DNA from: Lasiosphaeris hirsuta
Taxonomy: Eukaryota > Ascomycota > Sordariomycetes > Sordariales > Lasiosphaeriaceae
Direction: 5' to 3'
Length of the DNA stretch: 64,000 nt
Assembly (NCBI GenBank): GCA_030549175.1
Contig: JAUKUA010000002.1
Location: 3,286,001 to 3,350,000, forward strand
How positions within the stretch are numbered: the first letter of the stretch is position 1; every line of letters begins with the position of its first letter. The notes beneath the pieces were generated by a model, which was not told the origin of the DNA, searched no databases, and saw nothing but the letters and a program-made list of their open reading frames with translations. Shown here piece after piece: positions 1 through 64,000 of this stretch. The position numbers and the translations under genes were made by a program.

Positions 1-358
1 CCGTCCATTCGGCGAGAATCTCGGCCTTCCGCCCATCCTTGGTCGCAGAGATGGTTGACCACAAGGCGATGCAGGTAAGGATGAAACCTGCTACTGCCGC
101 AATGTTTGCTATTGTCGTTGTCCATCTCCCTCGCATCTCGTAGGGACTGATGCAGGCCTCCTTGACGCAGGCGACTGTCCGTATCAGCAGATTGCTTAGC
201 GTCATTGATTCGTCCGAACAGGTTCGCTCCGCAACATTGCTGCTCTGACTTGGCTGCGGTGCTATTTCTTCGCTACACGTGCTTGCGACAGGCTCTGAGG
301 TTGAATTGGTCAAACGGCGACCTAGGGGCTGCATCGCAATGGGTTCTGGCTCAACCAT
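1..358 (-). CDS. N-terminal part of a membrane protein, cut by the window edge
   Basis: Reading the minus strand from an ATG at 358, the frame stays open for 119 codons to the edge of the window. The visible part has a polar, Ser/Thr-rich N-terminus of about 80 residues, then a hydrophobic segment at about residues 85-107 that looks like one transmembrane helix (it includes IANIAAVAGFILTCIALW), then a basic KDGRK patch. This layout (cytoplasmic tail plus a single helix) resembles uncharacterised Sordariomycete membrane proteins; that comparison is from memory. No catalytic motif is visible. The rest of the gene, including any introns, lies outside the window, so function cannot be assigned. 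The start is the first ATG of the open frame. Confidence 0.6.
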   Translation of the reverse strand, partial: MVEPEPIAMQPLGRRLTNSTSEPVASTCSEEIAPQPSQSSNVAERTCSDESMTLSNLLIRTVACVKEACISPYEMRGRWTTTIANIAAVAGFILTCIALWSTISATKDGRKAEILAEWT

Positions 359-1978
359 CGCGGCATCTCCCGTAACTCAATCAGAGTGTGATTGTCTCTG
401 AAAAATGACGGCTTGTTTTAGTAGAAAAGGTAGGGCAGCCAAGGTGATTGTTCAAATGCCCCGTCAGGGCGGTATTTGCGATGATGCCGTGTGTGGCGCA
501 GCTCGGGTTCCGAGGTAACTGGAGCAATTTGAGGAGACCAATTTTCCTCGACCGCTCCCAGTGGTAGCCTCACAAGGCTTTTTCCACCTTCTCTCACCTG
601 TCATTGGTTCTGAAAATGCAGCTCCGCGCTACCCGGTAGTAAACGGTTCTACAGGGTTTCGGCTAGGTACCTTGGTAGGTACCCTGCTGACGAGAGTCTA
701 GTAGTACGAGTAGATTGAAGTCAAGGATATATAGCCCAGCACCGCCGACCCACTAGCTCTGGTATTGTTGTGCGTAAAGAGGATAAAACTAACACATGGA
801 AATATGAAGGAAGAATGTGCAGGGGCAGGGGACTGTTCTGTCTGCTCTGTACCTTATCTAATGGCACCACTGCAAGTCACCGCTGCAAGTCATTGCCGCA
901 AATCGCCCGATGTAACGGCCAACCAAGACAAGCTAGAGCGAGAACATGGGAGCCGCCCGCACTGCCAAAACCCCTCTTTTCCATCTGATCTACATAATCA
1001 GATGCGTCTTTATCAATAATGCGGGGGTAGAGGGTGCGGGGACAGTTGAAGTCATTATCTCTGACGTAAACGCCAAGGTAGGTAGGTTATCTATCCTATA
1101 ATGTAATAGAATGAATAGAGAGGCATATGTCTTTTCTAGGGCGGGAATGCTAATTGCAAAACTTGTGTACCTTATTCTTTGGGCACTAATTCACAACTTG
1201 ACTCCGAAAGGGTCTCTCTTGGGCTGGTCGTCGGCGTCACATACCAGAGTCTTTGTCGATCTTTGATCAGAAGCTCAGTGAAGAGCGCCTGCTTGAACGG
1301 TCTTGGCAACGAAGCCACCTTGCCGAGATACTCTTACGCAGCTGTCTAGTCTTGGAAGGTAGCCGCTTATCGGGTTTCGCTCAAAGTCCAAGTCACAAAT
1401 GCCGCGAAAAGCAATACCAAGAAACGGCGGCATCATGGGGGACGGCCCGCATCTGCCAGGTACTGTACTGCCAACAACCAGTAAATAAAACAGAACTCCC
1501 TCCGGGGCATATGATTCGTTTGTCTCCTAGTCGCGGCCTTTGTGAGCTGAGATATTCCTGCAGCCAAGAATATCTATGGAATCCTGACCCCGGGCTAGTG
1601 GCCGGCATCAAGCAGCCATCACCCATTGGTCTCTAAAACCTGTATTGGTGCGATTCAACGGTCAGCCCCAAGCCCAGTTGCGTTTCCGGCCAGTAGCTGT
1701 TCACAACGCCGATCAACCTGGGCAGGACCGGCGCGGCCAAGCCACACCAGGTAAAATCATTGGATGCCACTGCTACGGTGAAAGATATGAAGCGAATAAA
1801 CATGACTAAAATATAAAGATGTTGATGTTGAGATGGTTGACGCTAGTTCTATCGTCCATGCACATCATCGGGGATAAGAAGGGAACGCGCCACTCCTGGC
1901 CCATGGTGGAAGCTGCCCGCCCGCCCTCTGCTCACCAGTCACCCCTCCAAAGCCAAGCGCCTAAGAACCTGACCCAAA
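359..1978. other. Intergenic, no supported gene
   Basis: About 1.6 kb. Open frames here (for example 765-1019 and 1253-1636) are short, low in complexity and lack recognisable motifs or a splice structure. Copies of a TAGGTACC-like word occur near 665-690 and 1080. Nothing else is supported. Confidence 0.5.
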
Positions 1979-2898
1979 ATGCATTTGAAGACCCTCCTCC
2001 TTATAGCCCTCTCGACCCCAACAGCCCTAGCAGCCGTCAATGAGCCCTGCTACGGCACCGGCAGCGTCGCAGGTACCACTTCCATCCTAAATCTCCCAAC
2101 CACCCCTCCCACCCTCATCACTCACTCACTAATAACCTCTCCACCAGGCGTCTGCCTCGCCACGGCAGACTGCACAGCTGCCGGCGGAAGCAACATAGCC
2201 GGCGCGTGCCCAGCCGACGCGGCGGGGATCCGGTGCTGCTTCAAGACACCGTGCGCCAACGGCGCCAGCGGCAACTGCCGGTGGACCTCGGACTGCGCCG
2301 GCACCACGGTCGCGAACCAGTGCCCGGGGCCTAGCGGCATGAAGTGCTGCAGCTCGAGCGCAACGGGGTTCGGTGGGTATAGCGCGCCGACCATGCCGGC
2401 CGTCGGCGCCTGCCAGGCCGTCGCTGTGAGCGGCGCCACTGCTGTCGTGGCCGCCTGGCCGGGCCGGGTCAGGGAGATTGGCTGTGTGCGGTCGTGTGCG
2501 TGCCCCGGCACGTCGGATCATTGCTGTGGTAAGGCGGTGGATCTGATGTGTTCGGATGCTGGTGGGGTGAGTTCTGTTGCGTCTTTGCGGTGGGTGCTAG
2601 GGCCAGGGGTGTGCTGCTGATGAGAGAGTAGACACCGACGATTTCGGGACGGGAGATTGCTGAGTGGGTCATGAACCACCGTTCGACGTTGAACTTGAAG
2701 TATGTCATCTGGGGCCAGCGCATCTGGAATCCCTCGGTCGACTCTGTCTTGGCTTGGACCTCGTGGCGGTCGATGGACGACCGAGGCGATGTTACTCAGA
2801 ACCACTGGTATGTTGCGTCTGACATGATCTCGCGTTTTGCCGTGTTAGTGCAGTTCTAAGAACAATCTAGGGATCACGTCCATGTGAGCTTTGACTGA
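1979..2898 (+). CDS. Secreted LAS-type (VanY-like / ARB_07466-like) metallopeptidase
   Basis: Four exons: 1979-2072, 2148-2566, 2632-2807 and 2871-2898, giving 238 aa. The first intron is 75 bp and in frame, so it is easily missed; it has an ACTAATAAC branch site. The protein starts with a signal peptide (MHLKTLLLIALSTPTALA), then a Cys-rich region with paired cysteines. The catalytic part carries HCCGKAVD, an exact H-x6-D, and near the C-terminus WDHVHVSF, giving the H-x-H pair. Together these match the zinc ligands of LAS peptidases (D-Ala-D-Ala carboxypeptidases and related peptidoglycan hydrolases), as in the fungal secreted ARB_07466 family. The last exon codes for only nine residues but holds the H-x-H. 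A role outside the cell, perhaps on bacterial wall peptides, is inferred from the family; the substrate is unknown. Confidence 0.85.
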
Positions 2899-3818
2899 AG
2901 GCAATAATACTTGTGGGGCATAAGTCAACGTCAATGCCTGGAGGAATAAATATGTCTTGGGCAGATAGGGTCTCTATAATAGCCTGGTTGTATGAGACGA
3001 ATCTGGACTAACCAAATTTCCTTTTTCGTTCGTATTCCTGAGCCGGGGGGAGCTGTGGCTGATTTATCCTGAGCCTTTCTCCCTGATTCTTCCTTGAGTT
3101 AAGACAATCTTTTACACCACCTTTATATAGCCTTAGAGGCCCGGTGTGACAGCTAGATGTGGGAGGCTTACAGTGCAGCTTCCCTAACTGCACAACGTTC
3201 CACTTTTTTGTGGTGTCATTGGTGTTAGCGTTGCTTTTGGTGCCGTGACAAAGTGCCAGCCTGTCACACTGCTGGGCTCACCTAAGGTCAACAGGGTGTA
3301 TCACCTCCTTGACCTGGTCCCACAGCGATGGCCACAACGGTTGCCACATCGTGGCTTACCTGTGGGACGCATACACACACTCCACAACATCGCGTGAGCA
3401 GGAGGCCCCTGGCCCACACACGCAGGTTGACGGATCCTGTGCAGAAGACGCTTCCTTATAGTGCGGCGATGCGGCCTCATTACCCACAAGACCTCCGGCG
3501 TGCCCACGGCGGCTTCCAGTGGACTTCGAGTAAGCCTTGGAAGGTCTACGAGCAAAGTTCAGGGGTGCGGCCGCATGACACCTCAACAAAGTATAAAACC
3601 TCAAACGACCACAACTCCACGATCATTTACCTCACAAGGACAAAATTGAGTTAGCAGAAGGCTAAGTTCGAAAAGCCGCAAGAAGGTTTTGGATACGATA
3701 CGACATCCGAGGGCCTGGAAACCTATTAAATGGAACCCCCCCCCTACTTTAGAATTCCGTTTTCTCTTCATCCTTCTTCATCAGCTCGGCTACCCTACTT
3801 CATCACCTCACCAAATGA
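2899..3818. other. Intergenic, no supported gene
   Basis: About 0.9 kb between the peptidase and the first decayed frame. Overlapping open frames on both strands (3301-3654) show no conserved motif. I see nothing else to annotate. Confidence 0.4.
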
Positions 3819-4610
3819 ATTTTTTGCAACAGTGTAGGCCCTAAGGCCCACACTAATAGCACATGGCCAGACATCCCCTTCGTATACGCTCCGTACCTCG
3901 ACATCGACAGCGATATTGAAGCTACGTCATCAATACCAGAGAGCGAGAATCAAGACTCGGACCAAGGTCTCTACCCAATCCCGCCCCCGCTGTCCAGCGC
4001 CACCTATCCACGGAGGTTGGAGATCTTGCGCAACCTCTGGGACGAGCTGAGGGCGGTCAAGGAGGATTTACGCACTGTTCTCGACGCCGAAGAGCAGAAG
4101 TGGAGGGTATGGAACAAGACGCAAAAGGGCATAAGTGACTGGCAGATCTACCTGACGAACACTAGATTCGTGTGGTGCAAGAAGAAAAGGGCCAGATTCC
4201 GATACAATGTCTTTTCGCCAAGAAAATCCTGCAGTTATAATCTGCACCTATCTAGCTGCTTGATGAAGTGTGACGAAGCAAGGGGAAAGATGTGGAGGCT
4301 CAGGGTGGAAGCGGCGCGCCAGCTCCGCGAGCTTGATGAGCTCGACCAGGTGGAGAAGTTGAGGCGGGATAGCAGGAGCTTGTTCGAGAGACTCTGGATG
4401 CCTAACTTCATGATGGAGGAGATTGCTATTGGGAGGTTGACCAATCCGGAGTAGAAGAAGTTCGAGGCGAGGTACCCACACTTCCCCAAGGAACATCCTA
4501 AACATACACGTGCCGAAAGCACTACCGCCTCTTCACCGAAGAAGACCGGTGCCAGGTTGAACAACAAGTTCTTTGCCCGGGGTGAGACAAAGCCCCTGGG
4601 AACTAACTGA
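3819..4610 (+). pseudogene. Decayed coiled-coil protein gene with an in-frame TAG
   Basis: One frame runs from about 3819 to a TGA at 4608-4610, interrupted only by TAG at 4452-4454. The reading is protein-like on both sides of the stop. Upstream is an acidic N-terminal part, then a charged helical stretch with Leu/Glu/Lys-rich heptads (for example LRELDELDQVEKLRR). Downstream is a basic tail ending near FFARGETKPLGTN. There is no ATG in frame at the 5' end; an ATG at 3815 is in another frame and closes after nine codons. The TAG could derive from CAG by a C-to-T change. I do not recognise the family. An unspliced exon of a functional gene is possible, but the neighbouring ankyrin and methyltransferase remnants favour decay. 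Confidence 0.45.
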
Positions 4611-4798
4611 ACGCGGCGCGCTGAAGACACAGCAATGGAGGTACCGGTAAACTTCCTAAAACACCGGCCCTCGGCAGTGATGACACTTCTACGTAGTGTC
4701 GAGGACAAGTACCCTCACCTCTTGACCGTCACAACTTTGACGTTGGGTTTGGGGAAACCAAGTCATCAAAAACCAATGCAAAACATCAATCTCAACCA

Positions 4799-4800
<2 letters not shown>

Positions 4801-4840
<40 letters not shown>
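4801..4840. repeat. (CT)n microsatellite
   Basis: About 18 uninterrupted CT units lie between two decayed gene pieces. Confidence 0.9.
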
Positions 4841-4843
<3 letters not shown>

Positions 4844-5047
4844 GTCCAAGAAACCTGCAAGCCGACAAACCCAAGTTTAGCATGCGCAAGCCCGCCTTTG
4901 GTGTCCCCGAACAATAATACCACACCCGTCTTCAGCCATCATTGCACCACCCTCCGCAATCAGTATGCAGTGACGCTTCAGCAATTCTCAGCGCATAAAC
5001 CACACCAGCGCGGCAACGCTGAGACCAACAGCATTTGGCCGACACCG

Positions 5048-5279
5048 CAAATGCTGGAGTAGTTTGCAAGAGAGGATATCACAACCAAGAAGGATGTGGA
5101 TGGAAGGACGATGCTGCATCAACGGTGCCTTTCCTCTCAAAACTTGATGAGATTGGTTGACATGGGCGCTGACATCAATGCCCTACCTAAACCCCGAACG
5201 GTTTGACTCCCCTCGCAATCGCTCAGTCCGAGGAAAACACGCCCAAGGTGCGGGATCTGCTGAAGCACGGCGCCCAGCA
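5048..5279 (+). pseudogene. Ankyrin-repeat fragment with a nonsense codon and a frameshift
   Basis: The reading contains a clear ankyrin signature: DGRTMLHQRCLSSQNLMRL then VDMGADIN, and after a frame change near 5190, NGLTPLAIAQSEENTPKVRD then LLKHGAQ. The first part is in the frame of 5048 and is interrupted by TAG at 5060-5062 inside a helix-like stretch (MLE-stop-FAREDITTKKD). The second part is one frame over. No start codon or flanking exons are obvious. This may once have been the C-terminal half of the coiled-coil gene immediately upstream (inference), now separated by a CT microsatellite. Ankyrin units mediate protein binding; no partner can be proposed. Confidence 0.65.
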
Positions 5280-5400
5280 ATAACGAGACCACAGTGCTGC
5301 ACACCCTCATCCTGTTCTTGTTGCCAACCGCCGCTAAGCCCAACAGCGCCGTTAGCGCATCCTCATGAATCACATCTGGATCAACCAAACATGACCTCCC

Positions 5401-5930
5401 CAACAGCACCTTCCAACACCCTCACCGGCTTCACATGCTACATGCACGAGCCCTCCGACGTCCCATGGTTCATCCCCAAACTCGACCTCCCCTGGCCCGC
5501 CCGCCAACTCCTCGAAGAATACAGCGGTATCCCCCCTCAGGAGATCGATGATTCCCGTCCTCACTCTACGAAACCGCGCGTGGAAAACCTTTCTCTTCCC
5601 ATGCATCGGCACCTTTGACTTTCTCGACTTCTAGCTGTCGCAGCGGAATCTCTTGTACCCTCGCTTACTCCAGCGGCTACAAGGCGGTGAGAAGTTCTTG
5701 GATATCAGATGTTGTCTGGGACACGACATCCGCAAGCTGGTTTTTGATGGTGCTCCAGGCGGAAATCTGGCTGGTGGGAGTTAAGAAATAAATTCATCGA
5801 GTTGGGGTAAGACCTCTTCCGGGATAGGGAGAATCTGCAGGCGAGGATGCACTAGGGGGGTGTCCAGTCTGGAAGTGACGAACAATCGTGGAAGGAGCTG
5901 AAGGGGGGGGGGGTTCTGCCTAGAGTGGCT
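5401..5930 (+). pseudogene. Decayed SAM-dependent methyltransferase gene
   Basis: The 5' part reads in one frame as PWFIPKLDLPWPARQLLEEY, the conserved start of a fungal class I methyltransferase family as I recall it. After a frameshift near 5555 it continues as RNRAWKTFLFPCIGTFDFLD, then TAG at 5632-5634, then the SAM-binding motif I region LDIRCCLGHDIRKLVFDGAP with Gly-rich character. After another frameshift near 5780 comes FIELG, a TAA at 5808-5810, and DLFRDRENLQARM. The order of these blocks matches an intact family member, so this is one gene broken by two stops and at least two frameshifts. The TAG lies where Gln is plausible, so CAG to TAG fits a CpA-to-TpA change. Confidence 0.7.
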
Positions 5931-5980
5931 GGCAAACCCTACAAGATGGCCGTGAAAGACCCCCCTCAGCATGGATGATA

Positions 5981-6439
5981 TTATCTCAATCGTCTTCTCT
6001 TCCTCTCCGGACTGCCTTCCCTTTCTAGGCCCGGCCGAGACTTAGCAGCTCCGGACACCACCTTCTGCTGCTCTTCTCGGATGTAATCTAGAGCGAGCTG
6101 GATATTTCTTAGACGTCCTCCTTGTCCCCACTCGAGAATGGCTGTCACCCACCGGTGGAGGCGTGTAAAGTGCTTCGGACTTGATAGTAAGAAAGAGCCT
6201 ACCCGCTGAATGTAGACAACTAGATTGCCTTTATCCTTGGCTCCCCACGACACATATAGCTGTGCAACGCTGTCATCGATGGCGAGGCTGTAGCAGAGAT
6301 CGGGAACATGTCCATTGCATCCGACATCTCCAAGTCTTGTATTGAGTTGGTTAACAGCCTGAATGCAGGCGGCCGAAGCGCCAGCACACTGGTTCGCCGC
6401 AACCCATAGATTGGCAAGCTTGGCGTAACGACGCAGCTG
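5981..6439 (-). pseudogene. DUF7924-type fragment
   Basis: The minus strand is open for 152 codons from 6439 to the stop at 5981, with no usable ATG at the 5' end and a TAG immediately upstream (6440-6442). The content matches the fungal DUF7924 domain as I know it: QLNTRLGD, DLCYSLAIDDSVAQLYVSW, YIQRVGSFLLSSPKHF, ILEWGQGGRLRNIQLALDYI, and a C-terminal KSRPG...RKRRRLR tail. Intact relatives are longer and usually have an N-terminal segment that is missing here. It is tail-to-tail with the methyltransferase remnant. Function of the family is unknown. It could be a short functional paralog with an unseen upstream exon, but truncated pseudogene is more likely. Confidence 0.6.
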
Positions 6440-8865
6440 CTACATCGTGGCCGCCATGTGTAGTGTGTATATCAGGACCTATTTGTCAGAGTAAGGCATG
6501 CACCGCAGAGAGAGAGAGAGAGGGGGAAAGAAAGAGAAACGCTAAAATGTTGAAGCTGTCTGACTTGTCACTTGGGAGACTCAAAGGACTTCAGAAATGC
6601 TGCAAATGGCAACTAAGAGGTGGAGAAATTGCAGGCTTTGTCCGAAATGACCTACCCAGAGGGTTTGTCTTGTACAAAACCGCACTTGACTAGCTGGAAC
6701 TGGTAACGGTGCGACAAAGCTTCCATAATGGGTCCAGATGCGACTCGTAGCGACCGTTTGGTAGGGCATGTACCGATGGGGAAGAAAACACGGCAAGAGC
6801 TGCAGTTGGACACCTCACGGTTAGCCAGGTGAAGAAAACAGCTAGCTGCGAACGAAGGGATCGGTACATATCTGACTGCAAATAGACATTCTCATTCTAA
6901 ATACCTAATTGGAAGGCCTATAAAATGGTGTTTTCCCCCCCAACCTATGCGACCGTTGGGGTGTTTCCTGTGGTCTTTAGAAGTAGATGGATTGTTGGAG
7001 ACAAAGCCTCTTAGAATCGTGCATACTTGTTGTTTTTCAGTGGGCGTTGTGATTGACTGGGTGTGGGTGAGGCGGAGAGGGTACAAACACCACCACGAAA
7101 GGGTCCGAGGCATCCTGAGTGACCTTGGGCTAAATCAGCCGTAGCTCACCCCACCCACGAACGACAATAGCAATTGTGAGTGCCCAGATTCGTCTCATAC
7201 AACCAGACTGGTTTATCGATGTGTTAATATTGCAGATTCTTCTCTCTGCTGTCGTTGAAGTGAAGGAAAGCGCGGCTAGGTGGTGATGTGGTCCCAAAAC
7301 TCGGTCTTCGCAACTCCACCATCATTGTAGACTATGGCAACTATAGCCGAGGCAGCCCAGAATAGTGACCCCCTCGCCCAATCTGGCTCAGTCTGGCTCA
7401 GGCTAAGGCGGCAGCTGCTCAGTTCTAAAGGAGGAAAGGGAAATTCCTGGTGTCGACTTTAGGGTGGTGAAATCGGTGTTATTATGGGTAGCTCGCCGAA
7501 AAACACAAGCCGGCTGCTTACGCCATAGAGGCAGAAGGCCTGAATGCTATCATGTTCAAGGTGTATCCATGTTTTGCGATGAACTGTCCGCATCGCAAGA
7601 CACTGAGGAGCATCATGCTTAAGGGAATGAGCAGAGCAGCATACCGAGTGTAAGTGTCCTGATGTGCATGTTAGTGGTGATGTAGAGTAGGTGCGAGTAA
7701 CTGATGTTCTTACCATCATGGAGACTGACTTCGTCTCCCTCTTTCCTATTGCTTGGCCGTGATAGTAATCCGCTTGGAAAGTTGTCGTCACTTAAGGATG
7801 TGTCACCGCCCAGGGTGCCCCACCTAGGTGTGGCCTACCTTTTCTTTCCAGCCAGAGCTCCTCTGCCTTTCCTCCAGACCACACATCACAGATAGTAGCC
7901 AATCCACAGATTGGCCACATCAGGATGAGATTTACCTACTCTTGTAGATGAGGAATACAAGAATAGAGACCTAATAGAGGACGTAGACTGGGTTTTATAT
8001 GAAGGAAGAGGAACGAAAAGGAGTTAGGTTGGGGGGGGAGGAGGGGTCCAGTTTTAGGCCACCTGTGTCCCAAAAACTGGGGCCTCGCGAAAAGTTGCCA
8101 TTCGAACTGCATAGTACTGCCTACCCGTCTAAACCATATTTGGCGATTTCTCTGATCATTCCCTGAGCAGCGCCTGAGCAAGGTGGCTAGGGGTGGTGCG
8201 GGTGACTGGGGTTGGTGAGGGCAACTTTAGGGTAAAACAACAGCAAAACTCGGCGGACTGCGGAGAGGATTACCGCTTTGGACGGTGGTCTGATGCTCAG
8301 CAGATGGTTGAAGGATGCATGCTTACCAATCGGTTTGCTCAAGCCGTTGAAGAAGATCCTCCATCTCCGACTTGGAAGCAAACCTCGCATATGCACTCGT
8401 CTGAACTAAAAATCGGTTGCTAGGCGGGTGATTTCAAAGCTACCCGGCAGCATCCAGGTCTCTCATAGAATTGCCAAACTTAAACAAGAAGATTCTTTTA
8501 TTTTCTGACAAATTACCAAGGGAGAAAGTTGTCACGGTGAGATTCCGCGTAAGAACGCCGAGTAGATGCAGATCCTGCTGCGCGTGAGATGAGTTTCCGA
8601 AGGTCGGACTCTAGGCGGCCGGATTTACGGCTTTATTCAAGGCAGACCGGATCAGGCGGTCATGATGATGGTGACTGGCTGTTGGCAAGGGAAAAGGATG
8701 ACAAGATTGGGGTGTTGGTTTAAACATGGGTTCGGCGTAACGGCATTGCTAGTATATATCTGGGGAGTCCCGACTGAAGTGTCTGATGGCTGCCTTCTCT
8801 CGTGGCCATCCCTCTCTCTCGTCTCATCTTTGCCTTTCAGTTTTCTCCAACGCTAGAAACCCCAG
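6440..8865. other. Gene-poor stretch with possible repeat relics
   Basis: About 2.4 kb with no convincing gene on either strand. There is a GA-rich microsatellite at about 6507-6525. Two short regions share a GTCCCAAAA(A)CT...TCGC word (about 7292-7315 and 8066-8090), and the second sits in an imperfect palindrome. They may be relics of a small non-autonomous transposon (low confidence). A TATA-like TAGTATATATC at about 8750 may belong to the downstream hydrolase gene. Confidence 0.35.
8041..8087. repeat. Imperfect palindrome
   Basis: The arm GAGGGGTCCAGTTTTAGG pairs imperfectly with CCCAAAAACTGGGGCCTC across an 11-nt loop. It is of the size expected for a terminal repeat relic or a cruciform; no function is assigned. 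Confidence 0.5.
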
Positions 8866-10091
8866 ATGTGGAATTACTCTGCTTTTCTTCTTGGACTCGC
8901 AGCACCGCAAGTTATGGCGCACAAGTTCTTCGATATTCCACCTGGGGCTGCTGGCAAGGTGAGCATTATCGACTCGACTCTTCGGGCTAGCGGCATGCAG
9001 GATTACACTTTTGTTACTCCGAAACTCGAGGGGTTTGATGAGCTCGCTAAAATGCCGGCATGGTCGTTTCTCGTCGAAAGCTCGACGGGAACGAAGGTAG
9101 TCTTCGACCTGGCGGTACCGCCGGATCTGGCGTACGCCCCAGCCGTCATCGACCAGCTTAAGAGTTACGGATGGGATGTACAGATTGACAAGCACGTGGC
9201 CGAAATCCTTACCGAGGGTGGTGTCAACATCACCGAGATCGGTAGTGTCATCTGGAGCCATTACCACTTTGACCACATTGGCGATATTGCCACCTTCCCT
9301 CTCACCACTGAGATCGTTGTCGGTCCGGGCTTCAGCAAGGCCTACCTCCCCGCGTACCCGACCAACCCCAACTCGACCTTACTAGAGCGGTATTTTACGT
9401 AATTCACCCAACCAAGCTTAGTCAACTGAAACCCGACTTACATTCCCCCCCTCCCCCCCTTTCCCCCCCTAGGAACCGCACCCTCCGCGAAATATCCTTC
9501 AAAACCCCCCTCAAAGCAGGCGCCTTCCCAGCCTACGACTTCTTCGGAGACGGCTCCTTCTTCCTCCTCGACGCGCCAGGCCACACAACCGGCCACCTCG
9601 GGGGTCTAGTGCGCACCACGACCAACCCGGACACCTTCGTCTTCATGGGCGGCGACCTCTGCCACCACAGCGCGCAGCTTCGTCCCTCCCCAGAACGTCC
9701 CATCCCGTCCAACATCCACCTGCACGACCTCCTCTCCGACATCCAAGGCTATAAATCAGCCAAGTTCCAATGCCCAGGGTCGATCATCACCAAGCCCGCG
9801 CTAGAACACCTCAACATCAAGCGGGGCAGGAAGCCAGACCAGCCGTTTTTCGATCCTGTCTTGGCCGAGGACATCACGCTGGCCACTGAGACGATCCGCA
9901 AGACGCAAAAGGCGGATGCAGATAGTGACGTCTGGTTTGTGGCGGCGCATGATCCGCATATCATTGGGGTGGTGGACTTCTTTCCCAAAGCGGCGAATCA
10001 GTGGAAAAAGAAGGGGTGGGCGGATAAGGTGCGTTGGGCGTTTCTGAATGAGTTGGTTGGGGCTTTGGAGGTTGATTTGAAGGCCGAGTAA
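8866..10091 (+). CDS. Metallo-beta-lactamase-fold hydrolase (lactonase-like)
   Basis: Two exons, 8866-9398 and 9473-10091, join in frame to give 383 aa. The 74-bp intron has a TCAACTGA branch site and a C-rich end. The zinc-binding motif SHYHFDHIGD is at residues 131-140 (His132, His134, Asp136, His137). It is followed by GHTTGH and FMGGDLCHH, which supply the later ligands, so the dinuclear site looks complete. Overall order and length resemble fungal relatives of N-acyl-homoserine lactonases, which open lactone rings. The residues before MAHKFF are hydrophobic and may be a signal peptide; if not, the start could be the ATG coding Met17-18. There are no cluster-like neighbours. Substrate is unknown; family assignment is firm. 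Confidence 0.85.
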
Positions 10092-11554
10092 GGGAGGAAG
10101 GGCCCTGACATTGCAGCTGCAGGGCAACAGCCACAACACTTGGCATTGTTATTAGTTAGCTCAAATCCAACACTGAACAGGAGCTACATTTTCGCACGTG
10201 GGAACTTTGTTCCTGCGTCATCAGTTATTTTGTGCAATTCAACATCTTGCCTCCAGATTTGGCTTTCTCGCAGAGACACCCTCGAGGGCTTAATATCCTT
10301 ATGGCCGCAAAGCTATCAAAGGTTTGCTGATTTTGGCTCAACTGATCAATTTTCCGTTTCTTTGTTGAGAAGAAAATGATCACACATGAGGCATGCGGCG
10401 CCACTCGCGCTCACAAAATCCGGATCATCCGCCGCTCTCTATTCCACTGCCATGATATCGCACAATTTATGCGGGAGGGACTGAGCTGGACCTCTGCAAA
10501 TATCGTACCAGAGCTAGAATTTCATGGAACCGACTAGCCGAAGGATTCGCTCTACCTGACCAGCCGCAAATATACACTATGCGAGTTCCCCAGCAGGCCC
10601 TAGCAGACCCGAGGAGCATTCCCGCTGGGTTACCTAGGCCAATCTCTCCTCGTTCTCTCGGCAAACTCTAGCCAACTTTCAACTGGACGGACTATCGACA
10701 GAAAACGTCCACTCCGTCGTGGTCTGGGAGAAAGAGGGGCGAGAAATCTATAGCTACGTATATGCCTCCCTGGTCGAAATGATAATCGGGCGGTGCAGCA
10801 CTCTACCTCCCTACAATAATCATTGGTGGTTCTTGCCTGGTGGCTCCGCTCTAACCGCTGGAGCTCCTCAGGCTCAGACGCGTCTTAAGGCAATGGATGA
10901 AGGCTACAACAGTTTATCAGAGATTCCACAGAGCACCAACATTTTTTATACGATCTAGAAAGATACGGAAGACAAAAATGCTGTCACACTATATACCCAC
11001 AGATGGGGGAGGCCAATCTGACAAGGCTTTCCTCGTGAGAAAACGGTATGAGAGGCGCGTGGTAGGGCACAACAAGTGCAAGAGGTCTCAAGTTCTGTCG
11101 CCCTTGAGGTTAACCCTGGTCAGCTAGCGATATGCATTGCTGCCTTGTTAAACTATGCTCTACTATGGTATTTATGCCTGGTCTTATAACTGAAACTTTG
11201 AAGTGGCACTTGGAATGGTCCCTTGTATATTCAACCAAGGGGTTATGATATTATTGTACTGTAATGACACGGTGCTTTTTTGACATATTTGGTTTAGCGT
11301 CTGGCTTGGCATTTGGCAGTTGATTTGGCTTCGTTTGATTTGTGTCGGAAGCTGAACAGAAGTGGCTGTGCGTTTGGAAACCTGGTGTCAATCAATCCCA
11401 GCGCTCAGCGCCCGGACTTCTCTTTCCCTACCCATTGTGTAAGGCAGCAACCGTGACTCATTCCTCCTCTTACCCTCCACTTATTAGCTCCATTCTTTCC
11501 AAGAACAACATCGGCCAAAAATCCCGGGAGCCGACAACGTCGACGACCCGGGAG
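10092..11554. other. Intergenic, no supported gene
   Basis: About 1.5 kb. A plus-strand frame at about 10380-10700 is protein-like for short stretches but is broken by several TAGs and matches no family I know. Nothing else is seen. Confidence 0.4.
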
Positions 11555-12944
11555 ATGCGACTCAGCTTTGGCCCCCGTGGTGGTTCAATTGCACTAATAA
11601 TCAGCGCCGTTCTCCCTCGAGCATGCAGCAGCGAGCCGGCGTACGCGATATACACGGAGCTCGAGCGGATACAACACAACGCCACAGCGCTGAACAATCT
11701 GCATGCGCCGGCGTGGGTGTCGATGCCCGACATGCGCGGCACGAGCAGCATTCTCTACAGCTGTATCCTCATCCTCTTTGCCTGCATCTACACGGCTGTA
11801 CACCCCGATATCCCGCGGCTGCATTCACACTCATGGCGCATCATGGCCATCAAGTAGGGCTGGGTTTTCGTCGCCCTCGTCGCCCTCGAGATGGTGCTCC
11901 TTTATGCCTCGAGGCAGTTTTTTGAGGCGAGGCAGTTTTTTGAGGCGTAGCAGGTGGTGAAGGCACTGAGGACTCGAGCTTCTGATGTTCGGTACACAAA
12001 ATATGACTTGGAGTATGGCTTTTTTGTTGTCATGGGAGGCTGGACGCGTATCCCGGCGATGCAGGTGGTTTACAGATTGCAAATCGGACAAGGAGCATTT
12101 GAGATTGCCGAGTCACGAATCCGGGACCAGACCAAAGCTAGTACGCTCCAGAAGGCGCTGGTGGTTTTTCAGGTTGCCTGGATGGTCATGCAGTGCATTG
12201 CGCGAAAGGTTTATGGACTCCCGGTGGCGTTGCTGGAGTTCCACACAACGATACACGTCGTTTGCGCAATCTTCATGTACGGCTTTTGGATCAAGGTGAG
12301 ATGAACGACGTACCTTCTTGCCGAGTGCGCCCGTACAGAGCGTGTGCAGCTAATCCGTTCGCCGCTCTCAATAGAAGCCCTAAGATATCCTATCTCCTCA
12401 GAAAATAGATCTAGCAGAAATAGATCTAGCAGCCCCCATGGACGAGGTTGTCAAGCAGAATTTGGAACCTACCGACCGGCACTTGGACCAGGCTTCTCGA
12501 GATGGCGATCCCGGTATCGTCATCAGATCTATCCCTTCGAAAGTGCCGGGCGTAAGGAAATGGTTTCACATCTTTCGGGAGCACAAAGGCCTCACAATCC
12601 TTTTCTTTGCTCTTTCCGGGACCTATGGCGGCGTGCACATGTCAGCTTGGAACTATGAATTCCCGAGTACGATTGAGGGGCTCCTTTGGAGGGCTTCGTG
12701 CATCGGTGTTGTAGCAACTGTTCCCTCTTTGGTTGGGTTGTCCGCTCTCTTGGCCTGGTCGGGCACAAGAACTTCAGCAAAATTTGTGGGTCGCGTTGTA
12801 TCCAACGCTTTTGCGATTCTTGTGGCGATGGTCTTGTTATCTTGTCGCTTTTGTATCGTGGTCGAGGCTTTCATCAGTTTACGGTCTGTGCCGATTGGCG
12901 TATTCTGGGCGCCTGCTTGGATTCAGATGATACCTCATCTTTAG
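11555..12944 (+). pseudogene. Multi-pass membrane protein gene with two in-frame TAG codons
   Basis: The frame from ATG 11555 gives a signal-like N-terminus, then RGTSSILYSCILILFACIYT and the HPDIP segment typical of a large fungal family of uncharacterised multi-pass membrane proteins. It continues through TAG at 11855-11857, another hydrophobic segment (WVFVALVALEMVLLYA), TAG at 11948-11950, then YDLEYGFFVVMGGW and LLEFHTTIHVVCAIFMYGFW. An intron at 12296-12401 (GTGAGA...CAG, GCTAAT branch) joins in frame to the last exon, which ends VVEAFISLRSVPIGVFW...IPHL. Everything except the two TAGs is in register, so this is a full-length gene with two nonsense codons, each one C-to-T step from CAG. 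A 60-bp in-frame intron at 11798-11857 could remove the first TAG but would delete the conserved HPDIP segment. Confidence 0.65.
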
Positions 12945-13195
12945 ATGATCTAATAAAGGTTGATCTCAGCTTCAAGGCTTTCCAACATTAACACAGCGAA
13001 TTCAAAAAGACTTGCTTCAAGGGAAAATCCTGAATGGCAAATTTCAATTGATCCATCAATCTTTTATTCAAAGATGACTAAACCCATGTAATGCCTCCTG
13101 CAAGTCACTTGAGCTGACAAAACAAATCCCGGTGGAGGCGTACAATGGTTGGCAACCATTGTTTCGGGTTTCTCATCAGAAAGGCATTGGCGTCA

Positions 13196-13492
13196 TCAGC
13201 AAAGCTCCCACTTGTCAGCCCCGTCGCTCATCTGCCAGAGAATACGCACTCGCACCCCTTCACCACTCGAGTTGTCCTCGCCCGCAAACTCTAGGTCGGG
13301 CTCCCACCGAACCCCAATGCTCCTACATACCAAATCTCCAGAGGCCCATGGATATGGACTCTCAGAGACGGTTAAGCGGCCTCTCTCAGTAACGAGGTCT
13401 CCTTGCCCTGCTCCCCTACCATCTCTAGGATCCGCCTCGACTGAGATCCAGGTTTTACAAGGACGGCAGTGTGCCCCAAGAAATTCCCCAGG
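13196..13492 (-). pseudogene. Unrecognised protein-like frame without a start
   Basis: On the minus strand 98 codons are open from 13492 to the stop at 13196-13198. They read as a protein-like sequence with HCRPCKTW near the start and SPYPWASGDLVCRSIGVRWE and VRILWQMSDGADKWEL towards the end. A TAG at 13493-13495 closes the 5' side, beyond which PGED-like reading goes on for a few codons. There is no ATG. It could be the last exon of a spliced gene (an AG lies at the TAG) or a remnant of a gene broken by CAG to TAG. I do not recognise the family. Confidence 0.35.
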
Positions 13493-13495
13493 CTA

Positions 13496-14121
13496 CCCTG
13501 GCACCAGGCTGTCTTCTAAATACAGTCATTTGACGAGCACTAAGGGTCTGACGTACAACGTACCCTTCATCTCCTAATAACGCCCACTAGTAAAGGCATC
13601 TCATGAAGATCGGCAGTATCAACGACTAATTATAGATGTATGCATTCTCAAACGGAAGGAAGTACAAAGTGTCTATAAAGTTTTGGGCGGTGGCTATTGC
13701 GGATTCAAATTCCCCAGTTCTGGGCCCCTGCTTCCACCGGGACCCAATTGGGCTCTTCGGTTAGAACTGCGCCTTCTCGCGAGACTGTGTTATTTAATGG
13801 GCAGATATTAGCCGAAGCTAATAAGCTAACGTTGATCCAGACAAGATCAAAGATAACGAGGGATCACATGACTATGAGAATGGGTGGTCGTCAATATTGG
13901 GGTGATATAACAGCGCTTCCGACGCCCCCAGAATTGACCACACAAATTATCCCTTTCTCTTCAAAACTAAACAGATGCTGCCTTAACCTAAAATAAACTA
14001 CCCCAGAATAATTAAAGGGCGTCATTGTTATCTCAGATAAATATACAGAGGGGTTACCACACTTCAGCAGCCTTTTCCTCCTACCCTTCAGCCTCTCGCC
14101 AGCCTCTCGTTAATCCGACTC
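13496..14121. other. Intergenic, no supported gene
   Basis: About 0.6 kb of AT-richer DNA downstream of the HeLo-E2 gene. No motif or convincing frame. Confidence 0.4.
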
Positions 14122-16805
14122 TCAAGCCTCTCGCAATTGCGCATCTAGAATTCCTACGCAATGGTCTTCAAACTCTTCGCGAAGCTCTTGAAAGCGCGAC
14201 ATAATCATCGCTGCAGTTTCATCCTGTTCGACCTCGTTCAAGATGCTCCTGACAACCATACAGCATGCAGTGCGCGAACGGGCCGCATCGCTCATGAGAG
14301 CTGATGCTTTGGTGGTACACCATTCAAGTACTGGGACCTCCAGCGGCTTGACAAGCTCTTGCAGCTGGTCGACCGCCCTCTCGGCGGACGCGAGGAAATC
14401 GGCAACCGTCATGAAGTGGGGCAAAGGAAGCTGGTGGTCCAGGGCCTTCATAGCCAACTTCATGCTACATGATAGACGAATCAACTCCGACCAGAGGCGT
14501 TTCACCCATCTCACCTGACCTCGCGATAGGCCTGATTCGACTGCCCAGTAAAACACCCACTCGCCCAGAGAGTTGGCATCGAATGCGTTATTCAGGAGAA
14601 GGATTGGCTTCTGGTCTGATTCCCAGTGGCAAATGAAGTATTTCTTTGGAACACCATGTTTCCTGACTCTCTCCGTTGCCTCGCTGGAACGCCGTTCAGC
14701 TGCCTCTGTGCCGCGAGGGTGGACGCGTAAAGGGTTCCCCTCAAATCGGCTCCCGCGGGCCGTATTGTTGATGAGATATTGCAAGAAGATTCTATCGGTT
14801 TGTGCCTGCATCATGTTGAGCAGATATTGTACAGAATTCGAGGACGAGCTCTTGACAGAATTCCAGGTTGCCTCTGTGTCGAAAACCGGCTGGTGGGGGA
14901 CGGAGGTGTTCAAATCTGGTTTAGGGACGGCACAGTCCGTCTCTCTAATGTCAATCCCCAAACTAACGGTATCGAACGAAGCAGGGCGAGAAGCTGAATG
15001 CACGGATGCTGCCGCTAGACTAGCCGATGCTGCTGGATCAGCGCCTCGTAAACGTGAAACTGAATCTGGGTCCACCGCTCCTGAATCGTCATCATCGGCG
15101 AAGACCGCATCAAGAGGCGCATTTGTGTCGAGGGCGTACTTCATGGTATACAGGCGCGCTGCCCGTACGTATCCATCGTAGTTTGTGATGTATGTTTCGG
15201 CAATTTCGGGGACCAGAGGATCATCGACATTGGGGCTAGCCAGTAGGCTACAGAGCGCAACCAGGATTGCGCCAAGAGAGAAGGTGTTGCTCCTATTCTC
15301 GGAGAACCAGGGCGCATTCATGTCGGTTAGAGTGCGCATGTATCTCCTGAGGTTCTCATCGGTCCACCATTCCTCGAACGAAGCACAAAGCTTTCCAGTG
15401 CAGTCGATGTTTGGGTGGTAGATTCGTGTGTGGAACCGAAGAGTCGGCGGCTTGTGTGGGATGAGCTTGACGGTAATCCAGAAGACTCCTCCCTCGTATG
15501 GTGTGCCAGGAGGGCCTTCGACGCTGGCCAAAAGGCAGTCGAGACGGTCCCTCACGGGCGATGCACTGATGAATGGTATCTTGGCTCGCCGGATCGCCCT
15601 GAGCTCCACAAAGGCTCGCTGGGCGAGCGATGAGCCCTTGTCAGCTTCCTGTATCAGCCTTGCCGATCTCTCCCTCCATGCTGCTTCGTCACCTTCCCTG
15701 ATGGCTTTCAACTGCGACCCGTAGGATAAGTCTTCGGCGGTAAAGGTATGCTCTCTGGACCTGTTGTCGCGCCGATGGGCTAAAGACGCCATCCATCGTT
15801 GGTGCTGAGGAACTTCTGTAGGTGATATATGGGCTGGAGCCTGTGATATGACCACTCTCCCGGCGGGTGGGATCTGCGTTGATGCGGTCTCTTTGCCCTT
15901 ACTCCTTGAATCAGCACCCGCGGCAAGTACCGCATCGTATGCGTTGGGTGCGTGGGCGACGGAGTATATGGTTGACGGCGCTGTGGCGGCGCGATGGGTG
16001 AGCGCCGTGTGAAATGACCTCCCATCTATCGAGGATTCAATTAATGAGATCCGGTAGCTCGCCGTGTCCGATATGGCCTTGAGAGCGGCGGATGCTGAAC
16101 TTCTTGATGCCACGGTTTGCAGCAGCCGGAGGCTTTTGGTGTCGGAGAGAGATTCGACCTCCTCAACGAGAGCGGCTTGTTGTTGTTGCAGAAGACCCAA
16201 GGCAGTGGTAATGCTCTCAAGGCTATCGAGGAGCTCTCTGATGGCGGTTATCAGCTCACGAAACTTGTTGTAGTCGTGAACGGACCATCGTGTGATTTTC
16301 CAGGTTGGCGCGTCTTTTTGAGCCTGTCTAAGCCGAGCTTTGAACTTGTCGAATTTTGACTTGAAGATGGTCATTCCCTTGGATTCGTTTTGGAGCAGAG
16401 CGGAGGGCTGTAGGCCCTCTTGGGTCTCGTATCGTCCGGTTATCACATCTGCTTTGGCGAGAAGATTTCTAAGATGGTGGAGGGTCGACTCGATTGCAGG
16501 GCGGATATCGGAGCGGTCAACAGCTGTATTGTAACAAGATTTCCCGTTTTCCCGAGGGACCAGCCCGAGAGACTCGCCCCAGATGAGTAGCCGCACCCGC
16601 TGCAAGGACAACTAGCGAGGTATATGAGTTGGTCTTGGGTACCTCAAGCATCAAATATGAGAACGAGTTGTCTTACTTGGGTGCATAAAAGGTCAAATTC
16701 TTCGCTGAAGTCCTTTGCTCGGACAACAATATCAAAGTTCTCAACACAGGATTTGAAGAGGCCGGCGATGCCCAAGGTGCCAAGCACAAGCCCGGCAACC
16801 TCCAT
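14122..16805 (-). CDS. HeLo-domain protein fused to a ubiquitin-conjugating (E2) domain
   Basis: Exon 1 is 16677-16805 and exon 2 is 14122-16611 (65-bp intron, GTAAGA...TAG), giving 872 aa. The N-terminus MEVAGLVLGTLGIAGLFKSC and the conserved RVRLLIWGESLGL block mark a HeLo domain, the membrane-targeting death-effector fold of HET-S and related fungal incompatibility proteins. Residues about 380-535 are a UBC fold: VEGPPGTPYEGGVF, HKPPTLRFHTRIYHPNI with HPN at 442-444, catalytic-position Cys452 in GKLCASF, and SPNVDDPLVPEIAETYITN. About 30 residues are inserted between the Cys and the following helix. The C-terminal third has the GEWVFYWAVESG-type block seen in other fungal HeLo-associated proteins. 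Role is inferred: a self/non-self or stress effector that couples membrane action to ubiquitin transfer. E2 activity is plausible because HPN and Cys are kept. Confidence 0.85.
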
Positions 16806-17929
16806 CGTTGTAAGTCAGGGCCTATGATGGGAAGAAAAAAACTATTTCATGTCTCGACCAGAGCCTTGCCATCGACGGTGATAGTGAGGGGAAGATATGA
16901 CGTGGGGATATGCATTATGGCAGTGCTGCCGGCGTCTTCCGAGATATTGAGGGCCCGTGCACCACATCCATCCCGGTGTTCCCCTACATCCCGCCGCTTC
17001 TCCAAACCCACATAGATCCGGGCTCCACCCTGGGGACACCGGTCCCCCGCTGATCTTTACCTTTAACCTTAAGCTTATTTTCGCTCTAGTTACTAGCTAA
17101 GGCTAAAAAGACGATGGGTCGCCTTACATATACCTCTATTTGATTCGGCGAGAACTAGGAGCTGTCAGATAAACAGGTACTAGTGGAAAAAGCTGTCTGA
17201 CGTTAGAATTGAATACGTAACCTGGAGTTAACTTTAACTAAGGCATATAGAGTGGCTATGTAACTAACTAAACCATTGTAAGGCTCTCTTTGTAATTAAG
17301 AACAAATTAAAAGTCATATAAGTAGCACCACTCTGGTTGTAAGCTAGAAAAGTGTGACAAGTAATATAATCACACAATTACAACTCTCATAAAAAGTGCA
17401 GTGCTTCTGATAGGAGCGTGTGTAACGCACCCTTGCGAGTCCATGTTCCGGGAGTACCGTTGGACAATGTAGAGCGTAGGATAACGAACACCTCCGCGGA
17501 AGTCCTATAGTTAATCGAGCACCGAGGCTAAGCAGCCATCATCCAGCATAGCTTTCGGGTAAACATATCACCGATCCAGAACACGCTCTTCATCGAGCAA
17601 TATGATACCGCGTTCACGGCACTCCAGTCAACGGGCTGGGGACACAACGTTGAGAAGACGTCAACATTGAATTAGAGCTAAGCTGCCTCCAATTAATGCG
17701 GTGTGTCCGGCTTGCTTGCTTTGGCTTGTGTCAAGCGCTGGATGAGCTATATTCGGTGTGGTCAGCCACGTACTGATTTGGAACAGATAGGCCCCATAAG
17801 GTAGTTACTCATGAATCGGTTATGACGTCACTCCACCCAACACCCGGTCCACCCCTCCATGTAAAATCCTCTCTGTGTTGTCCTCTTCCATCAGCAGGTA
17901 TGGTCAACTACTAGAGACATCGAGCAAAC
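16806..17929. other. Intergenic; AT-rich block, possibly decayed repeat
   Basis: The first 200 bp are the HeLo-E2 promoter. From about 17040 to 17400 the sequence turns strongly AT-rich, unlike its surroundings, with no open frames. This fits a repeat hit by repeat-induced point mutation, but no element can be named. Confidence 0.35.
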
Positions 17930-18624
17930 ATGGGCGACCAAGGATTACCTGCAGAGGCGGAGGAATCTAATAGCAGACGAGCGGTAATCAAGTGTCTCCC
18001 CTCCTCCCCCGCCTCCCCAAACTACCTGGGGAACACCCTACCTAGTACTTACCGAGTGAAACACTGATGGAAACTAACCATTCCGACCCCCCAAAGTAGA
18101 AAGAAATCCTCTTCCTCCGACATAAAATCCAAAAGGCCCTCCTATCCCCCCTCGACGGAAGCGGCATCAAGGAGTCAGAGGTGAGCCTAACCTCGAGATA
18201 TCTCTGTTGCCTCGAGGGGTTCGGTCGCATCGAAGCCCCCATATTGACTCAAACCAAGATCTACAAGGTCACGAAGGCTATTACCAGGTTAGACCCGGGC
18301 AGGATCCCGCGGGAGGACGAGTATCGCTTCGTCCACCGGGCTCGGGCTTTGTCTGCACTGTACGCCGAGATCCTGGCCGAGGATACTGAAGGGAAGGAGA
18401 CGCGCATCTCGGAGGCCCTGGTTGGGGTTCGGGAACAGGCTGCAGTTGGTAGGACAGTGAATCGGGGACCATCGGCGGACTGGTGGATTTGGGGTGGTGA
18501 CGAGGATGCTATGAGCGGATCGGAGCGCCCCATGACAAGACACCCTGGTTGGGATAGTGGTTTGGTCGACGGGCCACCGGACCGTGGTGATGCGACCAAG
18601 GAAGAGTATGAAGCGCGGTTGTAG
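17930..18624 (+). CDS. Orphan TFIIS-N/LEDGF-like domain protein
   Basis: Exons 17930-17983 and 18100-18624 (116-bp intron with AAACTAACC branch site) give 192 aa. The first exon supplies MGDQGLPAEAEESNSRRA. The second opens with EILFLRHKIQKALLSP and continues through YLCCLEGFGRIE, TKIYKVTKAITRLD and IPREDEYRF, a helical bundle like the TFIIS N-terminal/LEDGF integrase-binding domain. In fungi I know this block best as the C-terminal part of PWWP chromatin proteins (EILFLRHKLQK... TKINKVLKAI...IPREEE). Here the PWWP domain is absent and the rest is a polar, Trp/Gly-containing tail. It may be a duplicated, truncated paralog that competes for binding partners of the full protein (inference). It sits between the HeLo-E2 and dynamin genes. 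Confidence 0.7.
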
Positions 18625-18957
18625 AAGTGGGTTGAGAGAGGAAGGGAGTAATTGGATGGGTTTCCCTATTTATCGGTTGGAAATGACCCCAAATTGGATT
18701 CAAGATTCTCTCACACTTGATTCACCCCCTACCCTCCTCTCCTCATCACCCCAGTCAGAGAGACATGGACAAGCAATTTAATCACGTTGTAGCCCCATCA
18801 ATTCCACCGAATCTAGTGTGTTGTGTTCCCGACACTGTGAGGCTTTCTGGCACGTGTGACACGAGTCGTATGCACTCCTAATATACCTACGTATAAATTC
18901 CGGGAGCCGTGCTTGCTCATCAAGCGTCTGTGTTCCATCAAAAGTAACTCTAGCCGC

Positions 18958-18987
18958 GGGGGGGGGGGGGGGGGGGGGTGGGGGGGG
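18958..18987. repeat. Poly(G) tract
   Basis: 21 consecutive G, one T, then 8 G. It lies in the roughly 380-bp gap 18625-19007, which otherwise holds nothing I can annotate. Confidence 0.9.
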
Positions 18988-19007
18988 CTGAGGAATACCA
19001 ACCAACT

Positions 19008-21807
19008 TTATATGTGAAATTTAGCGATACGGATGGATATATGCCCCCATCGCTCCGCCTTCTTGCGTTCCTCACGTTCTCGCCCCCTTGCCACTAGCTG
19101 ACGCTTCTCCTCGTCTTGTCGTTCTTTTTCACTTCTTTCTTTCTCAAGTCTCTGTTGTTCAACTCTCTCGCTTTCAAGTCTCTCGTTTTCAAGCTCTCGC
19201 ACCTCTTGCTGTTGTTCTTCAGCACGACGGAGCTGCTCTTTGCGCCGTTCCTGCTCTTCGTTGGGGTATTGTGACCCGACTTCTTGCCATGGTAAGTCGA
19301 CGCTACTACTTTAGAGTTAGTTTGTTATGTACATCTCGGTGTCCTGTCATCAGAACCCACAATATTGTTGACGGAGACGAACCTTGAGTCGCCATCCTCC
19401 GATCTGGCCAGACCATCTGGGTTGACATGCCCGTTGTGGGGGTAGTCTTCGTCGCCTGGCGCATCATCAGGCATTGTTTCAATGTCCTGGGTGGGTAAGA
19501 TGCTTGTTAGCGTAGTGTCTGCACAGGTGTAGACGAAAAAGCCGCAAGGCACCCCCGGCTTTGGTACTTTGGGGACCTCGAAAAACCGTCACTTACTAGC
19601 CGCGGGCTCGTGCGCGCGGCGACTACGTCGCACTTCTTCCGAGCGTCTTGTATCCTTTCCATATCCAGCTCGAGGACTCTCCTCGCTTCCTTGGCTTCTT
19701 CGTCCTCTGCGATAATCTTGTCAATTATCTCGTCCGTCATTCCCATGACTTCGGCCGTCTCAAACAGTCTCATCATCCCAGAGAGGAGGTGTCGCTCGGC
19801 AACTTGGTAGATGACATTCCGAATGAAAACACGCTCGGCGAGCTATCCCGCATCGGGTTTCGGCAGTTAGTGACGGTACATCTCGGCTAAGGGAGAGAGA
19901 ATTACCATGTAGTAAGCAAACATCTGCTCCACCACCTTCTCAGCATCACTCAACTGGTTGCCACTCTCCGCAGCCGCCTGTGGCTTGACGGCTTCCGCAA
20001 TGCACTTATTGTACTCGCGGTCGAATGGCGGAATCTCGAGCTGGAAGGTTTCCCAGCTGATGGTCTCGAGTTCGTTTCTGGCGGCTTTCCACAACTTGGT
20101 GAACCTGTTCCTCAAATGGTTTTGCTCGAGCGGTTCCCTCGTCCGAGGGGGCCAGGCGCACTCCTTCAGCTCGGCGAGGAACGCGACACAGGCCCTTTCG
20201 ATCTTTTGTTCGTACGCCCTGGCAAGATGGTGCCACTGCTTGGAGTATCTCTTGAAGACAAGGTACGGCGCCCGGGTGTCCGGGTCGCCCGGGAGCTGGC
20301 GCCCTTGGATCTGGGGCAGGAACGGTTCCACCACCCTCTTGGCAAATTCGCGTTTGGCCTTGACGTCAACCTTGCCGCTCTTGTCAGTGAACCTGGCCCG
20401 GAGACCCAGCAGGCGGAACTCGCTCTCGAACGTGTCGCTCTCGGCCACAACAATGGCACGGAGGTTCTGGGCGGGGATCCCGTTCGGGTCGTGCTCGTCG
20501 GGGAAGAACTGGATCCCGGGAGGGTTGATCCTGGTCCCGTACACGGCTTGCTGTATGAGTTGGTGGGAGAGGCTGAACAGCCGGCCGAGTTCCTTGGCCT
20601 TGTCCCTTTCCGAAACCAGCACCGGCCCGAGCTTGCCAAGGCCCGCGACGCAGAGGTGTTCCCACTCCTGGATCCGCTCCTGGATGGCGGGCAGCCGGCG
20701 GGCAATCTCGTTTTGGAGGTGGCGGCTGAGGCGCGATCGGAGGGCATCGGCTCCGCGCATGTAGGCCGGCAACTTGGCCCATTTGCTCCCGATCCAGTAC
20801 TGGGCTTCGCGCTGCTTCCTCTCCTGCATGGTGGGTCGGCTGCTGGCGTCCGGGTTGAGCAAGACGTGCCATCCAAGCTGGAAATGGTACTGCTTGTTAG
20901 AGTCCCGTCGCATCATGAGCTTGATGAACTCCTCGGTGATGTGTTCCCGATCCGCAGCGTCGGGCTTCGTCAACAGGCCCAGAGTGCGGGCGCCTTCAGG
21001 GTCCCACTGGGTCACCTTGTCCAAGATGGCCGCGTTGACAAACTCGTAGGCGCCGCTCACGACGGCGAGAATGATGGATGCGGGGTCTTTCATGTATATA
21101 TCCGAGAGCTCTTCGATAAGCTTCAGGTCCGCCGTGGTTTGCCTCTCGTTGGCGTTCTTGACCAGTCCGGGTAGATCGACAAGAGTGAGGGCGGGAAGGT
21201 TCGGCCCCGACTTTTCGATGACCAGCTTGTCCTTTGAAGCAAAGATGGTGTGTGGGCCGGGAGGAAGAAACTTTTCGATGGCCAGCTTGTCCTTTGAAGC
21301 AAAGATGGTGTGTGGGCCTGGAGCAAGCAAGCCCTCACTACGTTTCGGGGCGATCAGATTCGACGCCTCTTGTATGCAGTGGGCGAGGTTCTCGGGCGTC
21401 TCAGTAACCTCCTTGCCGAAGTTTTCAAGAGCCTGCCGCTCCTCATCAGAACGCGGGGCCGTTTTGTCGAGCAGGATCCATGCTCTGATGCGGTGCTGGG
21501 GGCATTCGCTACTCCGCCGGAGACGGATCTCGGTGGCGAACTGGGTGCAAGCAGTTTGATGGCGCGGAAATTCTATTCCCGTGAGCGCAGTGAGGGCAGA
21601 GCTCTTCCCGGAAGACTGATCCCCAACAACAACGATTTGAGGAAGGATATCTTCGCCAACCCCAGCGAGCTGGATGCTATCGAGGAGGTCGAGCAACTCG
21701 GCTTGATCCTTGCCAAGGCTGTGCAGTTCAAACCTAGCTATCTCTGTCAGCATGATAGTATCCCCGTGGGGTACCATGTGCTCGTGGCCCACTTACGGAG
21801 ATTCCAT
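19008..21807 (-). CDS. Dynamin-family GTPase with a coiled-coil C-terminus
   Basis: Five exons: 21797-21807, 19906-21733, 19597-19842, 19383-19486 and 19008-19305, total 828 aa. All phases agree. The first exon is only 11 nt (start of MESPFELHSLG); the 63-bp intron behind it contains an ATG that could be mistaken for the start. GTPase motifs: G1 GDQSSGKSS (41-49), G3 DLPG (190-193), G4 TKPD. A stalk/middle region follows, then the GED-like exon beginning LAERVFIRNVIYQVAERHLL. The last two exons add an acidic linker and a long Glu/Arg-rich coiled coil (for example ERLESERVEQQRLEKERSEK). The family self-assembles on membranes. Fungi carry many Mx-like paralogs of uncertain role. The donor of the last intron (GTTCGT) is weak. 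An in-frame 60-bp tandem duplication lies in the G domain. Confidence 0.85.
21211..21330. repeat. In-frame 60-bp tandem duplication inside the dynamin G domain
   Basis: Two copies with an exact 60-bp period (21211-21270, 21271-21330) differ at only a few bases. They encode PGPHTIFASKDKL(A/V)IEK twice, at residues about 142-160 and 162-180, shortly before the DLPG switch. The near identity suggests a recent event. Confidence 0.9.
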
Positions 21808-23433
21808 ATCGATGTGTTGATCAAGGACTGGTGAAGCACGTAACCAAGCCTTGTCCCCGTCGGCGTGGATCAAGACCAGATAGGTAGGGAAACAGAGGGG
21901 TTCGGGGAGGTTGAATTGGCCCTTGGCTCCGCACAAGCGAGGCCGGGTTTTTGCCTTTGCCACGGGCAATGAAGAGAAGGAAGAAAAAGATTTCCACAAG
22001 GGCCGCGGGAGGACGCGGCCCACCCTTTCTTGTGGACTAGTTACAAGATACCTAGTCCAGCCATTCCAGTGGCCTCCAAGCCCAGGCGTTCATTCCTGCA
22101 CTTCCCGGCCGCCTCACCAACCCGTTGGTTCCCCTTGGATTCGGTTGGCTCCAGTAGATTCTCGGGGTGGTTTGTGTAACAGTGTCGGATACGGAGACCA
22201 CAGTTGGTTGGCGCAGGGCCTGTGGTCCTATTTGTCGGCCGGTGTCGGCTGTTGGCCTGTTGCAAGCGAGTAGTGAGACAATAGGTGAAGAGTTGTTGTT
22301 ATTGCTACAGCTGTGCCCAATATCTGACGGAGAAGCAGCGACTCGCTCCCTGCATGGTTTCGGGGGCACTGGAGCTGATGCGATATAAAAACATTCTCAT
22401 GTACTATTTGCTAGCCTCTAATCTCCGCTCCAGGGCTATGCCTCGTCCCGTTCGTTTGTGGAATGCGGCGTTATTTCCTGCCCGCTTCGGGCATATATAC
22501 ATACACCGGTGGGCTTGCTTTGCCAGGGCTAAGCACACACCTCGCTGCGTGGGTTGTCAGTTTGAGAATATCGGCGAGGTTGATCCTAGCTGAATGAACA
22601 CCTCCAGTCGTTACCTCGCAGACTCGTACAATCGAGGTATTTGGGGAAATCGCTGGACATTAGTTATGTTGAATAGGAACGGTCGGCACTGAACCTTAGG
22701 AGCAACGGAGATGGATAGAATGCACATATATGGGCAAAAGTCGGTATTACTGTATGGAAAGGAAAGGAAATGTAGGGCGAAGCCTGGAACTGTGGATAAC
22801 ATTCGAGTTTATGAAGGGGTTCGGGGGAGCGACACTTGATTGTTGTGCCAAAGTTATTCAATCTCAATCTCAACAAATCCGTTGGGTTGACTGCAACACC
22901 CAATCGGACTTGTTTTAAGAAAATTATACCAAGGCGCCTGTAGTACCTATATATTCCCATGGATCTCAACTGCGTCCAGTCCCAGACAGCGTATACGATA
23001 CACTGGCAGACAGAAAGTATGAAACAAATAATCTCTCCATCATCCGTTTTAGTCGGATCATCGGGGGCCCCAGTAACCAATCTGCTCGTCACCTTCAGAG
23101 TTCAAAAAACAGGGTGTCCATAGTAAATCCTTTCCAGCAGTCAATGGCCATGTCCCGCAATATCATCCAAGTTCTCCGGCTTCCAAGTTCGCTCCTGGTG
23201 GTGTTAGCTTATTGCTCAATTCTCTCCCCTCAAAATGACAGCGGCCTATTACCAGTTATTAAGGGGAAAATGTCAGGACCTCTTCATATCCTGCTTCATC
23301 GGTAGCCCTAGGGGGTGTGGATCTGCCCCGGGCGTCGACGTCGTGACGGGGGGGCATTCCTCCATCTGCCCAGTCTACTGTGTATTGCCGGCCTCCGAGC
23401 ATGTATAACCATGTCTCAATTCGCTGCTTGTCG
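21808..23433. other. Intergenic, no supported gene
   Basis: About 1.6 kb. Frames on both strands (for example 22664-23092 minus) have no motif or signal. No repeat is recognised. Confidence 0.4.
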
Positions 23434-23958
23434 CTATGCGAAACGTTGCGGCTGCATCAAGGTGAGCTCGCGCTTGAGCTCGTCGTTCTCGGCCATAAGC
23501 GCGATGCACAGGTATAAGAGGTATTTCTCGGCTGCTCGGTCGTCGTCGCTCTGCAGCCGAGCCTGCGTAGTTGCTAGCTCGAGGAAACTTCTCACTATTT
23601 CACTCACAGGGAGCGCCTCACGGGCCCGCCTACCTTCCGGAGGTAGGTTGCCCTGGTGAGCGACTAGCAAGTCTCTTAGTGAGGATGCAGTTAGTCCCCC
23701 GTCTCGGCTCCGATCCCGCCCGCTATGGTGTGCACTTGTTGAAGTGGACTGGTGCACATGGCCGGGGCGAGAACGGCGGTAAGACTGGCCAACGTTCTGT
23801 GCCAACTCAAGGGCCGACGGCACGCCAGCATCGGCCTCGTCACCAAATTCTGCGAGCACCGAACTCGGCGTTGCCGGCTCGTTCCCAAGGGACAGCGGAC
23901 GCTGGCCCAGGGGCGAAGTGGAGGTTCGTCTGGGGTTTGATGTTGGACTGGGTTCCAT
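23434..23958 (-). CDS. Small uncharacterised protein with a C-terminal helix
   Basis: A single open frame of 174 aa from ATG at 23958. Residues 1-100 are Ser/Pro/Arg-rich and probably disordered. The C-terminal 70 residues (from about VSEIVRSFLELATTQARL, then EKYLLYLCIALMAENDELKR) have a leucine pattern expected of an amphipathic or coiled-coil helix. There is no signal peptide or membrane segment. I do not recognise the family. The order (disordered head, helical tail) is coherent and the initiator context is acceptable, so a real gene is more likely than not. It may be a short partner-binding protein, but nothing around it indicates a pathway. Confidence 0.45.
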   Translation of the reverse strand: MEPSPTSNPRRTSTSPLGQRPLSLGNEPATPSSVLAEFGDEADAGVPSALELAQNVGQSYRRSRPGHVHQSTSTSAHHSGRDRSRDGGLTASSLRDLLVAHQGNLPPEGRRAREALPVSEIVRSFLELATTQARLQSDDDRAAEKYLLYLCIALMAENDELKRELTLMQPQRFA

Positions 23959-25903
23959 AATGGTGCGGGGGGGTGGGTTCTCTGGTGTTTCGTCTTATGA
24001 CGCAAAAACGGGGGAGTTCTAAAGCCAGGCTATAGATGTAATACGCCCCTCCATCCATTCTCTCCGCCTCCCTGCAAGCAATTTGTGGGGTCCTGATTGT
24101 CGTTAGCGTATTTAGCTCCTGGCTCGTCCTGCAGTGCCACTGAGTGCTTCGAGCTTTTTGGCTGCCACACTGTGTCGTAGGCACTGAGGCCCACCGTTAT
24201 GGAGGGGGGTGAGCCCGGACACAACAGCAGCCCCTGTCAGGTGCGGTGTCACGGGGGGGGGGGACACAGCCCAAGCTTCAGTTGGGATCCCTGGCCTGGC
24301 CGACAACACGGGGCAGCCAGGCGGCGGTCGAGGACTGAGACAGCTCGAAATGCTTGGGCGCTAAATAATCCGGGGTGGGACATTCCAGTCACTAGCCCCA
24401 TCACATGATAAAAAGGCTATGCGTCACTGTCCCAGCGGCGGCGGAAGCTGCCCATTGTCATTCGCCACATATCCCTTGGCTTTGTCAGACGGCGGTGAGG
24501 CGCGATCAAATGCAGGCAACGTGTGATTCTACAGTGAACAATATACTGTGGTGTTGACGGGTACTCTCGGTGTATCACATCACGCTAGGCGCAAGGCGAG
24601 AAGAAGCCCGCTACGCTGAGTGTTTGCTGCTCGCAACCAAACCCATCTTACATACAACACCAAAGGGTGGGCCTTATGTGGCGCTTTCTCGGGGCCAGAG
24701 TGGTTGAGGGGAGCGTTTTATCAGTGTACCTCTAGCTAGCCGTACCCCGTACCGTCGCTTTCAACGTGTTTTGTAGAGATATCAGCAATTCTGATGGGTG
24801 AAATTATGTTTGCCATTAGCGTAGCGATCGCGGGTGAGGTTATTCAAGGCTCAATGAGAGCCAGAAAAATCTGAGGGAAGTTAGATAGCCTTCAATGGCA
24901 TGGGGAAAGACACAACCAAAACAGTTGCCAGGAAGCGTTACGTAAGTTGAAGGGATAGAATAAGGGCCTGGCCGGCTCCGATTAGCAATTTAACCGGGTT
25001 TACCCCTGTCAATTGAAGATAATCAATTGGCAAGGTGTGCGGAGACCGAAAAAGCTGGATAGAAAGAGTGATTTCTTGGCCGCTGGCCTGTCGGGAACTC
25101 GAAATCCGGGGTTCGTCCCCTCCGTATATCCATACTTATGACACGACGTTGGGCTGGGCCCAACCAACCAGGGCTGGCCACTGTCCATCAGGGAAAGGCT
25201 GAAGGTGAGACATCCCCTAGCGCCGCTACAGCTTGTGACAACTTCTGGAGGGACTGGCCCGGGAAGATAATGGCAAAGGGGAAAAAGCAAGGGGTTTCAG
25301 GGTGATAGAATTGACCCTCGGCCTCCCACAACTCAGTTGATATTCTTTCCAAGGTCTTTTTTTTTTTTTTTGCCAGTAGGCAAGAGGGAGAAGGTTCTTC
25401 TCCTCGCCTTGGGCCAACCTTTTGTGACGCCGTGGCGCGGGATCACTACTAGGTGGTTCTAATAGACCCAGGCCTCCACAGTGTGCCTCGCACCTTAACC
25501 TTCCCTTCGGTGTAGCCAGCAATGTGGCAGAGTCACCAACTACGACAGCCTGTTTTCTCTTTCCCGAGGCAAATCAAGAGCCTACAGTTGATGTTCTCCT
25601 CTGTCTGTTGACAGGTCTTTAGCCGGCGTAACCCGGACCCAGACCCCACCCGATCATTACAACACAGAGCACTGCTAAGTAAAAGCGAGCCAAGCCAGGC
25701 GAGAAAAGAAAATATCTAGCCCCTGAATATATCCCGAGGCGACTCCTTAAATAAACACTTCCCTTGAGTTTGCAGAAACTTTGAAACCCCAATTCAAGGG
25801 GAACGTGTTTTCATTCAAGGGGGTTGAATGTTGATGGCTACCTACCTACTTATTTGTCACAAATCATTCCTCTCCAGAGACACACCCCTCCTCGGCCTAT
25901 CCC
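23959..25903. other. Intergenic, no supported gene
   Basis: About 1.9 kb. It contains poly(G) near 24251-24260 and poly(T/A) near 25357. A GGGGTTCGTCCCC word near 25110 was examined as a possible tRNA arm and rejected. No gene is seen. Confidence 0.4.
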
Positions 25904-26676
25904 CTACCCAGGCCCAACCCAAACCCCATCCCCCGGATCCTCAAACGGACAAATCTTGCACCCCGGCTTATAATCCGTGTGATCACACGGCTCCCCAAGC
26001 ACGAGGGCAAAATCCCCCGCCGCAACAGTCCCATTCACCCCCTCGGGACCCTCACACACACGCCCGATCGGTGCGCCGCCCGTCGCGCACCACCACGTCC
26101 AGTCCTTCAGCAGACACTGCGCCGCGCACCGCGTCTCGCGCTTCAGCTCCAGACACCGCCCGTCCGGCTTGATGCTGCTGCCCCGTGCCGAGCATGCCAT
26201 GTCGGGGTCGGGGTACTGGCACCCCGGCGTCACCCACTCGGGCATATCGAACGGCTGCGGCGGCCACACAAGGTAGGTCGCCACCGATGTGAGGGCGGTG
26301 CGGGTCGTTGTGGTGGAGACGAGGATGGTGCGCTGTGTCACGGCTGTGGCGGTGAGGGTGAGCGGGGCGCGTTCTGGGTCTGGCGAGAGGGGCCAGGGGT
26401 CGATGAGGGTTACCGCGTCGATGGTGGTGGCGAGGTTGGTTATTGGGAGCGTGGTGGGCGCGAGCGTGGTTGTTAGGGTTGTTGGGTAGGTGCGGTCGGC
26501 GGCGTCGGGCATTGCTGGGGGGTTAGTCTTTTTTTTGGGGAGGGGGGAGGGGGAGGGGGGGGGTTTGGAGAGGAGGGGGACAAACTTGAGCTAGGCTCTG
26601 GGTCTGCGAGCTGTGCCTGGACGGAGTCACTGAACCAGCTGAGCGCTGCTGCGAGTTGCAGCTGGGCTAGCTTCAT
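25904..26676 (-). CDS. Secreted, Thr-rich then Cys-rich protein
   Basis: Exon 1 26586-26676 and exon 2 25904-26514 join through a 71-bp intron (donor GTTTGT, GACTAAC branch just before CCCAG) to give 233 aa. The N-terminus MKLAQLQLAAALSWFSDSVQ is a signal peptide. Next is a Thr-rich, probably O-glycosylated linker (residues about 35-105), then a C-terminal region with about 11 cysteines (CQYPDPDMACSARG, CLELKRETRCAAQC, WWCATGG, PCDHTDYKPGCKICPF). The Cys-rich part may be a disulfide-stabilised binding module; no family is recognised. A cell-surface or effector-like role is inference. If the intron is not used, the ATG at 26512 would give a shorter protein without a signal peptide, which is less likely. 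Confidence 0.65.
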
Positions 26677-27528
26677 CTCGGCGGTCGTTGGTGTGTGCTG
26701 CTGCCGTGTGTGTGTGTGTGTGTGTGTGTGTGAGTGTGTGTTTTGGAGGTTGAGCATGTTGCGGGATTGCTCTGCCTTTATCATCTTGGCTAGATACGCT
26801 TGCAACTCCTCTTAATATGCAGCCAAAGTAATCACTGCACCTAATAAAGCACTTGACTTTCGGCATGGGGTAGGAATGGGGAACTTGGGTGTTTAGCCGA
26901 GGAGCCCGAAGGGTTTTGGGACCCATTGTTTTACCCTAAAGTCGCTCTCACGTAGCCATTCGGCAGAGAGGAGCCGCTGGACCCTGAAAGGGCCATCGAG
27001 CTGCGAGAAGTGTAGGGACGATAGGTGCGGATCTCATCGTCGCTTACCACTCCAACCTAACTCTGTGCAAAATCCTCCTAGCCGGCTCGCGTTATGTAAA
27101 TGCAAAGAATTCCAAGGCGAGCGCCATCCTACCCTCTCGCCAGCCTCCCTTCCCATCACCACCTTGGCATCTTGCCACTGCATACACTCAAGAACACGAC
27201 GATGCTCCACAAGTCGCCCTGTCAAGTACTCGATAATAAAGATTTTGTAGATAGCAACTCCTTGAAATCAATAGAAAGCACCCAATTGCACTCGCTCTAC
27301 TCTGACTGCCATATCGCTTTACAAAAAGTGCCACCTACGTCATATCTCGGCGAGTTTCCAAGTAGAAGTCTCAGAAGTCTCCAAAGCCTGGAAAAGTCGC
27401 CGATGCGAGCGGAAAGTCGCCGCTTCGCATATATGAACCCCCAATAATTTGTAGCAGCGCCATTTCGTCAAATACTTGGCTGTCTGTATATTTGGCTGTC
27501 TGTATATTCTTACCACTCTAATCCGATC
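26677..27528. other. Intergenic; (TG)n microsatellite and promoter DNA
   Basis: A (TG)n run at about 26706-26740 lies just upstream of the secreted-protein start. Near 27478-27510, TGGCTGTCTGTATATT is present twice in tandem directly before the NmrA gene. No gene is supported. Confidence 0.5.
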
Positions 27529-28437
27529 ATGGCCCCCAGGAAGATCCTCGTCGTTGGCGCAACTGGCCAGCAGGGCCAGGCGACCATCGCCGCTCTCCAG
27601 CAATCACGCGCCCGGGAACCAGCCGTCGAGATTTTGGGACTAACACGCTCGGCTTCTTCACCGAAAGCGGATGCTCTGAAGAAGAAATTCCCGAATGTTA
27701 CGTTGGTCGAGGGCGACACGCGAGCTCCCGGGCCGGTCTTCGATGCCCATCCCGACATCCAGTCGATATTTCTTGTCACGGCCCCGCCAGAAGAAGAACT
27801 CCAGGCATTGCCCCTGATAGACGCTGCCTGCAGCGGGGCCAGCAAGGTCGACCACATCGTCTTCAGCTCGGTTGACCGAGGCGGCGATGACATCTCATGG
27901 TCGACGCCCACCCCCGTCCAACACTTTGCAGCAAAACATGGCATCGAGCTTTACCTCCGCGACGCGTGCGAGAAGTCGGCGAGGGGGATCCGCTGGACCA
28001 TTCTGCGTCCAACCGGCTTCATGGATAACTACAATCCCGGTTCGTTTGGTTCGTTGATGGCTTCACTATGGGCCAACGGCATGCCAGCCGACCAAAAGAT
28101 GCAGCTTGTGAGCGCGCACGACATTGGCGTGTTTGCAGCACGAGCGCTGCTGGACCCGCAGGAGTGGAATGGCAAAGCAATTGGGCTTGCTGGCTGTGAG
28201 ATGAGCTTTGAAGACGTCCGAGCGACATTTCAGGACGTGGTTAAGAAGGAGCTACCGATATACTGGGCAGTTGTGGCTAAGGGTGTTTTGTGGTGGGTGC
28301 CAGAGGCCAAGACAAGCTTTGAGTGGTTCCGAGAGTTTGGATACCGGGCAGATATTGAGGAACTGAGGAGGCTGGAGCCTGGACTGCAGGACTTTAAAGC
28401 GTGGTTGAAGGAAAGCAGTAGATGGCACGTGCAATGA
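27529..28437 (+). CDS. NmrA-like NAD(P)-binding protein
   Basis: An intronless 302-aa protein. The N-terminus APRKILVVGATGQQG is a Rossmann strand with the atypical SDR dinucleotide motif GxxGxxG (Gly10-Gly16). Family features follow: DIQSIFLVTAPP, VDHIVFSSVDRGGD, TILRPTGFMDNY (proline-rich RP-T-G-F-M-D-N block) and a C-terminal FREFGYRADIEELRR. This order matches NmrA/HSCARG-type proteins, which bind NAD(P) and act as redox sensors or as reductases. The Tyr-x3-Lys catalytic pair of classical SDRs is not visible, as is usual in the family. It is about 2.2 kb from the start of the metabolic cluster and may not belong to it. Confidence 0.85.
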   Translation: MAPRKILVVGATGQQGQATIAALQQSRAREPAVEILGLTRSASSPKADALKKKFPNVTLVEGDTRAPGPVFDAHPDIQSIFLVTAPPEEELQALPLIDAACSGASKVDHIVFSSVDRGGDDISWSTPTPVQHFAAKHGIELYLRDACEKSARGIRWTILRPTGFMDNYNPGSFGSLMASLWANGMPADQKMQLVSAHDIGVFAARALLDPQEWNGKAIGLAGCEMSFEDVRATFQDVVKKELPIYWAVVAKGVLWWVPEAKTSFEWFREFGYRADIEELRRLEPGLQDFKAWLKESSRWHVQ

Positions 28438-29339
28438 ATACCTACCTACCTACCTACCTACCTACCTACCTTGGGCTGTGGAGGGGGGGGGGGGGGGGGG
28501 ATGGAGAAGGGGGATGGGAGTGGGGAGGAAAACGAGAGGCAGACGTTTTGCTGTGATTTATGAGTGGGAGTGGTAGGTTATTTGCGGCTTTATTATTAGG
28601 GGGGGTCTGGGTGGATCCCCCCGCATTCATACTCAATCTCTCTTCCCACAATTGAGACCCTTCGAATCCCAACATCCCTATATACTCCCTCCCTGAAATC
28701 ATCACACACCATTCCCCAACCACGCCAGCTTCATTGGCGTAGATATTCTCGTTCTCGTAACCCCGTGTCGTCGAGGTGGGCATGCTATTGTTGATGGAGC
28801 TAATAATCGACCCCTTGAGAATTGTCGACCCAAATAGGAATAGCTCTTTACATCGCTCAGCGCTCCTTTCCGTGCCCAGGGCATGTGTGTGTGTCACTGT
28901 ACGTCAATGTCAGAAATGCCGTCTGGGTACGCGCACTGGGATCCGAGGTTGCCGCCCGACTCACCACAAACAATTGTCAAGTGATACCATAGAGGTAGCC
29001 TTACTATACCCAGCAAGTGATGGCATGGGGCTCTGTGCCACGCACGGGGGAGTTCTGACGTCAGCCTCGAAATGCTACAATACGCCTATGCATACGCTAA
29101 TAAGTTGCGTAGCACAAGGCGTATACTAATACGTTAAACGCACCCACAGGCGAATACGCGCTAAAACGCTCCTCAAGCTTCTCCCGTGATAATTCTCCGT
29201 ACGGCAACAATGACGGCAACGGAAAATAGAATCAAAGCGACAGTTTACAGTGTCAAAACTCAGTATATAATGAGGGTGCTTTCCCCTGAATGTTCACCCA
29301 CCACGTCAGTCAACCACGGACACATACCTTAGCAAGACA
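28438..29339. repeat. (TACC)n and poly(G) tracts, then promoter DNA
   Basis: 28438-28470 is a (CCTA)n run of about eight units and 28483-28500 is 18 consecutive G. The rest of this 0.9-kb interval holds no supported gene; a minus-strand frame (28466-28897) is composed largely of these repeats. Confidence 0.7.
29264..29270 (+). promoter_or_regulatory. TATA box candidate
   Basis: TATATAA sits about 70 bp upstream of the alpha/beta hydrolase ATG, a usual distance for a fungal TATA element. Confidence 0.45.
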
Positions 29340-30551
29340 ATGAAGAACATTCTCTATTTTGCCTCATTGGGGCCTCTGGCGCTTCTCCCAATCGTCGCGG
29401 GCACTCGCACCAAATCTCCTCGGGCCAGTCTCAAGCAATGCGTCCAGCTCGAGGTGCCCGTTCCGGTCATTGCCGATAATCATCATTACGAGATGCCCCG
29501 GATCGACAGCACCATCGATGCCGTCCACTGGACGCTCAACACCACGGCCTGGTCAACCCCCAACGCCACAGAGCGCATCACCTGCACCGTGTCCGTCAAG
29601 CAAACCTTCCGGATCCGTGCGCAGCTCTGCATCCCTACAAAAGGGGGCCCCAGGGCCGACATCTTGCAGATCGCAACACAGGGCCGCGGCTTTGACAGGC
29701 GATACTGGGACGTCGAGATCCGGCCCGAGGAATACTCGTACCTCGATGCCGCCATCAGCCAAGGCTACTCGGTCCTGACCTACGACCGCATCGGTACAGG
29801 GGAATCCGAGCTCCCCGATGCATACGACATTGGCCAGATCCCAGTCCAAGCCGAGATCCTGGCGGGCCTAACAACGCTTGCGCGCAGCGGCAAACTCGTC
29901 GCCTCGTCCCAGATCCTGCCCGCCACCACCGGCATTCCATTCCCGTCCCCATTCCACTTCCAGCCGTCCAAAATCATCCACGTCGGCCACTCGCTCGGCT
30001 CCTTTGTCACCTTTTTCTTCCTCTCCTCACACGGCGCCCTCAGCGACGGCACCCTCCTCACCGGCTTCCTCCTCAACAAGCAGCTCGGCACCATAGTCGT
30101 CTCCCACTTCGACCACGAGTTCGCCGCGCAGCACGACCCATCCCGCTTCGCCGCCTATCCATCGGGCTACATCGTCCTGACCGGACAATCGGACATTCAG
30201 AAACTCTTCTTCCGCAAGGACGGCTTCGAACCTGCGCTGCTGGAGTACGCCGAGAAGATCAAACAGCCCGAGGCGGTGGGCGAGTATCCCTCGTCGGACT
30301 CGGCTGCTTTCGTGCCGGCAAGCGAGTTCAAGGGGCCGGTGCTGTTCATGGCGGGCGAGTACGACTATGTGCTGTGTGGTGGGGATTGCAGGGGGCAGTA
30401 TCTGGAAGAGGCTTCGAGGGGCTTGTTCCCTGCGAGTCCCAAGGTGGAGGCCTACTTGCAGCCGGGGACGGGACATGCGCTGACGTTGGCGAGGAATGCG
30501 ACGGGGGGGTTTGGGGTTATGCTGGGGTGGTTGGGGGATAGAGGACTGTGA
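29340..30551 (+). CDS. Secreted alpha/beta hydrolase
   Basis: An intronless 403-aa protein. It opens with a signal peptide (MKNILYFASLGPLALLPIVA). The fold is marked by GYSVLTYDRIGTGES, the nucleophile elbow GHSLGS (Ser218), a late acid in GEYDYV and a histidine in GTGHALTL, so the Ser-Asp-His triad looks complete. Several N-x-T/S sites fit secretion. Esterase or lipase-like activity is expected; the substrate is unknown. It ends 115 bp from the 3' end of the AspRS-like gene, tail to tail. It could therefore be the first gene of the cluster, though its extracellular location argues for an independent digestive role. Confidence 0.85.
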   Translation: MKNILYFASLGPLALLPIVAGTRTKSPRASLKQCVQLEVPVPVIADNHHYEMPRIDSTIDAVHWTLNTTAWSTPNATERITCTVSVKQTFRIRAQLCIPTKGGPRADILQIATQGRGFDRRYWDVEIRPEEYSYLDAAISQGYSVLTYDRIGTGESELPDAYDIGQIPVQAEILAGLTTLARSGKLVASSQILPATTGIPFPSPFHFQPSKIIHVGHSLGSFVTFFFLSSHGALSDGTLLTGFLLNKQLGTIVVSHFDHEFAAQHDPSRFAAYPSGYIVLTGQSDIQKLFFRKDGFEPALLEYAEKIKQPEAVGEYPSSDSAAFVPASEFKGPVLFMAGEYDYVLCGGDCRGQYLEEASRGLFPASPKVEAYLQPGTGHALTLARNATGGFGVMLGWLGDRGL

Positions 30552-30666
30552 TTTCCATATTTTTTTCCATTCTTTGCCTGTTTTTTTTTTTTTTTGCCAC
30601 TTTCTAACCAGCCACTAAATTGAGAAAAACATGTCACGATCATATATATATCTGCCCCCCTGGCTG

Positions 30667-32360
30667 TTACGGCGCGAGCCGAGTCGCATCACGAGGAAAG
30701 AGGACCGTTTCGCGTATATCATGCAAGCCCAAAATGCCCTGAACCAGCCGATTGATCCCCACTGCGATCAATGATTAGATTTCATGTGGTGGATGGGAGA
30801 AAGAAAAGACCTACTTCCAAAGCCACCCCAGGGAGGCATGCCAATCTCGTGAGCTACCATGTATGGCCGCCATTCGGCCGAGTCTGCATCGATGGGAGGG
30901 ACGCGTGCGGTAAAAGCCGATCGCAGTTCTTCGTAGGAATGAAGTAGCCGACACCCGGTGACGATCTCCTGTCCGCGCAGGATCACGTCAAAGGACTGGC
31001 TCGTGTTGTCACCATCCTCCGACGGGTAGATATTGCAGGGGCGCAAGTGTCTGGGAAAATGAGTCACGATGAAAACATCGGTAGGATGGCCAATGTACGA
31101 TTCGTTGCTCGATAGGAACCGACCCAGTGCTGCCTCTTCCTCTCTCCTGCCGCCCAGACGTTAGCAAACCCCCCCCCCCCCCATCCGCCCCCCTTTTCCT
31201 CCTTGACAGGCAGGATAGCAGAACGTACGTGAAGTCGTCGTCATCGTTGGATTGCCTGCCCAGGGAAGTGCGGAGGATCTCCTTGGCCTCCTTGAAGGTG
31301 AGGCGTACCAACTTCCCATGGTGGTCGAGCCCCAGCTTGAACTTACCGGCCAAAGGGTAGAGCCGCTGTGCGGTTCGTGTGAGCTCGAGGTACTTGTCAT
31401 ATTTCTGGAGCGATTGGATGAGAGAAACAATCAGGTCACTAGCCATGTCGAGAATCTCAGTCCAGTCTCGCTGGAGGCTGAAGACGAGTTCGAGCATGGT
31501 GAACTCCAGCCAAGTCAGCCGAAGCTAAAGGCTCGTGGGGGAGGGGAGTGGGCGTAACTAACCTCGGTCAAGTGTCTGCCATCAGAACCAGGCTCCCGGC
31601 GGAAGACGGTGTGGAAATCGTACACACGCCCCAAATCCGCCGACAGGGCCATACCCAGATGCACCTCGCCGGTAGGCGCCAGCCTGGCCGTCTTGCCAAA
31701 ATACGACACCGAAAACAAATCGTCTTCCTCGCCCGGAAATTCATAGGCGACCAAGGCAGGTGTGGGAACGTGGCAGAATCCATGCGCTGCCAAGTACTCG
31801 ACGGCCAGCTCGTGGACGCCCGAGGACAGCTTGAAAATGGCGGCAGTCGCCGTAACACGGGCGTCCAAGAGCCTATTGTCCAGCCGTTCGTGCAGCAGTT
31901 CGCCACCGACTGACCCGGCTGGCGGCGGCACCTCACCGGGAGCTCCGTGCAGTCTGGGATGCTTTGGAAGAACAGCCTTGGCGTGGGACCGGACTCTCAG
32001 CTCAGCGACTCGGAACGACGTGACCTCGGAGGCAGCGGTACCGCCGCTGTCCGACTGGTGGTTTTGGTTCGCCATGGTCGAGCCTGAAACGTAGACGAGA
32101 GATTCGGCCCTTAGATGCTGGGCCGAGCGGTAGCTAGAGGCATCTGTGGAGCTAGGCTCGAGAAAGGCCCTGATGAACTGACCATCGAGTCGCCGCAGCA
32201 GTACCATGACCGTCATGTCAGGCTCTATTGCAGGTTCACTGTGTACGCGGGCGTCGAACGAGTCGTAAACACCTCTCTGGGCGAGATCGGTCGTGGGAAT
32301 GCCGGTTCCCGCCAGACTTGGGACATTCGGCTGACCTTGATCCAAGTTCTCGGGAGCCAT
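30667..32360 (-). CDS. AspRS-like class II aminoacyl-tRNA synthetase paralog
   Basis: Four exons (31563-32360, 31229-31503, 30815-31146, 30667-30761) give 499 aa. Start is the first ATG (AAGATGG context). An OB-fold-like N-terminus (from about DLAQRGVYDSFDARVH) precedes a class IIb catalytic core: LDNRLLDAR, motif 2 VFRREPGSDGRHLTEFTMLE (FRRE 253-256; the intron falls inside it), and motif 3 PPWGGFGMGINRLVQGILGL, whose Arg473 is kept but whose usual acidic neighbour is Asn. It ends LFPRDATRLAP as cytosolic AspRSs do. The QSPQ motif that reads aspartate in AspRS is replaced by PTGE (229-232), so the amino-acid pocket has changed. It is unlikely to be the housekeeping enzyme. Options are a biosynthetic amino-acid activator, an aminoacyl-tRNA donor enzyme, or a self-resistance copy. 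Unlike ErdS it has no DUF2156 domain. It shares a promoter with the 2OG oxygenase. Confidence 0.85.
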
Positions 32361-32864
32361 CTTGGGAGAAAGTATTGGGGACGGCTGACAAAATACTCTG
32401 GAAGAGCAAGCTGTCGATAACACACGCTCTGGTCAAGTCTTGGGCCTCCTAGGCTACAGCGGTGCTTATAAATGGGTAAAAACAAAGTCGCCGACACATG
32501 CTAGCGAGATGTCGCTTGGAGTCAAGGCAAGGATTCCTTATGTGTGAGGGGGTGAGTAGGGGACGGGGGGGGCGGGGAGGGGGGCCGATGACAGCGGCTT
32601 TACACAGCTGCATATGCGTTAGGGGGTAAACTTACAACAAAGCCGATTACTTGAGAATCTGAGCTAATGGTACATATGAGGCTTACTAGCTGCGATGTAA
32701 GCATCCATCCATATGCCTAGAAAGAGAAAGGTATAATTACACGGCATCACTCACTCTCCTCACCGGTTGTCCCTCCTTCTCTCTGCAGACAAGTTGTTTC
32801 TCACCCCCTCTACCCCCCTTCAACCCCTTCCACTCTCCATATCTCTCACGTCATCTGCCTCAAT
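32361..32864. promoter_or_regulatory. Shared divergent promoter (AspRS-like / 2OG oxygenase)
   Basis: 504 bp between two divergent start codons, with G-rich tracts at about 32560-32585 and C/T-rich DNA (about 32770-32850) just upstream of the plus-strand ATG, a common fungal core-promoter feature. Co-regulation of the two genes is inferred. Confidence 0.55.
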
Positions 32865-33794
32865 ATGTCGTTGGGCGAGAAAGCCGAGGGCGCGCTGAAG
32901 CTGCAGGTGCTCAGCTACGAGCGCCTGAATGCTCGAGACAATGACGAGGTACAAAAGATGGTCCGCGCGCTCTCTGATGAAGGCCTATTCTTTCTCGACA
33001 TGAATGGTCCCAGCGCAGGACAATCCCTCCAAGACCTGTCGGCCATTCTTCGCCATCAGCGTGAATTCTTCGAAAGAGCGCCTGAAGTCAAGTCCAAGTA
33101 CAAGACCGACTTCCGGTTCAAAGGGTAAGCGGACTTTGGTGCTGACGTATCTGCTGAACGCCTAGGTAGATGCTAATTTCCGCTCGACATTACCAGGTTC
33201 ATTCCCACAGACATAGGGGTCGAGTTGCTCCGGGTCAGTAGGACGGACGATGACCCCTACCGCACACCCCGGAGATAGGGGGCCGCTAACTCGTCTCCTA
33301 CTCCACAGCTAAGTAGGGAGGAATGCATCCAGGGGATTCTCGACCTTCCGCACGATTTACGCCCTGTGTCGGCCAACGTGCTCAGCACATCCAGCTTTCT
33401 CGACGGGCTCCTTAGGGACCTCGCAGCAACCCTCTTCACGGCGATGGGCCTTCAACCACCAGCGCTAGATCCCGAGCAGCCCGGACTCAGCTACCTCACC
33501 CTGGGCATATCAAAGGCGCAGCGCGGGACGTGCCTGGTGGAGCCGCATGAGGACGAAGGTTTCCTGACTCTAACCTTCTACGATGAGCCCTTCCTCGAAG
33601 TTCTGGATCGAACCACTAAAGAGTGGAAGCTGCTGGAGGTCAATGAGCACATGCCCATTGTAAACGTGGCATTGGAGTCTCAGAGAAGGTCAAACGACCG
33701 GCTGTACGCACCACTTCACCGCGTGACACACGGAGAGAATGAGATCGATCTCATCATGTATGACTTGTACGAGTCCCCTAGTGGCGCAGTTTAG
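32865..33794 (+). CDS. IPNS-like 2-oxoglutarate/Fe(II) oxygenase
   Basis: Exons 32865-33124, 33197-33233 (37 nt) and 33309-33794 give 260 aa, all phases consistent. The N-terminal DIOX_N-like part contains EGLFFLDMNGP and the LxxxREFFERAPEVKSKY block. The double-stranded beta-helix has PHEDEGFLTLTFYDEP with His179-Glu-Asp181, and APLHRV with His236, so the 2-His-1-carboxylate iron site is complete. The Arg that normally holds 2-oxoglutarate (RxS) is not evident in the following IDLIMYDLY strand, so the co-substrate may be bound differently or not used. The family performs hydroxylation, desaturation, ring closure and halogenation in fungal metabolite pathways. At 260 aa it is shorter than most (about 330). 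It is divergent from the AspRS-like gene. Confidence 0.85.
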
Positions 33795-34089
33795 CTCGGC
33801 AGCAGAGATATTGGCTGCGGAAATTGTCGAGTAAAATGATGACTTTCACCGGCTACCTTGAGTGAGAGAAGAAATGAGATCTCCTGGCACGTATCCCGGC
33901 AATCAGGGAGGTAGTGATAGTTGAATGGGAATTTTTTACCATCAATAAACAAAAAACCAGCTGCAAAGCATTTATTTTTCCCCAAAAGAAAGATAGCGAA
34001 GATCGGAATGAGTTGATACAAAACAAGCAATTATTCCTATTTTCATTTTTATCCATCTTTGTGATGCCACCAATCGTAACAATAGCAGA

Positions 34090-36273
34090 TTACCCCAGGA
34101 GCCTGTCAAGCTCAGCCCGCCCGCGCTCATAGCCACCAGCAAACTCACGAAGCTTCAACTCATCGGCCTGCAGCTCGTCGACACACTCGTCCAAAACGAC
34201 GGCCTTTCGGTCGACCATCAGACGCAGCGCATCACGCTGCTCCCTCGCGAGCAGCGCCTCGTCTCCCGCCACCCACGCCTCGAGATCGAGGAAGGCGCGG
34301 GCCAGCCCCAGCAGAAACGCGACGTTCCTCATGGGCCGCTGCGCCCAGCTCAGCAGGGCATGGGCGAACCGCACGGCGTCGCCGAGGTCTTCGGCGTCGG
34401 GTGGTCCCAGGACGTCTCCCAGGCACGTGGGCTCGGGCAGTGCGTGCCGCCGCACCATCGCGAGGCCGAGGTCGACGATGTCGGGGCTGTACCGCGGGGG
34501 CCGTAGCTGCTCGTCCATGCACGCGATGCCGGTGCCCTCGGGCGCGAAGCCGTTCTCGGCGCGCAGCAGCCGCAGGCACTTGGAGAAGAGCGGCGTGATG
34601 GTCTGGTGCGGCGAGCTGACCGTGTTCTCGAGCAGGCACGGATGCGCGAACCACAGCGGTATCAGGATTCCGAGCCGCCCTGCTGTCGCCGCCCCGGGAG
34701 CCTGCGCCAAGATCATAGGCGGCCGCGGTGTGAAGTGGCGGAGGACGGGCTCGGTTGTGGGGGGCCATGGCGGCATCTCGGGTGGGAATGCGGGATGGGT
34801 GACGGCCGCGTCGCGCCGCGGCGGCGAAAAAATCTTCTCCACGGTCGCGAACCCGCCCACGAGGTTCCAGTATCTCTCCTCGGCCGGCGCGGCGCCGTCT
34901 TTGGGCCCGAGCGAGTCGATCCAAGTCCGCATCAGCTCCGTCTCGCGGTGCGTGAAGGCGCCAAACATGCGGCCCCTCCATGAGAGCTCGCGCATGAGGA
35001 GGCTCTTGCTGCTGTTGCCCCTGTAGACCCACGGCTTCGAGTTGGCTAGGGCGGTGAGGAAGGCGTCGTCGTCGTCGTCGTCCTCCTCCTCCTTCTTGCC
35101 TTGATCGTCCGACGAGAGCCAAGCCGACAAGCTCCGCCCGCCGATCCGAGCCCGGCTAGTGCAATGGATCTTGCTCGCGACGCCAGCCTTCCTGCGTAGG
35201 AGTCCGACCAGCTCGTCCTCATAGTCGTGGATCGTCTCCTTGTCATCAAGGCTCAGACCGAGGCAGTACCCGGCCTGGACGCGCTTCCATGCGCTGGCGG
35301 GGTCCATCAGACCCGTCTCCTGTACTACGCGCATGAAGCTGGCAATGTTCCCGACCGCCATGGCGCAGTGGCCCGAGTCGGCGTTGTCGATGGATATGTG
35401 CAGGACATAGTAGTAGGGCGAGACGCCAAACTCGGGCAGCTCCTTGTTCGCCTTGAGGACGCCGAGGTGCGGCTGCTCGTAGAAGAGGTTGAAGCCCAGG
35501 ATCTCGGGCAGGAAATCGTTGGGGAAGACGGAGACGAGCAGCTGCCCGATAGAGTACCGCCAGATGGACTCGTCCTCCAGGCCGTGGCGCGGGTGGATGA
35601 AGTCAGCGGCGTTTCCCGGCGGTAAGTCGACGCCGACGCTCCGCAGCAGATCTCTGTACAGCGCAACGTGGTTCTTGGCCAGGTCGCCGTCGCCCAGCTC
35701 TTCCGAGAGGATCTGCCACGCGTTCTTGGTCACGCCCCGGAGCGCAAACGGCGTGGTGATTTTATGGACCCGCGCCAGCCAGGCCCCGTCAGTGTAGTTC
35801 CACGGCGCGCTGTTCTTCAGAAACTGGCGCGCCCCTTCGAAGCTCGTGAACAGATCTTGGCCGGCTCCAGCCTCCCTCCGCCGGACGTACGACTCGAACT
35901 CGCGCCCAACATGGGCCTGCTTGTCCTCGATGAACTTGCGCAGCCGGTCGGCATCGAACTCGTTAATGTCCAGGATGCTGTGTGCGTGGGGCTTGTAGCG
36001 TGTCATCAGCAGGCCCTGCTCCAGCAGCGACAGCAGCAGGTGCCTGGCTTCGGGCAAAACGTCGGGAAAGAGCTCGAGGTTCTGCACCTTGTGGTACATG
36101 CTCTTGAAAGACTCCAGCCGCTCCTGCTTCTTAGTCTCTAGTCGTTTTGATTGGCGCTTTTCTGCGGGGCGTCCATTGTGGTGGCGCCCACATGTGCGGC
36201 TTCGGTAGAAGGAATAAACGGCGAGGGCTAGAGCGAGAGAAATGCCGAAAAGTAACATTCGTAAAGACGCCAT
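34090..36273 (-). CDS. Haem-oxygenase-like iron-dependent oxidase (HDO superfamily), membrane-anchored
   Basis: A single exon of 727 aa. The open frame extends 44 codons further upstream, but the ATG at 36273 (MASLRMLLFGISLALALAV) is chosen because it begins a signal anchor and has a good context. The central part has the features of iron-containing redox enzymes of Pfam Haem_oxygenas_2: EILGFNLFYEQPHLG, then SPYYYVLHISIDNADSGHCA (H-x4-D-x4-H spacing), then ETIHDYEDELVG. These proteins use a diiron centre to oxidise or cleave small amines and acids. A run of seven aspartates and a 250-aa C-terminal extension of unknown function follow. The N-terminal helix suggests an ER location. It is convergent with the 2OG oxygenase gene (295 bp apart), so the two oxidases may act in sequence (inference). 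Confidence 0.75.
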   Translation of the reverse strand: MASLRMLLFGISLALALAVYSFYRSRTCGRHHNGRPAEKRQSKRLETKKQERLESFKSMYHKVQNLELFPDVLPEARHLLLSLLEQGLLMTRYKPHAHSILDINEFDADRLRKFIEDKQAHVGREFESYVRRREAGAGQDLFTSFEGARQFLKNSAPWNYTDGAWLARVHKITTPFALRGVTKNAWQILSEELGDGDLAKNHVALYRDLLRSVGVDLPPGNAADFIHPRHGLEDESIWRYSIGQLLVSVFPNDFLPEILGFNLFYEQPHLGVLKANKELPEFGVSPYYYVLHISIDNADSGHCAMAVGNIASFMRVVQETGLMDPASAWKRVQAGYCLGLSLDDKETIHDYEDELVGLLRRKAGVASKIHCTSRARIGGRSLSAWLSSDDQGKKEEEDDDDDDAFLTALANSKPWVYRGNSSKSLLMRELSWRGRMFGAFTHRETELMRTWIDSLGPKDGAAPAEERYWNLVGGFATVEKIFSPPRRDAAVTHPAFPPEMPPWPPTTEPVLRHFTPRPPMILAQAPGAATAGRLGILIPLWFAHPCLLENTVSSPHQTITPLFSKCLRLLRAENGFAPEGTGIACMDEQLRPPRYSPDIVDLGLAMVRRHALPEPTCLGDVLGPPDAEDLGDAVRFAHALLSWAQRPMRNVAFLLGLARAFLDLEAWVAGDEALLAREQRDALRLMVDRKAVVLDECVDELQADELKLREFAGGYERGRAELDRLLG

Positions 36274-37120
36274 ACTTGGGGGGAAGGTGCGCGATGTTGC
36301 CCCCGGTGTCCCCGTGTCCCCGCAGCCCCTGCTCACCCACCAATGGAAGGCGGTCCACGGGTGTTGGTGTTGACTTTTAGATGAACGCAGCCCCTCGAAA
36401 AGCAAATAGGTCGCGTGTCGGACGAAGGAGGAATTCTTTGAGGAAACACAAGGCGGCGTACAGCAGCAGGCGGGACTAGAGACCTATCGCTACCTTGATT
36501 TATAGCATTTCCCAGCATCTACCGCGGATCAGACAGAGCTTTCTTATACTAGGGAAACATGCACAATCTCAGCGTCGCCTTAGAAGCCCCAGCGGCGGCA
36601 TACCTTACACAAGGTGCCTGAATGTGCTCTGTCCTCCAGTCTCCCCCCCCCCCCCCCCCCCCCGTGGATATCTCAACGCGGTGGGTGTGCCGACCTCCTC
36701 CAAACTACATCATGACAACAGATCCATATTCCGTTGCTATCCTGTTACGCAGATCTAAGGCTTGTAGAGTGGTCGATGGTTCCATCTCCAGGCCTGCGCT
36801 TACCTTACGGCAGCAGGAGAGGGGCCATCATATACTCAGCGTCAAGGCATATATACAAACATGGCGTAATTTGGCTGCCCCAGGTCGGTTTACGAAGGAG
36901 TGGCAAACGGAGTGAGTCCGAGTAGTCTTCTATTTCTGCACATCCCTTCCAAGATCTACATAAGGCACGCAACGAATTCTTCTCGTTCCCATTCTCCACC
37001 AATCAGCAGCCTAGGAACAGTCCCGGTGCTCCCCCGACGCCTGCTCGTCAGCATGCACTGTCACCGTCCCAAAATCGAAAGGAAAAAATTAAATCATGAC
37101 CATTCCGAGGCTCCTAAAGA
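36274..37120. other. HDO promoter and intergenic DNA with a poly(C) tract
   Basis: 0.85 kb between tandem minus-strand genes. 36643-36663 is 21 consecutive C. No gene is seen. Confidence 0.6.
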
Positions 37121-39280
37121 TCATGCGCACTGAAACTGTTCGGGCTGCTGTCGCATCAGCTCCCCCAGCTCCTCCATGAGGCGCGGAAGCTGCCGTGTGA
37201 TGGCCTCCTCATCCCCTGTAACCTGGCACTCGCAAGCCCAGCGGGCAGACTGCATGATGTGACCAACATTCAAACTGTCCCAAAAGGAGCCGCCCTCCAT
37301 GACACCGTTGGTCGGGGAGTGCACCGCGTACACTACCGGGAGACCGGGAGGGATGAGTAGAACGTCGTCTTGCTCGAGCACGAGAAACTCTAGCTTTCTG
37401 CGCGGAGGAGGGAGAGGAGAAAACCCATCCCTGTTTGCCCTGGCGAACGCCTCTAACTCGGGCGGGGTGAGGGCGTCGGCCGAGGCCAGGATGCAAAACT
37501 TGACACCGTCGAGGTTACGCATCCATACACCACTCGCCGCGGCGAGGTGCGGCCCGGAGAATGCGCCCGCGAGACTCAGGGTGTTGAAACTGGTGCGACT
37601 GGCCAGCTCGGACTGCCGCGGATGGCCGAGTCTCTCAACAAGACTGTCGAGCAGCCGGAAGCGCGGTAGCATAATGACGCGAGGTCGGTGGGAGCGTATG
37701 ATATTTCTCAGGTGGAAGGTGACGGCGTTCGCCCCCGCGGCTGTCTCCTCCGGCGAGACGGCCACTCTGCATAGGCTGCGCAGAAGCGCATCGATGCGAT
37801 CCGGCGCCAGGGGGTCACGCTCAAGCGAGTCTATGCTGACAACGGCATTGATCGATGCGCCTTGCAGCAGATCCGCGGCGGCACGCACGGTGTGCATCCC
37901 CGAGTCCGAGAATGTCTCCTTGATGACGAGCGGCTGCCGAAAGATGTTGCCATCCTGTGCTGCTCGCACGGCTTCTTCCGACGTCACGTAGTGAACGCTG
38001 GCGCCTTGATGCCTTCTACCTGGTAAGATCCACTCGGCGGGGGAGCCGAGCCATTGTGCGCGCAGCTGTCGCCGATCTTCGGGACAAGATGGTTGTTGCT
38101 CTGCTTCTGTCAAGACCTTCCGGACGTAGGCGGCGATCATGTCGGGATACCCATCGTGCAGCGCGTCCAGTGGTGCCGAAGGACGCCCTTGGCGGCTCTG
38201 GGCCGCTACCAAGACAGCCTCCTCTTCTCGGTCTGGCAGGTCAAAGACAGGAACGGGAGGAGCAAATACAGGCTCGGCTACCAAGGCGCTATTTCGCGGC
38301 GCGTCGGGGGGGCCTGGCAGCTGTAACCCTTCCAGCACGGCTAGGAACTCGGCGTCGGGAATTGGCACTGGAAATGGCAGGGACGCGAGGTTGGCGGGGT
38401 TATAGTCTGAGTGGCCAGGGCCGCCAACTTCAACATGGTCACGCGACAAGGCCGAGGGGAGGGCGGACGGAGCACTGCGTACGTGGCCGCCCCTGGCAGC
38501 GAGAAGACCGTAGCAGTCTCTCCGCAAGAGGTAGATTGGGTAGTGGTCGGGGCGGAGATCCCTGAGCAGCGTTGCTGCCACATCATCGACGGGGACACGG
38601 CCGTCCTGGCTCGCAACCCATTGGTTCTCCAGGTCCTCATCGGGGACGGCAGAGACGAGGGCGGCGATATCCAGGTCTCTGTGCGGCTGCAGGGGGGCCT
38701 CGTTCAGCGTTTTGGCCCTGCGGTGCTGGATCGCGTGGCGGTGTCTTTGCAGCAGGACCGCATTGAGGCGTGGGCGGAAATCACGGTCAAAGTGCGGGTA
38801 GCGGGTCGCGCATGCCCTCAGAAGATTCATGTGGACCTGGCTGGCGCTGTTCCACCCGTAGTGGAACACGAGATCGGGCGACCACAGTGCTGCAACCAGG
38901 GCCAGGTTGCGGAGTCGGTTGGTCTCGTTGTATGCCCGCTTGCGCTTCCTGCTGCTGCTGCTGCTGCCGCCGCCGCCGCCGCCATCCTCCTCCTCGCCCC
39001 CCGACTGGCTGGACTGACTGACTAGACGGGATAGTGCGAACAAGTCTTCCCATCTGGAGTCAGCATCCCGACGGAGACGGACAATCTTGGCCACGGCGCT
39101 GAGCGTGCAGATGCGTGTGTCCAGACGTTCGCGCTGGCCAAGCAGGTAGTCCCGCATGGCGGCAAATGTGGAAGCCGGCGCGCCGCAGGACCAAGCTTCA
39201 AAGAGTCGCTGGATCCACGCGTGCGTTTCCTGATCGAACGAGAGGCTTATGTCGGCCCCACCTGATGCTACACCACCCAT
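37121..39280 (-). CDS. Cupin/JmjC-like protein with an HxA...H metal motif
   Basis: A single exon of 719 aa from ATG 39280 (an upstream GTG extends the frame by seven codons). Residues 1-330 are helical and low in complexity in places (Gly/Ser-rich and basic run, RKRKR). The C-terminal 250 residues resemble fungal JmjC-like cupins: SFNTLSLAGAFSGPHLAAAS, VWMRNLDGVKFCIL, LVLEQDDVLLIPPGLPVVYA and VHSPTNGVMEGGSFWD. In catalytic JmjC proteins the first strand carries H-x-D/E and the last a His. Here it is His578-Leu-Ala580 with His654, so the carboxylate ligand is lost. Iron halogenases such as SyrB2 use exactly an HxA/G change to make room for halide, while many dead JmjC proteins also lose ligands. 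Which applies here is unknown. It lies tandem to the HDO gene. Confidence 0.7.
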   Translation of the reverse strand: MGGVASGGADISLSFDQETHAWIQRLFEAWSCGAPASTFAAMRDYLLGQRERLDTRICTLSAVAKIVRLRRDADSRWEDLFALSRLVSQSSQSGGEEEDGGGGGGSSSSSRKRKRAYNETNRLRNLALVAALWSPDLVFHYGWNSASQVHMNLLRACATRYPHFDRDFRPRLNAVLLQRHRHAIQHRRAKTLNEAPLQPHRDLDIAALVSAVPDEDLENQWVASQDGRVPVDDVAATLLRDLRPDHYPIYLLRRDCYGLLAARGGHVRSAPSALPSALSRDHVEVGGPGHSDYNPANLASLPFPVPIPDAEFLAVLEGLQLPGPPDAPRNSALVAEPVFAPPVPVFDLPDREEEAVLVAAQSRQGRPSAPLDALHDGYPDMIAAYVRKVLTEAEQQPSCPEDRRQLRAQWLGSPAEWILPGRRHQGASVHYVTSEEAVRAAQDGNIFRQPLVIKETFSDSGMHTVRAAADLLQGASINAVVSIDSLERDPLAPDRIDALLRSLCRVAVSPEETAAGANAVTFHLRNIIRSHRPRVIMLPRFRLLDSLVERLGHPRQSELASRTSFNTLSLAGAFSGPHLAAASGVWMRNLDGVKFCILASADALTPPELEAFARANRDGFSPLPPPRRKLEFLVLEQDDVLLIPPGLPVVYAVHSPTNGVMEGGSFWDSLNVGHIMQSARWACECQVTGDEEAITRQLPRLMEELGELMRQQPEQFQCA

Positions 39281-40307
39281 CTTGTCAGCAGCAGCACGCA
39301 CCTTCTTGAAAGCAACGAGAGACTGCTTTGATGATGGCCCGTGCGCTGCTAAGCTTTGAGTTACAGGTAGCGTTGCAGGCGAGGCTTGTTTTTGGACCCC
39401 CGGCTTGCAGGATCGGGAGTGAGATGACTGGGGAAACGACCGCAGAAGAATGTCTGAACAGCAGGCCCCCGGGACTAGACTGCCGCCTCCTTACGGGGCG
39501 GGCTGGCACATACCTTAACCTTGTTCAGACCCCATCAACCGGATCTGCCCCGGAAGTTATAAGGTACCCATCTGTGGCACATAGCGGAGCTACATGCAAC
39601 ATTTAGTGACATGATTTTCATTAGCCATAGTAGAGCTGAGAGCATTGGTTAGGTACACATAGGCCATAGGCAATAAGTTATGGTACCCATGCCAACAAAT
39701 ATAGCCTCATCGAAGGATTTGGAACATGACGCTCCCCCGCCCCCTTTTTCTGATCACACGACTTCAGCTGCTATCTTATGTGGCAATTACTTCAGGTACC
39801 TTACCTTCAATGTTACATTCCGCAGTGAGAAAGTTGAGCATTGTTGGATTGCCCATCTGGTGACACCCTTTATCTACCTAGGCAAGGTATGTTTTGTGAT
39901 TCTGCATGATAATACACCACCACGTTGATCCTGCATCTCTCAAATCCTCTGCTCGGCTCGCAATCCGCCCTACCTTGGGGAACGCTTAGCTAAGGGAAGA
40001 TACTCGCGTAAGCCCGCTATAGCACGCTCTAAGAACAGTCCACTTTACGAGCCGCAGATGGGGATGGCGTGCCTGCTTCAAGTTGGCGTGGATCTAATTT
40101 TGCCTGGAGAGTCTGGGACACAAATCTAATGTTCGGCCTAGTAGCAAAGTTCCTACACATGGGATGAACAGAATCGAGTGTAAGCCAGCATGGTATATTC
40201 GCCAATTCTGTTTTGTTGTATCTGGTATCTCATGTGATAGACCATTTGTGACGAGCAGTTGTCATCTGTGCGACGCTCCCAAGCTCGGAAGCAGTGACAT
40301 GTCCATC
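39281..40307. other. Intergenic, no supported gene
   Basis: 1.0 kb between tandem minus-strand genes. GGTACC/AGGTAC words recur (about 39562, 39650, 39682, 39797). Nothing else is seen. Confidence 0.45.
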
Positions 40308-41309
40308 TCACTTGGGCACCCCAAGGAGCTTCAGTGATTCCATGAGCCCCAGTCGCAGCCAGCCATCCATCTCCCCCTTGGTTGCCACGGCAATGACCCC
40401 CAGCATTCCCAGCGCGTTTGCTCCTGCCTCTTTGTTGATGGCTGCCCGCTGCCTCGGTAGCACAACGATCCAACGACGGGTGAGAATCATGTTATGCGGG
40501 CACGCAGCCTCTGGCGGAGCCTCGGCCGCATTTTCAGAGCGACCCTGGCCGACCCGTGTGGCTTGTTCTAGAAGGCTGGTATAGACCCGGGTTACCTCAA
40601 TCGGCGTGACAGGCCCGCGGCTGGATGGGAAGCGGCGATAGAACCAGTGAAACGCGACGTCGGGCTCTTCGCCGGCTTCGCTGTCGAGAAAGGAAGCAAA
40701 ACTGTCATTCGGCATTGGCATCAGCTGGATGTGTTTGTGCATCCGGCTGCACCCCCCGTCGCGGCCGCAGTTGAAAAAGGCGACATAGTTGTCCTCCCCC
40801 AGGGCGGCCAATGCCGACCAGGCTGCTTCGATGTCGCTCTCCAGCAGGGATTTGTACTGCTTCTGGTATCCATCGCGTGTCAGAAGCATAAGATGGGGCC
40901 TGGCGAAGCAGAACTTATTAGCTGCTAGAAAGTGTGTGCCGCTGCCGATGTCAGTCTGCATCTCGAACCCCGCAGTGTCGATGTCACTCCCAGCTTGTTT
41001 TTCGGCCTGGTCACCGTCAGGTCCCTGTCGTTGGGGCACATGTAGAGTCGGCTTCTTGGAGAGGGCCGAGGTGAGGATAAACCGAAACTGTCCAGAAGGA
41101 GGGTGGTTTAGCAGGTGTGCGGCGTCAAGGCACGGCCGGCTTAGGTCCCAATGAAAACCTACTTTGATCCCGCCCTCCAGATGCTCGATTACCTCTTGTT
41201 TGTCGTCATACAGCACGAGCCCGGTCTCGACAAGTTTGTCAAATTGCCGCAGGACACGTAACTCTTCCATGTTGGAGGAAGGATTGCTGATTTTGGAGCT
41301 GCTTTCCAT
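40308..41309 (-). CDS. Apa1/Apa2-like Ap4A phosphorylase / nucleotidyltransferase
   Basis: An intronless 333-aa protein. The HIT-superfamily active site is intact: NCGRDGGCSRMHKHIQLMP with His191-Lys-His193-Ile-Gln195 (H-x-H-x-Q). The C-terminal ATP_transf domain has CPHNMILTRRWIVVLPRQRA and NALGMLGVIAVA. Length matches yeast Apa1/Apa2 (about 320-325 aa), which cleave Ap4A with phosphate or run in reverse to join ADP and ATP, through a nucleotidyl-histidine. A copy placed in a metabolic cluster may transfer a nucleotide to or from a pathway phosphate, or recycle the pyrophosphate or adenylate made by the AspRS-like and ATP-grasp enzymes (inference). It is divergent from the dehydratase gene, with which it shares an 864-bp promoter. 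Confidence 0.85.
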   Translation of the reverse strand: MESSSKISNPSSNMEELRVLRQFDKLVETGLVLYDDKQEVIEHLEGGIKVGFHWDLSRPCLDAAHLLNHPPSGQFRFILTSALSKKPTLHVPQRQGPDGDQAEKQAGSDIDTAGFEMQTDIGSGTHFLAANKFCFARPHLMLLTRDGYQKQYKSLLESDIEAAWSALAALGEDNYVAFFNCGRDGGCSRMHKHIQLMPMPNDSFASFLDSEAGEEPDVAFHWFYRRFPSSRGPVTPIEVTRVYTSLLEQATRVGQGRSENAAEAPPEAACPHNMILTRRWIVVLPRQRAAINKEAGANALGMLGVIAVATKGEMDGWLRLGLMESLKLLGVPK

Positions 41310-42173
41310 TTTTATTTTTTTTATTTTTTTTATTTTTTTTTCTGGTGATGGGTTTTTTATTCTTTGGTTGTGCCGCGGTTGCTGTGAAACGAAAGTGCTT
41401 CTCCTCGAACATGCTGTAGAGAGCCGTACACGTGATAAATCATGGTTGTGGCGACAAGAAAAGTCTTAGCCCCTGGGTCCCCCTTTTCTCCCCGCCCCCT
41501 TAATTTCCGTATTTTAGGGCCAATTGCGTGTGACAATACTTGTTTGCTCTCTGCAACCCCTCCAGTCCAACTATTTAGGCAGACGCATAGGCTAAGCCCA
41601 CGTAAGCAGCTTCCCCGGACGGCCATCCTGCGTCACTACTGCAAAGCCCATTTGAGGAAGGAACGCTCTGGACTGGCTTTCGGATCCTCACACCCTTCAT
41701 GAGGCACATTTCGAAGGAGTCTGCAATATCGACACTCACGCTCTCAGGTCATTCCAACACCTCCACATGTGGCTCCCTGGTTTCGTGTCTCATGGAAGCT
41801 AGTATGGTTTATGTCAGCCATGGTGGCTAGCGTGAGGTTGCCCGCATCACATAATGATAGTGACATGCACATGTTTCACTGGTGGCTGATGCTCAAAGTG
41901 GAGAGCGACCGATGAGAACAGGTGAAGCACACAGATGGGCAGCATCAAAGGTGACACTTCTTGCCCCCCCCCCTGTTTCGTCATTGTCCCACGGAGGACA
42001 GAACTCGGAGATTCACGGTTGAGCAAATTACGCTGTCGTCATACCTCTACTTAATTCCTCCCAGAGCAGCTCCATCACTATATTGTCGAGTTCAACCCTA
42101 GGTATATTCCTTCTTCATTATCCCATCACAACCCAAAAGGCCTCGGTAAATCGGTGCAACGCAACCTTCCAAG
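41310..42173. promoter_or_regulatory. Shared divergent promoter (Apa-like / GMD-like)
   Basis: 864 bp between divergent starts. It has an AT tract of TTTTTATT units directly upstream of the minus-strand ATG (41308-41343) and a poly(C) run near 41963-41973. Co-regulation is inferred from the layout. Confidence 0.5.
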
Positions 42174-43737
<1,564 letters not shown>

Positions 43738-46656
43738 AAAGCTCTGCTGCGCCCGCTCGCCTTTTAGTATCCTCGGGCGGCAAAAGCCCAGCTATGTTGT
43801 CAATTTCAAGCCAGAACATAAGATGGTCTGTTTCATTTCACTAGTAGGTTAGGTAGTGTGATTGCATAAGAGATTCATGACCTCTTGCATTAGGTACAGA
43901 CGCCGAGTAATTTCCCATTGTTTCCAAGATTCGACTCGTTCTAAGCTGTCTCAGTGTCCTCTCGGGGGGGGGGGGGGGGGTAAGGGGTTAATGGGTGTAT
44001 AGTTCTACTTTGGTAATATATAGCGATAGATTCTTGCCCAGCTACAGCGGACCTAGGTAGTGTGGGAAATTGACTTGTTTGAGCCGTTGGCTTCCTCGGG
44101 GATGTTATTTGTCGACTTCACTGAAGATCAGTGGCAAGCTCGTTGTCGTTACCAAAGCCATTCTACCTAAGGTACCTTCCATAAGGTAGCCAAGTGTGTC
44201 GCGGACCGGCGTTACGTTCGCCTAATTACACGCGGTAATAAGCCGGTTATAACGGTCAACAGTTCCATCGCCGCACCCCGGCCTCGGAAAACGGATTGGG
44301 CAATTGGTCAGGCGAGGTGATGCAGGTGAAAAATGCCAAAGTGTGCGCTAAGGCACCGGGGATGCCAGTCTAATGCCCCGAGAAAAGCTTTGGAGAATAA
44401 AAGCGGACTCTCCAAGTCGATTCCCGCCTAAAACCTCCCGTTTGGTACTTGGCGCCTATGCACCTACGGTACTTGCTGCAAATGACAACCGCCTCCCCCC
44501 GCTCCCCCCCACCCCAAAGCTCTCCAACCGGTGGAGGCTGATGCATTTGCATTCACACCGGGATCCCTTCACACCATCATCAAAACAGCGACTCGCGAGG
44601 GAATTAAAGTAACAGTGATGGGAAATCGGGAGGAGATTAGTGCCCAGGCAACGGCCAACAGACCGCTTGCATTTTTCCTGATGGTTATATTGTTGCAAAG
44701 GCTTCCCCGGAGGGCTTTCAAGTTCAAACCTGACCGGGCGAGCAGATTTGCAAGCTAGATGCTATTGACCAGGATGGGAGTGCAAAATAAGTGTGGCGCT
44801 TTAACCCGCACGCCTCCGCACGCGACCTTGTGGGGATCGGAAACTACGGTAACGGTCTGCCCTATCGTCACCTTTGAATTGTGCGTGACAATACCCACAC
44901 CGCACGCCATGTTGCATATTGCGGCACAGGTTTGACGTGTATCAGTGGTACGATTCTTGATGCGGGAAGCCTAGCTTGAAGAAGGGGGGATGAATCCTAT
45001 CACGCCGGAGTTCAACTATGTCGTCCGCGGGCCGAGGTAACATTACGCACGCCTCAGCTCGAGCCGTAGGGGGCGTTTTGCTTCCGTCGTGGGCCGTTCG
45101 TGTCCAGACTCCATAACCACTAAACGCAGACGATTACGCAATAGGTCCAGCCAGCAACACACACAAAGATGGGAATACGGCCCCCAAAGGCTGCCGGGTC
45201 AGATATATTCAACTGCACATTGTGCGCACAATCGCCTTGACTTGGTTGAATGTTGGCGTGACGAAAGCCATCAAGATGAGGTCAAGATCTGAAGACAGCA
45301 CCACGCAACGCCCAAAATGACAATGCATGGTCACAGGAATGGGAAATGTGCAAAACGCAGGAAAAACATCATCGATTGCGCTATAAATACTGGAATACTG
45401 GGAAAGACCATTTACAGTTAGGTGTTCAAACAGCAAAATAGAGTCTTGAAGTTTTCCCACCCCAACATATACGGTCGGCTTTTTCTAGGCTCTAGCGCGC
45501 CAAAACTTGGTTCAATTATTCCCGCATCTTAACCTTTGGACATCTTCATCTTCGTCTAGATCAGATAGTATGTAGTGTAGTATATGTTGAAGAGAAGACA
45601 AGGCAATGATTGGAAAATCGAGCTGTGTTGTCGTTGGATTCCGGGTGTGCATCAAATGGGGTGTGTGCGTAGTATTAGTAATCGATAAAACCCATCCATC
45701 ATCGTCTTCTTTCTCTACGGAGAGAGTGGTGTGCACGGACGCTCAATGGGCGGGAGTCAAACACTTGTACGGATACGGCCCGAGCTGAAGCAACATGACG
45801 CGGTATAAAACGGCCACTAGTAAGACCTGCAAGTTTGGCCCGGTCAGGAAGGTCGAGAGGCTGGACGAGGTGCAGCTGTTGTGTAGCCGCACAGCCAGGT
45901 TTGACCGCCTTGCACCCTTGTGAATACGACACAGTCTGGGGCAGTTTCGGTAGCAGCGGCTATTCTAGGCATACTCAAATGAAATGGTGGTGGAGCTGTC
46001 TACGAGACATGCTTTCTCAAAAACACAGCGTCTCCCTCACATGAGCGACTATACGGCACAGAATGCAAAATTCTAAACAGTCAATCGCGCGACCGGGCTG
46101 TGAGATTCGCAATCAGGGCTTTCTATTCTATTCAAGAGCTCTCTGTCGGCACTGGGCAAGCAGCGCACTTCCCCACCCTGCCTGTGCCTGTGTGCACAAC
46201 CCAAGTCATTGGTGCGAAGGAGGCGCCGGCTTTGGCGTCAATTGGTCCGTTGGGATCTTACTACCGGGACTCGCACACAAGGTGGAAGGGAGCTCGGAGT
46301 ACCACGCGGAGGCCAACCAACCGCTCCTGCACCGTTGAGGCGTCGAGGCAGAAGCAAACACCTCCACCGTCTGATCAGCCATGTTTAGAGAACGTAGGAG
46401 CGATGCGGGACGCTCGGACTACTATCGCTTTTAAAAGATCGAGATGTCGACAAGCGCCGAACATGCGTTTTGCATCTTTATTTCCTAGCCCTAGCTTAGC
46501 GGCGGTCACTTCACACATCGTCCAAACAAAACCTCGGGGCTACGGGAACGGGAATTATCTGCCGGCCCCCACGTCGTCGAGTCTGTCTGAAGAAGAAGAA
46601 GAAGAAGAAAAAGAAAAGAAAACAGGAACTCCGATTATTCGCATTATCCACCATCC
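43738..46656. other. Largest gene-free gap inside the cluster region
   Basis: 2.9 kb with no supported gene. 43964-43980 is 17 consecutive G. Open frames at 44370-44758 and 46100-46810 have no motif, and the latter runs into the regulator gene in a different frame. The last part should contain the regulator promoter, including a GAA-rich stretch at 46591-46622. Confidence 0.45.
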
Positions 46657-48271
46657 ATGTCGCCTCAAAACCACAACTGGTCCGAGATTACGGATATTAA
46701 TGAACGACGGAAAGCTCAAAACCGTAAAGCGCAGAAGAATTACCGTGAGTTGTCACCACCCTTCCCATCGCCAAGCCGGCAAAGCGGATCTCGGGCGAGG
46801 GGGTAGCTAGGAAGCAAACACAACGCCTCAACACTGTGGTAACCCATCTCTCTAGGGACAAGGCAAAAGCTTCGCACCCAGCTCGTGGAGGCCGTGTTAC
46901 TCGATATGCCCCGCTTCTGCACGGCGGCTGCATTGACCGGGCGCCGACAGAAACAAAGCTGGCCCGCCCTGGGGGGGATCGAAGGCTGGTCCGATCGTCT
47001 GCCCACGACGGCCCTCTTGGATGGCGTCGCGGAGGGCAGTGAGGCGGTAAGGGGCGCGCTACCAATTTCGCCCCGCATGGCAGTTATGGGTAGCCATGAC
47101 GCAGACAAAAACAAGGCGTGCCAAGCCTTGTCTACGGCCACTGCGGCGACGACTGCGGCGGCGGCGACGACGATGACGACGACGACGACGACGACGACTA
47201 CAACATCGGCGGCAACGCCACAGAGCCATGCAGAGGGAAACGGGATGGGAGTCGACTTCGATGTTGGGCCCGATCTTGGCCTGCCCGCAGGGTCTCCGGC
47301 GACGGAGGGGGGGTACCATATGGACACGGCCATGGGCGAGACAGACTGGATGAATATGCAGAGCCACTCGCCAGTGCTGATGTCACAACTGCTACCTAGG
47401 CCGCCGACGCAGGCGAGGTTGACCGAACTTGCAGAAGCCGTGGCGGCGGCAGCTGTGGCAGACGACGATAGCAGCACACCATCACCCTGGCGAAACAACC
47501 CTGCCGCTGTACGCTCCCCCTGTGCCCTTTGCCTAGCCCCAACGCTGATGGCTGTGCACAGATAGACGATGTCTTCCAGGGTTCATCGCCTCCGGCACAC
47601 CAACAATTCCCACCATGGTCCCACTCGATGGTATCACCGGCTGCGTCGCTCGCGGGGGACCCCTTTGCGCCAGCCGTGCCGAGCTCGGCTATCAGCAACA
47701 CCACCGACGCCACGGCAGACCTCGGCCGCTACGCCGTGTCGCTATCCGAGACGGTGACGCCGAGCAGCGCCAGCACCGCGCTAAACTTTGAGCCCATGAA
47801 CCCGCTCCTGACAGCCATCTCGATGGGCGACCTCCACATCGCAGACCTGCTTCTCCGCTCGGGCGCCGACATTGACAAGCGCGATGCGCACGGCAGGACC
47901 GCGCTGCATCTTGCTGTCGAGCGCGGCGACGTCGGCATGGCCAGGACCCTGCTCGACATGGGCGCCGACGTCATGACGGGCGATGCCCAGGGGCGGAGGC
48001 TGCTGCACACGGCTGTCGAGAACGACAACGCCGAGATGGTGAGGCTGGTACTTTGCTGGTGTAAGGGAAAGCAGGCGGGCGGGAGTGGCGCAAACGCGTT
48101 CCTGAAGTCGACCGAGCGGGGCCCAGGGGGGGGGAGGGTTTGACCATGCGCTGCATCGACGCGCGGGACGGGAGGAAGATGACCCCTGTTCACCTGTGCG
48201 TGCTCTTGAAAAGGATTGAGATACTACAGATTTTGCTCGACCATGGGGCCGATGTCAACATTGGCTGTTAG
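46657..48271 (+). CDS. bZIP-ankyrin (bANK, ToxE-type) transcription factor
   Basis: Exons 46657-46744, 46856-47508, 47562-48060 and about 48117-48271 give about 464 aa. The basic region ERRKAQNRKAQKNYRTRQKL spans the first junction (Arg split by a GTGAGT...TAG intron) and is not followed by a clear leucine zipper. A long low-complexity middle has an (ACG)n-encoded Thr run. The C-terminus has ankyrin repeats: NPLLTAISMGDLHIADLLLR, RTALHLAVERGDVGMARTLL, RRLLHTAVENDNAEMVRLVL, and KMTPVHLCVLLKRIEILQIL. The last short intron (donor GTAAGG at 48061) is needed to keep the frame; its acceptor is 48116 or 48107. This architecture is that of ToxE and Aps2, regulators confined to the HC-toxin and apicidin clusters. 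It is the strongest sign that the flanking genes form a regulated cluster. Confidence 0.8.
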
Positions 48272-48478
48272 GCGGTTAGCCCCCTTTTATTCTATCGAGT
48301 GCAATACCACATATCTACAACCCCAATTCTATGCCATTTCAGCCCAACCGAGCCCAGTGCTTCTGACACAGGTATCCTCTCAATATAGCCCCTGTACACG
48401 GATGTACTATCACCCAAGCACATAAAGAAAAAAGAAAAGTATTAGACTTTTTATCCTTGTTATGCGCCTGCGAGGGGT

Positions 48479-48578
48479 GCAGTGGCAAGAAGAGCCCCGA
48501 GGGTCAGAGGCCTCTTGTCGAGTTGGACTTCGTGCCAAGAGTTGCCAACTCGGGACCCCCCTCTGACTTGGCACTGCA
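48479..48578. repeat. 100-bp nested inverted repeat between convergent genes
   Basis: Three arm pairs are nested: TGCAGTGGCAAG (48479) with CTTGGCACTGCA (48567), GTCAGAGG (48503) with CCTCTGAC (48560), and CGAGTTGG (48519) with CCAACTCG (48545). It lies in the 427-bp space between the 3' ends of the regulator and the ATP-grasp gene. It may be a two-way 3'-end element or a small transposon relic. Confidence 0.7.
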
Positions 48579-48697
48579 GGAGTTGCAGGTCACGGTGCGC
48601 AGTAGTCCTTTTTTTTATCTTGCTTTATTTTCATGACTTCATCTTGTCCTACTTGAGGTAGGAACATAAGGTGAGCTCAGGCAGAAGTTTGGCGCTC

Positions 48698-50813
48698 TCA
48701 CGCGCTATTATCCAGAACATTTATCGAAACCCTCAGAACGCGGTCACACATCTCGACCACATGCATTCTGCTCTTCCTGGAGAACAGGATAAAAAATGCA
48801 ACGAAGCCAGAGCCAGCTCTCGGCGACACCGTACTGCCAGGCTCTGCAAAAAACTCGGCCCTTACCAAGTACGACACGATCTCGGGCAGCTCTGCGAATA
48901 CCCGTTCGAAGAAGTCGGGGGGCACGTACATGTTCTCGCGGTGCATGGGCACCTGGCGGTTCCCGCACCAGAACTGGTGGGCGGGCTCGGAAAAGGGCTG
49001 GGAGAGAGCCTTGTATCGCTCGCGATCGCCCAGAGCGCAGAGAAACTGGAGGGCTCCCATGTCGACGCCGTAGGTGTGCAGCGTCGCCCACGTGGCGTCG
49101 AAGCCCGGCGGCCGGGCGTTGACTTCGACCAGGAAAACACCCGGCGGGCCTTTTTTCGGCCCACCCTCGGCTTCGCCGTGGACAAGATCTTGGATGCCAT
49201 TGATCTCCCCGTAGCGCATTGAAGAATTCTGGACCCGGGCCTCGACATGGAAGACACCGGACCGGAAGCCCAGCTGGAGGAGATTCTCGTGCAAGACGGA
49301 CTGGAGCAGCTCCACCTCGCCGGGGTCCAACGCTGTCGGATGCACCATGAGCGTCTCGCTGAAGTCGTCGGCAATCGTGGCGTCGGCCGCGTCGGCAGAG
49401 CAGGGGAAGTCGTCAGATATCTCGCAAAAGAGCAGCTCGCCATCCCAGAGAACCAGGTTCGCGTCCACCTCGGGGCCATCGACGTACGTCTCGATCAGAA
49501 TGCCGTGCTTGGTGAGCCCTTCGTCGTCCATTTTTCGTACGGCCTGGCGCAGAGCCGAGAGGTCGCCGACCTTCCTCACTCCGCGTGAAGCAGCGGCCCG
49601 GCACGGCTTGACGATTAAGGGGTACTCTAACTCCGCTAACCTCTCCGCCGTGGGCGGGTCATCGAGATGCTCGGCGTCGTCCAGCCGCACGACCTGGACC
49701 CTTGGATTTCGGACCACCCTACGTGTCGCGTCCTTGTAGTGTGCCCGGACGATCAATGCCGCGGGCTCGGTGGGCAGACCCAGCATCTCTGCCGCTCTAG
49801 CCGTGGCAATGACCAGCTCATCGGAGAATGTGACGATCCCATCGAGCTGCCTGCCTTTGAGCGCCTCAGCAATGTGTGACGGCAGCCTCGCGTCGCCCGC
49901 CGCCATGTCAATGGCGACAAAGTCGTCGCGGAGATGAGCATACGTCTCGCCCTCGAGCCAGTGCCCCGACGCATCGAGAACAATGACGGAGATCCCGAGG
50001 GCCTGGGCGGCCTCGAGTAGCCCCTTCGCGCCGTATTGTTCCCTCGCCATGTCGTACAGACGGCGTCCCCCGAGCATGGCTACGGTACGCGGCAGCGGTT
50101 GCGTTGGGAGCACCCAATCAAACGACAGTCGGTGTTCTAACTCGCTAGCCAGCAGCTCCAGCCTTTCTCCGGGTGGAGCCTGGGACGACTCCTTTCCCAA
50201 CAGCGCCCCTGGCGATGATGACAGCAGCACAGGGAGAGTCGCCCTCCCGCCTTCGGCCGGGATGGCTGGGAAGCCACCGTCAGGGGTCGCGAACCCTACA
50301 ACCGAGGCAGCGTGTTCAGAATGCCGCATCCTAAGTTCAAGAATGTCTTGCCTGCACAGAAACCCACCGCGAGGGACGAGAACCACCTTGGCCACCATGG
50401 CGATAGCTTTGGCACCGGCCGTTCCACGAGCGATGCAAGCACCAACGAGAGTCCCAAGGGCACTACTAGTAGCATGGGGCGCGATAACGTCTGCTTCACT
50501 GCCATCTCCGGGCTCATGTTCCCGCTCGACCCATGGTGTGCAATCAATGTCCAGAAGGAGGTCGAGAGAGTGGAAATTAATAACAGTGCGTGGCGCATCG
50601 CGCACCGCGGGTGGCTCAGAGAATCTCCAACGACAAGAGACCTTGACCGGATCTAGGTATCGTCAACCCGGGTAGGGAGGGGATTGGACCTGGGAGGTTC
50701 TGCGAGAGCAATAAAGACGTACCTTTTCTGTCATTCACGTCGACGAAGAAGACTTTGGAGATGAACTCGGCATTTTGGATGCCACCCGATGTGTTTGCAC
50801 CCTCGGGCTTCAT
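48698..50813 (-). CDS. ATP-grasp carboxylate-amine ligase
   Basis: Exon 1 50723-50813 and exon 2 48698-50652 (70-bp intron, GTACGT...CCTAG with a GTTGAC branch) give 681 aa. The N-terminal 200 residues are a fungal extension (FFVDVNDRK..., WRFSEPPAV). The pre-ATP-grasp part has GISVIVLDASGHWLEG and GIVTFSDELVIATARAAEML. The ATP-grasp fold has YPLIVKPCRAAASRGV, ILIETYVDGPEVDANLVLWD, and the metal/phosphate block FLVEVNARPPG. The C-terminus ends with the SGFVAFFILFSRKSR-type subdomain seen in carnosine-synthase-like ligases. Such enzymes form an acyl phosphate and join it to an amine, making peptide-like bonds without an NRPS. Here it is the best candidate for the bond-forming step of the cluster product. 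It is convergent with the regulator gene and upstream of the NMNAT-like gene on the same strand. Confidence 0.85.
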
Positions 50814-51279
50814 CGTTGGTTCTTGCGGACGAGGTTGAGCGTGGAAGGCAAGTAGGAGGAGAAAAAAAAGAGAAGAAAAGGGAGAGGAAAATAAAACTAT
50901 AGTACCTTTTTTTTTTCGATCCCAATTTCGTGCAGCAGGCTGGTTAGGCCACTGGTTGTTGTTCACTGGTGGATATCCTCGAGGTGCAGGCTCGTAACAC
51001 CACAACATGCATGTTCTGTTGCAATCGCGATAGCAAGAGAAAGGCACCGTATCTTCCACTTCAGCGCTACAGTTTTTACGTCACAATAGTGGTGATATCA
51101 CGTCAGCAAGAACCTAAAGCGGTAGGTACGGCAGTGCCAACGCTTTCCATTGTTTTGCTGCCTCAAGCCCCTCCCGCTCATCATCTCACCCGGCGCACAG
51201 TACGATATGCATGCAACGCGCCACGATCCCGCCCCCCCCCCCCCCCCGCAGTTGTGTCCAAGGTAATGCAGGTTGCATT
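50814..51279. other. Intergenic with a poly(C) tract
   Basis: 466 bp between tandem minus-strand genes. It has an A/T tract at about 50906-50920 near the ATP-grasp start and 17 consecutive C at 51231-51247 near the 3' end of the next gene. No gene is seen. Confidence 0.6.
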
Positions 51280-52110
51280 TTACGGCAGCATCGGCGCCAG
51301 GAAACCGAGAAGAGTTTCGGTGCTGAGCTGGTTGAGTCTCCCCTCATCAAGGCCCTGGCTCCGGACAAACATTTCCCGCAGATTGGTCGAACTGATGTCA
51401 GCGTATGCAGGCCCGGCAGACTGTAGGTAGTACCCCCTTGCCCCGTCGGCACCGACGCACGTCCAAAGCACAGTATCCGAGTCTTCTGCCTGGCCCTTGT
51501 CATTGGCGCAGCGGGACCACTCCCCAAAACCCTTCCACACCGTCGGGCTGCCGTCAGAGGAGAAACCGGTGGCGACGTGCCTGCCCCTGTTGGAGACCAA
51601 GATGCGCGGCAACCGATACGGGAGGATGTCGAGCGGGTCGTCGGGGTTGACATTGTCGGGTCCGATCAGGTGCGAAAATGCCAGCTCGAATCCGTCGGCT
51701 TTGGTCAAGCGAACCAGGGCGTCAGTGAAGGTCTTGAAGGGGTACCAGGTGCTCGCCCACACCCACACCCGGTCCCGCGAGTGGGCGGGTACGATGGCGG
51801 CCCAGATCTCGGCCCGGCGTTCCATGCGCAGGAAGAACTCGGGGTGGCTCTTGGCCACCTTGTGCCGCAGGTGGAAGTCCTCGCTCGGCAAGACAACGAT
51901 GCCGAGCGCCCCGACCGAGGGTGCCAGCCCTGACAGGAGCACGTCTATGTGTCCTCTGTGGGGCGGATTGAACGAGCCCCCGTACACCAAGATGAGATTC
52001 TCGCGTCCGCGCTGTAGCGTCCCGGTGACATGCTGAAACGCGGCCAGGTCGGCAGCAGAAGTCAAGCGGGATTCCTTATAGGCCAACTGTAAATAATGCT
52101 GCAGAGACAT
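51280..52110 (-). CDS. NMNAT/cytidylyltransferase-like nucleotidylyltransferase
   Basis: An intronless 276-aa protein. It has the two hallmark motifs of the nucleotidylyltransferase alpha/beta-phosphodiesterase fold: GGSFNPPHRGH at residues 44-54 and ISSTNLRE at 239-246, with LIGPDNVNP between them. Known members join AMP or CMP to a phosphorylated substrate with loss of pyrophosphate (NMN adenylyltransferase, phosphocholine cytidylyltransferase). In bacterial phosphonate pathways a related domain (FrbH) makes CMP-phosphonates. Immediately downstream on the same strand order lies a CDP-alcohol phosphotransferase, so a pair that makes and then uses a CDP- or CMP-activated headgroup is plausible (inference). 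An NAD-synthesis paralog is the main alternative. Confidence 0.85.
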   Translation of the reverse strand: MSLQHYLQLAYKESRLTSAADLAAFQHVTGTLQRGRENLILVYGGSFNPPHRGHIDVLLSGLAPSVGALGIVVLPSEDFHLRHKVAKSHPEFFLRMERRAEIWAAIVPAHSRDRVWVWASTWYPFKTFTDALVRLTKADGFELAFSHLIGPDNVNPDDPLDILPYRLPRILVSNRGRHVATGFSSDGSPTVWKGFGEWSRCANDKGQAEDSDTVLWTCVGADGARGYYLQSAGPAYADISSTNLREMFVRSQGLDEGRLNQLSTETLLGFLAPMLP

Positions 52111-52656
52111 GTTGATGTTGTTGCTGCCAGTGTAATCGCTGAAGAGTATTTAGCCACGTTTCGGTTATCGTTCTCGTTGCATCACCACTTTGTGCCCCTT
52201 GGGGGGGGTCTCTTTCCTTGCCCTTAAATACTAACCAGCTTCCGGTTGCCGCCCTCCAATAGGTGCTTCCGTCCCCCATCCAAGCGCATCGTTACCTCAC
52301 GCTAGGGGGTAGCACAGCATGACACCCTCGTGCGTAAGTTCAGCACGACATTGATGCCGACCATCGCACAACGGACACCCCGGCCACCTCGCAGCTCAAA
52401 AACAGAAACCCCCTTCGGCTTTCGCCCCACGGGCAGCTGCTGAGAAGGCAGGCAGACACGGAAGTTGTTGGGCACTGATAGGGAGGGACAAATGTGTTTG
52501 CTTCTTTTCCCTTGTTATTGAGGAATTTCCAAGATGTCGCATACATCCTTGCTTGAGAGAACTGCGACTACTTGAAGTTTCCAAATAAAAACTACCCTAA
52601 CCTGATACATGTCTTGGAATGCAGGCCCTTGTCTCCCCTTCAGAATTGTGGCAATG
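52111..52656. other. Intergenic, no supported gene
   Basis: 546 bp between tandem minus-strand genes, holding the NMNAT-like promoter. Nothing else is seen. Confidence 0.5.
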
Positions 52657-53643
52657 TCAAATTGGCATTGTCACGGACCAGCAAACAGCGAATATAGCCG
52701 CGGTTGCAGCAGGAATCGTAATGCCACCGTCTAGTTTCAGCTTCAGCCTACCACTTATCATCATGGATCCGAGAGCCAACACGAAACCCGACGCTGGATG
52801 GAATTCCCACCATCGCCCACGGTAAAGGACAAGGCCGGGGACAAGCCCGCTCAATGTCCACCCCATCCACGCAGAGACAGCGACAGCCGTGCCTATCAGC
52901 AAGCCTGCATAGGGGGTCGGAAGCCCCTGATGGTACAGTGGCTTGCCGTTTTCATCCTTTGGCACCAGGTGCGCCGCGATGTTGAACCTTGCCAGTCGAG
53001 CGATGCCGCAGAGCACGAAGAAGCTGAGGGCCGCCTGGTCGATGGCGGTGCGAAGCCCAAGAGAGTATAGCATGAAGGCCGGAGCCGTGACAAATGTGAT
53101 CTGTGAAGCTGTGAGTACGGTGTTCCAGACCCTGTCGTAGTGAGGCGAGGGGAGCGGTACTAGGTCCGAGAGGCTGTCAAGCTCTTTGCCCATTTCAGAG
53201 CATTCGTTCCTCCACCTTGCAACCTTGCCATCGAAGCGGTCGAATTCGTAACCGACAAATATAAGCGCGTAGGCCAGTAGAAACCGACTTTCCACAGATG
53301 AGTATATGGAAAACACTACACGCTATCAGTGTCCAAAGTCTGAACGCCAATAATGCGGTGCCCCTCGTGGTGCATATTACCTCCGCAGAGACCTTTGACT
53401 CCTCTCGTTAGAAGCCGCGCTCATACAGGGGGAGAGCAGATCATAAGCCCCACGGTGTCCCATGGTGGGCCCTGTTCACGTACCATTGGAGAGCGTCAAA
53501 TAATCCGCGACCCGGAGATTCCTAACACAGAACGTGCTTTAGGTTGGAGTGATAGGTCTAGGGTGGGTTCATCTATTGGAGTACCTGAGAATTCCGAACT
53601 TCTCTTCTTTTGCGGTGGCCGGGGCCACTTTTGATGGAGGCAT
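52657..53643 (-). CDS. Phosphatidylserine-synthase-like CDP-alcohol phosphotransferase
   Basis: Five exons: 53585-53643, 53484-53521, 53381-53392 (a 12-nt microexon), 53161-53315 and 52657-53100, giving 235 aa. The microexon restores SNGLCGVFSIYSS. The 60-bp intron at 53101-53160 has no stop and would otherwise add 20 residues after SLSDL. The CDP-alcohol signature is complete: DRFDGKVAR, then G79, D83 and D87 in D-x2-DG-x2-AR-x8-G-x3-D-x3-D spacing (residues 62-87). ALSFFVLCGIARLARFN and LVPKDENGKPLYHQGLPTP match fungal Cho1. Cho1 joins serine to CDP-diacylglycerol in the ER. This copy lacks the usual N-terminal extension and differs in the C-terminus, so it is probably a specialised paralog rather than the housekeeping enzyme (inference). 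Confidence 0.8.
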
Positions 53644-54280
53644 GGTGTGGGATTTTCAGTCTGGTTTACGGTGATGGAGAGAAAGGATGTGGAATTTGCC
53701 GTGACGTATTGGCCCGGCATGGAGACGCTGAATGGCTATTGGGGCCACACCTCTTTTTGCGTCAAAAGTTCAATATATAATTCCTGTCCTCGATCACAAT
53801 GTAGGTACCCACCCTTTGCATGTGGATTTGCTAGGGTTCCGAGTCGTCGTCGAATGGCTGGACACAGGATTCGCAAATCGTTCGCACACGGAGTGTGATG
53901 TGGAGGCAGGACACGGTCGGGGAGAAATCTGCACGCTGAGGTAATGAGGTAAGATTACGTGAGGGGTGGCACAGGTTTGTTGGGGGGTTACTCCCCCTTT
54001 GAGGAGGTAGCACTTGGGCAAGTTACCATTATGGGCTCAGCGTGCATACAGAATCTGGAGAAAGAAACACAAAAAAGAAGTGGGGGGCGGCCGGGGGGGG
54101 GTGGGGGGGGCAGACAAAAACACTGGAAAAGGAGTAGCTTAGACGCTCGTCTTGGACGCCAGCATCTCACCGTGGGTCTTCCCAGAACGAGGTGGTGGCT
54201 TCCTTTCCCGCATTTACCTTGGTCAGCCAAGTCGCACCTGCATTCTTTCCACCACTTAGGCGACGACACTCGTTTAAAAA
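53644..54280. promoter_or_regulatory. Shared divergent promoter (CDP-alcohol phosphotransferase / POT)
   Basis: 637 bp between divergent starts. G-rich tracts lie at 54082-54112. TTCAATATATAATTC at about 53768 is a TATA-like element. Co-regulation is inferred. Confidence 0.5.
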
Positions 54281-56384
54281 ATGGGCAACCAACCACCGCA
54301 GCACGTAGTTCACAGTCCCATCGAGGATGAAGAGACTACCCAAGTCAACCTCGACAGATTACGACCCGTGGTCGACACATTACCGCTTGTTGTTTGGGTT
54401 GCTCTTGCGGTCAGCGGAGCAGAGAGGTTTACCTTTTACGCCGTCACTACACCCTGGCGTAAGTATCAAGACAAGATCTATCTACATCTCTGCTGGCTGC
54501 AGTAGGCTGGGAGCTAAGCACAAGTTGTCTCACGCAGAGAACTATATGCAAAATAACCACGATAGCATCGCCGTCCCGGGAGCTCTCGGTCTCGGTCAAG
54601 CCACTGCCACCAACATATCCAGCGCCTTTTACTTTCTTACATTCCTAGCTCCTGTGCCATTTGCCATTATCTCGGACGCGTGGCTTGGCCGTTACAAGAC
54701 GCTATGTCTCAGCATTGTGTAAGCTTCTCCCCCATCCAGCCAGGCAAGCAGACTAATGCATGTTGCTGTCGACAGACTCGACTTTTGCGGGTGCTTGGTA
54801 CTCTTCATCACATCGCTCTCGTTTGTAAAGAGTGAAGTGACGAAGATTGCCGGTTTAGCAGTTGGGATGGTCCTCTTGGGTCTCGGCACCGGCGGTGTCA
54901 AAGCCACCGCGTCTCCCTTTATAGGTGTGTGCCTTCCGCAGGCCGTAGCCACAGTACATATGAAGCATTTCAAGTGATGCTGGACTAATTGCTTGTTCAA
55001 ATAGGGGACCAATACTCAATTGCAGCCCCACGGCTTGTGGTGACGAAGGCTGGCGGGCGAGCCGTGGTTGACCGCGCTTTGACTCTGCAGTATATATACA
55101 ATGTTTTCTACTGGTGAGAAGCACCCACACGGAGCAGAGTAGAGGGAGAAAGGGATGATTTTAAACTAATGTGATGCGCAGGTTTACCAATATTGCCAGC
55201 TTGTCTCTAATAGCTTCGACGTATTTGGAAAAAAATGTCGGCTTTTGGGCAGCCTACCTGATGCCGGTGTGTTCGATATCAGTCTTGCTAGCTTTTCTTT
55301 TGTTCTGGAACAAGTCGTTCGGTAAGTGGTATTTCCAGGGGGGGCGGGAAACTCGCACCGTCAGGGCTGACAGTCTGCCGATACAGTCAAACTCGCACCA
55401 CAAGGAAACGTTCTTCCCAAAGCCGGAAAGGTCGTCCAGCACGCGGTCCGGGGCCGATTCCGACTCGACGCTGCCAGGCCGGCGCACCAAGCCGAGAAAT
55501 GGGGCCGAGTGGTCAATTGGGACGACGAGTTCGTCTCAGAGATAGGGAGAGGGCTCAAGGCTTGCGTAGTCATGTTCGTCCACTTTGCTCCACGACCTTT
55601 TTTTCTCTCTGCAGAGCTTATGTATGCTCTTTGCTGCCACAGGGCAAACTGACCTTATGGACCTAGGGCCTGTTTCGTACCTTTTCATTTGTGCATGAAC
55701 CAAATAGCCAACAATCTGGTCTCGCAGGCAGGCCAGATGCAGCTGGGCGGGGTCCCAAACGACATGATCCAGGCTCTCAACTCCATCGCATGCATCCTGC
55801 TGGGCCCGCTGATGCAAAACGTGCTGTACCCGTCGCTGCGCCGGGTCGGCATCGCCTTTGGGCCGATCGCTCGGATGACGTGGGCTTTTGTTGCCATGAG
55901 CACGGCCATGGCGTATGCCGCCGGGGTGCAGAAGCTGATCTACTCGAGGGGGCCGTGTTACGACCACCCCTTGGCCTGCCCGGACGCGGCCGGCGGCAGC
56001 GTCCCCAACGAGATCAACGTCTGGGTGCAGACGCCCCTGTACTTCCTGCTGGCCGTCGCCGAGATTCTGGGCTTCACGACGCTGTCCGAGTACAGCTATT
56101 CCGAGGCGCCCAAGAACATGCGCAGCCTGGTGCAAGCGCTGGGCCAACTCAGCTCGGGCGTGGGGTCCGGGCTTGGCATGGCCGTATCGCCGGTTTCTGT
56201 TGATCCTCAGATCCTGTGGCTGTACACGGGACTGGCCGTCTCCATGGTGGTCGTGGCGCCCACGTTCTGGTTGGCGTTTAGTAGATACGACAAAGCTGCT
56301 GACCAGCTAGCAGCCAACTCCTCGGACCAAACCGAATGCAGCAGTACCCAGATAGACAGAGTCGAGAACACCAAGACTGATTAG
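54281..56384 (+). CDS. POT/PTR-family proton-coupled transporter
   Basis: Seven exons (54281-54458, 54538-54718, 54776-54924, 55005-55113, 55182-55321, 55387-55573, 55667-56384) give 553 aa; every phase fits and most introns have CTAAT or CTGAC branch sites. The donor of intron 6 is GTTCGT. Family blocks: SGAERFTFYAVTTPWQNYMQ, ALGLGQATATNISSAFYFLT, DAWLGRYKTLCLSIV, VLLGLGTGGVKATASPFIGD, YNVFYWFTNIASL and MNQIANNLVSQAGQM. About twelve hydrophobic segments are present. PTR2-type carriers move di- and tripeptides; within clusters they often export peptide-like products. It shares a promoter with the phosphotransferase and is convergent with the NmrA gene, placing it at the right side of the cluster. 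Confidence 0.88.
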
Positions 56385-56556
56385 TTCTAAAAGAATTAAA
56401 AAAAATAAAAAATAAAAATAAAAATTCAATACGGCGTCATAGGTACGAGTCGGATTTTACAGAGCACATCATCTTGAAGCTCTGGAAGCAGAGCCAAAGT
56501 CCACATCTATAAGTAGCTACCTTCCAAGTAGCATGACCAAGCCAAAGTCCTAGAGC

Positions 56557-57577
56557 CTAGGAGCTCCGCGACTTGACATAATCCTTGAGAACATTGCGCA
56601 CATCACGCGAGTTCAACCCCAGTGCCTTGTTCGCCAACTGGTCGTCAGGGATTGCGTACGGGGCCCCGTCGACAAAGGTAATGGACTGCAGTATGTCCAA
56701 GAACGAGGCATGGTACTCGCCCCTCGAGATCTTCTCGAGCCCAATCCGCGCCAAGTCGGACGTCTTCTCATGCGAGATGGTGAACTTGGCGCCCGACTCC
56801 TCCTCGAGGATGGCAATGATTTGGTTCTGCGTGACGTTGAACTCGGCAACCTCAATGTACTTGTTGGCCGTTTTCTCTTCGTGCAGCAGGACGGCTACGG
56901 TCGCCTCGCCGATAAAGGCGAGGGTGCAAGTCGAGGCCGGCTGGTTGCCCGAGTCGAAGACTCTAGCCGTCTTGTTCTTGAAGTCGATGCCAAAGACGCC
57001 CATGTCGAGACCCTGGTCTCATGTCAGTCTTTGTCTTGTAAAAGTGGGAAGGATTGGGAATGAACGTTTTACCCAGTCGAAAAAGGGGCCGGTCGAGATA
57101 CCAGTCCAGGTGAGCTCGGGATGTGTCTCGGCCTGCTCGATGAGATAGTCGACGCCCTTGGTCTTGGCGGAGAGCAGAGACGCGGCGGGGCCGTGCAGCT
57201 TGCCCGGGCGGGTGCTGTGGCCGAACTCGGAGGGAATGTAGCGCTTCACACCGGCGGCGATGGCGGCGTCGGCAAAGATGTTTTGCTTGCCGATAGACGC
57301 GCTGGCGATGGTCGAGATGACGGCATCTTGGCCGGCGAAGGACTTGGTCAAGGACTCAATCGACTCGAGGTCCGTCTTGCGCACCTCAACACCGTCGGGG
57401 AAGGTCGAGGTTGACGACTCGCGCGTAATGGCGGCCACCTTAAAGCCGGCCTCGAGAAGGGCGGCGACGATGGGGGCGCCAATGTTGCCCGAGGCCTTTA
57501 TTTATGTTAGTTGTGAGGCCTTGGGAAGGTTGTGGGATTTGACTCACGCCGATGACTGCAACTGTCTTGATGGCCAT
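56557..57577 (-). CDS. NmrA/isoflavone-reductase-like NAD(P)H reductase
   Basis: Exons 57548-57577, 57073-57495 and 56557-57012 give 302 aa. The first exon is 10 codons and ends inside the Rossmann motif VAVIG|ASGNIG, restored by a 52-bp intron with a CTAAC branch. Further features are DAVISTIASASIGKQNIFAD, AGVKRYIPSEFGHSTRP, KTKGVDYLIEQAETHPELTW and STGPFFDWGLDMGVFGIDFK. These match isoflavone-reductase/PCBER-type proteins common in fungal metabolite clusters, where they reduce C=C or imine bonds. The active-site Lys of PCBER would be the one in SAKTKGVDY. It is convergent with POT (173 bp apart) and is taken as the last cluster gene, although membership is not certain. Confidence 0.85.
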
Positions 57578-59895
57578 TGCGGTGGTGTGTTTGGTGGTGT
57601 GCAGGTTGATGTCAAGTATTCAAGCCAAGGTAGGTAGAGTGGATTTGGTGATGATTGAGAGTGATGGTGGCGTTCAAGCCTGATTTCCGTTGGGATTGAT
57701 GGTGATGGGAAATGAATTGCCATCGAGGGAGCTGGCGAAAAGCTCTTTATACCTTGTGTAGACCATTGTTTTGGTACGGGGTTAGCAATAGCTTGCGCCG
57801 ATGCAGAGTTGTAAGATGATGTTTTGGATATCTCCGAATCCGGTTTTGTCAGCGTGTCGTCGCAACACTCCGTGTCCCTCCGCTTGCTCGGCCGAACGAA
57901 TGGACAGTCAGCAAGTATTCCAGCCCTGCCGCCTAATATTCTTTACAAAGGACTGCTGACTCAGGTTCGTCCGTCCGAGCAAGCTGCTTTACCTCCAGTC
58001 GGTTGCATTACCTTATCTAATCCTTCTATCCACCAAACGCATTAGATTCCAATCTTGTTACGGGCAAAACATGTTCCAACTACAATTGATCTTTCGGTGA
58101 ACTGTCGAGGGGTTATCAAGTACTCTCTTTCCTAATATTATTTTCTTTTTCCTTCCGAATAATTATTAACATGAAAGAGGCAAGGTACCGAACATGCCTG
58201 CCTAATAAGTTCATATCTGCAAAATGAGAAGCCTATGCCTCACCCCCCCAACCAAAAACAGGGTCACGGTCGCTTCCTCCAAAGCAGCTCCGATGGCCGA
58301 CTTAAGCCGAACATCACCGCGCATCACCGCACACCACCGTATATCGCCGTCTGCACCAACAGCACAACCCGTGTAGGCCTCGCACTCGCGGGAACCCCGA
58401 AAGATTCAAGGTATGGGATACAAAAGAACCATGCGCCCCATCAGCCGACCAGCGAACACCGAATGCTGCCAACTGACCGAGAAGAATGAAATGCGTGGCG
58501 GAAAACAACTGAATTAAATCCTTTTTCGAAAGGCTTCTAAAACGAAAATATATATATATATATATAAAAGGGCTCTACAGTTGCACTCTCCTGCAAGCTG
58601 CCACACGCTTCTGCAAATCAAATGCAAGTTATGCAACGCCAATACCACACACATAAGGTATGCTAATAAAGAGAATGAAAGATGAGGCTTACATCAAAAG
58701 CATTCCCCCCGACGGGGCTAAAATTGCAGTCCTGCTGCACAGGACCACCCCCCGAGCGGTGAACTACCTACCAATCACACTACACCCAGGAACTTTCCCC
58801 TGCCAGGTTTGGGGGGGGGGATAGCGGCATGTTACAGATTAGAGCCTTAGCATTACCTACCTAAGCGCCCACCTACCTATGTTAGGGTTGCTTAGGTTGT
58901 TAGGTACTTGGGTATTTGAACATTTGTTTGCCGAAAACATAATTTCAAGACTCTGCTACAAACATTCTGTTGAACTCCTTCCCCCCCCCTTCCCCCAACC
59001 GGACATGGTACACGGCCGTCGACTTCGGTGTTCACGTAGTGTTTCACTTGTGAATCCCACCCTCACGAGTCTACGCGGTACGCGTGTCAGTTTCCCATAT
59101 CGCAAAGGCAAATATTTGCATCATCAGCTGTTTTTCAAGTCGCAAATTCACCCACCTTAAAAGTCCTCGATAGCCTCAATCTTAAGTTTTCCGACGAAAA
59201 CTTAAAGACAATCCCATGACCATGTCATGTGCAACCCCCCCCCCCCCTCAACCGGCTCCAGGCTGCGATTGAAATGCAGTCTTGCATCACACTAAGGCCT
59301 GGCATCTCCATGACTGCTCTTGACACTTCCCATCTCAGACTTGCACCCCCAGATCGCTTGCACCATGCATAGCTGCCCCCCCCCCCCCCCAGTCAGCACG
59401 CTCAGATTTCTTCCAAGGCGTCCAGAAGCAGGACGAGGTATCTCAAGTGACGGGTATCGCCAAAGACTTGCATCGCATAAACCATGCCATTGCCCCTCTT
59501 TGAACCGCAGAGATTCCGATTGGGCAGCTGGCCATATAGATTCCTGTTCAGCGACTTCTACCGCCACCTACCGATCCAATCGGTTGTATGCCGAAGTCAT
59601 GGCAAAGTGCCCAGACCCAAACAATCAGCCCGATAGGTTCTATTCCGGGCTCCGCGTCTTGTAGTCGCTCTCGAAGGGACTCGCCAAATTGTCGGTACAC
59701 CTAGGTTGCCCCCAGATATTTGACCTCTTAGGTAGGTGTGGCATGGCAGTTGTATGGGGGCGACAGCGGCGAATGATATAGATATCTGATCTGGACTACT
59801 GCTCGGGCCAAGTTGGCGTTCTTGTTCTGCACTGCGCACTCGCACTTCTTCCTCGCACCTTGGATCTCCTGAACGCTGATTTTGCCCAGCCCACC
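57578..59895. other. Gene-free stretch with microsatellites
   Basis: 2.3 kb with no supported gene. A (TA)n run is at about 58547-58567 and poly(C) runs of 13 or more are at about 59235-59247 and 59376-59390. It separates the cluster from the surface-protein genes. Confidence 0.5.
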
Positions 59896-61274
59896 ATGTT
59901 GTGGTCAACTCTTGTCCTCGCGGCGGTTGTCGACGCCCAGTTCATGCAGGGCCTGAACCATCTGCGGTTCGGCTGCTCGCAGATCACCATCGAGCGTCTC
60001 GACCCTCTGGTCGACCCTGGGAGGATGCCAACTCCCCACATGCATCAAGTCGTGGGAGGCAACGCATTCAACGCATCCATGCCGTCGACCGATATCTCCC
60101 AGATCGCGACCTGCACAACATGTGGCCCGGCCGATGACTTTTCCAACTACTGGACGGCCAACATCTACTTCCGGGCCCGCAACGGTAGCTACAAGCGTGT
60201 TCCTCAGGTGCCCAACAGGTTCTTGTTCAACGACCGATTCACCACACAGACATCCGGAGGTGTAACGGTGTACTATATCTCCCCCGGCAAGGGCAAGGTC
60301 ACGGCGTTCAAGCCTGTAAGTTCGCACAGCGCGTCAAGAGGTCAAACTGTTCACTGACTCTTGCATCAAGGGCTTCCGCATGTTCACCGGCGACGTCATG
60401 AACCGCGCCCCCAAGTACAAGACCCAGAGCTGCTTCCGCTGCTACTCGGGCCCCAACTTTGGCGGTGACGATGCCGCTCCTTGTACCGACAACAAGCGTG
60501 ACTTTGAGGGTTTCCCCAAGGAACCCTGCCCGGGCGGCTGGAGATCCAACGTCCTCTACCCAACGTGAGCCACGGTGTCCTGGACTTCTGATGACAAGAG
60601 CTAACAATGTGTCAGCTGCTGGGATGGCAAGAACCTCGACAGCCCCAACCACAAGGACCACGTCGCATACCCGACCGCTGGACCTTCGACCTTCCTGTCG
60701 ACCGGCAACTGCCCTTCAAGCCACCCGGTCAAGATTCCGCAGCTCATGCTGGAGGTATATGAGATCCACCTACGGAACCAACAAAGTCAGGGAAAGTCAA
60801 GCTAACGCATAACGTCAGATCGTCTGGGACACCACCAAGTTCAACAACAAGGCGGAATGGCCAACTGATGGCAGCCAACCCTTTGTTCTCAGCACCGGCG
60901 ACACCACTGGCTATGGCCAGCACGGTGATTATGTGTTTGGTAACATATCCCCTTTTCCTTTTTTCATTACTACTACCTTGTATCGTTGATGCATTACTGA
61001 CATTGTAAAAAAAACCCCCAGGGTGGAAGGGCGATGCGCTCCAGAGGGCCATGGATGTCGCCAATGGCTGCTTCGCCGCCGACTGCGGTAACCAGAAAAC
61101 TCAGGATATCACCGCGGCCAACAAGTGTGTCATCAAAAAGACAGTTCGTGAGGATGTTGATGGTTGTAAGTTTACATGCATGCTTACCCCCTTTTGAGTT
61201 TCGTATCTGCACCAGATGGCTGATCGACTGTTGTAGGGTTTGACAAGCTCCCCGGCACCCCGATGGAGAAGTGA
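59896..61274 (+). CDS. Secreted DUF1996 protein
   Basis: Six exons (59896-60315, 60371-60564, 60616-60754, 60819-60939, 61022-61165, 61237-61274) give 351 aa with consistent phases. Introns are 51-82 bp with CTAAC/CTGAC branch sites. The N-terminus MLWSTLVLAAVVDAQFMQGL is a signal peptide. DUF1996 hallmarks follow: LRFGCSQITIERLDPLVDPG, PHMHQVVGGNAFN, CTTCGPADDFSNYWTANIYF, GFRMFTGDVMNR, CPGGWRSNVLYPTCWDGKNL, HVAYPT and CPSSHPVKIPQLMLEIVWDT. The conserved Asp/His/Cys pattern is complete. The family is secreted and linked to cell-wall or biomass interaction, without an established reaction. There is no C-terminal WSC domain, which many relatives have. The last exon is only 12 codons. Confidence 0.92.
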
Positions 61275-62769
61275 ATGAATGGGGCTGGTAACGGGAAGTG
61301 GATAAGAAGAACCCGTCCGTGGTTGATGGATATTATTTATTGCAGTGAGAACAGCAAATATTACCCATCATCAAGATCACACATCTCGCATTTCTAAGTG
61401 CTGTGATCAGAATCCGGTGTGTCTCTGGGTTGGCAAGAGGAGCGAGCTCAGGTCGACCGCTGGGTTGGGCCGCCGCCGACAGAGAAATGAGGAGCGCGAA
61501 AAGTTGCCCGCTTTGGGCTGCTGTGCGAAAGAAAAGCTTGATTCCTCCTTGGCATCCAGGATCCAATCATCAGATGGGCCTAGCGATGCCAAGACCGTTG
61601 TATTTGCGGAGTGCGCCTCTCATTTGCTGCCAAGCTGGAGGAACCTCCCGTTGTTCTTGGCAGACTTGGGATCTGATTCAGGGGTAGCCGCAGCTCATGT
61701 TGTCGCTGTGAAAAACACTTCAAAAAGCCATGATTACAGGATGGAAAGAGGAGAGCTAAACCTTGTCGTTCTCACGAAATGTATCCCTACTAGTATATAC
61801 CCAGTAGATATAGATACAGAAACCTTCGGTCATATATGACTGGCACACACTGTCAGCTCTAGATCCGCCAATTTTGGTTCATGAACCAGGGGCCCAGCGC
61901 CACCTGTATGAAAGCACGGTTCTCAGTCCCATTCAGTGGTCAACCCGATTCCCCAGTCTCGACCTCTCAGGGGTCGACTTCACCCAGCCGCAGAAAAATC
62001 AGAGACAGACCGACTGATCGGCAGTCACGAGCCGCTGGATCCCAATCAGATGAAAAGTTTTGTCCTGCAGAATCCGACGGCTGAAAGCATTCTTTTCCAG
62101 AGCACTTGGTGCTGCTGTTGTTTTTCGGCAGGCTGCAGGACGGCTGGGTGGATGGACGTCGAACTGCACGCCCAGCTTGATGTTCGCCCTGTCATGGACG
62201 GGTCAATTTTGGCCGCTGTCTTTGCACATGCGGGGGGCACAACATAGGGTATACCTGCTGTAGGACTCTGGAGTGTGGCTCGAGAGACCAGGGGCAAGTC
62301 TGCCTCGTTTCTACGCCTCAAACAGACATGGCGGTAGCTCGCGGCTCGTCTCTGTGGTGCTGGTGGCTTTGTGGGGATGAGGAAGAGGCTGCTATTGGAT
62401 ATGCAGGTCAGGATTTCCACATTCAAGAGACCTGCCGAACCAGGTCCTGCGGGGGAACATAATTTCACTCCTGGTTCCTTGCATGTCAACCGCAGCAACC
62501 ACGACACGGAGGCTCAAGTTACACACATGCACGGGACAGGGCGTGTGCTGTGTAAATGAGGATGCCTAGAATATAAGTCCTGCCGTGAACCCCGGGACAG
62601 CCTCCTCCAAAAGGTCCTTCTCCATCCGCGCCGTGTTGACACTCCATCGCGCTTACAGTCATTACTTTCAGTCATTACTTGCCCTCAACCAAAAGAAGAA
62701 GGAAAGAAAAAAACACATTCGCTTTAGAGACCCACTCCTTCACAATCCCAAACCGACACCACAGCCAAG
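61275..62769. other. Intergenic, no supported gene
   Basis: 1.5 kb. Frames at 61345-61839 and 61936-62247 have no motif. The last 150 bp, with CT-rich DNA, should be the promoter of the next gene. Confidence 0.4.
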
Positions 62770-63502
62770 ATGCGCACCACCGTCCTCCTCCTCGCCGCCA
62801 CGGCCATCACCTCGGCCTCGGCCGCCCTCAACCTCGAGAACCCCATGTCGACGCTCAACCGGCGCCAAGCCTTCGACCCGGATGAGACGACGAGTACGGG
62901 CGCCAACTGTGTCGACGCCTTCGGACCCGGCTACGTCGAGTGCGTGCCAGAAAAGGACTTTGAGCCGCGCCTGTGCATCAACCCGTCCGAGGGCGAGATC
63001 TGCTGCGAGAACAAGTGGGGCTGCCCGGCCGAGTCCTTCTGTCTGGTCCAGGACCTGTGCTGTCCCGAGGTAGCTTCCTTCCCCAGTTCCTCTTCATCCA
63101 CCATCGTGGATAGGAAAACTGACAAAATCTCAGGGCACCGACCCGGCTTCGTGCGCGTCGCAGAACGGCGTCAACCTGCCCCCCAACTTCGTCAAGACCA
63201 CGGCCGCGCCCATCGCGGCGACCGCCACGGCCGAGGCGAGCGCATCGGCCTCCGACGTCGGGTATGACGATGTGTTCTCATCATCCGACGACGTTGGTGG
63301 GTTCTACACGACCGAGAAGACTGCGGGCGTCACGGGGCTCGAGACGTCGGCGACCTCGACGGCGCTGTTCGGCGGCCAGACCACCGCCACCACGACCCGT
63401 GCCTCGGCGACCACCTCCAAGGCGGTGCTTTCGGGCGCCGGCCAGGAGCGGGTTGGGTTCGTGGCCGCTGTGTTGGGGGCTGTGGCGGCTTTGGTGCTTT
63501 GA
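62770..63502 (+). CDS. GPI-anchored-type Cys-rich surface protein
   Basis: Exons 62770-63069 and 63134-63502 (64-bp intron with CTGAC branch) give 222 aa. The signal peptide is MRTTVLLLAATAITSASA. Next is an N-terminal Cys-rich module with eight or more cysteines (CVDAFGPGYVECVPEKDFEP, LCINPSEGEICCENKWGCPA, CLVQDLCCPEGTDPASC). Then comes a Ser/Thr/Ala-rich stalk, and a hydrophobic C-terminus (VGFVAAVLGAVAALVL) preceded by small residues suited to a GPI cleavage site (omega near SGAG). This is the usual layout of fungal cell-wall proteins. No specific ligand can be named. The intron sits directly after the CCPE codons. Confidence 0.82.
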
Positions 63503-63699
63503 AGGGGTCGGTAGGGGATGATGCACTGGAGTCTGGTGGTTGAAGAGGATGTGGGAACTTTGCAGAATAGAATATACCCGATCAGGAAGTAGATAATGGT
63601 CTTGTTTATCATCAATAGGAAAAACTCAATGGCAAGAACTCATGTCTTGGGTGTCTAACCTGAGGGGCGACGGTGATGTAGCGAACAAATAGAGCGCTG

Positions 63700-63785
63700 C
63701 AGACAGAAACCAGAATAGCAGACAAAGAAACCAGAATAGCAGACAAAGAAACCAGAATAGCAGACAAAGAAACCAGAATAAGGGA
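63700..63785. repeat. 21-bp minisatellite
   Basis: The unit AGCAGACAAAGAAACCAGAAT is repeated about 3.5 times. On the minus strand it reads as a repeating ILVSLSA peptide, but that frame has no other support. It lies in the 3' flank of the surface-protein gene; nothing further is seen to the window end. Confidence 0.85.
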
Positions 63786-64000
63786 GGCATTTACCTGTTG
63801 ACTTGCGCACATTGCATAAGAGTACTGTCCTGAGCACAAAGAGAGCCAAGCCCTAGGTTTAAAAGTCGTGTCGTACCTCGGCATTTGCCGTCGTTTCCAG
63901 GTGACTCAATACCTGGGCTGAACATTCACATGGCTACTTGTGTTCATCGAATACGGATATAATTTACAATTTCATATTTTACTTCTACCTTTATACACCG

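What the first reader, a model, noticed from the sequence alone, without database searches (positions are those of the whole stretch)
30667..57577. A 27-kb gene cluster without a classical backbone enzyme
Directly seen: about twelve adjacent genes for an AspRS-like synthetase, a 2OG oxygenase, an HDO-type oxidase, a JmjC-like cupin, an Apa-like nucleotidyltransferase, a GMD-like SDR, a bANK regulator, an ATP-grasp ligase, an NMNAT-like enzyme, a PSS-like phosphotransferase, a POT carrier and an NmrA reductase. Established: bANK regulators of the ToxE/Aps2 type sit in metabolite clusters, and ATP-grasp ligases build peptide bonds without an NRPS. Inference: the cluster makes a small amino-acid-derived, nucleotide-activated (possibly phospholipid- or phosphonate-like) compound. 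Tools that require a PKS, NRPS or terpene core would miss it.
Basis: partly seen in the sequence, partly recalled or inferred. Interest (0 to 1): 0.88.

Follow-up and report, generated by a model that had tools for sequence, protein, structure and literature searches.

The report
Fungal gene cluster with repurposed tRNA-synthetase
A stretch of a fungus's genome holds a dozen neighbouring genes, including reworked extra copies of everyday enzymes, that probably make an unknown small molecule, and parts of the set recur together in other fungi.

Summary
The twelve genes are there, at 30667-57577 of a Lasiosphaeris hirsuta contig. Of 8 searched in the whole genome, AspRS-, PSS-, Ap4A-phosphorylase- and ATP-grasp-like genes have relatives elsewhere; NMNAT-like, GMD, HDO and JmjC-like are sole copies. 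The stretch looks composite. (A) AspRS-like and JmjC-like genes lie on contigs of identical length in 13 of 32 JmjC rows (9 of 11 named fungi, own included); in Aspergillus fumigatus one gene model joins 2OG-type and AspRS-like. (B) PSS-like and NMNAT-like are joined in one Aspergillus melleus model, in the window's order; none of 16 leading PSS-like rows shares a contig length with A (weak negative). In 17 aligned AspRS-like relatives the adenylation residues are kept and both aspartate side-chain contacts are leucine (K306L, R485L), so it is probably a re-specialised adenylate-forming enzyme, neither a translation enzyme nor a resistant target copy. The JmjC-like protein has the KDM2/KDM7 fold but lost iron ligands. 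TIGR02320 PEP mutase was not found, so phosphonate chemistry is unsupported. Best reading: an NRPS-independent specialised-metabolite locus; product, co-expression and unity of A and B are untested.

The parts
30667..32360 (-). AspRS-like class II adenylate-forming enzyme, 4 exons (31563-32360, 31229-31503, about 30815-31148, about 30667-30761); the deposited L. hirsuta model P0033 ends earlier
   Evidence: pocket residues
32865..33794 (+). 2OG-type oxygenase-like protein; HED...H triad read by eye, 2OG-binding arginine not seen
34090..36099 (-). HDO-type (PF14518) protein, single exon, 669 aa, sole copy
37121..39280 (-). JmjC-fold protein without a full set of iron ligands (P0001, B0H67DRAFT_479864), sole copy
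40308..41270 (-). Ap4A phosphorylase (Apa2)-like nucleotidyltransferase; two relatives elsewhere in the genome; HxHxQ by eye
42174..43737 (+). GDP-mannose 4,6-dehydratase-like SDR, sole close copy (my model misses one exon stretch)
46657..48271 (+). bANK-type regulator: basic region near 46702, ankyrin repeats 47562-48140 and a further ankyrin-like stretch to about 48271; exon borders not resolved
48698..50398 (-). ATP-grasp ligase; two relatives elsewhere in the genome; C-terminal exon border uncertain
51280..52110 (-). NMNAT-like nucleotidyltransferase (HxGH by eye), sole copy
52657..53643 (-). PSS-like CDP-alcohol phosphotransferase of a clade apart from CHO1; N-terminal exons placed by eye
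54327..56384 (+). POT/PTR2 transporter
56557..57577 (-). NmrA-like reductase

Best explanation
This is a composite, NRPS-independent specialised-metabolite locus. Shown: twelve genes, extra family members of four primary-metabolism enzymes, two gene pairs that recur in other fungi, a re-tooled AspRS pocket. Inferred: the AspRS-like enzyme activates a neutral or modified amino or carboxylic acid (not aspartate) as an acyl-adenylate and passes it to an amine, hydroxyl or carrier rather than to tRNA; the ATP-grasp ligase makes a second amide bond; HDO and the 2OG-type protein oxidise the amino-acid part; the Apa-like enzyme may salvage Ap4A, a by-product of class II synthetases (recalled); the NMNAT-like enzyme joins a nucleotide to a phosphorylated intermediate and the PSS-like enzyme moves the phosphoryl group onto a serine-like alcohol; GMD may feed a 6-deoxy sugar; bANK regulates, POT exports. 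The JmjC-fold protein is a structural or regulatory partner, not an oxidase.
For: Own-genome relatives: AspRS-like, on C1 (plain AspRS type) and C11 (ErdS type), plus weaker synthetase matches; PSS 41-63% at C7:2.446 Mb; Apa C12 43% and C10 32%; ATP-grasp C8 38% and C1 43%. Linkage: 13 of 32 JmjC rows on a contig of the same length as an AspRS-like row, 9 of 11 named, own included; locus tags QC764_503100/503120 and PFICI_10848/10845. P0079 joins 2OG and AspRS-like; P0160 joins PSS-like and NMNAT-like. Pocket, 17 aligned relatives of the 76 rows: K306L, R485L, D342E, Q303E 17 of 17; R325, E327, D471, E478, R531 kept 17 of 17; the C1 and C11 relatives keep K306 and R485. Trees (27 AspRS-like, 23 JmjC-like rows) put Periconia, a dothideomycete, near Pestalotiopsis: 97/94, and in a six-row group at 82/90.
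Against: No product, no expression data. No shared promoter motif beyond chance. None of 16 leading PSS-like rows shares a contig length with module A, and Trichoderma chlorosporum has AspRS-like and PSS-like on contigs of different length. 63 of 76 AspRS-like rows are not on a JmjC contig, and the Xanthoria and Acrodontium JmjC rows are not on an AspRS contig. Linkage elsewhere of HDO, Apa, GMD, ATP-grasp, bANK, POT and NmrA was not tested. NMNAT, GMD, HDO and JmjC are sole copies, so a primary role for them is not excluded. Contig-length identity is indirect; I saw no DNA of the other fungi.
Confidence: 0.52

Rival explanations
1. Two unrelated neighbouring loci: module A (AspRS-like, 2OG-type, HDO, JmjC-like) and module B (ATP-grasp, NMNAT-like, PSS-like, bANK, POT), each with its own product, side by side in this genome.
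For: Each pair recurs on its own; 16 leading PSS-like rows (50-61% where the clade is named: Colletotrichum tofieldiae, Hypoxylon, Aspergillus, Fusarium, Trichoderma and others) share no contig length with module A. About 2.9 kb without a predicted gene lie at 43738-46650.
Against: The negative is weak: L. hirsuta's own PSS-like protein is not in the listing either (best 120 of 347 shown), so models of this small split gene are missed. Nothing else tested separates the modules.
Confidence: 0.27
2. Self-resistance cluster: AspRS-like and/or PSS-like are insensitive copies of the targets of the cluster's own inhibitor (may hold together with the best explanation).
For: Duplicated essential genes in clusters often are resistant targets (FunARTS paper, passages seen; duplicated aaRS, review passages). 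The PSS-like clade keeps the CDP-alcohol motif and the RLARFN stretch in 9 aligned rows, with one-letter changes in some.
Against: A working target copy should still bind aspartate; both side-chain contacts are leucine in 17 of 17 aligned relatives, and Pfam's anticodon OB domain is listed for 0 of 76 family rows (many of them fragments) against 38 of the 44 remoter rows listed. For PSS-like it is not excluded.
Confidence: 0.1
3. Not a metabolite cluster: module A is a regulatory or RNA/protein-modification system (aaRS-derived enzyme plus pseudo-JmjC protein) and the rest is chance neighbourhood.
For: JmjC fold of the KDM2/KDM7 type with a KRKR stretch; AspRS-like with JmjC-like is the strongest link found.
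Against: Oxygenase-type genes, transporter, bANK-type regulator and ATP-grasp in the same stretch.
Confidence: 0.15

Closest known systems
E-64 clusters (cp1/cp2) of Aspergillus flavus (PMC12568646; start of abstract, passages and section 6 seen)
   Same: NRPS-independent fungal cluster built on a 2OG oxygenase and a stand-alone ATP-grasp ligase
   Different: E-64 clusters use an ANL-family amide synthetase and an ATP-grasp enzyme with no detectable Pfam domain; here an AspRS-derived enzyme and an ATP-grasp of PF18130/PF13535, plus nucleotidyl and phosphotransfer genes
ErdS, ergosteryl-aspartate synthase (review PMC9437257, passages seen)
   Same: Fungal AspRS-derived enzyme outside translation
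   Different: ErdS is AspRS fused to a DUF2156-type transferase; this genome has such a protein separately on C11, with K306 and R485 kept; the window protein shows only PF00152
Asparagine synthetase A (same review, passages)
   Same: Class II core used for a tRNA-free ligation
   Different: NCBIfam AS-A models score at most 52.3 bits against cut-offs of 309 or more; aspartate contacts lost
bANK-regulated clusters of HC-toxin, apicidin, apicidin F (PMC4109984, passages seen)
   Same: Regulator with basic region plus ankyrin repeats inside the cluster
   Different: Those clusters have an NRPS; none found here
PhpF/FrbH NMNAT-like cytidylyltransferases of bacterial phosphonate pathways (recalled, no call)
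   Same: NMNAT-fold enzyme putting a nucleotide on a phosphorus intermediate
   Different: No TIGR02320 PEP mutase match in the genome at E 0.001

Membership tests
Canonical AspRS | K306 and R485 (yeast numbering) contact the aspartate side chain (roles recalled) | tested here: not met
   L and L in 17 of 17 aligned relatives; the window model reads the same stretches
Canonical AspRS | ATP/Mg residues R325, E327, D471, E478, R531 (roles recalled) | tested here: met
   17 of 17
ErdS | AspRS fused to a DUF2156/PF09924 transferase | tested here: not met
   only PF00152; PF09924 found in the C11 relative instead
Asparagine synthetase A | NCBIfam AS-A model above cut-off | tested here: not met
   52.3 of 309
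JmjC oxygenase | JmjC fold | tested here: met
JmjC oxygenase | HxD...H iron ligands | tested here: not met
   window protein reads H, A, Y; intact in 4 of 31 readable rows of 32, own included
HDO (PF14518) | domain above Pfam cut-off | tested here: met
   99.2 of 28.9
2OG-Fe(II) oxygenase | HxD...H triad, 2OG-binding arginine, Pfam above cut-off | tested here: inconclusive
   triad read by eye, arginine not seen, both Pfam domains below cut-off
Phosphatidylserine synthase (pssA equivalog) | TIGR00473 above cut-off | tested here: inconclusive
   90.1 of 107, but with a model that still carried an intron; clade apart from CHO1 types 100/100
CDP-alcohol phosphotransferase | DGxxAR(x8)GxxxDxxxD motif | tested here: met
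GDP-mannose 4,6-dehydratase | TIGR01472 above cut-off | tested here: inconclusive
   334.9 of 415 with an incomplete model; PF16363 320 bits
bANK regulator | basic region plus four ankyrin repeats, no zipper | tested here: inconclusive
   ankyrin above cut-off; basic region by eye only, no Pfam hit to it; zipper and repeat number not tested
Phosphonate cluster | PEP mutase | tested here: not met
   TIGR02320: 0 matches in own genome (the control rang in 6 of 14 genomes, over cut-off in 0). The broader PF13714 gives 5 matches, so a divergent mutase is not fully excluded
E-64-type cluster | ANL-type amide synthetase beside 2OG and ATP-grasp | tested here: not met
   no AMP-binding domain listed for the 12 genes

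The most novel reading that the evidence does not exclude
Filamentous fungi carry a third AspRS lineage besides cytosolic AspRS and ErdS: an enzyme that kept adenylation but changed its amino-acid pocket and shed tRNA recognition, and that serves as the tRNA-free ligase of a mobile biosynthetic module with a JmjC-fold pseudo-enzyme as frequent partner, here beside a nucleotidyl/phosphotransfer pair, making an unknown phosphoryl-linked amino-acid product.
Probability: 0.35. Interest if true: 0.78.

Novelty: new variant of a known kind. Interest (0 to 1): 0.6.

Why it matters
Cluster finders that need a PKS, NRPS or terpene core would miss it. It points to a family of 76 database rows of AspRS-derived proteins (17 aligned here share the altered pocket) ready for a simple ATP-PPi exchange test, and to a recurring PSS-like/NMNAT-like pair whose chemistry is unknown. 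It also gives a case of an oxygenase fold whose metal site decayed while the gene stayed beside its partner.

Tried and rejected
Phosphonate product: no TIGR02320 PEP mutase; the broader PF13714 matches at 4 places, which shows the search works in this genome but leaves a divergent mutase open. Resistant AspRS copy: pocket lost. Common regulation by a shared motif: ToxE box 43 matches against 47.6 expected at one mismatch; Apf2 box TGACGTGA 3 in the window, all inside the cluster and two of them in presumed promoters, but 22 of 100 shuffles reach 3; no k-mer of 7-10 bases was in more of the 9 presumed promoters than the best k-mer of 60 shuffles. Viral contigs: AspRS profile gave two remote loci (28%), JmjC none. 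Close bacterial relatives of the NMNAT-like protein: none. Solved structures: no match for HDO, only weak ones for NMNAT-like. Rfam: nothing. Literature, open-licence PMC only: searches held no paper with all terms; others gave context, and no title listed there names such a cluster. First gene-finder versions were replaced, except that the lower NmrA border comes. The AspRS-like fold model had mean pLDDT 68.6 and was not used further. The odds of best and rival readings are not exclusive.
Full report
What the window is. The JmjC-like protein at 37121-39280 matches P0001 of Lasiosphaeris hirsuta, whose contig has 6,674,962 bases, exactly the length of contig C7 that holds the window. The genome has 44.4 Mb in 14 contigs. 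So the window is from L. hirsuta; that this is a sordariomycete is recalled.

The observation. I wrote a splice-aware gene finder, trained on the window and nine 10-kb stretches of the same genome. It merged the bANK, ATP-grasp and POT stretches wrongly at first; strand-wise reruns separated them. Pfam confirmed class II synthetase, PF14518, Ap4A phosphorylase, GMD, ATP-grasp, CDP-alcohol transferase and POT, and ankyrin repeats and NmrA. The bANK basic region was read by eye. The 2OG-type, NMNAT-like and JmjC-like proteins fall below Pfam cut-offs or have no match and rest on homologues, motifs or fold.

Are they housekeeping genes? I searched the whole genome with 8 of the 12 proteins. With relatives elsewhere: AspRS-like (C11 and C1; weaker matches to other synthetases on C10 and C7), PSS-like (C7:2.446 Mb), Apa-like (C12, C10), ATP-grasp (C8, C1). 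Sole: NMNAT-like, GMD (one weak 33% match on C10), HDO, JmjC-like. 2OG-type, bANK, POT and NmrA were not searched. The C11 AspRS relative carries PF09924 after the synthetase, the make-up of ErdS, so the plain cytosolic AspRS is probably the C1 copy.

Linkage elsewhere. The protein search reports the contig length of each hit. Of 32 JmjC-like rows 13 lie on a contig whose length equals that of an AspRS-like row (76 family rows): L. hirsuta itself, Lasiosphaeria hispida, Podospora australis, P. pseudoanserina, Apiosordaria, Pestalotiopsis, Astrocystis, Coniella, Periconia and four unnamed contigs. Among named genomes this is 9 of 11, own included; Xanthoria and Acrodontium are the misses. Locus tags put the two genes close: QC764_503100 and 503120 (tags appear to run in tens), PFICI_10848 and 10845; this leaves room for the one or two genes (HDO, 2OG-type) that lie between them here. 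The reverse is less tight: 63 of 76 AspRS-like rows, among them the Trichoderma species, are on contigs without a JmjC row, though one search scored only the best 7998 candidates and many rows are fragments. In A. fumigatus (P0079, a cluster of 73 sequences) one gene model joins a 2OG-type domain to an AspRS-like domain, and both parts match the neighbouring genes of the window. This form keeps R485 but not K306.

A second pair. The PSS-like protein belongs to a clade apart from the CHO1 type (100/100, stem 1.47 changes per site; 16 rows), with members in Colletotrichum tofieldiae, Hypoxylon, Aspergillus, Fusarium, Trichoderma chlorosporum and others. The A. melleus row P0160 is a joined model whose second half is 56% identical to the window's NMNAT-like protein over 150 positions, in the window's order. 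So PSS-like and NMNAT-like are neighbours there too. None of the 16 leading PSS-like rows shares a contig length with the AspRS-like or JmjC-like rows, and T. chlorosporum has AspRS-like and PSS-like on contigs of different length. The negative is weak because L. hirsuta's own PSS-like protein was not in the listing either (best 120 of 347 rows shown).

The AspRS-like pocket. Profile alignment to yeast AspRS (1EOV) places K306, R485, D342 and Q303 on L, L, E and E in 17 of 17 aligned relatives (17 of the 76 rows, plus P0079 apart); R325, E327, D471, E478 and R531 are kept in 17 of 17. The window model reads the same stretches. L. hirsuta's C1 and C11 relatives keep K306 and R485. The roles of these residues are recalled from the yeast structures. 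Pfam's OB-fold anticodon domain is listed for 0 of the 76 family rows and for 38 of the 44 remoter rows shown (counted by eye), although the profile alignment runs into that region. I infer an adenylate-forming enzyme with a new, less polar substrate and weakened tRNA recognition.

History. The AspRS-like tree (27 of 76 rows) joins Periconia (Dothideomycetes) with Pestalotiopsis at 97/94; the JmjC-like tree (23 of 32 rows) has both in a six-row group at 82/90. Both pair Apiosordaria with P. pseudoanserina (100/100). This fits joint transfer of the pair, though several deeper branches are open.

How it may work. Shown: gene content, copy numbers of 8 genes, two recurring pairs, altered pocket, lost JmjC ligands. 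Inferred: activation by the AspRS-like enzyme, amide formation by ATP-grasp, oxidation by HDO and the 2OG-type protein, nucleotide activation and phosphoryl transfer by the NMNAT-like/PSS-like pair, export by POT, control by bANK. Ap4A removal by the Apa-like enzyme is a guess from the side reaction of class II synthetases (recalled). A phosphonate is not supported. No common promoter motif was found.

Against known systems. E-64 clusters (PMC12568646; start of abstract, passages and section 6 seen) are the nearest NRPS-free fungal plan I found but have other ligases. bANK clusters (PMC4109984, passages) share the regulator only. aaRS-derived ligases and resistance copies are reviewed in PMC9437257 (passages); a fungal module with a re-tooled AspRS was not in the passages I saw, and searches listed none in open-licence PMC.

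Verdict. The finding is real and interesting; its unity and chemistry are open. I put 0.52 on one composite metabolite locus and 0.27 on two neighbouring loci.

Noticed in passing
L016 (C11 about 2.30 Mb): AspRS fused to a PF09924 domain, the make-up of fungal ergosteryl-aspartate synthase (ErdS)
   Followed up: yes
window 27529-28437 and 29340-30551: A second NmrA-like reductase and an alpha/beta hydrolase just left of the cluster; they could belong to it
   Followed up: partly
window 19303-21807 and 59484-61274: Dynamin-type GTPase and DUF1996 gene flank the region
   Followed up: no
P0079, Aspergillus fumigatus: 2OG-type and AspRS-like in one gene model, 73 member sequences; keeps R485 but not K306, perhaps an intermediate form
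   Followed up: partly
P0005, P0024, P0025, P0027: JmjC relatives with intact HxD...H, one of them from Xanthoria
   Followed up: partly
window 47147-47198 and 46589-46620: Trinucleotide repeats (CGA, GAA) in and just before the bANK gene
   Followed up: no
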